A DNA stretch of 64,000 nt. Origin: Gigantopelta aegis. Taxonomy: Eukaryota; Mollusca; Gastropoda; Neomphalida; Peltospiridae. Below are positions 1 to 64,000 of this stretch, one piece after another. The DNA lies in the NCBI RefSeq assembly GCF_016097555.1, contig NC_054704.1:46459026-46523025 (forward strand), written 5' to 3'. Each line of letters opens with the position of its first letter. Position 1 is the first letter of the stretch. Below the pieces are notes generated by a model. That model was not told the DNA's origin. It did no database searches and saw only the letters and a program-made list of their open reading frames with translations. A program made the position numbers and the translations under genes.

Positions 1-499
1 TTCTAAAATTTACTAACCACAATTAAAAATTAACTAGCCCTACTTTACATTAATTAATATAGTTTTACTAAATAATAGTTATAATCAGATATGTCACCTA
101 TAGAGGGAGATAGAGATTAAAAACACTAACATTGGGGGTTTGGGTGCGGTCAGGATTTTACAAAATAAGAATTAACTGCAACATTTGACTACTGTTGGGT
201 TTTTTTCACTATCCATCAGACATGGCAAGAGTAGTTATTTACTAGCCCAACAATGAATATCACTAGCCCATGGGAGTGGGGCTACCATAATCTAGAAGCC
301 CTGCCTGGGCTAGGGACATGACATCATTCGGGTGAACAAGTACTATGCATGTGAGATTTTGTATCACACATATTTTTAATAAAATATGTTTTAATTGCCC
401 TGTCAGAATTGTCTTTATTACTCTAGTAAGATTGGATGGGCATGTAATAAATATATAAATAGACAGACATCCAGCAAGATTTTTATGTTAAAACATTTA

Positions 500-896
500 T
501 TAAAGGGACATTCCCGAGTTTGCTGCAATTTTAAAGATGTTATCGACTAACAGAGACTTTTTAACAATTGTAATTACATATCAATATATTTTTCTGCATA
601 ACATATTAGTGGCTGTATATTAAATGTGCTTCTGATTGTTCTAATATTTGTACTTGATTAAATTTCATTTTATTTCCTAAAATATTTGTTTTTCGTACCT
701 ACAAAATTATTTGAAGACAACATTCAATTTGGGCTTCTTACAAATATTAAGATGACCAGAAACACATTGAACATACAGACACTGATATTCTAAACAAGAA
801 AATAGATTTAATACCGGGTACGTAAGTATAATCGTAGAAATATTTTATTAGTTGGAAACATCTTACAATGCAGCAAACTCAGGAATGTCTCTTTAA
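500..896. mobile_element. TTAA-flanked MITE (piggyBac-like boundaries)
   Basis: Starts TTAAAGGGACATTCCCGAG and ends in the inverted counterpart GGAATGTCTCTTTAA; the inverted ends extend through GTTTGCTGCA. The C intron lacks it at the homologous point. A second family member is at 41278-41796. No coding capacity. Confidence 0.75.
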
Positions 897-2119
897 GAAA
901 CATATATTTTTGACAAATATCAGTGAAGAGTTTTGTCAGCAGATGATGTGACTTCAATAACTAGAGCTGTATAGCTGATGACAGATAAAAATAAGTTTTA
1001 GAATAAAGGCAGAGCCCTCAAAAGTACCCAGTCTCCGGCGGCAAATCGTCGCCTGAAACAGCTTTTGCCGCCGCCTACCATTCGAGTAAAATTGTTCAAT
1101 TGCTGCATTTAATGGATGGTGACTGATTTGCGCTAACAGAGGCCATGAGAATGCATCTCAGAGGTTCGATTTTTCAAATGTTTCTTGGGGAGGGCCCCCA
1201 GACCCCCCGCTTTGCCCCCTGCTATCATCACTGTTGTAGCCTGCTACTTCTTAAACTATTGAGGGTGCTGTAAAGGTGGGGGGTTTTTCAAGTTAGTCTG
1301 TGAAAATTGTAGAAAAAAAGTTATTGAGAAATGTGCCAAGTTTGAGTGGGGTAAATTCAGTCTTGTTTGAAATCTGCTTTTTTTTTGCAATTTTTATGAA
1401 TATTTCTGTGAATCTGACGGACATTTGCTTTCTTTCCCCACGCAAAAGTCAATGATGTCAGAAATCTTCAATGCATTCATCGAAACGGGTTCCTCACCAG
1501 AAAAAAACTTTAACGGACAATGATTATACTTTATTAAAATGGTAAACAAAAATGTTGATAAAAGGCCTCCTTTGTAAAATTAGTTTTTTCATTTATTTGT
1601 GTTTGTACGCAATCTCTAAGTACGTTATCTAATCCAATATATCTGTTGTGAAACTGATTTGACCGATCAGTTTGACAGAATATATATGATATTGACTGGT
1701 AATTTCTAGTCCGAATTGGACATAGAACACGGGTGCATTTCATAGCATCATAATTGCAAAAAGCCCTTGGTTAGTGTATTTAAATACTTAAATACTTCCT
1801 TCAAGACTATAAAGTCTCTTTTAATGATGATTTAAAAAAAATATTAGTATATTTTTGAAAGCAAGCCCTAGTGTGGGGTAATAATGCTTTTCGTTGTCAT
1901 ATAGATTTACAGATAGTGTCCCTGGTTAAGTAATGTAACTTATTAGTGTCATGACAGAATTATAATAAATGACATGGTCATATCAGTTGTTGTGAGATGT
2001 AATGTTCATAACAAAATGAACTAGTAAAATTTCTTTAAAGTAACGCTTTGAAGTAAAATAAGCAGTTAACTGGTCGTGTGTATGTGTGTATATATATGTG
2101 TGTGTGTATATATATCTAT

Positions 2120-3266
2120 CAGGGGTGGGGGAAAATAAAATTGTCAATCGGTCCCACTTCATGTCGTCACTACCGCGGGTGGGGGAAGGAATAAAAAAAA
2201 AAGAAGATATTTGCCAAATACCTGGTAGTTTTTTAAAAAATCAGTGATATTTGTATAGTTTTATCTTGAATCATGAACGCGAAACGATAAACATGAAAAC
2301 ATAAAAAAATTTTTTTAATCACATATGATCAGTGAAAACCTCCACAAATTGTATATATTTTACATAATAGAATAAATAATATAAAAAATTAATAAAAGTT
2401 ATTAATTTTAATTCCCATATATGTATAAAAAGTACGAGTATTTAGTACTGTGTCCTGAAAATTAATAAAAGATGGCACCATTGAAGCGTTTGACAGCCTG
2501 AGCTAGCACATGTTTAGACAAAGAGTAATAACGTCATCACTGATTGGATGAAATTTGACCTCTACTGGCTATTGAGAAAACAGTACATGTAGCTGTTCTG
2601 CCTTACTCCCACTTGTTAGAAAAAAAAAGGTGGAAACCTTTTGTTAATTTTAAAATCCTTTATAATTATTGGATACACTACATTGAACAGGCAACAATAA
2701 ATACATTTATAGATTATTTCATTATATTTTATGCTATTTCAAGCAGTTTGTATTGCACAAAAGCCTCTTGCTTCAGACTAGGACGCTTGCCCCGATAGAG
2801 CTCGTACATAGGTTGATCGTAACCAGTTGCAAATTCTGGGTCCTTTGTTTTAATTGGAGTGTAATACCTTGATGGCTCTCTAAACCAAGAATGATGCTAT
2901 CGTTAACGTCTGTTTAATCTCTTGACCGGTTCAGTGACTGACAAATGGCTAGCCTAGTGGCTAGTAGGTCCGACTTCAGTGACTGGCGATATACTTAGGC
3001 AGACTTTAAAATCACAAACGTCTGAAACACCAGCCATATTGACCACTATTTATTTATTATTTTAAATAATGCACGAGATACCGATGTCTGGGCTGGCCGG
3101 TCCACTTGACGGATAGGAATTTGTTCCAATAATAGAAATGGACAGGTGCTTAGGACCGACAAGAATGACAGTGGGACCGGCAAACGCGCTTTTAAAAATA
3201 ATAATTTCGGTCTCAGAGATCGAGAATCGGTCCCAGGCCGGGAAAAAGGGCTTTTCCCCACCCCTG
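2120..3266. mobile_element. hAT-like non-autonomous element
   Basis: Terminal inverted repeats CAGGGGTGGGGGAAAA (left) and TTTTCCCCACCCCTG (right), 1147 bp, set in TA-rich flanks that read ATATCTAT and ATATATAT, compatible with an 8-bp duplication. Absent from the homologous part of C. It encodes nothing recognisable. Confidence 0.65.
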
Positions 3267-4520
3267 ATATATATATATGTATATGTGGGTCACGAAGAAC
3301 ATACAGTACTTATTGTGATAATGTAACTATATGATGTTAGTGCAAAATAAGCAGTTAACTGGTCGTGTATATGTATATATATGTGGGTCACGAAGAACGT
3401 ACAGTACTTATTATGATAATGTAACTATGATGTTAGTGCAAAATAAGCAGCATATGAACAAGATAATTAAATTTTAATTAAAAAACAAACAAATTGAATG
3501 TGTACAAAATAAACAGTCAGTAGCACATTTTATTTTTAGTGCCAGATATGTGTAGTGTGGGGTTAGATAACCGATCTCTGAGCCACAATTTTGTCGCATG
3601 AGAATGTTTTGAACTCTCATATACTTAACACATAATTAGTATCTATGAATGGGTGTTCTTCGAGTTAGTCTCCATTCATCCACGACTGTACAATGCAAGT
3701 GATCACTGCTTTTACAGAGCAACATGATTTTCACTGAATTATTGATAATGATTTCCCTAAAAATTAGGCAAGGCATAGTAGACCAAACACTTTTGGGGCA
3801 TTTTCACCATTTTCAGGGCACTTGTTTTTCATTAAAAATACAATTTAAAAAAAATTAAAATAAACATTAAAATTTTAGAATTAATTACTGAAAAAGTCTT
3901 CTTTAATCTCAGGGCAGCATGGCACTGATTGAGGCAAAGATGGTGGTAGACTATTGAGGCATGGTGCTGCACCATGCTAAAACAAGCTAGGGAAAACACT
4001 AATTAACATGTTGAAGTCAAACTGGTCAAAGTGAACTTCTTGCTGATTTAGCCTGCACATGTAAGCCCTGGACTTACATATTTCAAGAAAACTATAATTT
4101 CTGTTAGCTCGTCACAGAAATCACAGAACCAAGAGTATGTTGCCCATTATCATGTACAAACATAATTCATCATTACCATAATTACTGAAGAACAGTTTCC
4201 TATTGGTTCTAATCATCACAGGGCATGGGATCAAAAATGTGTTCCCATAAAATTTTAAATCCTAAGACCCTGACACATGCCATTATCGTGGGGAAAAGGT
4301 TTTGGCAGCCATATTTACTAAATGAAGAATTTGTTTATAACTGTAGACATGAAATATTGACTGCAGTAGTGGCAACAATAGCCACCAATAATTGCTGCCT
4401 GTTGCCAACTAATGAGCACAGGTGTGGGTTAAAATAATGTCAGTGGTGTACTAAAAGGTGTTTTAGTGTTGAATACACATTAGTCATTAATTTAGTTTTT
4501 CTATATATTTGATTTTGCAG

Positions 4521-7500
4521 GCAAAGGTGGTTCAAAAATTAGGGATCTGCAAGATGAAAGTGGTGCTAATATAAAGGTATGTGGACAACATGATTTGTTG
4601 TAAAATACTTCAGTCTTAGAGAATTGAATGAGTGGATTGGTATTTATTTTTAATTGCTGTTTTTGTTCAGTACCTTGCTGCTTTTGTTTTTTTAATTGTT
4701 TTGACAAGGCTAATTCTATGCATATGTAGTTACAGATTTTTGTTGTGATAACATATTTACAGGCCTCTCCAACTTGCTCAAGTAATTCACACATTGCTTA
4801 CATTAGACTCATTTTGTGTAATCTAATTTTGGTTATACAATTATTTTAAGACTTGGTTTATCATAGACATATATACCATACCAACCTACAGAGTATTATG
4901 CCAAAATAAAAGTATTCATACATCTACTTGTTGAAATTTTCTAGTCTGAATTTCCAAGTTAAAATGTAATTTTTCGAGCCTCATTTATCATCAGATTGTA
5001 CTAAAATCAGTTTGAATGCCTGAAACATTATGACATTTTACTTTCTATTATACATCTTCCCTAAACATTGAATGTTAGACTAAATGCTTGTTTTTGAAGA
5101 TCGATATTAGAGAATCTTTTTAAAAATTTGTTTTATAGGTATTTGATTCCTAGATTACCTTTAAAATATAGCTTTGTTTATCTCCATGGTAACAATTGTA
5201 TGCTGCGACATTTGAACACCCAGTTTCCAGTCCTGTTGAGTCACATGACAGTGATTTTTAAAAATTGACAAACATGTTGTTTCCATTTTCCCCACTATAT
5301 TTGCAGTTCTTTCAAAATAGGTGGCTATTGTCTAGTGTAGATCCCAGGTTTCTAGTGTATAACATAGACATGAATGAATGTGTCACTAATGATTTGGGGT
5401 AGGACGTAGTCCAATAGTAAAGCACTTGTTTGATGTGTGGTTGTTTTAGGATCAGTCTCCATCAGTGGGCTCGTGAGTATTTCTCATTCCAACCAGTGCG
5501 CCATGACTGGTACATATCAAAGGCCATGATATGTACTATCCTGTCTGGAATGTTGCATATAATAGATACCTTGCTACTAATGGAAAATGTAGCACATTTC
5601 CTCTTTAAGACTATACGTCCAAATTACCAAATAGCTGATGATTAATAAATCAATGTGCTCTAGTGGTGTCGTTAAACAAAAACAAACTAATTTTAGAATG
5701 ATTAATTTTGACAGAAGCCAGTTCAGTATGTTTATCAGTTTCACTTGGTGTTTTTGTTTGTTAAAACTGATTACATTTAATTGTATTTTTACAGATATAC
5801 AGCAGAGATGTTCAGCCAGGGGAACAAGTGAAAGTTGAGATCACTGGGGATCAAGACTGTCAAATGAGAGCAAAAGACTTGATTGATAATATTACTGAGA
5901 ACAGTAAGTATGAATTTTGAAACGGTTTAATCTTCTGTACAAGTTTGGTTACGTGAACAAAACCAGAAATGGGATGCAGTGTTATCACAGGGTGAAAGTT
6001 AAGGGTAGAGGCGATGCCCTGCCCTTCTAAAAACAAAATTTTAAAGTTTTGTTATGATATATGTTTGTGTGTTAGCTAACTCTGTGGATATCTGCTATTA
6101 AAGAGGCTGGTGCGATGTATAATACTGCGTTAATTAGTAGTTGTGAAGAGCATTCATTTGGTTAAATAACTTTAAAACTAGGGTAGGATTTTCGGACTCA
6201 ATCTTCACAATTCGTGGAAAAAATGGTGTAATAAAAGCAAATAATTTGTGCAACCATGAGTTGAGGTGTGTAAGACTGGAGTAACAATGCCGATTGTCTG
6301 TAAATCGTCTGAATGCTGTTCACTTAGTTCATGTTCACAAAATGAACGCAGTATAAGCCGACACAATTTAATCTGTTGAACCAGACACAAGTACCGGTAG
6401 AGATATATCAAGTCTGTGATTCATGGACATTCACTTTGGTGAACCCATCAAACATTTGGAAACATGGACTAATAAGATTGGAGTGGGATACTTTCCGTAA
6501 TCTAGTGCGGCAGCTTCAGTTTGATATCTAAAAAAGTCAGTATTTTCATTTCTCCTGAGAGGTAAATGGATAATCACCTCCAAATTATGTAATTTTATGG
6601 ATTCCTCTTGTAGTTTACGCCTCATGGTTAAGAGAGAAAAAACTGATACATGATATACTATTTTGCTGCACGGATAGCAACCCTTGTCAGTGCAGAAAGA
6701 GCCACGTGGGCAAAACCCAAAATGGAAAGGGAGCCTCACTGTCATTAATAAACATTTTATTTGTAGCACCAGTAATATTTGTTTTATTTTGCCTATACAT
6801 TTTATTGATTTTAATGGTTAATATATATTTTTAAAAAAATATCTTGAATTAGTGATTATTTATAGCTACGGTATTGAAATTTGAGGTTCAGTATCGATGT
6901 CAGTATTTTTGTGGTGATTGATCTCTGCAGTCCTTGGTTTTTGAAAATTATAGGTGAGTGGAAAATCACTCTCCAAAATAGATAAAATAGGCAGTATAGA
7001 TCTGATTGGATTTTGACTGGTATGTCTACAACATTGTTTATTAAACCAGTATTTACCAATTTGTTCAACAAAGAGAAATACCAATTTAACGACTGCATGG
7101 AAGCCACTGCCATGTTTTTAATTTTATTGTTTTAATAAAAAGACCTTCCTATCAGCTAAATGAGCTATGAAAACTGTTGATTTTTGTAAAAAGTGGAAAT
7201 AAATATATCCATCTATTTTACATGCACCGTTTGTCGAGTGTAACATGCGCTGTTTTTCCCACTTGTCAGATTGAAATTACATGCGCTGTACGAGCACGAT
7301 CGCACCAGCGCACCTTAAAAAGCAAGGTCTGCCTCTGTATCGGTACGGTAAATTCGGTATTGACACAACATCAATACCGATATCGAGCAGTATTTTCTGT
7401 ATACTCTGCTTTAAGTGCATGCCTGAGTTGAGGCTCACCTGCTAATTAAATTCCACACACACGGCTTTTGTCTGATTTATATCCAACCCATTTTGCATTC

Positions 7501-10500
7501 GTCAGATATTTTGTTAGTGCTTTACTAAATGGTGGGAAACATTTTTCAATACCCAAATTTTTGTATTTTAAAATTTACTTTGTACGGTAAATTGGTATAC
7601 TGCTAAGGTAGATTATAAAAACACAATTTATTCATGTTGATTATTAATTGGAACTGATGGTTGCATTGTGATATTGACATTTTTATTAAATTTCTTTTCA
7701 GGCTATGGCGACAGGTTCGTAACATTTTTATTTTCACTATTTTAACCATTTTACAATGAATGGTCTTTCAAACAAGTGATAAACATTTTGTCATTCTGGA
7801 AAATATTGCCTGTTTTTGTTATATATTACTATTATCATGGGTGAACCAGCTTCAGTGAGCATGAGCATTTGGTTCTAAAGCATATCAATATTTATAAACA
7901 GACAGTTGTTATCCAAATAGCTACATTTTTATTAGTATTTCTTCCATTTAAATTAGCACCAATATAAACTGGCTATGTAGCAAAGTTTACCGTGCGTGTC
8001 AAAAACTAGCAGGCATCAGCAATAAATATTGTTAACTACGTAACCTGTTTCGGTAAGTAAAACGTTTAGTGGTATAGCTTACAGCTAAAACTTATCAACA
8101 CAAAATATTTCAGTGTTTTATCAAAATATGTATGTTGTTCAACAAAACATGTACTTGTAATAATTTATAAAAATTATTTTAAATATTTTAAGGCAAATTA
8201 CAAAATGGAGTCCCCGAGAACCAATGTTAACAGACAACATTTTACAGAAACAAATATAACAATTCTGATGTCTTGCAATCGTGTTAAAAATTGAGCAAAT
8301 GAATGGTTACAATGGTAAAATTGTTTGGTTAAAAAATATAATCTGCATTCAGATTAACAAATATATAAACAGATATCTGGAAAGATATTTGTTAAAACAT
8401 ATAACGACCATATATATTTTGGCAAGTATCTGTAAAGAGAGTTTTGCCAGCAGACACCATTACAATCATGTGACTTCAATAACTAGATAGCATTACAGTT
8501 GAGAACAGACAAAAATAATTCTTAAAATTAAATTTTCTTTCAAATGACAGTCTTTGTAAATCATAGAAAAAAGGTATTTAAAAAATGTACAGTTTTTATG
8601 AGTGGGTCAAGTGCAGTCTTGCTTTTTTTGCCCGTTTTAACTTAATTTGTATGAACATTTTTGTGAATTTAATAGACATTTGTTACTTCCCCCATGCAAA
8701 GGTCAACAACAACAGAAATCTTCAAATGTACATACTGCTGTGCACAAACAATGCAACTACCGAAACAGGTCAACATGCGATACATTGTTAATTCTAAATT
8801 GTAAATCATAAATGTATTGTGACATTAATATTTTTAACAAATATATATTTTGTTTTGTTATATTTCAGGCCATACGGAGGTGATCGAGGAGGAGGAGGGG
8901 GAGGAGGAGGAGGAGGAGGAGGTAAAACATTTTTATTACATATTTTGTTTGCCTCACACAATCTGTTTCTTTTTTATAATTTTGTTTACATAGGGCTGTT
9001 CTTAACTTGTAGCATATATACATTAGTACACATTTTGCATAATTATCCTGGGGGAAATGAAAATGTTTATGATTTACGTTTACATCTAAATTTAATAAAC
9101 AGTATCTTACATGTTTTGTTAACTAGATTTACATCCACAGTTTTTTCACTGAACTCTGATTACTACATTGCAAAGTTTATTTAACCAATATTTTTATGGT
9201 TTATTAGAGAATATTTGACTGGATTTAGCCAATTGCTAATTTTTATCTAATGTAGTTGCATTTATTTGCATCATCATGGTTAGGCCATCGGTCTACAGGC
9301 TGGTAGGTACTGGGTTCGGATCCCAGTCGAGGCATGGGATTTTTAATCCAGATACCGACTCCAAACCCTGAGTGAGTGCTCCGCAAGGCTCAATGGGTAG
9401 GTGTAAACCACTTGCACCGACCAGTGATCCATAACTGGTTCAACAAAGGCCATGGTTTGTGCTATCCTGCCTGTGGGAAGCGCAACTAAAAGATCCCTTG
9501 CTGCCTGTCGTAAAAGGGTAGCCAATGTGGCGACAGCGGGTTTCCTCTAAAAAACAGTGTCAGAATGACCATATGTTTGACGTCCAGTAGCTGATGATAA
9601 AATAAAAAATCAATGTGCTCTAGTGGCGTCGTTAAATAAAACAAACTTTACTCTTCTTTTTTTAGTGGAGCTAATTTTAATTAGATTGTCTATTCACATA
9701 TGTATGTGGATTGAGCAGCACGGTTTTGGATTTTGGTGTGTCAATGGTACTTTGGCAAATACTTTTCAGTTCGGGTCGTTAAGATCACATGGTGCAAGTC
9801 ATGTGATACTTCATTCGCAAAATGGAGGCGTTGTGTGAAGTGGAAAACGACAAATTTTTTATACGCCAGTCTGATGAGTCGTATTATGGTACGGCGTTGT
9901 CAGTCCGTATGTCTGTCTGTTAACTTGTTCTTGTCTGAACCATATCTTGCATACAGGACTTAAATCTCAAATGTAGTAACATGGGATGTCGCATACTATT
10001 ACTAGGTCACTGTGACCTACTTTTCACGGTCTACTGCACATAACAGTAAATCCTTGTCCGGACCATATCTTGCATACAGGACCATCAAACCTCACATGTA
10101 GGAACAACATGGGATGGTGGTGTATCACATACAATTACTAGGTCACTGTGATAAAAATAAATCAAATAATGTGTGTGTATTCTGAACATCATAGGAAAAT
10201 CTTGTTTAGTCTTTGAAGATGTCAGAACTTCATTAATCAGACAGCACCTTTACCAACTGATACTATATTATCAGTAGTTGGTCCAACACAAACTGTGCAT
10301 CCATCCCATTGCATACATTTCACAGAATTAAATCATACCCGTAACATATTCATTAATATCTGTGGTTTTCTGTCAAACTTGTACTTGTACCTCAATGGTA
10401 CTTTTGTTAAACTATATAATTTTTATATATCCTTTAAGAACCGTGCATTGTATCTGAAACAAATTACTTTTGCCAAAATTTTCCTGATTTCCCGAGTCTG

Positions 10501-12654
10501 CATCATTTAAAATTTTATGTAGCTTGTAAATGGAGTGCTGGTTAAACAAAACAATAATTTTTTTTAATTTCTTTTCTTTTTAGGTTACAGAGATGATTAC
10601 AGGTTTGTAGTTTGCGTTCTTTTTAATTTTAGATCATAACTCACACCTTTTGTCATTATTCCCTCGTGACAATTCATCAAAAGGATATAGTCTCAACCAT
10701 ACATATATAGGAACTGGTTCATGGCATCTTGAATGAGTTCATATCTTGCCCGTTTTCATCAAAGGTCACTATTAATAAAAATAGAAATGCAATCATTGCT
10801 CTTGACTTCTCATCTAATTTTCATGAAACCTCGTATAGGAATAAGATCAGGGCATTGTGTATGAGTACCGGCTTCGGTGGCGTAGTGGTTAGGCCATCGG
10901 TCTACAGGCTGGTAGGTACTGGGTTTGGATCCCAGTTGAGGCATGGGATTTTTAATCCAGATACCGACTCCAAACCCTGAGTGAGTGCTCCGCAAGGCTC
11001 AATAGGTAGGTGTAAACCACTTGCACCAACCAGTGATCCATAACTGGTTCAACGAAGGCCATGGTTTGTGCTATCCTGCCTGTGGGAAGCGCAAATAAAA
11101 GATCCCTTGCTGCTAATCAGAAAGAGTAGCCCATGTAGTGGCGACAGCGGGTTTCCTCTCAAAATCTGTGTGGTCCTTAACCATATGTCCGATGCCATAT
11201 AACCGTAAATAAAATGTGTTTAGTGCGTCGTTAAATAAAACATTTCTTTCTTTCGTGTATGAGTTCACATTTCGCCTCTGTGTCCATGGTCTAGGTGAAT
11301 AAAAATATATATGTATTGTCATTGATCTGACTTCATTTCTCATCCTTTAGTTTTGGAATTGTGAAATTGTGTTGGGCCTCATTAGAGAAGATGTATTGTT
11401 TTAGTAGTACTCTAGAATGCTTGTTCAAGTAGTACTCTAGAATGCTTGTTCAAGTAGTACTCTAGAATGCTTGTTCAAGTAGTACTCTAGAATGCTTGTT
11501 CATCTAAGTGGTATATTAAATGTCAAAAATTAACAAAATGAATGGCCAATATCTCCATCTTGACATGATTGGTGGTTCAGGTATACATGTGAAAAATAAA
11601 TTGATGTTTGTGTTTTTTATTTCAGAGGTGGCGGAGGTGGCTATGGTAGACGTGGCGGCGGAGGTGGAGGTGGAGGTGGAGGTGAGTGTATTGATAACCA
11701 GTTTATTTGTTTTTGTAACCAGCGGCCATTTGTAAATATTACTATCATAACAGAACTGTATAGAATGGAAAATTACATTCCTAGTTAATTGTTGATGCTT
11801 GTACACTTTCCTACATGACAAATGAATTGTATTATTAACAAGGTCATTATTAAATTTAATTCTGTGATCTGTGACTTTATTGACTTTAACAAACCAGTGA
11901 AAATCTGATTTTAGATAGAACAAGGAAATAGTAGTGTAGGACTTAATGATGAGTTAATGTACAGCCACTAGGTACATTGCTGAACTTAATATAGGAATTT
12001 GACTAAGCCAAAAATAATATATTGCAGGTGGAGGAAGCAGAGCGTGCTATAAATGTGGAGAGGAGGGACACATATCCCGAGATTGCCCTGATGGAGGTTC
12101 TAGAGGTAGGCGTTTATCCATTATTGCCTCATTTTACCACTTGTTTTACATATCGGGTTGTAATGTGCGTTTTGGTCTTTAGGGAGAGTTATTCTTCTTC
12201 AGTACATAAAACTTAACAGATGGTTTTTATCATTTGGATGTCTGGTTTGCTTAAAATTATGTCCGATTGCATTTCCACTTTAAGTCCCATTTTGACACCA
12301 TTCAGATGTACATTAGTTAAGTGTTATTACACATTTGCAGATTCTGGTTATTCTGGGTCAATGTTTCAAAAGTTAGAGACAGTGCTACACAATTTAAAAA
12401 CATTGCATAATATTAGAATCTGTATGCTTGACTGTTACTTGATGGGTCTGTTTCACTATTCAGTACCAGGTATTTATTGAAATGGCAACTTGTTAAAAGG
12501 TTGAGTTCACTGTGTCTAATTTATGCTTAAAACCTTTGTTTTTCTTTAAGGTGGTGGTGGTGGTGGTGGAGGTGGAGGTGGAGGAAGTCGATCATGCTAC
12601 AAGTGCGGCGAGGAAGGACACATTTCACGCGACTGTCCCGACAATGCTTATTGA
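4521..12654 (+). CDS. Copy A: KH / Gly-rich / double CCHC zinc-knuckle protein, 5'-partial
   Basis: Likely a single-stranded RNA-binding protein. Exons: 4521-4576, 5795-5903, 7702-7714, 8869-8921, 10584-10602, 11626-11681, 12028-12105, 12551-12654. All have AG/GT borders with matching phases; with one base from the missing first exon they give 162 codons and TGA at 12652-12654. The first two exons hold the KH core: the GKGG loop, SKIRDLQDESGANIK, then the beta strand around VKVEITG. Next come a poly-Gly linker with YRDDYR and GYGRRG, and two CX2CX4HX4C knuckles, both [14 protein letters not shown]. The protein ends CPDNAY. Copies B and C show that the missing exon should supply a segment ending VGRIIG, about 4 kb upstream and so outside the window. 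A KH domain of this kind is known from DDX43-type helicases and these knuckles from Vasa/GLH and CNBP proteins, but no helicase follows. Exon structure is secure; the family name is inference. Confidence 0.88.
5400..5690 (+). mobile_element. tRNA-headed SINE (short-head family), intron 2 of A
   Basis: Head GACGTAGTCCAATAGTAAAGC, middle with CCAGTGCGCCATGACTGG, tail GTGGTGTCGTTAAACAAA. Found at the same intron position in B (26308-26590, inverted) and C (50150-50400), so it is ancestral to all three copies. Confidence 0.75.
5904..7701 (+). other. Intron 3 of copy A
   Basis: Numbering counts the exon outside the window. The first part (to about 6315) aligns with C 50618-52790; the rest aligns only with B. 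No transposon end or exon recognised. The Tc1 element, TTAA MITE and truncated SINE that enlarge B's introns are absent. Confidence 0.5.
8180..8770 (+). repeat. Low-copy dispersed repeat in copy A, also in introns of A and C
   Basis: Shares long stretches with about 900-1480 and with 45800-47170 (markers AATGTTAACAGACAACATTT and CAGACAAAAATAA). B's corresponding intron lacks it. No terminal repeats or coding found, so the class is unknown. Confidence 0.5.
9276..9646 (+). mobile_element. tRNA-headed SINE (long-head family), head truncated
   Basis: Begins inside the tRNA-like head at TGGTTAGGCCATCGG (A box) with GGTTCGGATCC (B box) 40 nt on, then the family body and tail GTGGCGTCGTTAAATAAAAC. 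In an intron of A. Confidence 0.75.
9666..9688 (-). repeat. Solo terminus of the CAATCTAATTAAAATTAGCT family
   Basis: One 23-bp end identical to the arms of the palindrome at 38393-38446; no partner end nearby. Confidence 0.5.
10867..11254 (+). mobile_element. Full-length tRNA-headed SINE (long-head family) private to copy A
   Basis: Flanked by a perfect 10-bp duplication GTGTATGAGT (10857-10866 and 11255-11264). Head GGTGGCGTAGTGGTTAGGCC, B box GGTTTGGATCC, tail GTCGTTAAATAAAACATTTC. B has an uninterrupted sequence at this site. Confidence 0.85.
11403..11502 (+). repeat. 25-bp minisatellite, four units, private to copy A
   Basis: Four exact copies of a unit beginning AGTAGTACTCTAGAATGC, about 120 bp upstream of the exon at 11626. 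B has one unit at 20780-20800. Confidence 0.9.
12551..12654 (+). CDS. Last exon of copy A: 12-Gly tract plus second zinc knuckle and stop
   Basis: Acceptor is TTTCTTTAAG, an AAG rather than CAG site. Twelve glycines (one split by the intron) lead to [17 protein letters not shown] and then PDNAY-stop. From the knuckle codons into the 3' UTR this sequence is essentially identical to the opposite-strand exon 19273-19373 of B, which has one glycine fewer. Confidence 0.9.
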
Positions 12655-13195
12655 TTGTGCAGACTTTGTACATTGATTGGATAATTGGATTTATCATCAA
12701 TACAAATGAAACTCGCCTACTGATCGCTAGACTTTATTGTGCACTGGTTTGATTACCAGTTTTATCATTACTTCAGAGAAAAATAAAAACAATGTGTATC
12801 ATGATCGAACTGAATTTGATTTTCTTAAGTAACTACAGTACTTGTCCCTTTGGTTGGTTCAAAATTGGTCAGTGACAAGACAATAGTTTGTAAGGACACC
12901 CACTTAATACTTAGATCCTGGCAACAAACTCTGTTTGAATATTGAAATGGGATTACATCCTCGGCGCCATTTTCTTTCCATAATGTTTGAGACTTGTAAA
13001 GTAATCCATGTACTTTGTGAAACTGACGTTTTCTGCGGGTTGTATACAGTAATTGGATATGTGTTGCACCTGTGTGTAAAGGAACCTGTTCGAAATGGAT
13101 GGCCTGTGTTGTGGCAGTGTTGGTTACCTATTTACATGTACTGGGAGACGAGTTGGAATACACATGGCATCTTTTATGAATCTGTTGCCCCTACT
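12655..13195 (+). other. 3' UTR and downstream flank of copy A, shared with B
   Basis: Mirrors 18716-19272 on the other strand, with very high identity near the stop and lower identity outward. Homology fades after a stretch matching CCTATTTACATGTACTGG. Confidence 0.6.
12782..12787 (+). promoter_or_regulatory. Poly(A) signal of copy A
   Basis: AATAAA 128 nt after the stop codon, in a 3' UTR conserved with B; the transcript end should fall near 12800-12810. Confidence 0.75.
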
Positions 13196-13239
13196 TCAAT
13201 AAAACGCAAATGTTTTCAGTTGCTAGCTGTTGATACTTT

Positions 13240-13940
13240 GCAAAGCTCTAATTATGGATTGGAACGCATTCTATTTTGGATATGTTTGTAGACTTTGAAA
13301 AAGCTTATGACATTGTCTTGTGTCTTGTGCCATGGATAACTAACCAAAATTTTTAATATGAGGCCACATGTAAAATTTTATTAGAGATTTATTGATAACA
13401 GAATTTTTCAGGTAAACGTAATTTAGATAATGGGTTCCCCAAAGCTCGGTCATTGCTCCTACTCTTTTAAGCATGTTTATTAATGATTTGGCAGAGGAAA
13501 TGACCACTCCTATTAACAAATATTTAAATACTAATTTTGGTATTGGACTTTATGAAGATGATAATGCCTTCTGGTGATCGGGCAAAAATATTACCTTTTT
13601 TTTTTAAATCCCAAAACAACTTCAAATAGATATTGATAAATTACAAAATTGGTCAGAAGATTGGGGAGTCAAATTATCGCCTACTAAAACAGTTTGCATT
13701 GTTTAAACATTCAGTAAAATATTCTGATAATAAATTAGAATTTGAAATTAAAGACAGTTTAGTTAGACAGGTTATGCCAGTTAAATTTCTTGGTTGGTCT
13801 TTGACCAGAACACCTCGCTATATTAACCTAACCTATATTAACAAAATGGCTACAGAACTTAATATCATAGATATACTGCTTACTGAGGAGAGGCAAACAT
13901 TTAGAGATCCTTGGAATCGTGCTGTTCTAAATAATTAGCC
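13240..13940 (+). pseudogene. LINE reverse transcriptase relic (jockey/I-like)
   Basis: Translated pieces show RT motifs in order: FVDFEKAYD (domain A, about 13285-13311), a GVPQ-like turn and INDL at about 13432-13500, a YxDD-type YEDDNAF near 13553 where active elements have F/YADD, then DKLQNWSEDWGVKLSPTKT near 13630-13690. Frames and stops break it, and both ends of the protein are missing. Non-LTR type is supported by the WSEDWGVKLSPTKT-like thumb segment. The clade is a guess. Confidence 0.7.
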
Positions 13941-13942
13941 CC

Positions 13943-14038
13943 AGTACTCTGCTGTTCGAGAGCTAGACGAACATTTGGACGGTTATGATCGCTCTCTGCC
14001 GTTCAAATGTCCGTCTAGCTCTCGAACAGCAGAGTACT
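13943..14038. repeat. 40-bp-arm hairpin with 16-bp loop
   Basis: Arms 13943-13982 and 13999-14038 are inverted copies with two mismatches, starting AGTACTCTGCTGTTCGAG. It lies just after the LINE relic and before a transposon end. Confidence 0.85.
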
Positions 14039-14094
14039 CGAAGAGAAGTTCTTAAATCAAACTACCACCCTTTGAGGAACGTGATCTTTAGTGC

Positions 14095-14470
14095 CAATCT
14101 GATTAAAATTAGCTCTACTGGTCTCGCCAGTAGATCTAATGGCATTGCGTGGACTCCCACGTGCAGGTGACATTTCATCTATAGATAACAATTTAAATAT
14201 TGACCAATTACACTTCGCCTTTTACAATGTTATTCGGGAGTACAAATTCTAAAAATATTGGTATAAACAGATTTTATGGCTATACCATCAAGGGTTTTTT
14301 TCCGCCTTGAAACAAATTTTATATTGAAATTAGTTTCCGGCACACTTCGTAATTCACCCAAATCATTTCGTATACCCTCGGCATAAACCCAAATGTTTTC
14401 AAATCACTAGCATTGGTCGAATGAAAGGTCAACTGGACAAGAACTCCCAACAGGCTGCTGTTAGATCCAT
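14095..14470 (+). mobile_element. Partial element of the CAATCTGATTAAAATTAGCTC family
   Basis: Left end CAATCTGATTAAAATTAGCT followed by a subterminal palindrome CTACTGGTCTCGCCAGTAG. It aligns with 16138-16410 and, inverted, with the two halves of 39314-41239. The right terminus is lost and a middle block is deleted. Confidence 0.6.
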
Positions 14471-14513
14471 AGTCTTGAGAGAGAAAACCAGCTACATTTT
14501 TTCTTTAGGTTAG

Positions 14514-14707
14514 CAGTGTTTCTGCCAGAGGATAAAATGGGTATGGTGCCATGCCCCCTTTTTTTTTTTTTAAATGGACCTTTTGACAAAATTAATGACT
14601 ATCATTACTGTATGATTTTCTTTCTGCAGTTGCATTCAAAATAAAACATTGTAAATATTCAATTTTATAGTACCATACCCAAAAATTTATTTCTGGCAGA
14701 AACGCAG
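14514..14707. mobile_element. MITE with about 35-bp inverted ends
   Basis: Inverted ends share GTTTCTGCCAGA and GGGTATGGT. 194 bp, no coding. Not matched elsewhere in the window. Confidence 0.6.
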
Positions 14708-14714
14708 GTCAGGT

Positions 14715-14990
14715 CAATGTGCACATTCAGAGCAAGCTGTTGTGCGTGCCCGTCATAGGCACAGGTGTCTGTCCAAGCCGTTTCCTCCGACAGAACGAGG
14801 GTTTGCGGTGGGAGGAGGGACCGCCTGCTGCACTGGCACCAGCAGCCTGATCGGGGTCAGTAACGGGCGGGGACATTTGTGGTGCTATTGGTGGAGGGGG
14901 GTGTTTGAGATGGAGACAAATATGTTGATTTTCTCTGATAGTCCAGAGTGCTTTGCAGGTTATTGAGGGAATTGAATTGGAGAGACCTGA
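14715..14990 (+). repeat. Dispersed repeat, homologous to 44815-45015
   Basis: Both copies carry CAGAGCAAGCT, a GRCAGAAC/CAGGACAGG-rich part and GACCGCCTGC; GC-richer than the surroundings. Probably a retroelement fragment; class not established. Confidence 0.45.
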
Positions 14991-15361
14991 TAACATAAAA
15001 TTTTGTTTAATCTACTATGGATTCATGAGGAGAGATTGCAATTGTTTTTGAATGGGCCCCAGCTCATGTTGTCGTCATAGGTAATGAGTGGATATTAATG
15101 CCTTTATTGGATAGTGTGTAGAACAAGTGTACACCCCAAATTTTATTTTTTTATTTCAAGTCTTGTATTTGGCCATTCAAAATGGTAGGGAGACTGGGAT
15201 TGTAAAATACGACAATGGCATGCCAAAATCAAATCCATGTTCATACTCCTGGTCCTATTTCAACTGGGTGTACCCGAGTGATTAGCCTACTCGTTTGAGA
15301 ATGGGTGTAGTTGGAGGACCGAAATATTGTATGTTCAAAATAAAGAAGTTTTTATATATTG

Positions 15362-15650
15362 AAACCACTAGATCACATCGATTAATTAATCATCGACTTA
15401 TTGGATGTCAAAACGTGGCAATTCTCGCTCATAGTCACAAGAGCGGAAACCCGCTACATATTTCCTAATGCAGCAATGAATCTTTATATGCACTTTACCA
15501 TAGACAGGAAAGCACATACCATGGCCTTTGACCAGTTGTGGTACACTGGTCGGAACAAGAAAACGCCCAATCACTTTAATGGATCCACCGTGGTGGTTCG
15601 ATCCTGCAAATCGAGCAAGCAATCGACAGCTAAATCCCACCCCCTCTAAA
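15362..15650 (-). mobile_element. Decayed tRNA-headed SINE
   Basis: Reads on the minus strand from a degraded head (GATTTGCAGGATCG) through CACTGGTCGG-like body to the ATTAATCATCGACTTATTGG tail; adjacent to a second SINE in the same orientation. Confidence 0.6.
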
Positions 15651-15653
15651 TAA

Positions 15654-16021
15654 AAAAAAGTTTTGTTTTATTTAACGACGCCACTAGAGCACATTTATTT
15701 TTTTATCTTATCGGCTATTGGACGTCAAACATGATCATTCTGACACTGTTTTTTAGAGGAAACCCGCAACTCTTTACGACAGGCAGCAAGGGATCTTTTA
15801 TTTTTGCTTCCCACAGGCAGGATAGCACAAACCATGGCCTTTGTTGAACCAGTTATGGATCACTGGTCGGTGCAAGTGGTTTACACCTACCCATTGAGCC
15901 TTGCGGAGCACTCACTCGGGGTTTGGAGTCAGTATCTGGATTAAAAATCCCATGCCTCGACTGGGATCCGAACCCATTACCTACCAGCCTGTAGACCGAT
16001 GGCCTAACCACGACGCCGGTG
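15654..16021 (-). mobile_element. tRNA-headed SINE (long-head family) in the A/B spacer
   Basis: Head CACCGGCGTCGTGGTTAGGC on the minus strand, B box GGTTCGGATCC, tail GTCGTTAAATAAAACAAAAC. Near full length. Confidence 0.8.
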
Positions 16022-16137
16022 ATTTAATAGGAATTAAACACAACATTTGCAAAAAAACTTGTCTAAACAATTGAACAGGACTATAGTAATCAATAATGCA
16101 GTACATAGAAAATCATTTATTTTGGCTGTATCAAAAA

Positions 16138-16410
16138 CAATCTGATTAAAATTAGCTTTACTGGGTCTACCCTGATAGATCTAACAGCATTGCGTGGACT
16201 CCCATGTCCAGGTGACATTTCATCTATAAATAACAATTTAAATATCGACCAATTAAACTTCGCCGTTTATAGCATTAATCGGGAGCATACAAATTCTAAA
16301 AATATCGGGTGAGACTATTTATGCAATAGGCGAACTTGTTGGTCTATTTCAACATTAAAAAGCAGGGGCAAAAGTGCAGCAATAAACTCTGGATTGTATA
16401 CTAGTATAAA
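16138..16410 (+). mobile_element. Partial element of the CAATCTGATTAAAATTAGCTC family
   Basis: Left end plus about 270 bp that match 40975-41239 inverted, including GTGGACTCCCATGTCCAGG; the right part is replaced by unrelated sequence. Confidence 0.6.
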
Positions 16411-17100
16411 CAGTTCCCAGTTTTCAAGTTGGTATCAGTTTAAAACTAATATTTTTTTAAATGTTATTCATTATAGTTTTACAAGCCAAATCACTGGTTC
16501 CCAGTCGATAGAAACTGACCGAGATGAAATGATGTCAACTGAATATCAAGTGGCTACAATGAAATTATTTTGTTATTCTCTGCCACCAAACTTAAACGCC
16601 TTGCCTACCATAAACTTGATCAACGTCTCCAATAGTTGCATCCATAAGATAATAATAACACATTTATATTGAATTTATTAACAGCTAGCAGAAGTATTTT
16701 AATCACAAATGTTTAATTTAAAAAATTTAACATGCTTTTTGTAAATATAAACCAAGTTTCATTTTGTAGGACTTATGGTTTGAGAGAAATACCAAGTACT
16801 ACCTAGGACTGCAGGGATACTGGTCAGAAAATTGTTGAGGACCAAGATTAAACACTCATTAAACAAGCATTATGATAGTACTGCTAAAGTAATAGTGTCT
16901 GCTACAGGGCACAACAAATTTTCATATCCAAATTAAGGTAACATAACACTGAAAAACAGAAAAATTAAACTTGATCTGTAACAGTACATGAGAAAGCTAT
17001 ATACACAATTTTATCTTAATATCTTGAGGCATTGCAAATTTGTTTTAATTTTTCTAATCTTCTATTTTGAAGGGCCATAAACTCTCAAAAATGGGTAAAT
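16411..17100. other. Spacer with nothing recognised
   Basis: AT-rich, no splice-supported exon, no terminal repeats found. Confidence 0.4.
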
Positions 17101-17104
17101 TGCC

Positions 17105-17395
17105 ACGAGTTTGTTTGTTTTGTTTAATGACACCACTAGAGCACATTGATTTATTAATCATCAGCTACTGGATGTCAAACATATGGTCATGTTGACAGTC
17201 ATAGAGGAGAAACGCGCTACATTTTTCCATTAGTAGCAAGGGATCTTTTACATGCATCATCCCACAAACAGGATAGCATATAGTTGTGGTGCACTGGCCG
17301 TGACAAGAAATAGCCCAATGGGCCTACCAATGGAGAACGATCCCAGAACGACCGCGCTTTACCACTGGGCCACTTCCCACCCGAAATTGCCATGC
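17105..17395 (-). mobile_element. tRNA-headed SINE (short-head family)
   Basis: Minus-strand head GAAGTGGCCCAGTGGTAAAG, tail ending GGTGTCATTAAACAAAACAA. Confidence 0.7.
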
Positions 17396-17719
17396 GAGTC
17401 AAAACTTTATATAAAACAGTACATGATAAAGTTATACACCAAATTTCAGCAGAATATATAAAAAGCATTTAGAAAAAAACCCCATCTGGAAAACTATGGG
17501 CGACAGAGATAGGACGGAGATGAAGTAGTCCCCTCCGGTAAAGGACTAAAATATTGAACCAATAAATCGGGTTTAACTTTGGGGTCATGGGAGATGCTCG
17601 CCCGCATTTTTCAGGGGAACAATTTGGTCTGCTTAACTGCAGTACTACTTAGCAGCCATGTAAACCCTGAACAAATCCATGTAATCTACAAACTTTTATT
17701 AAAAAAAAAAGAAAAAAAA

Positions 17720-18003
17720 GTTTGTTTTGTTTCACACCACCACTAGAGCACATATAATATAGTAATCATCGGCTAATGGATGTGAAACATTTGACAATTT
17801 TGACATATTGTCTTGGAGAAGAAACCCACTACATTTTTCTATTAGTAGCAAGGGATCTTTTATATGCAACATCCCAGACAGGATGGCACACACATCACGG
17901 CCTTTGATATACCAGTCGTGGTGCACTGGCTGGAACAAGAAATAGCCCAATGACTAGTATCGACCCCAAGCAAACACTTTACCACTGGACTACGTCCCGC
18001 CCC
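17720..18003 (-). mobile_element. tRNA-headed SINE (short-head family)
   Basis: Minus-strand head GGGACGTAGTCCAGTGGTAA, tail GGTGTGAAACAAAACAAAC; about 330 bp from the previous SINE in the same orientation. Confidence 0.7.
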
Positions 18004-18715
18004 TTATTTAAACCAATACAAAAAAAAAAAAAATTCCACTGTACTAACACATTTTCAAATAGAATGGTTCTCCATTACTAATGAATCAAATTAACACAAG
18101 ATATTAATTCCTTGGTTGTAAGCAACTTTATTAAACAGGTATTTGTATTCACGTTATTTAAACAGGCATTTGTATTCAAGTTATGTTAAGTTAGCCACAA
18201 TCATCGTTACATCATCAGCACATAGAATAATGGACACATCTCAAAGTATTATTTCCAAATAAAGTTTACTTATGTGTACCCTAAAATGAGCAACAGTGGA
18301 AATACATTGTAGGAGCCAGGTACACCGTGACAAATGTGAACTACTACATTCATTTTAAATCTATTGGTAAAGCCTCGCAACATTTTGCAAGGCTCGCAAC
18401 ATGGAGCAGGCAAAAAATACTACAATATGCTTCATGAAAATCTGTTTCGAATGAATGAATGAATAAATGAATGTTTAACGACACCCCAGAACAAAAATAC
18501 GTATCAGCTATTGGGCGTCACAAATGGTTTTACTTTCCATCTATTTTTGAGAGCATTCCACATAAATAAAAAAAGTACCAACTTTCCAAAGTAATAATAA
18601 AAACAATAAGCTTTTATACACATTGATCTCAAGCATTGTTAAAAAGTTCCATTACAAGTCTCAGGAGGAAAACTGATTTTTTAAACGGCCTTGCTATTAT
18701 TAATAGATTAAAATT
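18004..18715. other. Spacer end next to copy B
   Basis: Holds an approximately 80-bp SINE tail relic at 18455-18535 (TTTAACGACACCCCAG). Otherwise nothing recognised. A/B homology starts near 18716. Confidence 0.4.
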
Positions 18716-19122
18716 AGAGCAGATTCACACAAGATGCCATTTGTATTTCCAGTACATGTAAATAGGTAACCCATATTGCCACAACACAGGCCATTAATTT
18801 CGACAAGGTTCCATTACACAGGTGCAACACATATCCAATTACTGTATACAACCCGCAGAAAACGTCAAGAGTACATGGATTACTTTAAAAAAGTCTCAAA
18901 CATTATGAAAAAGCAAATGTCGCCGAGGATGACGATCTGTTAACACAACTAATGCAATCCCATTTCAATATTCCCAACATGGTTTGTTGCCAGGATCCAA
19001 GTATTAAGTGGTTGTCCTTACAAATTACTGCCTCGTTACTTACCAATTTTGAACCAAATAAAGGGACAGGTACTGTAGTTACTTAAGAAAATCAAATTCA
19101 GTTCATCATGATACACATTGTT

Positions 19123-19128
19123 TTTATT
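19123..19128 (-). promoter_or_regulatory. Poly(A) signal of copy B
   Basis: TTTATT on the + strand, i.e. AATAAA on B's strand, at the position homologous to the A signal. B carries a short A-rich insertion just before it. Confidence 0.75.
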
Positions 19129-19272
19129 TTGTTTGTTTTTAAATTTTTTCTGAAGTAATGTTAAAACTGGTAATCAAACCAGTGCACAATAAAAGTCTAG
19201 CGATCAGTAGGTGAGTTTCATTTGTATTGATGATAAATCCAATTATCCAATCAATGTACAAAGTCTGCACAA

Positions 19273-22200
19273 TCAATAAGCATTGTCGGGACAGTCGCGT
19301 GAAATGTGTCCTTCCTCGCCGCACTTGTAGCATGATCGACTTCCTCCACCTCCACCTCCACCTCCACCACCACCTTAAAGAAAAACAAAGGTTTTAAGCA
19401 TAAATTATCCATAGTCAACTTAACATTCAACTAACAAGTTGCCATTTCAATAAATACCTGGTACTGAATAGTGAAACAGACCCATCAAGTAACAGTCAAG
19501 CATACAGATGCTGATATTAAGCAGTGTTTTTAATGATCACAGTGCAATACTAACAATGTTATGTTGTGTAAGGAACAACAAGAGTTAAAGGCAACCAAAA
19601 ACTAACCAAAAGTCAAAAGTGGAAATGCAATCATACATAAATTTTAAGCAAACCAGACATCCAAATGATAACCATTATTAAGTTTTATGTACTGATCAAG
19701 AATAACTGGCTCCCAAAACACATTATGACCCGATATGTAAATCAAGTGGTAAAATGAGGCAATAATGGGTAAATGCCTACCTCTAGAACCTCCATCAGGG
19801 CAATCTCGGGATATGTGTCCCTCCTCTCCACATTTGTAGCATGTTCTGCTTCCTCCACCTACAATAAAAAAAAATTGGCTTTTATTATTTTTGATTTAGT
19901 GAAATTGCTATTTTAAGTTCAGCAATGTACTTGGTAATTGTACACTGACTCAACATCAAAGTCCTAGATAACTATTTTCTTGTTCTATCTAAAATCAGAT
20001 TGTCATTGGTTTGTAAAAAGTCAACAAAGTCACAGATCACAGAATTAAATTTAATAATGACCATGTTAATAATACAATTCATTAGTCTCCCTATCTCGAT
20101 GTGGTGAGGTAGCTTGCATGTCTCAATGACTCAGAGCTATGCCAGCTGGAGCATCAGCTCCTGGTAGGGTCACCCAAAATGGACTGGTCAAAGGGTAGAG
20201 ACTAGACTAATACGGACAGGACAGAGGACGCGAGTCAAGAAAGACAACCGTCTAGGAGAAGCAAACTCCAAAATCAAAACTGGGCTGGAGAGGCTTAGAA
20301 TCCTAGTAAGGAAATTCTCCTTGGAGAAGGAAAACCTCAAACTCAAACCAAGTCCACTGAAGTCGGGAGTACAGAAGCTATGCATAAGCATTAGGGTGGA
20401 AACCAAAAGGAAATGTCTGTACATGCACCAAGCTCGATGATTATCATCGTCATTAGTCACCTAGAAAAGTGTACAAGCATCAACAATGAACTAGGAATGT
20501 ATTTTCCCATTCTATACAGTTCTGTTATGATAGTAATATTTACAAATGGCCGCTGGTTACAAAAAAAAATAAACTGGTTATCAATACACTCACCTCCACC
20601 TCCACCTCCGCCTCCGCCGCCACGTCTACCATAGCCACCTCCGCCACCTCTGAAATAAAGAACACAAACATCAATTTATTTTTCACATGTATACCTGAAC
20701 CACCAATCATATCAAGACGGAGATACTGACCATTCATTTTCTTAATTTTTTGGCATTTAATATACCACTTAGATGAACAAGCATTCTAGAATACTACTAA
20801 AACAATACATCTTCTCTATTGAGGCCCAACACAATTTCACAATTCCAAAACTAAAGGATGAGAAATGAAGTCTGATCAATGACAATATATATATATTTAG
20901 TGACCTAGACTATGGACGCAGAGGCGAAATGTGAACTCATACACGATGCCGTGAACTTATTCCTAGGTGAGGTTTCATGAAAATTAGATGAGAAGTCAAG
21001 AGCAATGATTGCATTTCTATTTTTATTAATAGTGTCCTTGACCTTTGACAAAAACGGGCAAAATATGAACTCATTCAAGAAAGAAGTGTTTTATTTAACG
21101 ACGCACTCAACACATTTTATTTACGGTTATATGGCGTCAGACATATGGTTAAGGACCACACAGATTTTGAGAGGAAACCCGCTGTCGCCACTACATGGGC
21201 TACTCTTCCGATTAGCAGCAAGGGATCTTTTATTTGCTCTTCCCACAGGCAGGATAGCACAAACCATGGCCTTTGTTGAACCAGTTATGGATCACTGGTC
21301 GGTGCAAGTGGTTTACACCTACCCATTGAGCCTTGCGGAGCACTCACTCAGGGTTTGGAGTCGGTATCTGGATTAAAAATCCCATGCCTCGACTGGGATC
21401 CGAACCCAGTACCTACCAGCCTGTAGACCGATGGCCTGCCACGACGCCACCGAGGCCGGTAAACTCATTCAAGATGCCATGAACTAATTCCTATATATGT
21501 ATGGTTGAGACTATCCTTTTGACGAATTGTCACGAGGGAATAATGACAAAGGTGTGAGTTCTGATCTAAAATTAAAAAGAACGCAAACTACAAACCTGTA
21601 ATCATCTCTGTAACCTAAAAAGAAAAGAAATTAAATTTTTTTTATTGTTTTGTTTAACCAACACTCCATTTACAAAGCTACATAAAATTTTAAATGATGC
21701 AGACTCGGCAAATCAGGAAAGTTTTGGCAAAAGAAATTTGCTTAAGATACAATGCAGTTCTTCAAGGATATATAAAAAGTAAAGTGTAAAAAACACCCGC
21801 CATTAATGGCACCTAATTTATAGTCATTTATGTAAATTAAATCTCATGCACAATCCAATCTTATGACCAATATTCTCAGACCATTAAATTAATAATAAAA
21901 CTGAGTTTTCCTATATTTGCCGATGCCTATAAATTCAGTGCCAAATCTTGACAGATTCTCTTTCCTGAACTGTGACATCGTCTTTTCATAAACTTCAGCT
22001 CTTGTGCCAATGTTACTGAAATGTGAACTGCAAGTATCACACCGAGGTGCAACTTACCTCAATTAAGAACATGCATGATCTTGATACAAACAAAGAGGAA
22101 CAAGTTACAAACAGCTTTGAGAGATGCTGGCCAATAATTCTGTAGTATGGGGCCCAACGGACAGACACTTTCTGCGTCTACCGGACACACTGCACTTAAA

Positions 22201-22639
22201 AAGAATGACATTGACAATGTTGTCATATCACCAATGTCTTGCAGGAGGGTGGATGGATACTGTTAAATAGTTACTGGTGCATTTATAAAAACTCACTATT
22301 GTATTTTATTAACCAAGTAGAAATGGTTAAAATTGCAGTACCAACATTTTTATGGTTATAAACTGCATACTAATGTTTTTTTTTAAAAAAAGACAACTTT
22401 CATATTTGTAGAGCATTTCCTTGAAATTAAAAATATATTTAGGAAGTTCTACCTTAGATAAAAATTAGCAATTGGCTATTATCCAGTCAAATATTTAGAA
22501 AACCATAAAAATATTGGTCACTTAAAACTTTGCAATGTAGTAATAGTGCAGTAAAAAGACTTGTGGATGTAAATTTAGTTAACAAAACATTTAAGATACT
22601 GTTATTAAATTTAGATGCAACGTGAATCATAATTTTTTT

Positions 22640-22701
<62 letters not shown>

Positions 22702-25700
22702 TGTACTTATGTACCTACGCTATAAGTTAGCAAGTTCCCTATGTAAACAAAATTAAAAAGACAAAACAAAGAAGATTGTGCGAGGCAAGCAAAATATGTA
22801 ATCAAAATGTTTTACCTCCTCCTCCTCCTCCTCCTCCTCCACCCCCTCGATCACCTCCGTATTGCCTGAAATATTACATAAACAAAATATATATTTGTTA
22901 AAAATATTCACGTTAAAACATTCACAGTACATTTATGATTCTCAATTTTGAATTAACAAATGATGCCAACGTAATACAGTGAAACCTGTGTAAACCGGAC
23001 CCTGAACATACCAAAATCCTGTCAAAACCGGCCAAATTTCATGGTCCCAAATCTTCTCTTATTTAAACCATGTATTAAAAACCTGATAATACCGGAACAT
23101 GTCCATTTCGGAAACCGGACAGATTTTTTGTTCAGAATTGTAAAAGCCTCAACTAATTAACCGGAACAAACCGACAGTGTAAATGAATGAAGAATCAACT
23201 TAACGAAAACACCAGAAAACAATGCTAACCGGAATATGTGTCGTGCAGCATCAAGTATCACTGATTTCTGTGGTCTCAGCCCAGCTTAGCACACAGAGTG
23301 ATTAATGCTCGATTGTTTTCAATTGCATTGTCTGGTGCAGTGCAAATTCTTTTCATCTTTAAACAAATCTCAGATACTCACACATTAATTTCCACTTTTG
23401 ATTTTTGGTCAATGCACTTAGATAATGAAATACTGACACACTGAGAGTACAATGCTAGAAACAAACTAAATTTAGAGTTAAATACACACATGTAACTTAA
23501 TTTGTATCTTGTACACTAAAGATTAACAGAAAGTGTTATCTTTTCTGCGACAGAAACGAGAAATAAGCACACTAAATTTTACTAAGAAAGAACGAAAATG
23601 TCTCTGCCACCACAGGCTAAACGTAGGCAATCTTAATTGTGGTAAAAATTAAATTACATTGAAATCTATTGATTTTATTTGTTTTAATGTCGGTTCATAA
23701 ATAAGGAAGATACCTAACAAAATTGGGATATAGCGACATTATTATTAGCCCGATAATCACATTCATTTGCAAATTCTCGGACATGTTCGTTTACAGTTAT
23801 GAATTTTATGCTGTCAAGGGAAATAACTCTGCATTCTAAAACGCGACCCTTTAAACACCAGATCCCATCTAAACCAGATAAATATTAGGTCCCTGGTGTG
23901 ATCTGGTTTAGACAGGTTTCACTGTAGTAATGTAATAAAAAGAGGCCATCTTTTCCAGAATGACAAAATGTTTATCACTTGTTTGAAAGACATAAATTTG
24001 TAAAATGGTTAAAATGGTAAAGAGTAAAATGTTACGAACCTGTCACCATATCCATAACCTGAAAAGAAATTTAATAAAAATGTCAATATCACAATGCAAC
24101 AACAACCAGTTAGAATGAATAATCGCTACAAATAATCGCTACTTCAAGTTACTTATTATTGACCATTAAAATTAATAAAATTTAGAGACAAACTTAAAGC
24201 CGCACACCCTAGTTCCATCCAGCGAAAATAAATTATAATTTGATTAATCTACAAACCTGTAACACACTTAGATCACGTTTTTATCAAATGGAGTGAAAAA
24301 GCAGGTGTTATATCGATAAATACCATGGGAATCCCCATGTCCCAATTGCTTGAAATAATTTTGAAAGTTAGTATTCTGATGTCACCGGTAGATGTCGCTC
24401 GAAGCACAACAATGCCTACGTCACTACAAATTTCACAGAGTGCGCACAGACTTGGGGTGCGTTCTTTTCACCTCTCCTGGACATGTTCCAACTGTTCTGT
24501 CCTGGTTGTATCCCCTCTCCAGATATCGTAAGACTTAACGACAACAAATCGGATGTTGATTGTGCGAACCGTGCGCGAGAAAACAAACCGAACCAAAAAT
24601 GATAACGGTCACGTGGTATACCAACGTCTGTGGCGTTTACACAGGGAGATTCGCTCTAAAAATAGATTGGACCTCGCTTGCTTAACGTTTTTTTTCTTTT
24701 CGAGTGCACGCCTGTTAAGAAATACAAAAAATGCATTTCGTGGTTTTACAAACATCAGGATTACCAGGATTACCAAAAAGCACTTCAGGTGAATGGAAAT
24801 GTGTTTTCTAAATAATAAAATGTAAGTAAAATGCAATTTTATTTGTGAAAAATGGGGTTTAATAGCGAAAAACAACGCCGTAATGGTTAACAACTAGCCG
24901 TAACTAGGGCGTGTCCCTTTAAGATAAACACTACAACCAGTGCTACAAATAAAATGTAATGACAGTGAGGCTCCCTTTCCATTGGTACATTTTACACATG
25001 TAGCTATTGCTGCTGCCATGCAGTGAAAAAAAAGAGGTTTGTTTTGTTTAACTACACACTAGAGCACACTGATTTATTGGATATCAGTCATTTTAAAAGT
25101 CAGAGAAGAAACCCACTACATTTTTTCATTAGTACCAAGGGAAGTTTTATATGCACCATCCCAGACAGGACAGCACATACCACAGCCTTTGATATATCAG
25201 TCGCGGTGCACTGGTTGGAACGAGAAATAGCCTAGTGGGCCCACCCAGTAAAATCAGACATTGACATGGGTGCTAGCCATGCAGCAAAAAAAAGTATACC
25301 ATGTATCGATTTTTTTTCTCCAGCCGTGTTGTGCAAGAGGAATCCATAAAATTTACGTCATTTTGAGGGTATTACCCATTTTCCACTCTTGGGAAACATG
25401 AAAATACTGATGATATTTTTAGCTATCAAACTGAAGCTCCCACACTAGATTACTAAAAGCACCCTGCTCCAATCTACTTAGTTCATGTTTACAAAATCTG
25501 TCCTTTTCAAAGGTGTTAGCTCTTCTCGTATTATTTTGCAGTGGTTCTATTTTCTTAAGTTACCATAGTTACGGTATCTTGGTGCATGTCACAGAGTATT
25601 TATATTTAAATAAAAAAAAAAAAAAATTATAAACAAATAATGCTAACAATACCAGGGCACAATATTTCATGAGAACTGTTGTTCTGTTCGTGTGTCGGTT

Positions 25701-28700
25701 ACGCAACTTTAAAATTACGAGAACCGCCAATCAGTTACATGGTGAATAATTACATTCTAAAATTAAAAGTACCATATATTAGTAATTAAAGTGAAAGTCA
25801 GTTTATGTTTTTGAACCACCAATGTAGCACTGAACCATAGTTCAAGTGTTTTAGGATTAGATAGGCCTAACTTATCGGTTACAAGAACTATTCACGTAAC
25901 CTAACAATCAGTTTCCTCAGTAAAATTCATGTCAACTGACTTTCGGTTACCTAAAGATTTTGAAATATTGTTCCCTGAATACCTGATAAAAAAAATTTTA
26001 TTTGACAAATGACACCCACTGTTAGTGGCAACATCATTCACAGGACACTTCCTGGACAAAGTGTAAAAATTACCAAATTCATACTTACTGTTCTCAGTAA
26101 TATTATCAATCAATTCTTTTGCTCTCATTTGGCAGTCCTGACTCCCTGTGATCTCAACTTTCACTTGTTCCCCTCGCTGAACATCTCTGCTGTGCACCTG
26201 TAAAAATACAATTACATGTAATCAGTTTTGACAAACAAAAACACCAAGTGAAACTGATAAACATACCAAACTGGCCTTTGTCAAAATTAATCATTTTAAT
26301 GTTAAAAGTTTCTTTTTGTTCAATGACACCACTAGAGCACATTGATTTATTAATCATCGGCTATTTGGTAATTTGGACGTATAGTCGAAGAGAGGAAATC
26401 CACAACATTTTCCATTAGTAGCAAAGTATCTTTTATATGCAACATCCCAAACAGTATCATGGTCTTTAATATACCAGTCATTGTGCACTGGCTGGAACAA
26501 GAAATAGCCCAATGAGTCCACCGATGGGAATCGATCCTAAACAGACCGCACATCAAACGAGTGCTTACTACTGGGCTACGTCACACCCAGAATTATTCTA
26601 AACATTTTACAGTCTCTACTTTGACTTGTTCTCCAAGCTGGAGATCTTGACACATTCATGTCTAGGTTATACACTAGAAATCTGTGATCTCCACTAATCT
26701 CGAAGGGTTGAGTATTCTCCAGAGGCCAAAAGCAGAACTCATTAAACAGACCTGTTGTGAAAGAATACCAAATGTGGTGAAAAAAAAGGAAACACCATTG
26801 TTGTTAATTTTTCTAAATCACTCTTTCTCAATAGGACTGGAAATTGGGTGTTCAAATGACACAGCATACAATTTATTACCATGGATTAAATACCATAAAA
26901 TATACTACTCAAAAGAATTTAAGGGTCAAAAATTTATAACCAAATAAGTTTCAGAGTATTAGATTGATGATGTAAACTACACCAATTTTTTTATTTATTG
27001 TTCCATATTTACAAAAAACAACAAATAAACGTCACTGTATACAAGAAAGTCACATGACGTGCTGTCAAAGTTGAAGGTTGTCAAACATGGATTTTACACA
27101 TTAGAACATTCATTTAATAGTGTGTGAATCCACCCCTGGCGCGAATACACTCGACACATCGTTGCCTCATGCTGTTGATCAGACGTCTGAAGAACTCTTG
27201 GGGAATGGCCTGCCACTCTGCCATAAGAAGTTGACCCAGATCATGAAGGTTGGCCGGAGGGGCATGGTTATCCCGAACTCTCCTGCCTAATTCGTCCCAG
27301 GCCCACTCTATTGGGGCCAAGTCAGGCGAATATGCTGGCCAATCCATCCTGGCGATACCTTGTTGTCTGAGAAAGTCTGTTACCACCCTGGCGCGGTGGG
27401 GTCTGGCATTGTCATCCTGCAGAACTGCCCCGCCGCCAATCTGCTGAAGGCCTGGGAGAACCAACGGCCGGATAATCTCATTCAGATAGCGGATTCCATT
27501 CAGATTGCCATCCACCACATAAGAGGGGGGTCCTGTGGTGGATAGAGATGCCGCCCCACACCATGACGCTGCCACCACCGAACCGGTGACGTTGCCTAAC
27601 GTTAACGCCAGCGAAGCGCTCCCCAGGACGTCTATAGACACGAACCCGACTGTCGTTGAACTGGAGACTAAACCTGGACTCATCAGTGAACATCACTCGA
27701 CCCCACTGAACACGTTGCCACCGCAGATGAAGCGTGCACCAATGGCGTCTGGCCGTTCTGTGACATGGTAGGAGTGGTGGTCGAACAGCCTGGCGACGGC
27801 AACGTAGATTATTGGCTCTCAGACGATTGCGTATGGTTTGATCAAACACTCGAGTTCCAGTCCCAGTCCACAGATTGTCATGTAATCGGCGTGCAGTGGT
27901 TGTGCGTTGACGTAGAGCCATATTGGTGATGTAGCGGTCCGCTCTATTTGTAGTGCTTCGGGGTCTTCCCGAACGTGGACGATTTCGAACAGAATTAGTT
28001 GCTTGGTACCGTTGCCACAGTTGGCCAACGACACTCTGACTGACACCAAGTCTCAGAGCAACATTTCTTTGTGTATTGCCATCCTGAAGCCAAGCAATAG
28101 CCCTTCCTCGATCTTCGATAGTCAGTTGACGTTGTACCGTTGTACCATTGTCGAATTTGGAGTGTGCACCGTACACGAACGCAAGCTCCAATTATACGGA
28201 AATTCAGCATTGGGAACATGGAATACACATGCAAAGCGTGCAAATGATGCGCTTTGTGAAAAAGCAAGTTATGGGCACTTAGCAGACCTTTCGCTTTCGC
28301 CCTAATTTACGTGCAAATGTAAGCATGTTTTCGCCATTAGAACTAATCGACAGTGTCAATGACAGTGGATTTTATTTCATTTATGGGTTGCTTAGACCCA
28401 CTTTCGTCAAAATGGAACAATACCATGCGTGACATTATGGTCTAGCTAATATAATTGACATTCAGAAAATAATGTCGAAAATATCGTCTGATTAAATTCT
28501 TTTGAGTAGTATATTTTTATTTTCGCGTTTTTATAAAACTTGTGAAAATAAATTCCATGCGAAATTGAAGGCTGATGAAAATTGGACATCACAATATATT
28601 AAGGGATGCAGACGGACGATTCGTCCACTACAAAAAATCAGTCCCGGACGATTTGTCCACTGGGTTTTTATTTCCCCAGTACATTTCATCCACGGACTAA

Positions 28701-31700
28701 ATAATGTGTACTACATGTACGTGGGGGCTAAATAAATGATTAGATATATTTTACCCCGTATTTTTTTTGCTGTGTCATAAATTTACAAAGGTGAAAATAA
28801 ATTATATTGCATTAGATTACGCTTGGTAGATGTTTTTGCAACAATGCTCTGCAGACATAATTCTTTGGCGTTTCTATTTATTCGGTTATTGCTTGTTTCT
28901 ATAATGTACGCCTTTCACGCTACATGTCGTAAGATGTTTTTAGTACAATATGCCCAGTAAAGATAATCTTTAGCCCTTCCCTTTCAACTTGTTGGTTTCT
29001 GTTTGCTTTACCAATTAAGTGTACAGGTGTCCTCTATTGTGATATTGTGAAGTAATTAGCTTAAGCTTGTTTCACCAAGTTGGATCCAGTAGCGTCTAAA
29101 ACAACATTTAATTAAATTGGAATTGAAGACGACGTGTTAATAAAAACTGGATATTAATGTTGAATTCTAACTCTATTTTACTTTTTTGGTTATTGTATAC
29201 CACAAAATAATGTTAAGAAACAATTACAATGTCAAAGAAATAACTATTAATATGTTTTTTAAAAATGCAGTAATCGAGTGGACGAAATTGTCTGAGGTGA
29301 GTGGACGATCATCCGTGGACGAACTGTCCGGTGGATGAACCATCTGGAAAGCTATATTAAAATGTGAAAGTGAAAAAAATATCTGGGTTGGACTTGTATG
29401 CTGTGGCGATACTATACTCGTAGTTAATATTGGGACTTCACTCAAAGGTTTTATTTGCCTGTTGGTCAATCATAAACCGTATTGAACGAGTATTTTGACA
29501 GTAATAAATAATGCTTAAATCAAACTTGCGCTAGCACTGCGCCTTCAAATTCTGGGGTGGGAGTAGGGAGGTGGGGGAGTTTTTGGTGGTTACCATGTTG
29601 TTGTGTTAATAGACTTTGTGGAAGGACATACTCCTTATTTTGATTACAACACGTTTGTACGAAATACACGCAGGCTCGTCTTTTAATTGAACAGATGTTA
29701 TGATTATCAGTCTGATATTCACTGGCAGTTCCGGTTTTGCTGAACCATCAAAGTTTTAATATTATTTTAATAAAGATTTCAAGACATACGAAGAACAAAA
29801 AAGATGTGTGTGTGTGATCCCCTAATGTCGAAATTTGTTTTTGTTATTCCCATCTTCATCGAATGAATTAATCGCTGTGATAAAATATTATCGCCAACTG
29901 ATAAAAAGTTTTGTTTTTGGAGTGGCGGTGTATATATTATTTGGCACCCAAGATGAATGATTTTAATGGTAAACACCACCACTTCCGTTTATTTTATAAG
30001 CAGTGATATCCCCCCAAAATGAAAAGTTTACAATATGTTATAAGAACTGCTGAATAAACAGAATGACAGAAAGTAAAAATTGTCAGTTACAATCAATTAT
30101 ATCTGTAACTGAGGACAAAATATCAAACGAGTTAGTGGAAACAAAAGATATAGTGACCGTTCTGATCACGTGACAAATTTGGCGCCAAATAAGTGGGGTT
30201 TTCAGTCGGAGATTGCCAAATCCATAAAAAATAAAAATGTTTTCATTGCTCAAAAAAAAATATAACTTTGATTGTGTGTATTAAACTTACAAATGGATAC
30301 TCTCGAGTGCCAAATAAACTTACACCTACGTTTATTAAATTTGTGAAAAAATGTAGGCGTCTACGCTTATTCAGCACCCTACGTTTAACCTTCTGAGTAC
30401 TGCAGGCGAGATATCTCGCCCTACGTCACGTCAGTCGATATACTGTATACAGTGCATTCCCCAATTCATATTTCCCGCCGTTTTGCACATGACACTCACC
30501 GGAAACATAATTAAAGAAAAAAGTGGTTTTCGGCAAGTATTTTCGCTTGACAACAATGGCGGCACGCCGCGGTCATTTTCAGGGATCGATAGCTAATTGT
30601 GACAGCTAATTTGATAATAAATTTGATCGTTTTACCAACAACGAAAATTACCAAATATTGCAATATGAACCTTAGTTCGGGTTTAAAAAAAAATTCTGGT
30701 CAGAAAACCTCTGTTATCAGGAATAATGGACATAAATACTGGACAGCTGGCCACAAATGCCCGTAAGTAAACGCAACTTTTTCGATTTTTTTTTGCCGAA
30801 TTTTAATCACCATTAGCAGATCTAAAATAATAAAAATTACAAAAAAAGACACGAAAATAATACTTACTGATTCATATATGAACTTTATTTCATGTATTTA
30901 TAAAACATTTAAGTGAATATATGTGAGGTACTGGGTTCGGATCCCAGTCGAGGCATGGGATTTTAAATCCAGATACCGACTCCAAACCCTGAGCGAGTGC
31001 TCCGCAAGGCTCAATGGGTAGGTGTAAGCCACTTGCACCGACCAGTGATCCATAACTGGTTCAACAAAGGCCATGGTTTGTGCTATCCTGCGTGTGGGAA
31101 GTGCAAATAAAAGATCCCTTGCTGCCTGTCGTAAAAGAATAACCTACAAGTTATTTATTTCTAAGCTGCGTGTTTTCTAAATTACATGTACACACAACAA
31201 TGGTCTATTTTTGTCATTTCCAAAACACTTATTTTTATTTTTACGTCAAACCAAATTGTTTTCATTACTAGTAAATTTTTACAGTTTAGCTAAATTTCCA
31301 GACATATGCTAATTCCGCACTCTACTCTTATTGGGTTTTTTTTTAATTTCCACACCCTATGCTAATTCCGCACTCTACTTTTAACTGATTTTAGACAAAT
31401 GTCCAGACTCTATGCTTATTAGGCACTCGAGAGTACAGGTATGGGACGAAATAGAGGCTGTTAAAAAATACAATTAAATTATGTTGCGGCAACTGTCGTA
31501 AATGTTTCGTCAGTTGCTTTTTCGTACACAACGTGGCTTGTTTCCTCCTTTGATGTCCAGTGTGCAAGACTGATCGTTATGGGGTTTTTTATGTGTGGAA
31601 AAGTATGCATTTGGAAATAGCGGAGATAGGTGCTGAAAAAGAGGGGCGCAGAAAAATAAAGGAGGGCGGAGAACGTAAAAGGAGGGCGGCAAAATGCAAT

Positions 31701-34700
31701 AGCAGGGTGGGCCGCCCTGCTTAAATAGAGCAGCGAGAACACTGTTTACAGTACCTATAATAATTTTAAAAAACCCAAGATTCTCTAATATCAATCTTCA
31801 AACACAAGCATTTAGTCTGACATTCATGTTTAAGAAACATGTATAATAAATTGTAAAATGTCATGTTTCGGGCATTCAAATGATTTTATTACAATTTGAT
31901 GAAAAAGTGAGGCCTTCAAAATGACATTGTAACGTTGAAATTCAGACTAGAAAATTTCAAGAAGTAGATGTATGCGTATTTTTATTTTGGTAGAATACTT
32001 TGTAGTTTGGTACAGTAAATACATGTCTCTGGGAAATAACACTTCAGGTAAACCATTTGATTAGAACCATGTGAACCCAAGCCTTAAATTAATTCTTTAA
32101 ACCAAAATTAAGAGTACACAAAATGAGTTTAACGTAAGCAATGTGTGAATAATTTGAGAGACCTGTAAATATGCTATTAAACTAAAAATCTATAACTACA
32201 TATACACAGAATTACAGGGCTCGAACTTAATGACGGCACCTGCCATTGTTGAGATATAAATTGCTGAAGGCAGGGAGCAAAGCTTCACCGATGGCACTTT
32301 GTGCCGTCTGTAAAGTTCCTCAACAATGACAAAATGTCTACACCTGGTGTACAGTATCTGCCAGTATTTAACATTTACACATTTGAAATATGTCTTCGTA
32401 CAGAAAAATAATGTTTCAGTCAAGTTTATTTGCTGCAAAAATCACTTTAAAAACCATGCTCAACCATGCAGGCTCAAAATTGCCGTCGGTAGGCCTTTCT
32501 TTTTATAAAATTGCCATGGGAGACAAGTTCTTAAGTTTGAGCCCTGAATTAACCATGTCAAATCAATTACAAAACAAAACAAGCAAGGTAATGAACAAAA
32601 AAACAGCAATTTAAAAACAATCCACTCATTCAATTCTCTAAGACTGAAGTATTTTACAAGGAATCATGTTATGTTCACATACCTTTATATATGAGAAATC
32701 ATGTTATGTCCACGTACCTTTATATTAGCGCCACTTTCATCTTGCAGATCCCTAATTTTTGAACCACCTTTGCCTGCAAAATCAAATATATAGAAAAACT
32801 AAATTGATGACTAATGTGTATTCAACACTAAAACACCTTTTAGTACACCACTGACATTATTTTAACCCACACCTGTGCTCATTAGTTGGCAACAGGCAGC
32901 AATTATTGGTGGCTATTGTTGCTGCTATTGCAGTCATTATTTCATGCCTACAGTTATAAAAAAATTCTACATTCAGTAAAAATGTCTGCCTATGTTTGTT
33001 TGTGTGTTGAGATACTTAAAAACCCCTGAAACCTTTTCCCACAATAATGACATATTACACTTTTTCTGCTAAATTAAAATAAAATTTGCCAAAAAGTTCC
33101 TAAAATTCGCAATTGGCGAGTGGCAGTTAGCCCTGCAGTTATCAGTAAGCATTATGATCATCTATAGTCCAGGGCTTACATGCGCAGGCTAAGTGAACAA
33201 GAGGTTCGCTTTGACCAGTTTCCCTTATTTTGCCTCTCAGTATCTAGTACTGAAAAGTTGGTACGATGTACAAACTGTCTTATCTTTTATGCACTGTTAG
33301 TTAAAACGTAGTTCAGTTAGAACAGTGTCGGTCCGACATTCTCGGATATTCATTGTGCTAAACCGATTAAACAATTAATATTATTTTTATAAAGATTTTA
33401 AGTTATCTGAAAAAGAATAAAGAAGTTTTTTTAAGTGATCTCCTACTGTGGGATAACATTTTTCTGTTCTTTTTATTTCCATTTTATCAAATGAATTGAT
33501 CGCATTGATATTGTCAGCTGATAAAAATAGTTTTGTTTTGTAAAAGTGGTGTATATATTATATGGCACCCAAAATAAATGTTTTTAATAATTAACACTAC
33601 CACTTCCGTTATTTTTAAAAACGGTGATATCCCCCCCCCCCCCCCCCCCCCCCATTAAATGTTTTTTTTATTTTATTAAGAAAGACAGTAAGTAAAAACA
33701 AGGGTTGAAATTTAAATTTTTTTTACCACTATTCCAAAGGAATGGTGAATTTCAAAAAGCACTATTCCATCTAAAAATGTACTATCCCTTCAATTATTAA
33801 TGTACCACAAGTTTTCCTGACTGCTACGTTGCCCTGTACAACATTGTGTAACGAACAATTGTTTATATACCAGTCTATGCATTACAGCGTACTAGCTGGA
33901 ATTACAAATGAACTCACTCCAAACATTAGTCTGGATCAAAACGTTTATTTTGTACCGGTCTTAGTAGCGTGAGGATTTGTTCTGCAGAAAAAGTGTAAGC
34001 AGACAATTTTCGGTATTCTGTGCTTTATTTACACGACGGAATATTGGAAGAGCGAAAAATTTGACCCCTGAAAAATCATCAGTTTTGACCAATAAAATTT
34101 GCAACTCAGGATAAAATATCAGACACGAGTTAATAGACACAAAAGACAGAATGACCGTTCTGATCAGGCGACAAATTTAGCACCAAGTAAGTGGTTTTTC
34201 AGTTGGAGATTGCAGAAACAATAAAAATAAAATGTTTTCATTTCTAAAATAAAATATAACTTTTATTGTGTTTATCAAACATACAAATGGATACTGCGTT
34301 GTTTACATTATTTAACAGTCCTCTACAAAGCAAGTTCTAACTTACTCTTCCCTGGCCAGTAGAGTATAATATTTTAGTCGGCAGCTGCTTATATTTAGTC
34401 GGCAGCTGCTTATATTTAGTAGCCAGCTAATATATAAACCACGTGATTTTATTGCCATTTTACAGCACATTACTAATGTTGTAATTGTTATTACGACCGC
34501 ATTCGAATAACTTGTGAAGGGGTAATTCCTAGTTGTTAAATAGTAATTACAACTGTTTGTGTCCTTTTCCGCTAAAACAGTGAACAACTATTAACTATCG
34601 TTAGCAAATTCCATACACAATAATTTTATGAAACGAAATTAAGCGAATTAATATTTTAGTTACACTGCTAAGATATGCATTTAAATTGCAGTACTCATTA

Positions 34701-37700
34701 AATGTTAAATAAAAGCATTGTGATAACATCTACCAGGCTTCCAACGTATTACTAGTAGTTCCCAATCGGCTAAGTTACTTTTGGTTTAAATATTTATTTT
34801 CGTCACATACTGCCTTGTAAATCCATGAACATTGTTTTGTAAATAGTTGTGTCTTTAAAGCAGTCTAAAGTAGAGCAGTGTTCGAGATTAACAGTATCCC
34901 GGGGGGATACCAGAATTTAATTTTGGATACCAGACTTCAATAACCCAGTATCCCACCGGGATACCATATAATATATTTATTTTTTTCAATCCAGCGTTTT
35001 TATTTTTCGCTGAAACAATGAAAGTCGTCATTTACTGGTGACGTTAAGTAACAGTGTTGTCCACGTTTGTTACGATGTTATTTATGAATTTCATTTAAGT
35101 GGGATACTAAATTATCAGGTGGGATACCAGATTTTGAAATGTTAGTATCCAACTGGGATACTGCCCAAAATGTTTAATCTCGAACACTGTAGGGTCATGA
35201 AAATAGAAACATGTTTTCATCCTCCACTGGTGAACGACTTCCGACACGATTAAAAAGGACATTCACGACTAGAGAAGTCGTTATTGTGAAAGGACCCATT
35301 ATCACAATAAGCATGAGGTGATTGGAGTGCAGCATAACACATATATAAGTCAAACATTTAAAATAATTAACGTTTGAGTTTCAAACACCATAAAACCGGG
35401 CTCTAAATGAGACAGGACCAACTTGGTCCAAAACTGAACTGGGTCCAAATTATTTCCAAACGCTGAAAATTAAAGTTACGGGAGATAACGTCATAATGAA
35501 GTATTACCTCCCTTAACATGTTTACTTTTGAATAATGGAAAATCGTTATTCATAGTCCAATATAACCCGTCTCAAACTTTTATTAAAAAAAAAATATTAC
35601 CGATAGAAAACAAGTTTTATAGAAGATAAATTGCTACTGGTCCACTGTTTTCCGATATCCAGTTTTGTTTACAGATTAAAGTAAAATTATTGGACAGTCG
35701 CCAGGGACTTTTTTTATTCACCATGGCAAGTATTTTACTCGCTTTGTAGAGCACTGTTTAATCTTATTTTTGTTTTAAATTCCGATTGCAAATGTTTAAA
35801 AGGTTGAAGATGAAAATAGGTTACTGACACAATCATGTTACGGGACGATAAATACACATTTACGTCTGTAGTAAAGTTAACACACCTCGGAAACTTGGGG
35901 ACGTTTGACATGTTATTACAGGGTTAAAAATACTATTATCATACTCACCAGACACTAAAATCTATGGTCACCCAAAGGACTACCTTTGTAAAATTCTTTA
36001 TCGCCCTTAGCCAATGCGACCGCTAATTTTCAACCCTGTTATTACTAATGATATTCTGCAACTATCTTGAAAAATTCAGCTCTGTACTATTTATTTCCAG
36101 ATTACCCATAATTTTGACCTAATGTTCCTGGACTATAACAAATGGCATCTCTTACTAGTTGCTAGTCACTTCGTACCTAATTTGGTCATTTTGTACCCTG
36201 GTCTTTTCATACCATTGCAAAAAGTCATTTCGTACCTTGGTAATTTTGTACCACTGCAAAAAGTCATTTCATACCTTGGTCATTTCGTACTATAACTTAA
36301 AGTCATATCGTACCATGGCATAACAATTTATCAGTTAATCGGTATTTGTCTTGGCAGAGCATCGATAAATACTGATTAACAGACTCGGTTGATATTTTCC
36401 ATATTAATAAATACTTGTGACGAATAGTTACTCTATTTATCATATATTTATTTTGGTATTGTCAATATCATATATTATATTATAAAAATTGTAACTCGCA
36501 CGAGTCGTAAGCCAATAATTTTTGGTTATGCTAAATTGCAAGCTGTAACGAGGTCTGAATGCATGCATGTATAACTTGTTTTTTTCCCTGTGCAAAATTT
36601 TACTTGTCCAAAGTTTGTACAGAAGACCAAATAAATTATATTTTGTTGGTCCATTATGTTGTTCTTGACCAATTATCTGGAGCCATTTCACACAAAATTG
36701 AAGTTGTCAGAGTAGCAAATACCATATATACGGCTCTTTTCACATAAAATGGAAATAACAGTTAACAGGTATTATGGGTATCAATAATGATATGCTGCAC
36801 AATAACATGTTCTGAATTTCAAACTGTCCAAATAAAGTTTTTTTTTAAAACACACTGCTTTTATGCTATAGTCGATTTGTTTTTTTTATATACTGGTATG
36901 AAATGACTAGGGTACAAAATGACTTTCTGCAATGGAACGAAATGACCAAGGTACGAAATGCCCAGGCAGCATGGTATGAAATGGATGGTACGATATGGCT
37001 TCAGTACGAAGTGTCTGATTCCTCTTATTAACCTTCTGAGTACTGCAGGCGAGATATCCGCCCGACGTCACGTCAGTCGATATAATGTACACAGGGCATT
37101 CCCCAATTCATATTTCCCGCCGTTTTGCACACGACACTCACCGGAAACATAATAAAAGAAAAAAGATTTCTTTTCAAAATGGTGGCTTTTGTTTAGACTT
37201 TTTCAACTCAAAATACCTTGAAATACCTTGGTTTTCGGCAAGTATTTTCGCTTGATAACAATGGCGGCACGTCGCGGTAATTTTCAAGGATCGATAGCTG
37301 ATTGTGACAGCTAATTTGATCGTTTTACCAACAACGAAAATTACCTAATATTGCAATATGAATCTTAGTTCGGGTTTAAAAAAAAAAAATCTGGTCAGAA
37401 AACCACTGTTATCGGGAATAATGGACAGCTGGCCACAAATGCCCGTAAGTAAACGCAACTTTTTCGATTTTTTGCCTAATTTTAATCACCATTAGCCGAT
37501 CTAAATATAATAAAAACTACAAAAAAAAGACACAAAAATAATACTTACCGATTCATATATGAACTTTATTTCATGTATTTATAAAACATTTAAGTGATAT
37601 ATGTGAGTAAAAATTAATCCAGTAGTCTAAAGATTAATACCAATTAAGCTATTTTAAGTATTTAAGCTTACATTACTTTACATACAGGATGCAAAATACT

Positions 37701-38237
37701 CTTTATATACTAGATCTACTCTTATAATATGTCATGTATTTTTGTAGGCTATTATTTTGTTATTTACAAAACACTTTTAATTTTATTTTTACATCAAACA
37801 AAACTGAAATTATTTACAAAAAACTATCTGTAGGAGGAAACAAAAGGTTCCATTTTCGTAGTTTACACGTGGGCACTTTCTATTGCATCAGTTATGTCGA
37901 TTTTTCATCATTGTTGGTTCAAGTAACAATTAAAATGTTTCTTCAACAAATAATGATAATAAAATTGCAAAGCAGTTTCAAAATATACTATATTACTAAT
38001 ACATTTTTAAGTGCAGCGAATCATCAGGGACCGTCGCCGCCATGTTTTATTAATGCCGCCATGCTACATGTGGTCCCTACCATCTCCCACACTCATACAA
38101 GTCGTAGGTCTATGGGTTTGGTTGTCTTCTTAGCATAATGTTAAACTGAAATTAAAACAACATCAATGAATAAAATTAGTTTTACCAATGATTCTGCCAA
38201 CATCTTTTTGCTCGATATATAGACATGTAGTGTCCAT
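19273..38237 (-). CDS. Copy B: complete KH / Gly-rich / double CCHC zinc-knuckle protein (179 aa)
   Basis: Inverted paralogue of copy A and the only complete gene in the window. Exons in transcript order: 38237-38186, 32773-32718, 26197-26089, 24058-24040, 22865-22816, 21614-21596, 20649-20594, 19858-19781, 19373-19273. They total 540 nt and stay in frame from ATG to TGA. Residues 1-18 are [18 protein letters not shown], the KH domain runs to about residue 73, then come Gly/Arg-rich linkers and two [14 protein letters not shown] knuckles, ending CPDNAY. Differences from A: the third exon starts V-H instead of I-Y, D-Q becomes S-Q in the KH C-terminal half, one microexon is 6 nt longer, and two Gly tracts are one codon shorter. 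The short N-terminus comes from a changed start region compared with C. Introns 1 and 2 (5.4 and 6.5 kb) are swollen by transposons. The frame, splice sites and poly(A) signal are all intact, so I read it as a functional gene candidate. Confidence 0.88.
20088..20449 (+). mobile_element. LINE 3'-end fragment with 9-bp target duplication, private to copy B
   Basis: Bounded by TCATTAGTC at 20079-20087 and 20450-20458; A has the unbroken site near 11820. The insert is GC-richer than the intron and ends in a GATGATTATCATCGT tail, as 5'-truncated non-LTR elements often do. The apparent minus-strand 90-codon frame is incidental. Confidence 0.7.
21079..21461 (-). mobile_element. Full-length tRNA-headed SINE (long-head family) private to copy B
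   Basis: Flanked by a perfect 11-bp duplication AACTCATTCAA (21068-21078 and 21462-21472). It sits in the same intron as A's SINE but at a different base; A's uninterrupted target is near 10728-10740. Confidence 0.85.
22641..22700 (+). repeat. Poly-C tract of 60 nt
   Basis: Uninterrupted C run in an intron of B, 116 bp from the exon at 22816. The A counterpart (inverted near 9050) has only five such bases. The exact length may be an assembly approximation. Confidence 0.9.
22977..23924. mobile_element. pogo/Tc1-type element without intact transposase
   Basis: Ends CAGTGAAACCTGTGTAAACC and its inverse GGTTTAGACAGGTTTCACTG, flanked by TA on both sides. 948 bp, private to B; no long frame. Confidence 0.75.
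24194..24922. mobile_element. TTAA-flanked element, copy 1
   Basis: TTAAAGCCGCACACCCTAGTT at the left (less one base at the quoted edge), AACTAGGGCGTGTCCCTTTAA inverted at the right. Aligns end to end, inverted, with 61723-62553. The small frames inside (about 70 codons, both copies) show no known domain. Confidence 0.75.
25032..25250 (-). mobile_element. SINE fragment in intron 3 of B
   Basis: Short-head family body and tail, with internal deletions; head missing. Confidence 0.55.
26308..26590 (-). mobile_element. tRNA-headed SINE (short-head family), intron 2 of B
   Basis: Positional counterpart of the SINE in intron 2 of A and C: it is preceded on B's strand by TAAAATGTTTAGAAT and followed by ATGATTAATTTTGAC, as in C. 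Confidence 0.75.
26903..28512 (-). mobile_element. Tc1-like DNA transposon
   Basis: Inverted ends TACTACTCAAAAGAATTTAA (left) and the complementary TTAAATTCTTTTGAGTAGTA (right), TA at the borders, 1.6 kb, the usual Tc1 size. It lies in intron 2 of B and carries a transposase on B's strand. Confidence 0.85.
27114..28191 (-). pseudogene. Tc1-like DD34E transposase, frameshifted
   Basis: Catalyses cut-and-paste transposition at TA sites in the family. The N-terminal frame (28191 to about 27530) has two helix-turn-helix-like segments (RNVALRLGVSQSVVGQLW; RPRSGRPRSTT linker) and FTDESRF with the first catalytic Asp. The second frame (to 27114) has LQDDNARPHRA and YSPDLAPIEWAWDELGRR with the second Asp and the Glu, spaced 34 residues apart, and ends CIRARGGFTHY. 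The two frames overlap near 27480-27530, at a G run, so one frameshift separates them. Total length is close to the family's usual 340 residues. Apart from that shift the motifs are all present, which suggests recent activity. Confidence 0.85.
28513..29739. other. Intron 2 of B, part with GGACGA-type short repeats
   Basis: Motifs like GGACGATTCGTCCAC (28613-28630) and GTGGACGATCATCCGTGGAC (29301-29320) bracket about 700 bp and are partly inverted; perhaps a degraded element. Otherwise nothing recognised. Confidence 0.35.
29740..30297. repeat. Dispersed repeat, copy 1 (pair with 33366-34290)
   Basis: Shares with the second copy a run of conserved blocks, for example CACTTCCGTT, GTGATATCCCCCC and GACCGTTCTGATCA. 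Both are in introns of B, same orientation. Confidence 0.55.
30389..30925. repeat. Dispersed repeat with TTAACCTTCTGAGTACTGCA start, copy 1
   Basis: Matches 37029-37620 closely (GCGAGATATC, CGTCACGTCAGTCGATAT, ATGGCGGCACG). A TTAA followed by CCTT could be a piggyBac-type end; no matching inverted end was found. Confidence 0.55.
30926..31132 (+). mobile_element. SINE fragment (long-head family), truncated at both ends
   Basis: Starts at GGTACTGGGTTCGGATCCC, inside the head, and stops at GCCTGTCGTAAAAG. Copy 2 of the host repeat reads straight through the site, giving the empty site. Confidence 0.7.
32215..32546. mobile_element. MITE with CAGGGCTCGAACTTAA ends
   Basis: Sixteen-bp inverted ends with one mismatch; AATTA directly repeated on both sides. 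332 bp, hAT-like ends. Confidence 0.65.
33366..34290. repeat. Dispersed repeat, copy 2, interrupted by a MITE
   Basis: Second copy of the 29740 repeat; a 372-bp insertion at 33699-34070 separates its halves and a C-run marks 33631-33652. Confidence 0.55.
33699..34070. mobile_element. MITE with CAAGGGTTGAAATTT ends
   Basis: Inverted ends CAAGGGTTGAAATTT and AAATTTGACCCCTG, placed exactly where copy 1 of the host repeat is uninterrupted. Confidence 0.5.
34876..35189. mobile_element. MITE with CAGTGTTCGAGATTAA ends
   Basis: Perfect 16-bp inverted ends; flanks TAGAG and TAGGG. The interior repeats GGGATACCAGA-like motifs. Confidence 0.7.
35920..36037. mobile_element. 118-bp MITE with 8-bp target duplication
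   Basis: Ends AGGGTTAAAAAT / AATTTTCAACCCT, flanked by GTTATTAC at 35912-35919 and 36038-36045. Confidence 0.7.
36166..37013. mobile_element. Foldback-type element with repetitive arms, copy 1
   Basis: Left arm is an array of GTCATTTCGTACC variants, right arm an array of the complement GGTACGAAATGAC. Unrelated centre of about 550 bp. In intron 1 of B. Confidence 0.65.
37029..37830. repeat. Dispersed repeat with TTAACCTTCTGAGTACTGCA start, copy 2
   Basis: Second copy, in intron 1 of B, with a 45-bp extra segment near 37170. Homology continues to sequence right of the SINE fragment in copy 1. Confidence 0.55.
38186..38237 (-). CDS. First coding exon of copy B, shortened N-terminus
   Basis: Fifty-two nucleotides: M-D-T then [15 protein letters not shown], ending in phase 1 before gtaaaa. 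Upstream, B and C align through CACGTGAAG; B then runs almost directly into ATG-GAC-ACT-ACA-TGT, while C has about 120 bp more of N-terminal coding sequence. The B start is the first ATG after the shared promoter-proximal block, which is why I chose it. Confidence 0.8.
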
Positions 38238-38242
38238 TTTAC

Positions 38243-38251
38243 CTTCACGTG
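38243..38251 (-). promoter_or_regulatory. Conserved CACGTG block upstream of copy B
   Basis: Counterpart of the block upstream of C. B/C homology upstream of the start codons extends to about 39150 (B) and about 43840 (C), apart from private insertions and microsatellites. Confidence 0.45.
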
Positions 38252-38392
38252 CGATTGAACAAGATATAGAATGATGTCGAGTAATTTTGAGCGCAACACT
38301 TCAACGCAGATCTAAAGCAGTGAAGCTAAATATTTATCGACTTATCGACTAGTTGTACCTAATGATCTTTCCACACAGCATTTAAGAAGACT

Positions 38393-38446
38393 CAATCTAA
38401 TTAAAATTAGCTCCACTATTACATGGAGCTAATTTTAATTAGATTG
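38393..38446. mobile_element. 54-bp palindromic mini-element with 9-bp target duplication
   Basis: Perfect 23-bp arms beginning CAATCTAATTAAAATTAGCT around an 8-bp loop, flanked by AAGAAGACT at 38384-38392 and 38447-38455. Just upstream of the B/C shared promoter block. Confidence 0.85.
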
Positions 38447-38488
38447 AAGAAGACTGATTTGGTATAATTAGTAAAAAAATGTTTTAAA

Positions 38489-38596
38489 ATAAATAAATAA
38501 ATAAATGAATAAATAAATAAATAAATGAATATATATATTATTAAACAACTGAACTGTTGGTAGCAGTTTTATTATATATATTTTTTTTTAATGCAA

Positions 38597-38688
<92 letters not shown>
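38489..38688 (+). repeat. Microsatellites: (AAAT)n then (CT)44
   Basis: AAAT/GAAT repeats at 38489-38530 and a pure CT run at 38601-38688, upstream of B and absent upstream of C. Confidence 0.9.
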
Positions 38689-38692
<4 letters not shown>

Positions 38693-39524
38693 ATTTCATG
38701 AGATTTCTTACGGCATGGTAACACAGGAAGCTAGTTTTACTGGACGCGATTCGATCCGTTTGTAACACAGTGTGCAAGGTACAAGTTCGCTATTTATTCC
38801 AGAATAATTTATTAAAATATTAAGTGTGGAATCGATTACCTAGTAGTTATTTATTATAAATAAATGTAAAAATATGTATATACCCCCTCATTCATGTATA
38901 TATAATGTTTGTTAATTTAGTTCTACCACTTTGAACTAAGAAATTACTTCTAAATTTACCAATCGATAAATGTAAATTATACATGTATGTAGTTAGCATG
39001 ACGTTAGTTCGCTTTTCTATATTTAACAACACGACAACTCTACTCCAAACTAGAGGGTGGGGAGAAGGGGCACAAATTATAATTTTATTTAAAACTAGTA
39101 TGCTTAGTTGAAAAATTACTCACTAACAGGGCATAACAGTGCCAAATATTAAAGGTTAAATGACATAAAGGTTGCTTAGGATCATACATATTTCTGACCA
39201 TGAAAGAAAGTTAGATTTTTTAAAACTAGGCCTATACTTAAATAATCGTCTTAGTATGTGCAAAATTGTTGGTCAACTATGGCCACTATCATAGTTGGGG
39301 AGGATCAGCGGGTCAATCTAATTAAAATTAGCTCATGTGGAGCTAACAGCAGCACGTTGGAGCTCGATCATATCCAGTTGACCTTTCGTTCGACCAATCA
39401 AAACCTTACTTGCAAAATCATGCCAGTGATTTGAAAAGAATTTGAAAACATTCGGGATTATGCCGAGGGTATACGGAATGATTCGGGTAAATTACGAAGT
39501 ATGCCGGAAACTAATTTCAATATA

Positions 39525-40779
39525 AAATTCCAAGCTAACTTGCGATGAGGACAGACGTCTCGCCATGTACTCTCGAGTTACCCCCCCCCCCCACCTGGGG
39601 GGACTCTTACTGAGTTACGGGAAGCTACTTGAATATCGCGTCACTTACACCGGGTCACGGGCTTCCGTGGCTTTGGTGTACGGCGACGCGATCGTACAGA
39701 AGAAGAGGAGATGAAGGAAGAGGAAAAGCGCGCCAGGAACGGCACGGGGGGAGGGGGGGGACCAAAACTGGCGGCTCAGCCGCCAGCGGCGGTCCCTTCT
39801 GCGACGCCGCCCCCAGCCTAGCCTGAGTTGAGGAAACCTGCTACGCCGGAACCGTCGACCACCGAGAGGGACAGACTCAACACCGCGGTGTGTGAGACGC
39901 CCCGTAAAGGCCCTCCATCGCCGACCACTACGTGGTCCAGACAGAACTGGCCGGTATCCCCGGTACTGCCAGTCGTCAAGCCACCGGCCCGATCAGCCGC
40001 CGTTGGAAAGAGGAAGGCCGTCGCTCAGCCGAGCGACCAACCTGACAAGGCCCGGCCTCCACCTTCACAATCACCGTCCACCTCCGACTCGGAAGCCGTC
40101 TGGAAAGTTCAGATCGGGAAAATCAGGTCCGGCTTCCTGAATTTCGTGCAGGGGGACACCTCGGATCCGGCATCACTGATGGGCGGACTAGTGAAACCAG
40201 AACTGAAACAACTGCCTGATGGAAGCGCTTACGAGCAACACACCATCAAATCTACAGCCGGCAAGACGGGGTTGGTACTAACTCAGCGCCTAGAAAGAGT
40301 CTACCGACAAGCGGTCCTGGTTAGAGAGATGGATCACACCATCCACATGATCGTCAAGGCCCTTTTCGGCAACGACTACCGGAGTGTCATAACCATCCTC
40401 GCCGACCAGAGATGGAAGCACTTCATCCCCGCCTTTGCCGGCTCTCCGCTCATCGGTTCGCCGTAGACCAACCTCCAACGGCCTTAACGAGGCCACTCAC
40501 GTGGACATATATATCGGACTTTAAACATTTAGACTTTTGTTCAAAATTTTATGTCGAAATTACTTCTCTTTTTTTTTAATATTATTAAATAGTCCGATCC
40601 TCTCTTCTTTCTCTTATTTATTTTTGGACTGTCCTTCTAAAATGCTCCAAATTATATAAATATTCGGCCGAGCAGTCAATTCTCTTTATTTTTGGCTTGT
40701 AATTTTTTTATTATTTTTTTTATTCTATTAACTTTTGACTAATTGCTATTTTCAAAATTCTGTCCATTTTCAACACTAC

Positions 40780-40810
<31 letters not shown>

Positions 40811-40925
40811 ATCCCGAGTCCGGCCACCGATCTTATCGGAGGTCAGACTCGGGATGGGCGTGTTCGAAACCCTAGTGATATACCACTAGGCACGTTAAAC
40901 TGGTTATCATCATCATCATCATCAT
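39525..40925 (+). mobile_element. Nested non-LTR-like insertion with (ATC)n tail
   Basis: GC-rich 5' portion and ORF, AT-rich 3' part with C-runs, a hairpin CCCGAGTCCGGCC / GGTCAGACTCGGG at 40813-40855, then GTTATCATCATCATCATC at the end. A simple-repeat tail and insertion into another transposon fit a LINE-type or LINE-mobilised element, but no reverse transcriptase is present. Confidence 0.5.
39828..40466 (+). CDS. ORF in nested element, 212 codons, function unknown
   Basis: Uninterrupted and strongly GC-rich compared with the window. N-terminal 90 residues are Pro/Ser/Thr/Lys-rich and probably disordered. From about residue 95 there is a more folded-looking region (VWKVQIGKIRSGFLNFVQGD ... 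LTQRLERVYRQAVLVREMDH). No zinc knuckle, protease, RT or nuclease motif seen. It could be an ORF1-like nucleic-acid-binding protein of a retroelement. I do not recognise it. Start uncertain; the frame is open a few codons upstream. Confidence 0.45.
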   Translation: MRKPATPEPSTTERDRLNTAVCETPRKGPPSPTTTWSRQNWPVSPVLPVVKPPARSAAVGKRKAVAQPSDQPDKARPPPSQSPSTSDSEAVWKVQIGKIRSGFLNFVQGDTSDPASLMGGLVKPELKQLPDGSAYEQHTIKSTAGKTGLVLTQRLERVYRQAVLVREMDHTIHMIVKALFGNDYRSVITILADQRWKHFIPAFAGSPLIGSP

Positions 40926-41277
40926 TAAGACGGGAAAAAACCCGTGATGGTATAGCCATAAAATCTGTTTATACTAGTATACAATCCAGAGTTTATTACT
41001 GCACATTTCCCCCTGCTTTTTCAATGTTGAAATAGACCAACAAGTTCGCCTGTTGCATAAATAGTCTCGACCGATATTTTTAGAATTTGTATGCTCCCGA
41101 ATAACGTTATAAAAGGCGAAGTTTAATTGGTCGATATTTAAATTGTTATTTATAGATGAAATGTCACCTGGACATGGGAGCCCATGCAATGCTGTTAGAT
41201 CTACTGGTGAGACCAGTAGAGCTAATTTTAATCAGATTGATCACCTGTCATCCTTTAATACAGACCTGTGTGAAACG

Positions 41278-41796
41278 TTAAAGGGACATTCCTGAGTTTT
41301 CTGCATTGTAAGATATTTTCGACTAATAAAATATTTCTACGATTAAACTTAAAAATTAAATATATTTTCTTGATTAGAACATCAGTGTCTGTATATTCAA
41401 TGTGTTTCTGGTCGTCTTAATATTTGTAAGAAGTCCAAACTGGAATTTGTCTTCAAATAATTTCGTACGTACGAATTTTTGTTTCTGTTTTACAAAATAA
41501 AATGAAATTTAACCTAATACAAATATTAGAATGATCAGAAACACATTTAATATACAGCCTCTAATATTTTATATTAATATGTAATTACAATCGTTAAAAA
41601 GTCTCTGTTAGGATTTTTTTTTTTTTTAATTTAACCTAGTACAATTATTAGAACGATCAGAAACACTTTTAATATACACCCACTAATATAATATTTTATG
41701 CAGAAAAATATATTTGACATGTAATTAGTCGTCTAAAAGTCTCTGTTAGTCGATAACATCTTTAAAATTGCAGCAAACTCAAGAATGTCCCTTTAA
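41278..41796. mobile_element. TTAA-flanked MITE, same family as the one at 500
   Basis: TTAAAGGGACATTCCTGAG at the left, the inverted GAATGTCCCTTTAA at the right. An internal partial duplication around a T-run near 41612 lengthens it to 519 bp. Confidence 0.75.
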
Positions 41797-42197
41797 CGTG
41801 ATTGCCGATGTTTCACGACAGTATTAAAATACATGAGACAAATCCAAGGTGCGTATGTGTTTAGCAATCAACTTTTGATTACAAAAACACCCATTAGATC
41901 GAGGATTCCTAGTAAGTGATTAAATTAGAAAATATCCAATGTACTCAATTAAGCATGACCTCAATTAACGTATGATTACATATTAAATTCGAAAACAACA
42001 TATCTATTGAATTAATATAAGCAGACAAACAGTCAGACAGACAGACAGACAGACAGACAAATATTTGATTAAAGTCTCGCCTTACGTACTGTACACATTA
42101 ATAAAATACAATTTAAAATACAGTATAAAAGTATATTCCTTACAGGAACTATGAGAGACTATAAATAAAATAAAAAGTATAAAAAAGAACGTACATA

Positions 42198-42202
<5 letters not shown>

Positions 42203-42263
<61 letters not shown>
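42203..42263 (+). repeat. (TA)n microsatellite
   Basis: About 30 TA units followed by CACACA; the Tyr/Ile-rich frame across it is an artefact. Confidence 0.95.
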
Positions 42264-42272
<9 letters not shown>

Positions 42273-42549
42273 ATAAAAGTTTCAAACTATTATCATTAAA
42301 TTTGTATTATAAATAATATTAAGTATTAAAGGACGCATAACCACATGTAAGTTAAAAACATAAAAGTGTTTGGCGACGTGTTAACAGTAAACATAGGGTT
42401 ATGGCAGTATTAAAAACTAGGTTCTTACTGGACATTAAGAATCAAAAATAGTTGAGACCTCATACATCATATGTATATGGGTACATAGACGAATATCCTT
42501 GAGCTATCCTTGACATGCCATATCCATGCTTGTCGAGTCATCATAGTGT

Positions 42550-42742
42550 CAGGGCCGAACCCTCCGGGGTGGGGTGTGGCAGGAGGGCAGTTGCCCCCCC
42601 CCCCCCCCCGAGAATCTTACTTTCTTTTTTTACTCCAGAAAACAGCATACACATCTCAGGGTTTAATTTGTATAGTGTTTCATTTGTTTATAAAAAGTAG
42701 TCCCCCCCCTCCCCCTAGGATTTTGATCAGGGTACGGCCCTG
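42550..42742. mobile_element. MITE with CAGGGCCG ends
   Basis: Inverted ends CAGGGCCGAACCCT and AGGGTACGGCCCTG; two C-runs inside. 193 bp. Confidence 0.6.
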
Positions 42743-43565
42743 ACTGTGTGTCCACGACAAGAAGTTATCCAGTGTAATAATTGTTATTTGTGGCAACACC
42801 ATACGTGTAACTCGGGTATCTCGCGACAAGTTTACCGTCAAGCTGTGGAAATGCGGACATCCAACAGACATGCAATACTTGTCAGTTGCAATTTGATCAT
42901 TCTATGGTGAGTCAACCTATTTCCATACACATTAAAAATGATTACTAAATAATAATTTACTATTACCTAGTGATGTTCTAATGATCAATTATAACAGTTA
43001 TGATTATCGATTATAAAAAAAATCCATAATCGATTGTGTGGGGAAAATATTAACTGTAGCCTAATAGTTCCTCCAGTTTATAAATATGCTGGGGTTTGCG
43101 TTATTAAATAGTTTTTAAAGGTAAAATTAGCCATTTATAGGTGAACACGACAAAAGGTGCATGGTCCTTATATATTTCAACTCCTTCTAAAATCGATATA
43201 ATTCTAATCGAAAGTTGACCGACTGATGCCACCCGATTAATAACAATGACGTGGATACGATTCGTCCCTGGACATTTCGTACTTCACTTGTAATCGGTGG
43301 TATTTACGAACTTCAAACTTTCATAAATTATATTTACAAATTATAATTTCTAAATTTATTTCTTTCATCGTGTTTTCGGCAAATCTAATACGCCTATCTC
43401 TTTGATAAATTCAACTTACAAGCTACAAATAATTGACAAATAAATCAGTTACTGATAGGCCTACTATTAAAAGTTATTTTAATACGTGCCGAGATTACCG
43501 AAATCCGAAGTGAATTACGGTAACTTCGGAGTTCAGTATAGCTGGGAACCCAACAAAATATGGTC
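42743..43565. other. B/C spacer, nothing recognised
   Basis: AT-rich sequence without exon, terminal repeat or known family. Confidence 0.4.
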
Positions 43566-43713
43566 TAGGATCGATCCCCGTCGGTGGACCCATTGGACTA
43601 TTTCTCCATCCAGCCAGTGCTCCACAACTGGTGTAACAAAGGCCGTGGTATACTGCATATAAAAGATCCCTTGCTGCTAATCGAAAAGAGTAGCCCATGA
43701 AGTGGCGACAGCA
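43566..43713 (+). mobile_element. SINE fragment
   Basis: Body segment GATCGATCCCCGTCGGTGGA through AAAAGATCCCTTGCTGC, head and tail missing. Confidence 0.6.
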
Positions 43714-44814
43714 AAAGATAAAATGACACACTTTCGTATCAATACCCCATGTTCCAGCATCATATTTTGTAAAGCTTGGAGACACGAACGTGAGTCTGTA
43801 AAAATAATATATTTGGATTCCACAGCCTATCTGGCACTGTTATTCCCGTTTGGTCAGTAATTGTTCAACTAATCAAAATTATAATTTGTATCCCTTCGTT
43901 CCCACCCTTTTATTTTTGAGTAGATGTGTCGTGTTGTTAAATATAGAAAAGCGAACTAAACGTCATACAATCTACATACAATGGATAATTCACATTTATC
44001 GACTGGTAATTTCTTAAGTTCTAAGTGGTATAAATAAATCGGACTTTTGGAAACAATATATACATGTACGTGCAAGAGGGAGAGGGTACAAAACCACCTG
44101 TGGGTATATGCATATTTGTACAATTATTTATCATAAATAACTACTAAGTAATCGATTCCACACGTAAAACAAGCTTCCTGTCTTAATATGTCGTAAGAGA
44201 TATGAAATAAGCAAATCCACAAAACCAAGGTTAGGTCAGGCATGAGATAGATGAGTTGCACAAAGACAGCAAACTTGTCAGTATCAGTCTGGATTAGCAT
44301 TATATATATATATATATCAACTATATATATATATGTATCAAATAAATATGCCCAGTTCCAATAAAACTTTTTTTTTTTTAACCAGTGAATTAAATTATTT
44401 GGTTGTAAATATAAATTTACATAGAGTATAATGTTTATTTTTTAAAGCAAAAGTTAGTACACTGTAAATGCGGTTGACAAGTAGTTGCCATCGTGCAACT
44501 TTAAGATTGCAACTTGAAGCATTTGACAGTGATTCATAAGAAGTATAAGAACCTTATTTAATTATAGAATTTAGACTGTACACCAAATTACCCCCCCCCC
44601 CCCCCACACACACACACCATCCGAAGAGAAGGACCGAGACAGAGGAATGAAAGTAAGAGAGAGAGAGGCAGACATATTGACAGACAGAAAAAGAGAGAAG
44701 AAATGCTATACTTAGAGAATGCTGTTCTTTGTATCTGCCGCCGCTATTACTTAGGCTACCCTATATATATATTTTTTATTGTTATTATTCTTTTTAATTA
44801 TTCATGGAATGGAA

Positions 44815-45015
44815 TGGAAAATTGTTTAACATGCACATCCAGAGCAAGCTCTTGTAGCGCACGCCTGTCCTGGGCACAAGTACTGTCCTCAGCCGGTTCT
44901 TCCGTCCAGGACAGGAAGGGGTTGGGGTGGGTGAAGGAGAGACCGCCTGCACTGGCAGGTGCAAGGGAGCACCAGCAGACCAAACTTGATGAAGGAAGTT
45001 TGGCGCAATTCTGAT
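44815..45015 (+). repeat. Dispersed repeat upstream of copy C, homologous to 14715-14990
   Basis: Sits within the B/C-homologous upstream region but is absent from B, so it is a private insertion about 250 bp before the C start. Confidence 0.45.
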
Positions 45016-45227
45016 GGTCGTTCTAAAGAATAAAAGGTATAAGAGCTACGTATAGTTTGGATTTTAGTAGGCCGAGAGTTCATTAATCATACCAAACCAA
45101 CCTTCTTATAAACGCCTTGTGGCAACATCATTAGGTACAACTAGACGATAAATATTTAGCATCTCTGCTTTAGGCATGTTTTGACGTATTGCACCCAAAA
45201 TTGCTCGATATCTTTATATCTTATTAA

Positions 45228-45240
45228 ATCCCACGTGAAG
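45228..45240 (+). promoter_or_regulatory. Conserved promoter-proximal block with CACGTG E-box (copy C)
   Basis: CACGTGAAG lies about 30 bp upstream of the C start and, inverted at 38243-38251, just upstream of the B start. The surrounding 120 bp (an ACAACTAG...GATAAATATTTAGC stretch, then CAAAATT-CTCGA) also align between B and C. It is the best candidate for a shared core promoter or 5' UTR element. Function is inferred from conservation only. Confidence 0.45.
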
Positions 45241-45266
45241 TTAAAATAAATTGTTTGTCGTTAGTA

Positions 45267-45420
45267 ATGACAAGTTTTAGGGGTGGTTTATCAGGTCGAG
45301 GGGGTGGAAGTCCCCAAAAGCAAAATTCAGAAAGTTCAAACTGGCGTTCACATGAAGACGACAATGGAGGGAATTCTACATGTCTGTATATCGAGCAAAA
45401 AGATGTTGGTAGAATCATTG
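45267..45420 (+). CDS. First coding exon of copy C, with RG-rich N-terminus and KH start
   Basis: Reads M-T-S-F-R then GGLSGRGGG, a Ser/Asn/Asp-rich stretch, and the KH opening [14 protein letters not shown]. It ends with one base of a Gly codon before the donor gtaaaa at 45421; the next exon begins GC-AAA-GGT, restoring G-K-G-G. An upstream TTG in the same frame at 45255 is not needed as a start. The last 14 residues match B's first exon; the preceding 40 do not exist in B. Confidence 0.85.
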
Positions 45421-48400
45421 GTAAAAATCATTTGATTCATTGATGTTAAAGTTGTTTCACTTTCAGTTTAACATTATGCCAAGAAGACAACCAAATATTT
45501 AGACCTACGACTCGTAGGTGGTAGGGATGGTGACTGGATTAGGGACTGGTGCTAATACACGCCATTTGAATTTCCCCGCCCATTAGGAACTAAGACACTT
45601 GTCAGTTTAAATCAGCAGTGTAGCCTCCTCATTTTATAACATTGTTGTCACTGAAAATAAAATACAAACACAATAACATATTTTACTAGCCATCATAAAC
45701 AAAACAAAACAAACCACCTTCCAAAATATAAACACATTAAAAACATACCTACACTAGTTCATCAAGATTAACCGGCATGAGCCAAGAAAGCACTTTATGA
45801 CAAATTACAAAAATTAAGTCCTTGAGTACCAATGTTAACAGACAACATTTCTGGAAAACGAATATAACAATTACAGTGTTTTACAATAGTGTTATAAACT
45901 GAGAAAATTAATTGTTATAATGGTAAAGATGTTTGGTTAAAAATATAAGATGCATTCAGAGTTTGAATAAATGGACAGAACCATACACATGTACCATTTG
46001 CTTTGTTGTTTATTGCACGTTTATTGTACATAAAAATATAAATCTTACGCACTATAAACAAGTGCTTTTAAATAACATGGAAATATAACTGGTATATGGT
46101 TCTGTATCTATTACATACCACCTTTCTATATTATGATTAACAAAAGTTGACTTAAATAACACAACTTACTTCGTCTGGAAAGGTGGTTGAATTTTATAGA
46201 ATTGACGGAGTGCAGAGCATCATGGCTAAGGATTTGATGTCATTCCTGGGCTAGGGACATTACGTCATTCAGGCGACCGGCCTCGGTGGCGTCATGGTTA
46301 GGCCATCGGTCAACAGGCTGGTAGGTACTGCGTTAGGATCCCAGTTGAGGCATGGGATTTTTAATCCAGATACCGACTCCAAAGCCTGAGTGAGTGCTCC
46401 GCAAGGCTCAATGGGTAGGTGTAAACCACTTGCACCAACCAGTTTTCCATAACTGGTTCAACAAAGGTCATGGTTTGTGCTATCCTGTCTGTGGGAATGG
46501 CAAATAAAAGATCCCTTGCTGCTAATCAGAAAGAGTAGCCCATGAAGTGGTGACAGCGGGTTTCCTCTCAAAATCTGTGTGGTCCTTAACCATATATCTG
46601 ACACCATATAACAGTAAATAAAATGTGTTGAGTGTGTTGTTAAATAAAACATTTCTTTTTTTCTTTTTCATTCAGGTGAACACGTATTACGCATGTGAGA
46701 TTTTGTATCACACATATATTCAATAAAATATTCTTTATTAGCACACTAATTTGTCATTATAACTCTAGTAAGATTAAATGGGTATGCATCTATAAACAGA
46801 CATCCAGAAATTTTTTTATGTTATTTTTGACAAGTATCTGTGACAATCATGACATCAATGACTAGAGAGCAATACAGCTGAGGACAAACAAAAATAAGTT
46901 TTAAAATAAAGTTTTCTTTCAAATTACAGTTTTAGAAAATCATAGAAAACAAAATCGAGAAATGTGCCAAGTTTATGAGTGGGGTAAATTCAGTCTTGTT
47001 TGAAATCTTTGCTTGTTTTCACCTATTTTTTTTAAATATTTCTATGTATCAGACAGAGATTTGTATACTTTTCCCACACAAAAGTCAATGATGTCAGAAA
47101 TCTTAAAATTTATGTACTTCTGCTTGCAGTCAACATATTTATCAAAACAGGTCCCTCACCAAAATAGGCTAATGGATGATAATGTTGATAAAAGACCCTT
47201 TTTGTTTTTAATTTTTTACATTTATTTGTATTTGGTAATATTAATCCAATATATCTGTTGTGAAACTGATTTGACCAATCAGTTTGAGAGAATATGTATC
47301 ATATTGACTTGTCATTTCTAGTCTGAATCGGACACAGAGAATGGGTGAATTGTTTCTATCTGAATTGGGTCCACCTTATACTTTGGTTATTTCGTATCAT
47401 AGTTATTTCATACCATTACAAAATGTCATTTCATACCTTTGTTAAAAGCCAATTCATACCATAATCATTTTGTACCATGTTTTTTTCATACCATGGCATC
47501 ACTGAAAGTCATTTTGTACTTACTATGTAACATAATAATAAAATTTATCTTGTCATCATGTCTTGTCAATATAAGATAAGCCTATTTTCCGATAAAAGGC
47601 CTAAAAATAAATTCATTGCACCCATCCATTACCTGGACATTGCTAACTGACTAGTTAAACTATAGATGGTATGAAATGATTTTGATACAAAATGACTCAA
47701 TCATACAAAATGATTTTGGTACGAAATGACTGTGGTATGAAATGATCAGGTGGTATGGTGAAAAATGGATGGTACAAAATGAGGGCAAGTCACTTCTCTC
47801 TCAAACTTTGAGAATGCAAACTTCAAAACAAACTATGCAAAAAGAAGTTATATTAACCCAATATTATTTTATAATTTCAACATCTAAATTTGCTTGTTAA
47901 ATTTATTCATAAGGAGAAAATCTGTGTGCAACTAATCTCCTATAAATAATGTGTAATCCGTGAAAACGTAATACACATTAAAAATAAATACCTAAAAAAA
48001 TATTGGAAATATATTTGTAATTAATACCCAGACAAATATTGGAAATATATTCGTAATTAATACCCAGACAAATATAGGAAATATATTCGTAATTAATACC
48101 CAGACAAATATTGGAAATATATTCGTTATTAATACCCAGACAAATATTGGAAATATATTTGAAATTAATACCCAGACAAATATTGGAAATATATTCGTAA
48201 TTAATACCCAGACAAATATAGGAAATATATTTGTCTACTGTTCGAATGATTAATAGATTTGCAGCTAAAGATGTATATTTTGGTGAACTGGTCAGTGTAT
48301 TTTAAAAATAACTTTCTTCAAGCCTATAAAGTCTGTTTTAATAATGATTTCAATATTAATATATTTTGAAAGCAAGCCCTAGTGTGGGATAATAATGCTT

Positions 48401-51400
48401 TTCATTGTCATATAGATTTACAGATAGTATACCTGGTAAATGTAATTTAGTATTGTAACAAAATTATGATAAAGAACACGGGACCTCATATCCGTTGAAC
48501 TAGTAAAATTGTTTTTACTAAGTAACTCTTTGAAGCAAAATATCAGTGTTTAATCGGTCATATAGGTATGGGTCACGAAAACGGTATTTGTCGGATCATG
48601 TAACAGTATTTTATTAGTGCAAAATAAGCAGCTTATGAACAAGTTTTCACCGAGTTAATTAAATTTTAATTCAACAACAAAAATTTATGTATATATGAAA
48701 TAATAGAATTACACAAAATCATGCTTTAACAGTCAGTAACACATTTTAATTTTAGCGCCTATTTCTGAGGCATGATTCTGTCAAAATGTCACTTTGAACT
48801 CTCAGATACTTAACACTGAATTAGTATCTATGAATGGGTGTTCTTCAAGTTTTTCACCATTCATCTGCGACTGTGTACAATGCAAGTGATCACCGATTTT
48901 ACAATGCAACATCGATTTTGCCTTGTGTTATTGACATGGTGAAGTCAAACTGGTTAAAGCGAAAGTTTTGCCTGCGCATGTAAGCCGTGGACTATAGATG
49001 ATCATAATGCTTGCATCTTAACAGTTGTTAGGTATTTAAACCAAAAGCTATTGGGTACAGTTTTGATTAAGATATTACTGATAACTGTTCTGTTTTATGA
49101 TCTAGCTACTGACTTTCACGTTTTGACGAAAACTATAATTTGAAAATCATAGAACTGAAAGTATGTTACACATTATCATGTGACATAATTCATCATTACA
49201 ATGCTTACCGAAAAAAGTTTCCTATTGGTTCTGATCATCACAGGGCATGGGATCAGATCAAAAAGATATTCCCATATAATTTAAAATCATGAAGACTAAC
49301 AAATGCCTCCATTTATTTCTTGTGGAAAAATATTTTAGTTTTTTTTTTAATGTCTCAACACACCAACTTATGTGCAGGGTGTTCATTATCTTTGAAAATA
49401 GAAAGTTTGAGAAAAAGTAGGCGGCTCTATTTACTGAAGGTAGAAAAATGTATAGCTGTATACATGAAATATCGACTGCAGTACTGGCAATAATAGCCAC
49501 CAATAATTGCCGCCTGTTGCCAACTAATGAACACAAGTGTTTGTTAAAATAATGTGTCGGTGATGAACTATGTGCAGTGTTTGTTTAGCGTTGGATACCC
49601 ATTAGTCATCAATTTTAATTTTTCTATATATTTGATTTTGCAGGCAAAGGTGGTTCAAAAATTAGGGATCTACAGAATGAAAGTGGCGCTAATATAAAGG
49701 TACATGGATATAACATGATTCCTTGTTAAATACTTAACAAGTCTTATCAAATTTAATGAGTGGATGGTATGTTTTTTAAAAGTGCTATTTTTTTTTTATT
49801 ACCATGCTAGTAATTGTTTTAACATGGCTAATTCTATGTATGTAGTTATAGATTTTTAATTTTAATTGCATATTTACAGGCCTTGCAAAATTGCTGCCAG
49901 TCCTATTGAGAAAGAGTGATTTTTAAAAATTAACAAATATGGTGTTTCCATTTTTTTCCACCACATTTGGGATTCTTTCACAACAGGTCTGTTCAGTGAG
50001 TGCTGCTTTTGGCCTCTTTGGAAAATACTCAACCCTAAGAGCTTAGTGGAGATCCCAGGTTTCTAGTGTATAACCTAGACATGAATGTGTCAAGATCTCC
50101 AGCCTGGAGGACAAGTCAAAGTAGAGACTGTAAAATGTTTAGAATGATTTGTGGCGGCATGTAGCTTGATGCTCAGTTTGAGTAGGATCGATTCCTATCT
50201 GTGGGCGCATTGAGCTATTTCCCGTTCCAGCCACTACTGATATATCAAAGCTTGTGGCATGTACTATCCTGTCTATGGGATGGTACATATAAAAGATCCT
50301 TTACTATATATCAGAATTACCAAATGTTTGACATCCAATAGCCGATGATATTTAATAAATCAATGTCGTCTAGCAGTGTCGTTAAATAAAAAAGAAACTT
50401 TAAACTTTAAAATGATTAATTTTGACAAAAGCCAGTTCAGTATGTTTATCAGTTTCGCTTAGTGTTTTTGTTTGTCAAAACTGATTACATTTAATTGTAT
50501 TTTTACAGATATACAGCAGAGATGTTCAGCGAGGGGAACAAGTGAAAGTTGAGATCACAGGGGATCAAGACTGTCAAATGAGAGCAAAAGACTTGATTGA
50601 TAATATTACTGAGAACAGTAAGTATGAATTTGGAAATTCTGTAATCTTCTGTACAAGTTAGGTTACATTAACAAAACCAGCAGTGGGATGCAGTGTTCTC
50701 GCTGGGTGAAAATTAAAAGGGGGGGGGGGGGGGCAGTGTCCTGCCTCTCCAACCCCCTGCCCCTCCAACCCTCAAAAAACATATAGCAACATTTGAAAGT
50801 TTGGTTACTCATTAGTCTGCGCAACACAAAAGTTTGCACATGTTAATTACGTTACATTACGTCTTGAAACAAGTGTTGGGTATGTTTGTAAATAAACAAA
50901 CAACGTTAATTTAATTCATAAAACAATTGTTAAAACAACACATCTTGATTGTGAATATATATGTATAAAACTGATAGATAACAATTTGATTGAAAAAAAA
51001 CCCCTCTGAATTAATGCACTATAAGTATACTTTTACCAGCTTCGATCAGCTTTGTGTTTTTGTATCACCTGTCAACATGACATTGTGTCTCTCACCGCTG
51101 TAATTATCAACCTTGTATATCAACTTACACAAATTTACATAGAAGCTTCAACACATACCTTATTGTAATTTATGAATCCATAAATGAAATAAATGTTTTA
51201 TTTTATCTGTTAACATAAACATCTAAGCATACTTTGAATTTCCCTCTGAGTGACACAACATAACCAATGTGACTGATTAGTCTATAACGCTTACAGCATG
51301 GCCTATTTTTAGCTATAGTCTGTTTCATAATATCATTGATTGTTCTATATTTCTAACGAACACTGTATGTGCTCATTTACACAGTTGATAACAGACAACT

Positions 51401-53335
51401 TTTATTGAATAATGATCATATATTTTGACATAGGCTTTTTTTGTGTATTGTAATTTTGTGTTATCCAAACTAAGAAGCATGGAACACCATTTATATTTAT
51501 TTTATTTGCATAATCTAAATTAAATTGAAGCAAACTGTAATAGGAAGTGTTTATTATCTAGAACTTAAATTGAAACAAACTGTAATAGGAAGTGTTTATT
51601 GTCTAGAACTTATGAAAAGTTAGATTCAGTACCGGATTGTTGTTTTTGTGAACAGTAGTGACATAAGTAGTTATTTTAATGTTAGCTGCGCAGAGTTATC
51701 AGGACTTGAAACGGCCTGTGGCCAGGTTGCCAAATGCGACCAATGTCCCATTTGGGTGACTTAAATATTAAAAAAATAATGGCGTTACTCGCCCAAATAA
51801 TATTATTTGGGTGATCTTCTTTCTATAATATATGAGTTACTATTAATAATTATATGACATATATTTATTCCACATTAAAATCTTCCTTGTGAGTCGCAAA
51901 ATTGAATGTATTGGCTTACCGTAATTTGCTGACATTCATTTATCAAAACATTGATGTTGTAGACTGAATGCAGTCATTCTGATCCAGTTCATAACCATTC
52001 AGAATATCTCAGCCAAATATGCGATCAAATCCGAACATTCGTCGTGTTCCGATTTCTGGTTGTTTTTTAAAAATCTTGTTTTAATTGACTATTTAATTTG
52101 GTTTCTATTGAACTGACTAATGAAATGAATTGTTACTATTTTCGGAGTAAAATCACGATCATGATGTCCTCTGCTGGGTGGAATTTTCTTAAAAGAACAT
52201 CAAGAAGCAAAGGAAAAAAAAGCAAGCTTACCAAAGAATTTGAATTTGTTATTCAGTTCTGTCTAATGCAAATAAAGTTAGGTTCTGTTAGGATAAGGAG
52301 AACCTTACCCCACTCCGTGTTTATTGTTCCATTGTACTGTAGCGGTGAAACAAATATTTTTAAAGAATGATTTTAATGTTAAAATATAACACAAATGCTT
52401 AGATGTGCAGACTAAGGTGCCACCAGTGTATATGTTTGTGTGTTAGCCAACTCTGGATATCTGGTTTAAAAAAGGTTGGTGTGATGTATACCAGTAATGC
52501 TGTGTTAATTAGTAGTTGTGAACTGGGGTGGGGGGTGAACCCTGTGTGTTGGCTAACTCTCTGTGGATATCTGGTACAAAAAAGGTTGGTATACTGTGGT
52601 AATTAATAGTTGTGAAGAGCGTTCATTTGTCAACACAACTTGTGAACTGGGGTAATTTTCTGTGTCAGTCTTCACAACTCATGGAAAAAATGGCCGAACA
52701 AACACAAATAATTTGTGCCACTATGAGTTGGGGTGTGTGAGAGTGGAGTGACAGTGCAGATTCTCTGTAAATCGCCTGAACGTTCTCCAGAGGAGGGACG
52801 GACGTAGCCCAGTGGTAAAGCGCTTGCTTGATGCACAGTTGGTTTGGGATTGATCTCCGTCGATGGGCCCACTGGGCTATTTCTTGTTCCAGCCAGTGTA
52901 CCACCACTGGTATATCAACGTCTGTGGTATATACTACCCTGTCTGTGGGATGGTACATATAAAAGATCCCTTGCTACGAATGCAAAAAATGTAGCGGGTT
53001 TCATCAATGTTCTCTGGTGTTGTCATTAAACAAAACAAACTATAGAGTATTTGTATTTAATAACTGGTGAATTGTAACTAAAACTGAATTAGACAGCTCA
53101 AACATTTATAGCAATATTTTATGTAGACAATGACTGTATAATTAAAATGTTGATCTGATCGTATAACTTTAAATAATATCTTATTTATAACTTTATTTTA
53201 ATTATTATAATAACAGACTGAAATTGAATGATCTTTTCCATCTTTTCAGGTGATGGTTTTGGTGATGAAGGAGGTATGTATGTATATTTTTTTTATTGAT
53301 ATACAGTGGAACCTCGTTAGTCCGGACTCCAGTAG

Positions 53336-53369
<34 letters not shown>

Positions 53370-56300
53370 TGTATGTATGTATGTATGTATGTATGTATGT
53401 ATATATATATGTGTATAATGTATATAGTTTAGCTATATTTTTTATGCTATCTTTATATAAAAAAACATAACTGAAACTAAAAGCATCATGTTTTTATTTT
53501 CTAAGATTAAATTGACAGACCCTAGATTTTTAAACAGTACTGCATACTATTCACTATTAGCCATTTTGGATAATTAAAATTGGCAGGGGTTCAAAAATTA
53601 AAAAAAAAATTACTTGCCACAGGGCAAGTGCCAATCAGATATTCACTTGCCCCATATATTTTTCCACTTGCCCATACTTCTTAAGGTAACCAATTGTGTT
53701 ACTCCTATTTAATTTAATACAGTGCTTAAAGGCATATTGTCACAGACCACTGACCTATTTACTGGTCTAACAAAGTATTACCTGAACAAACATTATTTGA
53801 TTTGTCCCTAAATGTACTTTACTCAACCATTTTCATAACCACCATACTCCATTAATGAATGATATTTTGTAAAAAAAATTGAATTATGGCAATGGTCCAT
53901 AATTCAAAAACTAAAATTACCGAGTGGGTTGACATGGATTTCACTCCATCATGGTTCAGTTCAGGTGATGCAATATCTAGCTTTGGTTTCCAACAATTAA
54001 TGTATTTTTTATTTATTATCCATTTTAAGAGAAATAAGGTCCTTAAATCCGTGACAGTATGCCTTTAATAGTGTAATAATCTTGAAAGTAATTGGTTTAA
54101 TTGCACAAATAAAGAATTTTGCCAATAGGTTACACCACTTACCTAGGAAGTACTAAATATATATGTCTCTCTTCTCTATTTGTTGATTTAAACTTTATTT
54201 TTTAAATAGTGTCCATTTGTTGATTTAAACTTTGTTATTTGTTTGGTAGTGTCCACTTGTTCATCTAAATATAATTATTGTGTTGATGTATGCCTTAGTG
54301 ACCACTTGTATGGACGTAGATGTTGTGAGATCCCTTTCCACTCGTGAGCCATTCTTTTATGGCTGGCATTGGTTCAAAAATGTTTAGGGATTTTGGTCCA
54401 TGCATCATTATTGTGTGTATATTATTTAACATTTTGTGCCTCAATACACTTCTCTGGGGTGTTTTTACCCTGTTAATAACTGAAAAAAGTCTCTCGCAAA
54501 CAGCCGTGGCTGGGCTCAAAGTAAACATGAGCTCTGTTACTTTTCAAATATTTTTAAATAGTGCAGGCTTGGTAAACAACAGCCTCCCTGGGCTTACATC
54601 GATTGCAGCCTTGTATTTTTAACTTCTTGAGCATAATTTATTTGTTAAAAACTATTAATAAAGCAGAACAAAAATCATGTATGCTTAGAGGGCATCGCAC
54701 CATCATGATTATGACGTAGGGCTAATGAAATATAACTTTACCTTACCTGTTCATTTTACACGAACGTAGATTTACATTTGTAAAGTACTAAAAAACCATT
54801 AAGTATGTTCTGCTACAAGGTTTATTATATCTAAACTAAAATGTCTTGCAACTTTTATAAGAATACAGTTCATAATATTTAGGCTCTATTCAAGTGAACT
54901 CAGAAATTATAAACTTACTTTAGGCCCCGTTTATTTGCAAAGAGCAGATTCCGGAACCACGTTAACGTCTAATTTAATTTGAATATGACAAATTTATAAA
55001 CTGTATCCCACCTCATTTACCATGTTTGCAAGGATTAAACATTATGATTGCACACACAAGGCATGTATACTTTATTTTTATATAAGCTGTAAGTTTTACC
55101 GAGATTTGTAACAAAATTTTAAAAAGTTTTTAGGTGTTACATTAGTCACTTGTCATCGGGCATATGAAGTTAACATAATTACTTGCCTGGCATGAAAATT
55201 CCACTTGGCACGGGCGTCGGGCGATGGCATTTTTGAACCCCTGATTGGACATAATTTGTTGGATTGTATTGTTTGGATTATCCATTTCTGTATATATCTG
55301 AAGTGTTTCTGATCATTCTAGTACAGTGAAACCTCTCAAAATCGGACCCTCTGTAAACCGGAATTCCCTAAAAACCGGACGTTTTTCTATGGTCCCTTTT
55401 TAAAACTCTGTGCAGAAGAGAACCTTGATAATCCAGATACCTCTTAAAACTGGAGTTTTTACATGGACCAGAGGGTGTCCGGTTTAGAGGAGTTTTAGTG
55501 TATTATGAAATGCATTGTTGTTATTTTTATAAACACACATATCTGAGAAGTAATGGTTATGGAGATGAGCTCTAGTCTATTTTTAGAGGATATTTCCCTG
55601 TTTTAATGTCACAGATCCTTGTAACTTTATATAGATATTTTACATGTTTGCAGATAACCAAATTTAGTGTCCATTTTCACAAGTTGAAACTAGGGTCTGT
55701 GACTTAACTAAAGTTTAGTTTTTATGTTTTAGAAAAGTTGTAAACTCAACTGATTTCAATGTTCATGTATTTATAAAGACAAGTTACAATTATTGAATTT
55801 CATGATACTTTCTTTATTGATATTAACTTATTTCTGGGTTTTAAGAACTTATCAATATGAACTAATTAAAATGACCAAATATACCCACATAAGGTACAGG
55901 TATGTTGTCAGACATGAAACTTTACTCATTATAATTTATCATATAATATCTTACATTTTCAGTGCAATCAAAGTATGTGATATTTTTCAGATCATATACT
56001 TTAAGAATTTGGTAACTTTGCAAATTAGATGTAAATTAGTCGAGGTCTCGGCACTAGGTTTATGGACATTTAAGCAAACCTACTTGGGTGGCACTCCATG
56101 ATTGACGTATGCATTCATAGTCATCAAATAAAAACATTTCAATGGCAATTTGACACTGAAAGCTGTCCAGCATTCAGAAAACAAAAAACGTTAGGCATAA
56201 CTTTATTTTGATGTAAGGACATCCAAAATGACATCATTCGAGTTTGACGTCATTTCCATTCAAAAATACACTGCACCACATATTCTTATGTCATTTGAAT

Positions 56301-59300
56301 ATCAAGTAATGGCAGACTGGAATTAAAGTTGCGTGTACAGTTTACAAAAACATGTTGTATTAAGCTTGAGCTATTATTACCCTCATGTATTTCGGTATAG
56401 TCAATATCATATATTAGGAATACAAAATGTATTATGCTCGCCAGAGGCTCGCATAACACAATTTTTATTCCTAACACAAACCTTGAAATAAAAAAAATTG
56501 GTGTACCTGACACAATGTCCTGCACCAATCAATTTGTGCCTGACATAAAAGAAATTGTACCTGTCACAAAACATTGTAAATAAAAATGAAATAAATTATG
56601 TTTTATGTTGTTAACAGTTTAATAATTGATATATTTAATTACTAAATAACCAATGCAGCAATTAAGGCAATAGTCACCAAATGATGACATTTATTATTGT
56701 TATGTACTTACTAGTCTGTGATGCATTAATATAAGTCCTCTGGTAAAGCTGTATCCTAACCAGCCGTGAGCTACATGAGCGATTATTTTAGAAATCATGG
56801 ATTTCAATTGCCGTATTCTAACCGCACGCGTGCGACACGACAGATAAATGTGTTGCGTCATGCGCATACAGTTAGGATGCAGCAATGGAAATCAATGATT
56901 TCTAAAATAATCGCTCGCGGCCGGTTAGAATAGGTCTTAAGAAACACATGAAACTGTCGTCACTATCACTTTGTGTTGAACTTTCAGATTCATGATGATC
57001 TAACTCAGACTCGTCCATTTTTTTCAATGTCATCAGTGTCTTGTTTGTGGTAATATTCTATATTTTTGGTTGCCGAGTGACCTTTAACATTTGACACACG
57101 CAGATTTGTGGACCCTTTGATCTATGCGTCCGAAAAATCGTGATTATACTGCATTTCTTTTTTTAAAAATTTGCAGAGCGAGCACGTCACAAGTGTAACG
57201 TCGTCTTTTGGTGTTTTCTTCAAACTGTAGCCACAAAGAGGCATTTGTTTTAACTAAATCCTCCTTTTGCAATTTTAGTTCAGTGCTAGATTTTAAGATA
57301 CTACTCTGCGGGATATTCGTTTGGGAATTTTTGGGGAACCATTTAATCAGCGGCTGCCCTCCGTGGATACTGGGAACAGGGACAGTTGATTTGTCATTAC
57401 CGGTACCTGTCTGTTCTTTTACAGCAAAAACTGAAGTTATTTTGTTCAACATCCTTTAATTGTTAACCACGAGGCAATTTGAATTGCAAACTTTAAACGA
57501 AAACGCCACAGGAAGTATACGCTAAGTACGAAAGGTCAATTACTAATATGCGTGACATCACTTTTTACAATGTCAGTTCCCGCAAAATCGAGACTATGAA
57601 AAATCCTACTAAACAGGTACGCGGACTGTAGATGAACTTCGTGTTGGACTGTCAAGTGCCCCGCGAACCGGTGCGAATCCCACTGGTACACATTTGTGTT
57701 TTTTCATGCGTAATCAATTTTTTTTTTAATCGGTGCATTAAGTGTATTCGACTCCAAAACAGCCGGCTTTTACTACAATGCGAGTTTCGGACATGGTGAC
57801 TGGCGCAATCGACATTGTTACTGACAAGTTACAAATTTGTACTGGACAATGACCGTGACCGGCCGATAACGAAAAACACTCTGGTAATAACCTCTATTTA
57901 TCAGCGTAGTTATGTGGTAATTAAATTTTATTTCAACTTGTCAGGGAGTATTTATTTTAAATAGTTTTTGTTGTTTTTATAGGTTCCAATTACAGGAATG
58001 GAGATGAAAACAGGTGGGTATTATTTTATATACAGGTAAAACTACTTGAGCTTCATCTTATCTCAAGAGACAATATTCATTCATAAATTATCTAATTTTA
58101 CACAAAGTAGCCTGAATTAGGCAGCCAACTATCTTAAGAGTTGCTTGTCTTACATTAATTGCCTTTATGCACAGCCGATCTATGATTTATCTCCGTCGGT
58201 GGGCCCATTGTGAAAATTTAACTTATGTACAGGTATACCATTTATAAATGTCCTTTCTGCATAGGCAAAATGTAGCGGGTTTCCTCTGATGACTTTGTGT
58301 TAGAATGACCAATTGCTTGACATCCAATAACCGATGATTAATTAATCAATGTGCTTCAGTGGTGTCGTTAAACAAAACAAATCTGGGATTTTTCCTACTC
58401 AAAATAAATGCATATTAATTTTTTAAAGCTATTGACTATGGAATGTTTATATGGAAGGGTTTTTAATCATTACATGCACCGTGAGGTAACTGAACATACT
58501 TTTTGTTTCAGAAGTGGAGGCGACTTTGGCAGGCGTGGTGGCAGAGGTTAGTGGTTTTGTTTACATTGGTTCAAATACATACAATATAAACTGGATCAGA
58601 CAAAGTAACATTAAATACATATTTAGCTTTAAAGCGATAAGACATTGCATTGTTAAATGGTGCTTGGTCTGTTACATATTTTATTGACATGAATCTACCA
58701 TATATTTCCGTGTATTAGCCAACTCCATGGATAAACCAACCCCTTAGGTTAACCCTAAATATCTATTGCAAAATTATAGGTCCCCTATATAAGGCGAATT
58801 TGCTTTTGTCAAATAATAGACATGGATTAATTTGTAAAAATAAATTGCTGACAAATGCATTAAAAAAAAAATCAACCAATGATTTTGGTAAAAATATCGC
58901 AAATGACCTGGGACTTCAGTTGGGTTAAAGTTCTTTTATTCAGGAATCGCCTGATGGGATGTCAAGATTCCTAAGTCATAAAAACATATTCACACACAAC
59001 AACCCGACTGTGGGTCAGGTCGTTTGAATAATGATGCTGGTTGTATTAATTGTGCAGAACTCGATGAATATAACAACTTGCAATGCAGAAAAGCACCTCT
59101 GTCTTGCTTGAATGTTTAAAAGTCTTTGACTCTAGAGAACACCAAGTGACCAGATAAACAATAGGTGGGCTTGTTACTGAACTGACTACCTGTCCTGGGC
59201 CCCGTTCCATGATGTGATCTTAGGGCTAAAATCGCCCTTAGTAAAAATTGGTAGCCCCATAACGTATATAAGAAAAAGAAAACAGAGAGAGAAAAGCAAA

Positions 59301-61558
59301 ATCATTTATTTTTATTTAAACGTTTTAGGGTGGGTTTTTATAAATCGTAAGCATTTAGGCCTACTGTGAAATATACTCTTATTAAAACTACATGATAGCA
59401 CCTAATGAACAATAAAGTTTTTAGTTCTTAATCATTAAACAGAATCTGGGGGAAATATTAAAAACTACAACATTAATATGTGACAGAATGAAGTGTCTCA
59501 TATGTGTCATTATATGTATGGAGCAAAAATAAATAAATAATAATAATACTCCCTACCTACCTAAACTACTGGTCGGAAATGAACAACACAGATATTTGTA
59601 AGAATGGCCTCAAAGGAGGGGGTAAATAAGGTATGAAAAACAAATCTAGTTACCACCACAAAATAAAAACCCCGACCTATTCTACCTACAGTAACTTGTT
59701 TGGTACGATTCCAGAAACACACAATAGTGTTTTATTATTATTATTAAATTTGTTTAGGCCTAATCTCAAATGAAGGCTTACACAGTAGTATTGAAACATG
59801 TCATACGGTTTTCACGTGTAGAACTGTTTACTAATCGTACCATTCTGAAGATTGATATTGCATATTTTAATACTTAAAATGGCTGTAACTATCTTCAATA
59901 GGTGTTATTTTGAAGAATCTTTAACAAAACTTGCCTTTATTCCCAAACATTAGCGTTTTTTATTGATGACAATAAACTTGGATATGCCGTAAGCAAATTA
60001 TCCCAGACAGGGGATCGCCATGTGTGGATTTGCATAGGTAGCCTAGAAGGAAATAAACTGCGATAGAGTTATGGTTTAGTTTAGACTTCAGCTAGCAGCA
60101 AATAGTCTTGATCATACAAGGCGTTAGTTATAAGTAGGCGTCAAAACAACGGGCCATGTTGTTGATTGTCATAAAATGACTACAAGTACGAATAGATAAT
60201 CCATGAACCAAAATTCCATGACTTTCCATGACCCGTACGAACCCTGTATATCTGGCCACTGAATTACATCAAATCATTTTTATTAGTCTGCTGTGTTAAA
60301 AAAATCCTACAACTGGCAAATATACTCCTTTATTTTACTAAATCATATTGTGCAGCCACCACCTGTGAGACAGACGCGGAGAGCAATTAACAGTTAAGAC
60401 GACTCGTGGCAGCAGAGAGCGCACACATAAAAGGTGGAATTTCACACTGATGAATTAAATGTCTTGTTGGTTGTGGAGTGACTGGATATGCCAAAACCTT
60501 TGGTAGCCCGGCGGACTACAGGGGTTAGACAACTGGTAGTCCGAGTGAGAAATCGGTAGCCAAAATATCCCAGGCTACCCCTAAGGTCGAGCCCTGTGCA
60601 CCACAACTGGTCAAAATCTGTAGTATGTGCTTTCCTGTCTGTGTGTTAGGAAAAATGTAGCAGGTTTCCTCTGATGACTTCGTGTCAGAATGACCAAATG
60701 TTTGACATCCAATTGCCGATGATTAATTCATCAATGTGCTCCAGTGGTGTCGTTAAAACAAAACAAACTTAAAACTGAGTTGAGAGTGAATACAACTGAA
60801 GCTGACAATACCAGAGACACAGGAAAACAATAGAAACCAAAATCAGAGACAGCTTTATACCATTAGAAGTAGAAAGAATAAATTATAGCTAAACTGTTTT
60901 AAAATTATAGTGTATGTGAAATGCAATGTAAAATATCAAAATGTAACAGAAAAATCAACCTTCTCTGAGGGTATTCGAACTACAGACTAAGAGTCACAAA
61001 GACTTGTGATATACGAGAGTCCAGCGCTCTACCTATTGAGCTAATAGGGAAATTACCACTCGCTGCTGTCAGTAGGAGCACTTTATACCAACACTACTAC
61101 AATTCTGTCTAGCTGTAGTCTGTGTAGGCCCATTTCGATAGTAATGTCAGGGGCATGTTCAGAAAGGCGAGCGCTCGCAGTCATTTGTTTTTGTGATGTA
61201 ATCTTACCTATAATGCATTATAGCATTATATGTATTGTTACAGTTTAGTATTCACTGACGTTACACATAAGGAAGAAAACCATTCACCATTACAGCCTTC
61301 TTCAGTCTTCCACTCGATGACATGGCTTTTATTATTGAATTGGCAGCAGTCACTTCGTCATTGTGTAGAAAGCAAATGTCAACTGTCTTATTTTATTTTT
61401 TAAATCTCATAAGGTTGTGGTACTGACTTATGATGCGTAATGACTGATTGCTGTTTCATGTATTTCAGGTGGAGGTGGTGGAAGATCGTGTTACAAGTGT
61501 GGGGAAGAAGGTCACATATCAAGAGACTGTACAAAAGAAGGATATAACAATGACCGAG
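45267..61558 (+). CDS. Copy C: KH / RG-rich / CCHC zinc-knuckle protein, 3'-partial (possible DDX43- or Vasa-like helicase N-terminus)
   Basis: Exons: 45267-45420, 49644-49699, 50509-50617, 53250-53273, 57983-58013, 58512-58546, 61469-61558. Together they give 166 codons plus one base, with a donor at 61559, so the gene continues beyond the window. The first exon adds about 40 residues before the KH domain, with an RGG-type stretch (GGLSGRGGG) and an acidic/Asn-rich segment, then [14 protein letters not shown]. The KH core follows, with LQN where A and B have LQD. The linker is less glycine-only than in A/B ([29 protein letters not shown]). One knuckle, [14 protein letters not shown], is followed by [10 protein letters not shown] and a phase-1 donor. 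ATG 45267 is the first in-frame methionine. An N-terminal RG/KH region resembles DDX43 and Gly-rich/CCHC regions resemble Vasa/GLH; a DEAD-box domain would have to lie outside the window. A further zinc-knuckle exon as in A/B is equally possible. Confidence 0.82.
46277..46668 (+). mobile_element. Full-length tRNA-headed SINE (long-head family) private to copy C
   Basis: Flanked by CATTCAGGCGA (46266-46276) and CATTCAGGTGA (46669-46679). Intron 1 of A keeps the uninterrupted site near 325-342. Head CCGGCCTCGGTGGCGTCATG, tail GTTAAATAAAACATTTC. Confidence 0.85.
47359..47790. mobile_element. Foldback-type element with repetitive arms, copy 2
   Basis: Same arm motif (GTCATTTCATACC and complement) with a short centre; in intron 1 of C. 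Confidence 0.6.
47987..48238 (+). repeat. 36-bp minisatellite, seven units
   Basis: Unit AATACCCAGACAAATATTGG plus 16 more bases; seven head-to-tail units with a few substitutions, in intron 1 of C. Confidence 0.9.
50150..50400 (+). mobile_element. tRNA-headed SINE (short-head family), intron 2 of C, decayed
   Basis: Same site as in A and B. The head is eroded and an internal segment is missing, but GTGTCGTTAAATAAA remains. Confidence 0.65.
50618..52790 (+). other. Intron 3 of copy C, 5' part
   Basis: Contains a C-specific insertion of about 1.6 kb (roughly 50730-52400) relative to A, a 45-bp tandem duplication at 51522-51611, and a tandem duplication of about 125 bp at 52433-52640 with TGTGTGTTRGCYAACTCT. 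Homology with A ends near 52790. Confidence 0.5.
52797..53041 (+). mobile_element. tRNA-headed SINE (short-head family) in C
   Basis: Head GGACGTAGCCCAGTGGTAAA, B box region GGGATTGATCTCC, tail GTTGTCATTAAACAAAAC with a deletion before it. It begins where A/C intron homology stops. Confidence 0.75.
53339..53402 (+). repeat. (ATGT)n microsatellite
   Basis: About 15 units, 66 bp after exon 53250-53273 of C. Confidence 0.95.
53584..55243 (-). mobile_element. hAT transposon relic
   Basis: Perfect 14-bp ends CAGGGGTTCAAAAA / TTTTTGAACCCCTG, ATTGG directly repeated on both sides, 1660 bp. It contains a hAT dimerisation domain on the minus strand. Lies in the intron between exons 53250-53273 and 57983-58013 of C. 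Confidence 0.75.
54295..54622 (-). pseudogene. hAT transposase C-terminal (hATC) fragment
   Basis: The frame reads [20 protein letters not shown] and [17 protein letters not shown], matching the hATC pattern (ATxxCERxFS, then NRxK, LxxxML). One frame break just upstream; the DDE core is missing. The nearest known relatives would be ZNF862/KIAA1586-like domesticated hATs. Not a host gene. Confidence 0.7.
55324..55500. mobile_element. pogo-type MITE
   Basis: Ends CAGTGAAACCTCTC and GAGGAGTTTTAGTG, TA on each side, repeated CCGGA motifs inside; 177 bp. Another left end of this type lies at about 53302-53335. Confidence 0.7.
56286..56700. other. Intron of C, nothing recognised
   Basis: Short repeated CTGACACAA / CCTGACATAA motifs at 56509-56570; no exon or transposon ends. 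Confidence 0.35.
56740..56937. mobile_element. Palindromic MITE
   Basis: Two arms of about 80 bp, inverted, sharing GCGATTATTTTAGAAATCAT and ATTCTAACC. A long imperfect hairpin. Confidence 0.65.
56940..57452 (-). pseudogene. Possible hAT-type zinc-finger (BED/TTF-like) fragment
   Basis: A 102-codon frame from 57452 ends near [16 protein letters not shown]; further along in another frame [18 protein letters not shown] is readable. The Cys...G.xN.R...LK.H pattern is that of N-terminal zinc fingers of ZNF862-like hATs. It lies outside the hAT relic at 53584-55243, so it may be a different element. Confidence 0.4.
58184..58381 (+). mobile_element. SINE fragment in C
   Basis: Short-head family body from CTCCGTCGGTGGGCCCATTG and full tail GGTGTCGTTAAACAAAAC; internal deletion. 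Confidence 0.6.
58547..60595 (+). other. Intron of C with degraded repeats
   Basis: Repeat-like stretches: GGGCTAAAATCGCCCTTAG at 59222-59240 and an end-like CCCGTACGAACCCTG at 60232-60246. No exon supported. Confidence 0.35.
60596..60770 (+). mobile_element. SINE fragment in C
   Basis: Begins at CACCACAACTGGTC in the body and ends GGTGTCGTTAAAACAAAAC. Confidence 0.55.
60965..61052 (-). repeat. tRNA-like sequence with A and B boxes
   Basis: Minus strand reads TAGCTCAATAGGTAGAGCGC then, 50 nt later, GTAGTTCGAATACCCTC. These are D-arm and T-arm sequences, but the part between is too long and does not fold as an anticodon arm, so a tRNA pseudogene or SINE head is likelier than a working tRNA. 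Confidence 0.5.
61469..61558 (+). CDS. Zinc-knuckle exon of copy C (last exon visible)
   Basis: [21 protein letters not shown] followed by [10 protein letters not shown] (first 20 residues of the knuckle part are the family core), phase 1 to phase 1 as in the A exon 12028-12105 and B exon 19858-19781. Third-position differences from A/B are many, unlike the KH exons. Confidence 0.85.
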
Positions 61559-61722
61559 GTTAGCTGGAGTTTTAGGTGTTCACAAAATCACAATGGATTA
61601 ATTAAAGTTCATTTAACAATCAATTCACCAAAAATTATTTTAAAATTTACATGATTAACAAGTCATTAATTTGTTGCTAGAGTGAATAAAACAGAATTAA
61701 TTAAAATTTGTAGAAAGATTTG

Positions 61723-62553
61723 TTAAAGGGACACACCCTAGTTACGGCTAGTTGTTAACCATTACGGCGTTGTTTTTCGCTATTAAACCCATTTTTTTCA
61801 CAAATACAATTGCACTTTACTTACCGTTTATTATTTAGAATATACATTTCCATTCACCTGAAGTGTTTTTTGGTAATCCTGGTAATCCTGGTGTTTGTAA
61901 TACCACAAAATGCATTTTTCGTATTTCTGAAAAACGGGACGCACGTTTGAGAAAAAAACGTTGAGCAGACAAGGTCTAATCTATTTTTAGACGGGATATT
62001 TCCATTTCAATGTCACAGACGTTGGTATACCACGTGACCGTTATCATTTTGGTTCGGTTTGTTTTCTCGTGCACGGTTCGCGCAATCAACATCCGATTTG
62101 TTGTTGTTCATTTGTGAGGTTTTTCTTCACAGTTCGTGAACATTTTCAGTAACAATAAAGTTCAGACAAGTAAGTATCTCAATACAAAACGTTACAAACC
62201 CTTAAAACCAATAATTTTGCTAAGTCCTACGATATCTGGAGAGGGGATACAACCAGGACAGAACAGTTGGAACATGTCCAGGAGAGGTGAAAAGAACGCA
62301 CCCCAAGTCTGTGAAATTTGTCGTGACGTAGGCATTGTTGTGCTTCGAGCGACATCTACTGGTGACATCAGAATACAAACTTTCAAAATTATTTCAAGCA
62401 ATTGGGACATGGGGATTCCCATGGTATTTATCGATATAAAACCTGCTTTTTCACTCCATTTGATAAAAACGTGATCTAAGTGTGTTACAGGTTTGTAGAT
62501 TAACCAAATTATAATTTATTTTCACTGGATGGAACTAGGGTGTGCGGCTTTAA
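61723..62553. mobile_element. TTAA-flanked element, copy 2
   Basis: Same family as 24194-24922, 100 bp longer, located between the last visible C exon and the satellite array. Both copies share a block with CGTGACGTAGGCATTGTTG-like sequence. Confidence 0.75.
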
Positions 62554-62600
62554 AATACAAGTTTCCAGTTGATTGATAATATTTTGGTTAAATGTATCAC

Positions 62601-64000
62601 TTGTTTCTTCACATATATTTACTAGAGCTAACCTAGAATTTTAAAAATCAAGTGTACTAGTACTAAGTAATGTGCATCAATTGTTTCTTCACATATATTT
62701 ACTAGAGCTAACCTAGAATTTTAAAAATCAAGTGTACTAGTACTAAGTAATGTGCATCAATTGTTTCTTCACATATATTTACTAGAGCTAACCTAGAATT
62801 TAAAAAATCAAGTGTACTAGTACTAAGTAATGTGCATCAATTGTTTCTTCACATATATTTACTAGAGCTAACCTAGAATTTAAAAAATCAAGTGTACTAG
62901 TACTAAGTAATGTGCATCAATTGTTTCTTCACATATATTTACTAGAGCTAACCTAGAATTTTAAAAATCAAGTGTACTAGTACTAAGTAATGTGCATCAA
63001 TTGTTTCTTCACATATATTTACTAGAGCTAACCTAGAATTTAAAAAATCAAGTGTACTAGTACTAAGTAATGTGCATCAATTGTTTCTTCACATATATTT
63101 ACTAGAGCTAACCTAGAATTTAAAAATCAAGTGTACTAGTACTAAGTAATGTGCATCAATTGTTTCTTCACATATATTTACTAGAGCTAACCTAGAATTT
63201 AAAAAATCAAGTGTACTAGTACTAAGTAATGTGCATCAATTGTTTCTTCACATATATTTACTAGAGCTAACCTAGAATTTAAAAAATCAAGTGTACTAGT
63301 ACTAAGTAATGTGCATCACTTGTTTCTTCACATATATTTACTAGAGCTAACCTAGAATTTAAAAAATCAAGTGTACTAGTACTAAGTAATGTGCATCACT
63401 TGTTTCTTCACATATATTTACTAGAGCTAACCTAGAATTTAAAAAATCAAGTGTACTAGTACTAAGTAATGTGCATCAATTGTTTCTTCACATATATTTA
63501 CTAGAGCTAACCTAGAATTTAAAAAATCAAGTGTACTAGTACTAAGTAATGTGCATCAATTGTTTCTTCACATATATTTACTAGAGCTAACCTAGAATTT
63601 AAAAAATCAAGTGTACTAGTACTAAGTAATGTGCATCAATTGTTTCTTCACATATATTTACTAGAGCTAACCTAGAATTTTAAAAATCAAGTGTACTAGT
63701 ACTAAGTAATGTGCATCAATTGTTTCTTCACATATATTTACTAGAGCTAACCTAGAATTTAAAAAATCAAGTGTACTAGTACTAAGTAATGTGCATCAAT
63801 TGTTTCTTCACATATATTTACTAGAGCTAACCTAGAATTTTAAAAATCAAGTGTACTAGTACTAAGTAATGTGCATCAATTGTTTCTTCACATATATTTA
63901 CTAGAGCTAACCTAGAATTTTAAAAATCAAGTGTACTAGTACTAAGTAATGTGCATCAATTGTTTCTTCACATATATTTACTAGAGCTAACCTAGAATTT
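62601..64000 (+). repeat. 80-bp satellite array, reaches window end
   Basis: About 17.5 head-to-tail units starting TTGTTTCTTCACATATATTT; units differ by one to three bases and one is 79 bp. Continues past the window. Confidence 0.95.

Follow-up and report, generated by a model that had tools for sequence, protein, structure and literature searches.

Three alternating copies of a putative KH and CCHC zinc-knuckle gene in a 64-kb stretch of the Gigantopelta aegis genome

The 64,000-nucleotide stretch of DNA analyzed here (the window) carries three diverged copies, A, B and C, of a gene that combines one type-I KH domain with Gly-rich tracts and CCHC zinc knuckles. We assign a probability of roughly 0.6 to the reading in which the copies are protein-coding paralogs for short, non-catalytic, single-strand RNA-binding proteins, which would serve as a chaperone or as a component of an mRNP or granule rather than as a helicase. 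In the same reading, an inverted segmental duplication would have given rise to the copies, A and B probably exchanged 3′-end sequence after the duplication, and C would be a mosaic joining a recently shared front half, from the upstream region to the KH, with an older-diverged knuckle half.

How might such a protein act? Type-I KH domains bind short single-stranded RNA or DNA via the GxxG loop, and CCHC knuckles bind single-stranded nucleic acid. The GKGG loop of the single KH domain would grip a few nucleotides, the flexible Gly/RG-rich linker would join the KH to the knuckles, and the one or two knuckles would add further single-strand contacts and avidity. We infer the RNA binding, the lack of catalysis and the cellular role from the domain families. 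Since a catalytic domain was not found for A or B, multivalent binding of single-stranded RNA is the best-supported function, and RNA chaperone or mRNP/granule component, with no helicase, is the likely role. If expressed, the products would be compact natural KH–linker–knuckle proteins, enzyme-free in A and B at least, whose component parts are known from germline helicases (DDX43 and Vasa) and from SF1. Three diverged copies in one window would offer a test of how combinations of RNA-binding domains arise and persist; should the germline guess be true, the proteins might partner or compete with piRNA-pathway helicases while lacking a helicase domain themselves.

Arrangement and gene models of the three copies

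A six-frame pattern scan of the window located five CX2CX4HX4C knuckles and three KH exons with the GKGG motif. Across 200 mononucleotide shuffles, the knuckle pattern averaged 0.04 occurrences and never exceeded 1. These exons lie on the strands and at the places given by the sequence-only reading, bearing out its alternating arrangement: in the window, A is on the plus, B on the minus and C on the plus strand, with A and B tail to tail and B and C head to head. Within the window, A and B have two knuckles each and C has one, while the GKGG exon and the KH exon that follows it are common to all three. The exons of each copy, eight in A, nine in B and seven in C, have GT–AG boundaries and link up in phase with no stop, which implies 21 introns within the window (seven, eight and six, respectively).

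Copy A (4521–12654, plus strand) has eight in-window exons with GT–AG boundaries and a continuous frame, at 4521–4576, 5795–5903, 7702–7714, 8869–8921, 10584–10602, 11626–11681, 12028–12105 and 12551–12654. The seventh is its first knuckle exon, found by both the pattern scan and the exon chain, and the eighth, from the exon chain, holds the second knuckle and the TGA stop. Even without exon 1, A matches Pfam KH_1 at 4.6e-10, and it matches zf-CCHC at 2.3e-18. A search for the first strand of the KH ending at a phase-1 donor yielded the initial exons of both B and C. The same search in 1–4521 found no exon 1 of this kind for A, which therefore probably lies to the left of the window.

Copy B (19273–38237, minus strand) is a complete gene of nine exons encoding 179 amino acids: 38237–38186 (with the ATG), 32773–32718, 26197–26089, 24058–24040, 22865–22816, 21614–21596, 20649–20594, 19858–19781 and 19373–19273 (with the TGA stop). 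Its protein runs from the KH through a Gly-rich middle to two 14-residue knuckles and the stop. In the profile check of this protein, KH_1 (E=5.9e-16) and two zf-CCHC matches (E=1.7e-18) were above the Pfam cut-offs, while the KH-like MOEP19 model reached 24.5 bits, under its cut-off of 30. NCBIfam gave weak matches only, far under the cut-offs, and Rfam gave zero gathering matches. The exon chains and Pfam matches thus agree with the earlier description of a multicopy family whose short proteins combine a KH with Gly-rich tracts and CCHC knuckles.

Copy C (45267–61558, plus strand) is an in-phase chain of seven exons: 45267–45420, which holds the ATG and an RG-rich N-terminus that B does not have, 49644–49699, 50509–50617, 53250–53273, 57983–58013, 58512–58546 and 61469–61558. 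KH_1 matches exons 1–3 (1.8e-15) and zf-CCHC the last two exons (8.1e-10); the knuckle exon at 61469–61558 encodes the 14-residue knuckle also found in A and B. Relative to the sequence-only reading, the initial exons of B and C, both with an ATG, are additions, and the last four C exons further extend the chain in phase. The 3′ end of C is ambiguous: it either terminates at the TAG at 61561–61563, giving 167 amino acids, or is spliced to exons outside the window. The donor at 61558 agrees with the consensus at six of nine positions, compared with five to eight for the 21 other donors, and an AATAAA lies past the TAG at 61685, a hexamer present roughly once per 467 bases of this strand. The cluster limits proposed earlier, 4521–61558, are read differently here: 4521 is the first base of the first in-window KH exon of A rather than a gene start, and 61558 is the candidate donor of a knuckle exon that is possibly the last exon of C.

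Do the three copies represent one collapsed locus? This is unlikely, because they differ by about 10–15% in alignable introns and carry different insertions. On the same divergence we reject haplotype duplication as their source. A mis-join of the assembly behind the three-copy arrangement is possible.

Relation to known KH and knuckle proteins

The family shares with DDX43 (HAGE) an N-terminal type-I KH with a G-x-G-G loop, as the KH_1 matches of B and C attest. DDX43, however, has a helicase core, which was not found for A or B, and the family has knuckles. Among five approximate reference KH segments, DDX43 scored highest (46.6–47.4 bits), ahead of hnRNP K KH3 (40.8–42.4) and IGF2BP2 (40.0–41.2), and the KH of the family is 34–37% identical to the approximate human DDX43 segment. 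According to PMC7949032, only DDX43 orthologs conserve an Ala three residues ahead of the GxxG loop, and the DDX43 KH prefers pyrimidines. The corresponding residue is Arg in B and C (VGRIIGKGG) and falls outside the window in A. This marker is weak, because an IGF2BP2 KH retrieved in a search of the PDB also has Ala there. The KH is thus only marginally nearest to DDX43 and has Arg at the Ala marker, which leaves the proposed derivation from a germline-type helicase unsupported.

With Vasa and GLH proteins, the family shares a Gly-rich region with CCHC knuckles, as judged from the zf-CCHC match of B to what is a general model. The DEAD box of those proteins was not found for A or B, and the family has a KH. 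A precedent for the domain pairing is SF1/BBP, a single protein with a zinc knuckle after its KH (PMC4666396). Hence the KH–knuckle combination, which the sequence-only reading had called unusual, is unusual rather than unprecedented, since SF1 already combines both, and that claim was overstated to this extent. The family differs from SF1/BBP by its Gly-rich linker, and SF1/BBP has a QUA2 region after the KH, whereas, judged by reading, the frame of the family enters YGDR/Gly-rich sequence directly. The SF1/KHDC4-type KH model PF22675 matches B at E=0.0012 (19.1 bits) and C at 0.00044 (20.5 bits), under the cut-off of 30 bits, and KH_1 matches far better. CNBP/HEXBP-type proteins have the same CxxCGxxGHxxxxC knuckles with an RG/Gly-rich region, but the family has only one or two knuckles and adds a KH.

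With the KH as query, 30 pattern matches in viral contigs included no relative, and 157 in genome contigs included four, all titled as archaeal, with 36–47% identity over 34–44 residues, which we judged to be generic KH sequences. In the PDB, the KH matched 43 distinct chains at E values of 0.1 or less; these were type-I KHs of a general kind, and none was named DDX43. The knuckles matched 22 distinct chains, including 17 from retroviral nucleocapsid or Gag, which we take as generic CCHC. Literature searches of the open-access subset listed no such KH–knuckle gene family.

Seven of eight helicase patterns (DEAD, H[RK]IGR, [PA]TREL, TG[ST]GKT, RG[LI]D, [ILV]VATDV and PTPIQ) are absent from the six frames of the window, in a scan that misses any motif split by an intron. 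The eighth, SAT[WFL] for motif III, occurs five times with no other helicase motif near. On this result, neither A nor B can be classed with DDX43 or Vasa. The negative result applies to A and B, while C may continue past base 64000.

Divergence, constraint and the composition of C

The exons of A and B differ at 21 of 480 sites (4.4%), which is less than half the divergence of their alignable noncoding sequence outside repeats (414 of 4209, 9.8%; Fisher P=3e-5). These sums were taken from alignment rows with overlapping rows unmerged; a row cross-matching the two knuckle exons (64 exon sites, 15 differences) was left out of the exon count, and its five noncoding sites stay in the noncoding sum. 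Three exons differ in length between A and B, by 6, 3 and 3 nucleotides (e4, the exon after the KH pair, 13/19; the Gly exon G1 53/50; the last coding exon 101/98), and all are multiples of three, compared with 25 of 109 noncoding indels; of these three exon indels, the aligner placed two within exons. In the KH exons, dN and dS are 0.015 and 0.134 for A–C, 0.051 and 0.152 for A–B, and 0.051 and 0.151 for B–C. Weaker constraint in the KH of B is uncertain, because only about 33 synonymous sites are available.

Noncoding sequence of A and B diverges by 10.6% (5′ part), 12.2% (middle) and 8.5% (3′ part). For A and C the values are 15.2% (5′ part) and 15.7% (further upstream), and for B and C the value is 10.1%. 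A and C are thus somewhat the most distant pair by introns, while the three pairs are about equal by KH synonymous sites. At the 3′ end, a 183-nucleotide stretch from the last exon of A into the 3′ UTR (12553–12735) is matched by B at 99%, followed by a 129-nucleotide stretch at 90%. This near-identity fits local gene conversion between the inverted arms.

In C, the front half is close to the other copies. Its KH exons are as near to A and B as A is to B (dS 0.13–0.15), and its first exon has two differences from that of B in the shared 42 nucleotides in an in-frame comparison. Upstream of B, 38238–38389 (minus strand) is 77% identical to C 45102–45245 over 154 aligned positions and represents shared promoter-proximal sequence. 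The introns of C still align to A within 46668–52780 (plus strand; A 324–6313), and 3′ of 52780 a sensitive search found only the knuckle exons and short repeat-type matches to A and B.

The knuckle half of C behaves differently. All five occurrences encode an identical 14-residue knuckle, even though the types differ from each other by 8–11 nucleotides: 10 between the first and second knuckles of A, 11 between C and the first, and 8 between C and the second. In 11 of 14 codons the C knuckle differs synonymously from the first knuckle of A, and in 7 of 14 from the second, where the counting of mutational paths scores one step as nonsynonymous although the residues are the same. By comparison, the KH exons of A and C differ synonymously in 4 of 52 codons (Fisher P=3.7e-7 for the first knuckle of A, 9e-4 for the second). 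From this contrast, the front and back halves of C appear to be of different ages. The phases of the last four C exons are 1-1 (e4), 1-2 (e5), 2-1 (G2) and 1-1 (the knuckle exon), while e4 of A and B has phase 1-2 and precedes a Gly exon absent from C. Three of these four exons are like those of A and B in phase and order, so correspondence is somewhat favored. C therefore looks like a mosaic of a young front half, from upstream to the KH, and an older-diverged knuckle half.

The age contrast could have another source. The C knuckle exon might be an extra one, with no counterpart among the two knuckle exons of A and B, in which case the saturation would reflect old repeats within the gene and C would be no mosaic. 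Since the two knuckles of A themselves differ at 10 synonymous positions, knuckles within one gene are about equally old, and the C knuckle is closer in DNA to the second knuckle of A (80.6%) than to the first (69.7%). We nevertheless regard this explanation as rather unlikely: the four post-KH exons of C resemble those of A and B in order, and three in phase, e4 of C equals that of B at 13 of 18 positions in a count made by eye, and the C introns past 52780 fit, without requiring, a different back half. Beyond the mosaic reading of C, we tentatively envisage, at somewhat less than even odds, a modular exchange in which duplication or gene conversion carries the front half (about 7.5 kb, comprising the upstream region and KH exons) from one paralog to another, where it joins independent, much older Gly-rich/knuckle back halves, which would yield new helicase-free KH–knuckle RNA-binding proteins.

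Two further explanations bear on the coding potential and origin of the cluster. C could represent the 5′ end of a larger parental gene with KH, Gly-rich region, knuckles and a DEAD-box core past base 64000, of which A and B would be truncated derivatives. A usable GT ends the knuckle exon of C, the RG-rich N-terminus is kept in C and absent in B, and DDX43 leads the five reference KHs by 5–6 bits. An oyster Vasa carries three knuckles together with DEAD (PMC4530894), and DDX43 joins KH to DEAD, a combination unique among DEAD-box proteins to the knowledge of the authors of PMC8025031. The scarcity of helicase patterns in the window, the in-frame TAG reached if the donor is unused, with the AATAAA beyond it, and the missing Ala, though a weak marker, make this parental gene improbable. 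Still less probable, in our estimate very unlikely, is that at least some of the copies are decaying pseudogenes or are expressed only as noncoding RNA. The dN of the B KH and the absence of the RG-rich N-terminus mean that B could be decaying, and the trinucleotide-repeat Gly tracts vary in length. However, none of the 24 exons contains a stop or frameshift, and both the exon length differences in multiples of three and the low exon divergence between A and B speak for coding function.

Mobile elements and repeats in the window

The second intron of B contains a Tc1/mariner-like transposase at 27114–28191 (minus strand; HTH_Tnp_Tc3_2 4.2e-12, DDE_3 1.9e-9), which is broken by a frame change, since it occupies two overlapping frames. 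An inverted-repeat element with TTAA ends is present in two copies, at 61723–62553 (plus strand) beside C and at 24194–24922 (minus strand) in B. The inverted ends of the copy near C are TTAAAGGGACACACCCTAGTT and TTAAAGCCGCACACCCTAGTT, and the two copies agree at about 95% in the 3′ part and 87% in the 5′ part. The TTAA ends presumably reflect a piggyBac-type target. The match between C 61723–62553 and B 24922–24194 was considered as shared intron order and rejected; the inverted TTAA-ended termini in both identify a mobile element. Between B and C, a 214-residue open frame at 39822–40466 (plus strand) has no Pfam match and may belong to a mobile element.

An interspersed repeat family occurs on both strands at 9274–9560, 10867–11254, 15766–16017, 21077–21460, 30926–31137 and 46276–46663, and its inverted pairs are 90–97% alike. 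It is probably a tRNA-derived SINE, because a tRNA-like match lies inside one member at 21385–21456 (minus strand). Tandem repeats were also observed. An A intron contains 4.3 copies of a 25-bp unit at 11396–11502 (plus strand), of which B has about one unit, seen by eye, at about 20774–20805 (minus strand). The first intron of C contains 6.9 copies of a 36-bp unit at 47983–48231, whose minus strand is open as a repetitive peptide. Sixty consecutive C residues (G on the strand of B) at 22641–22700 in a B intron are possibly a weak point of sequencing or assembly. Just past C, an 80-bp satellite (62596–64000; 17.6 copies, 99% matches) runs off the end of the window.
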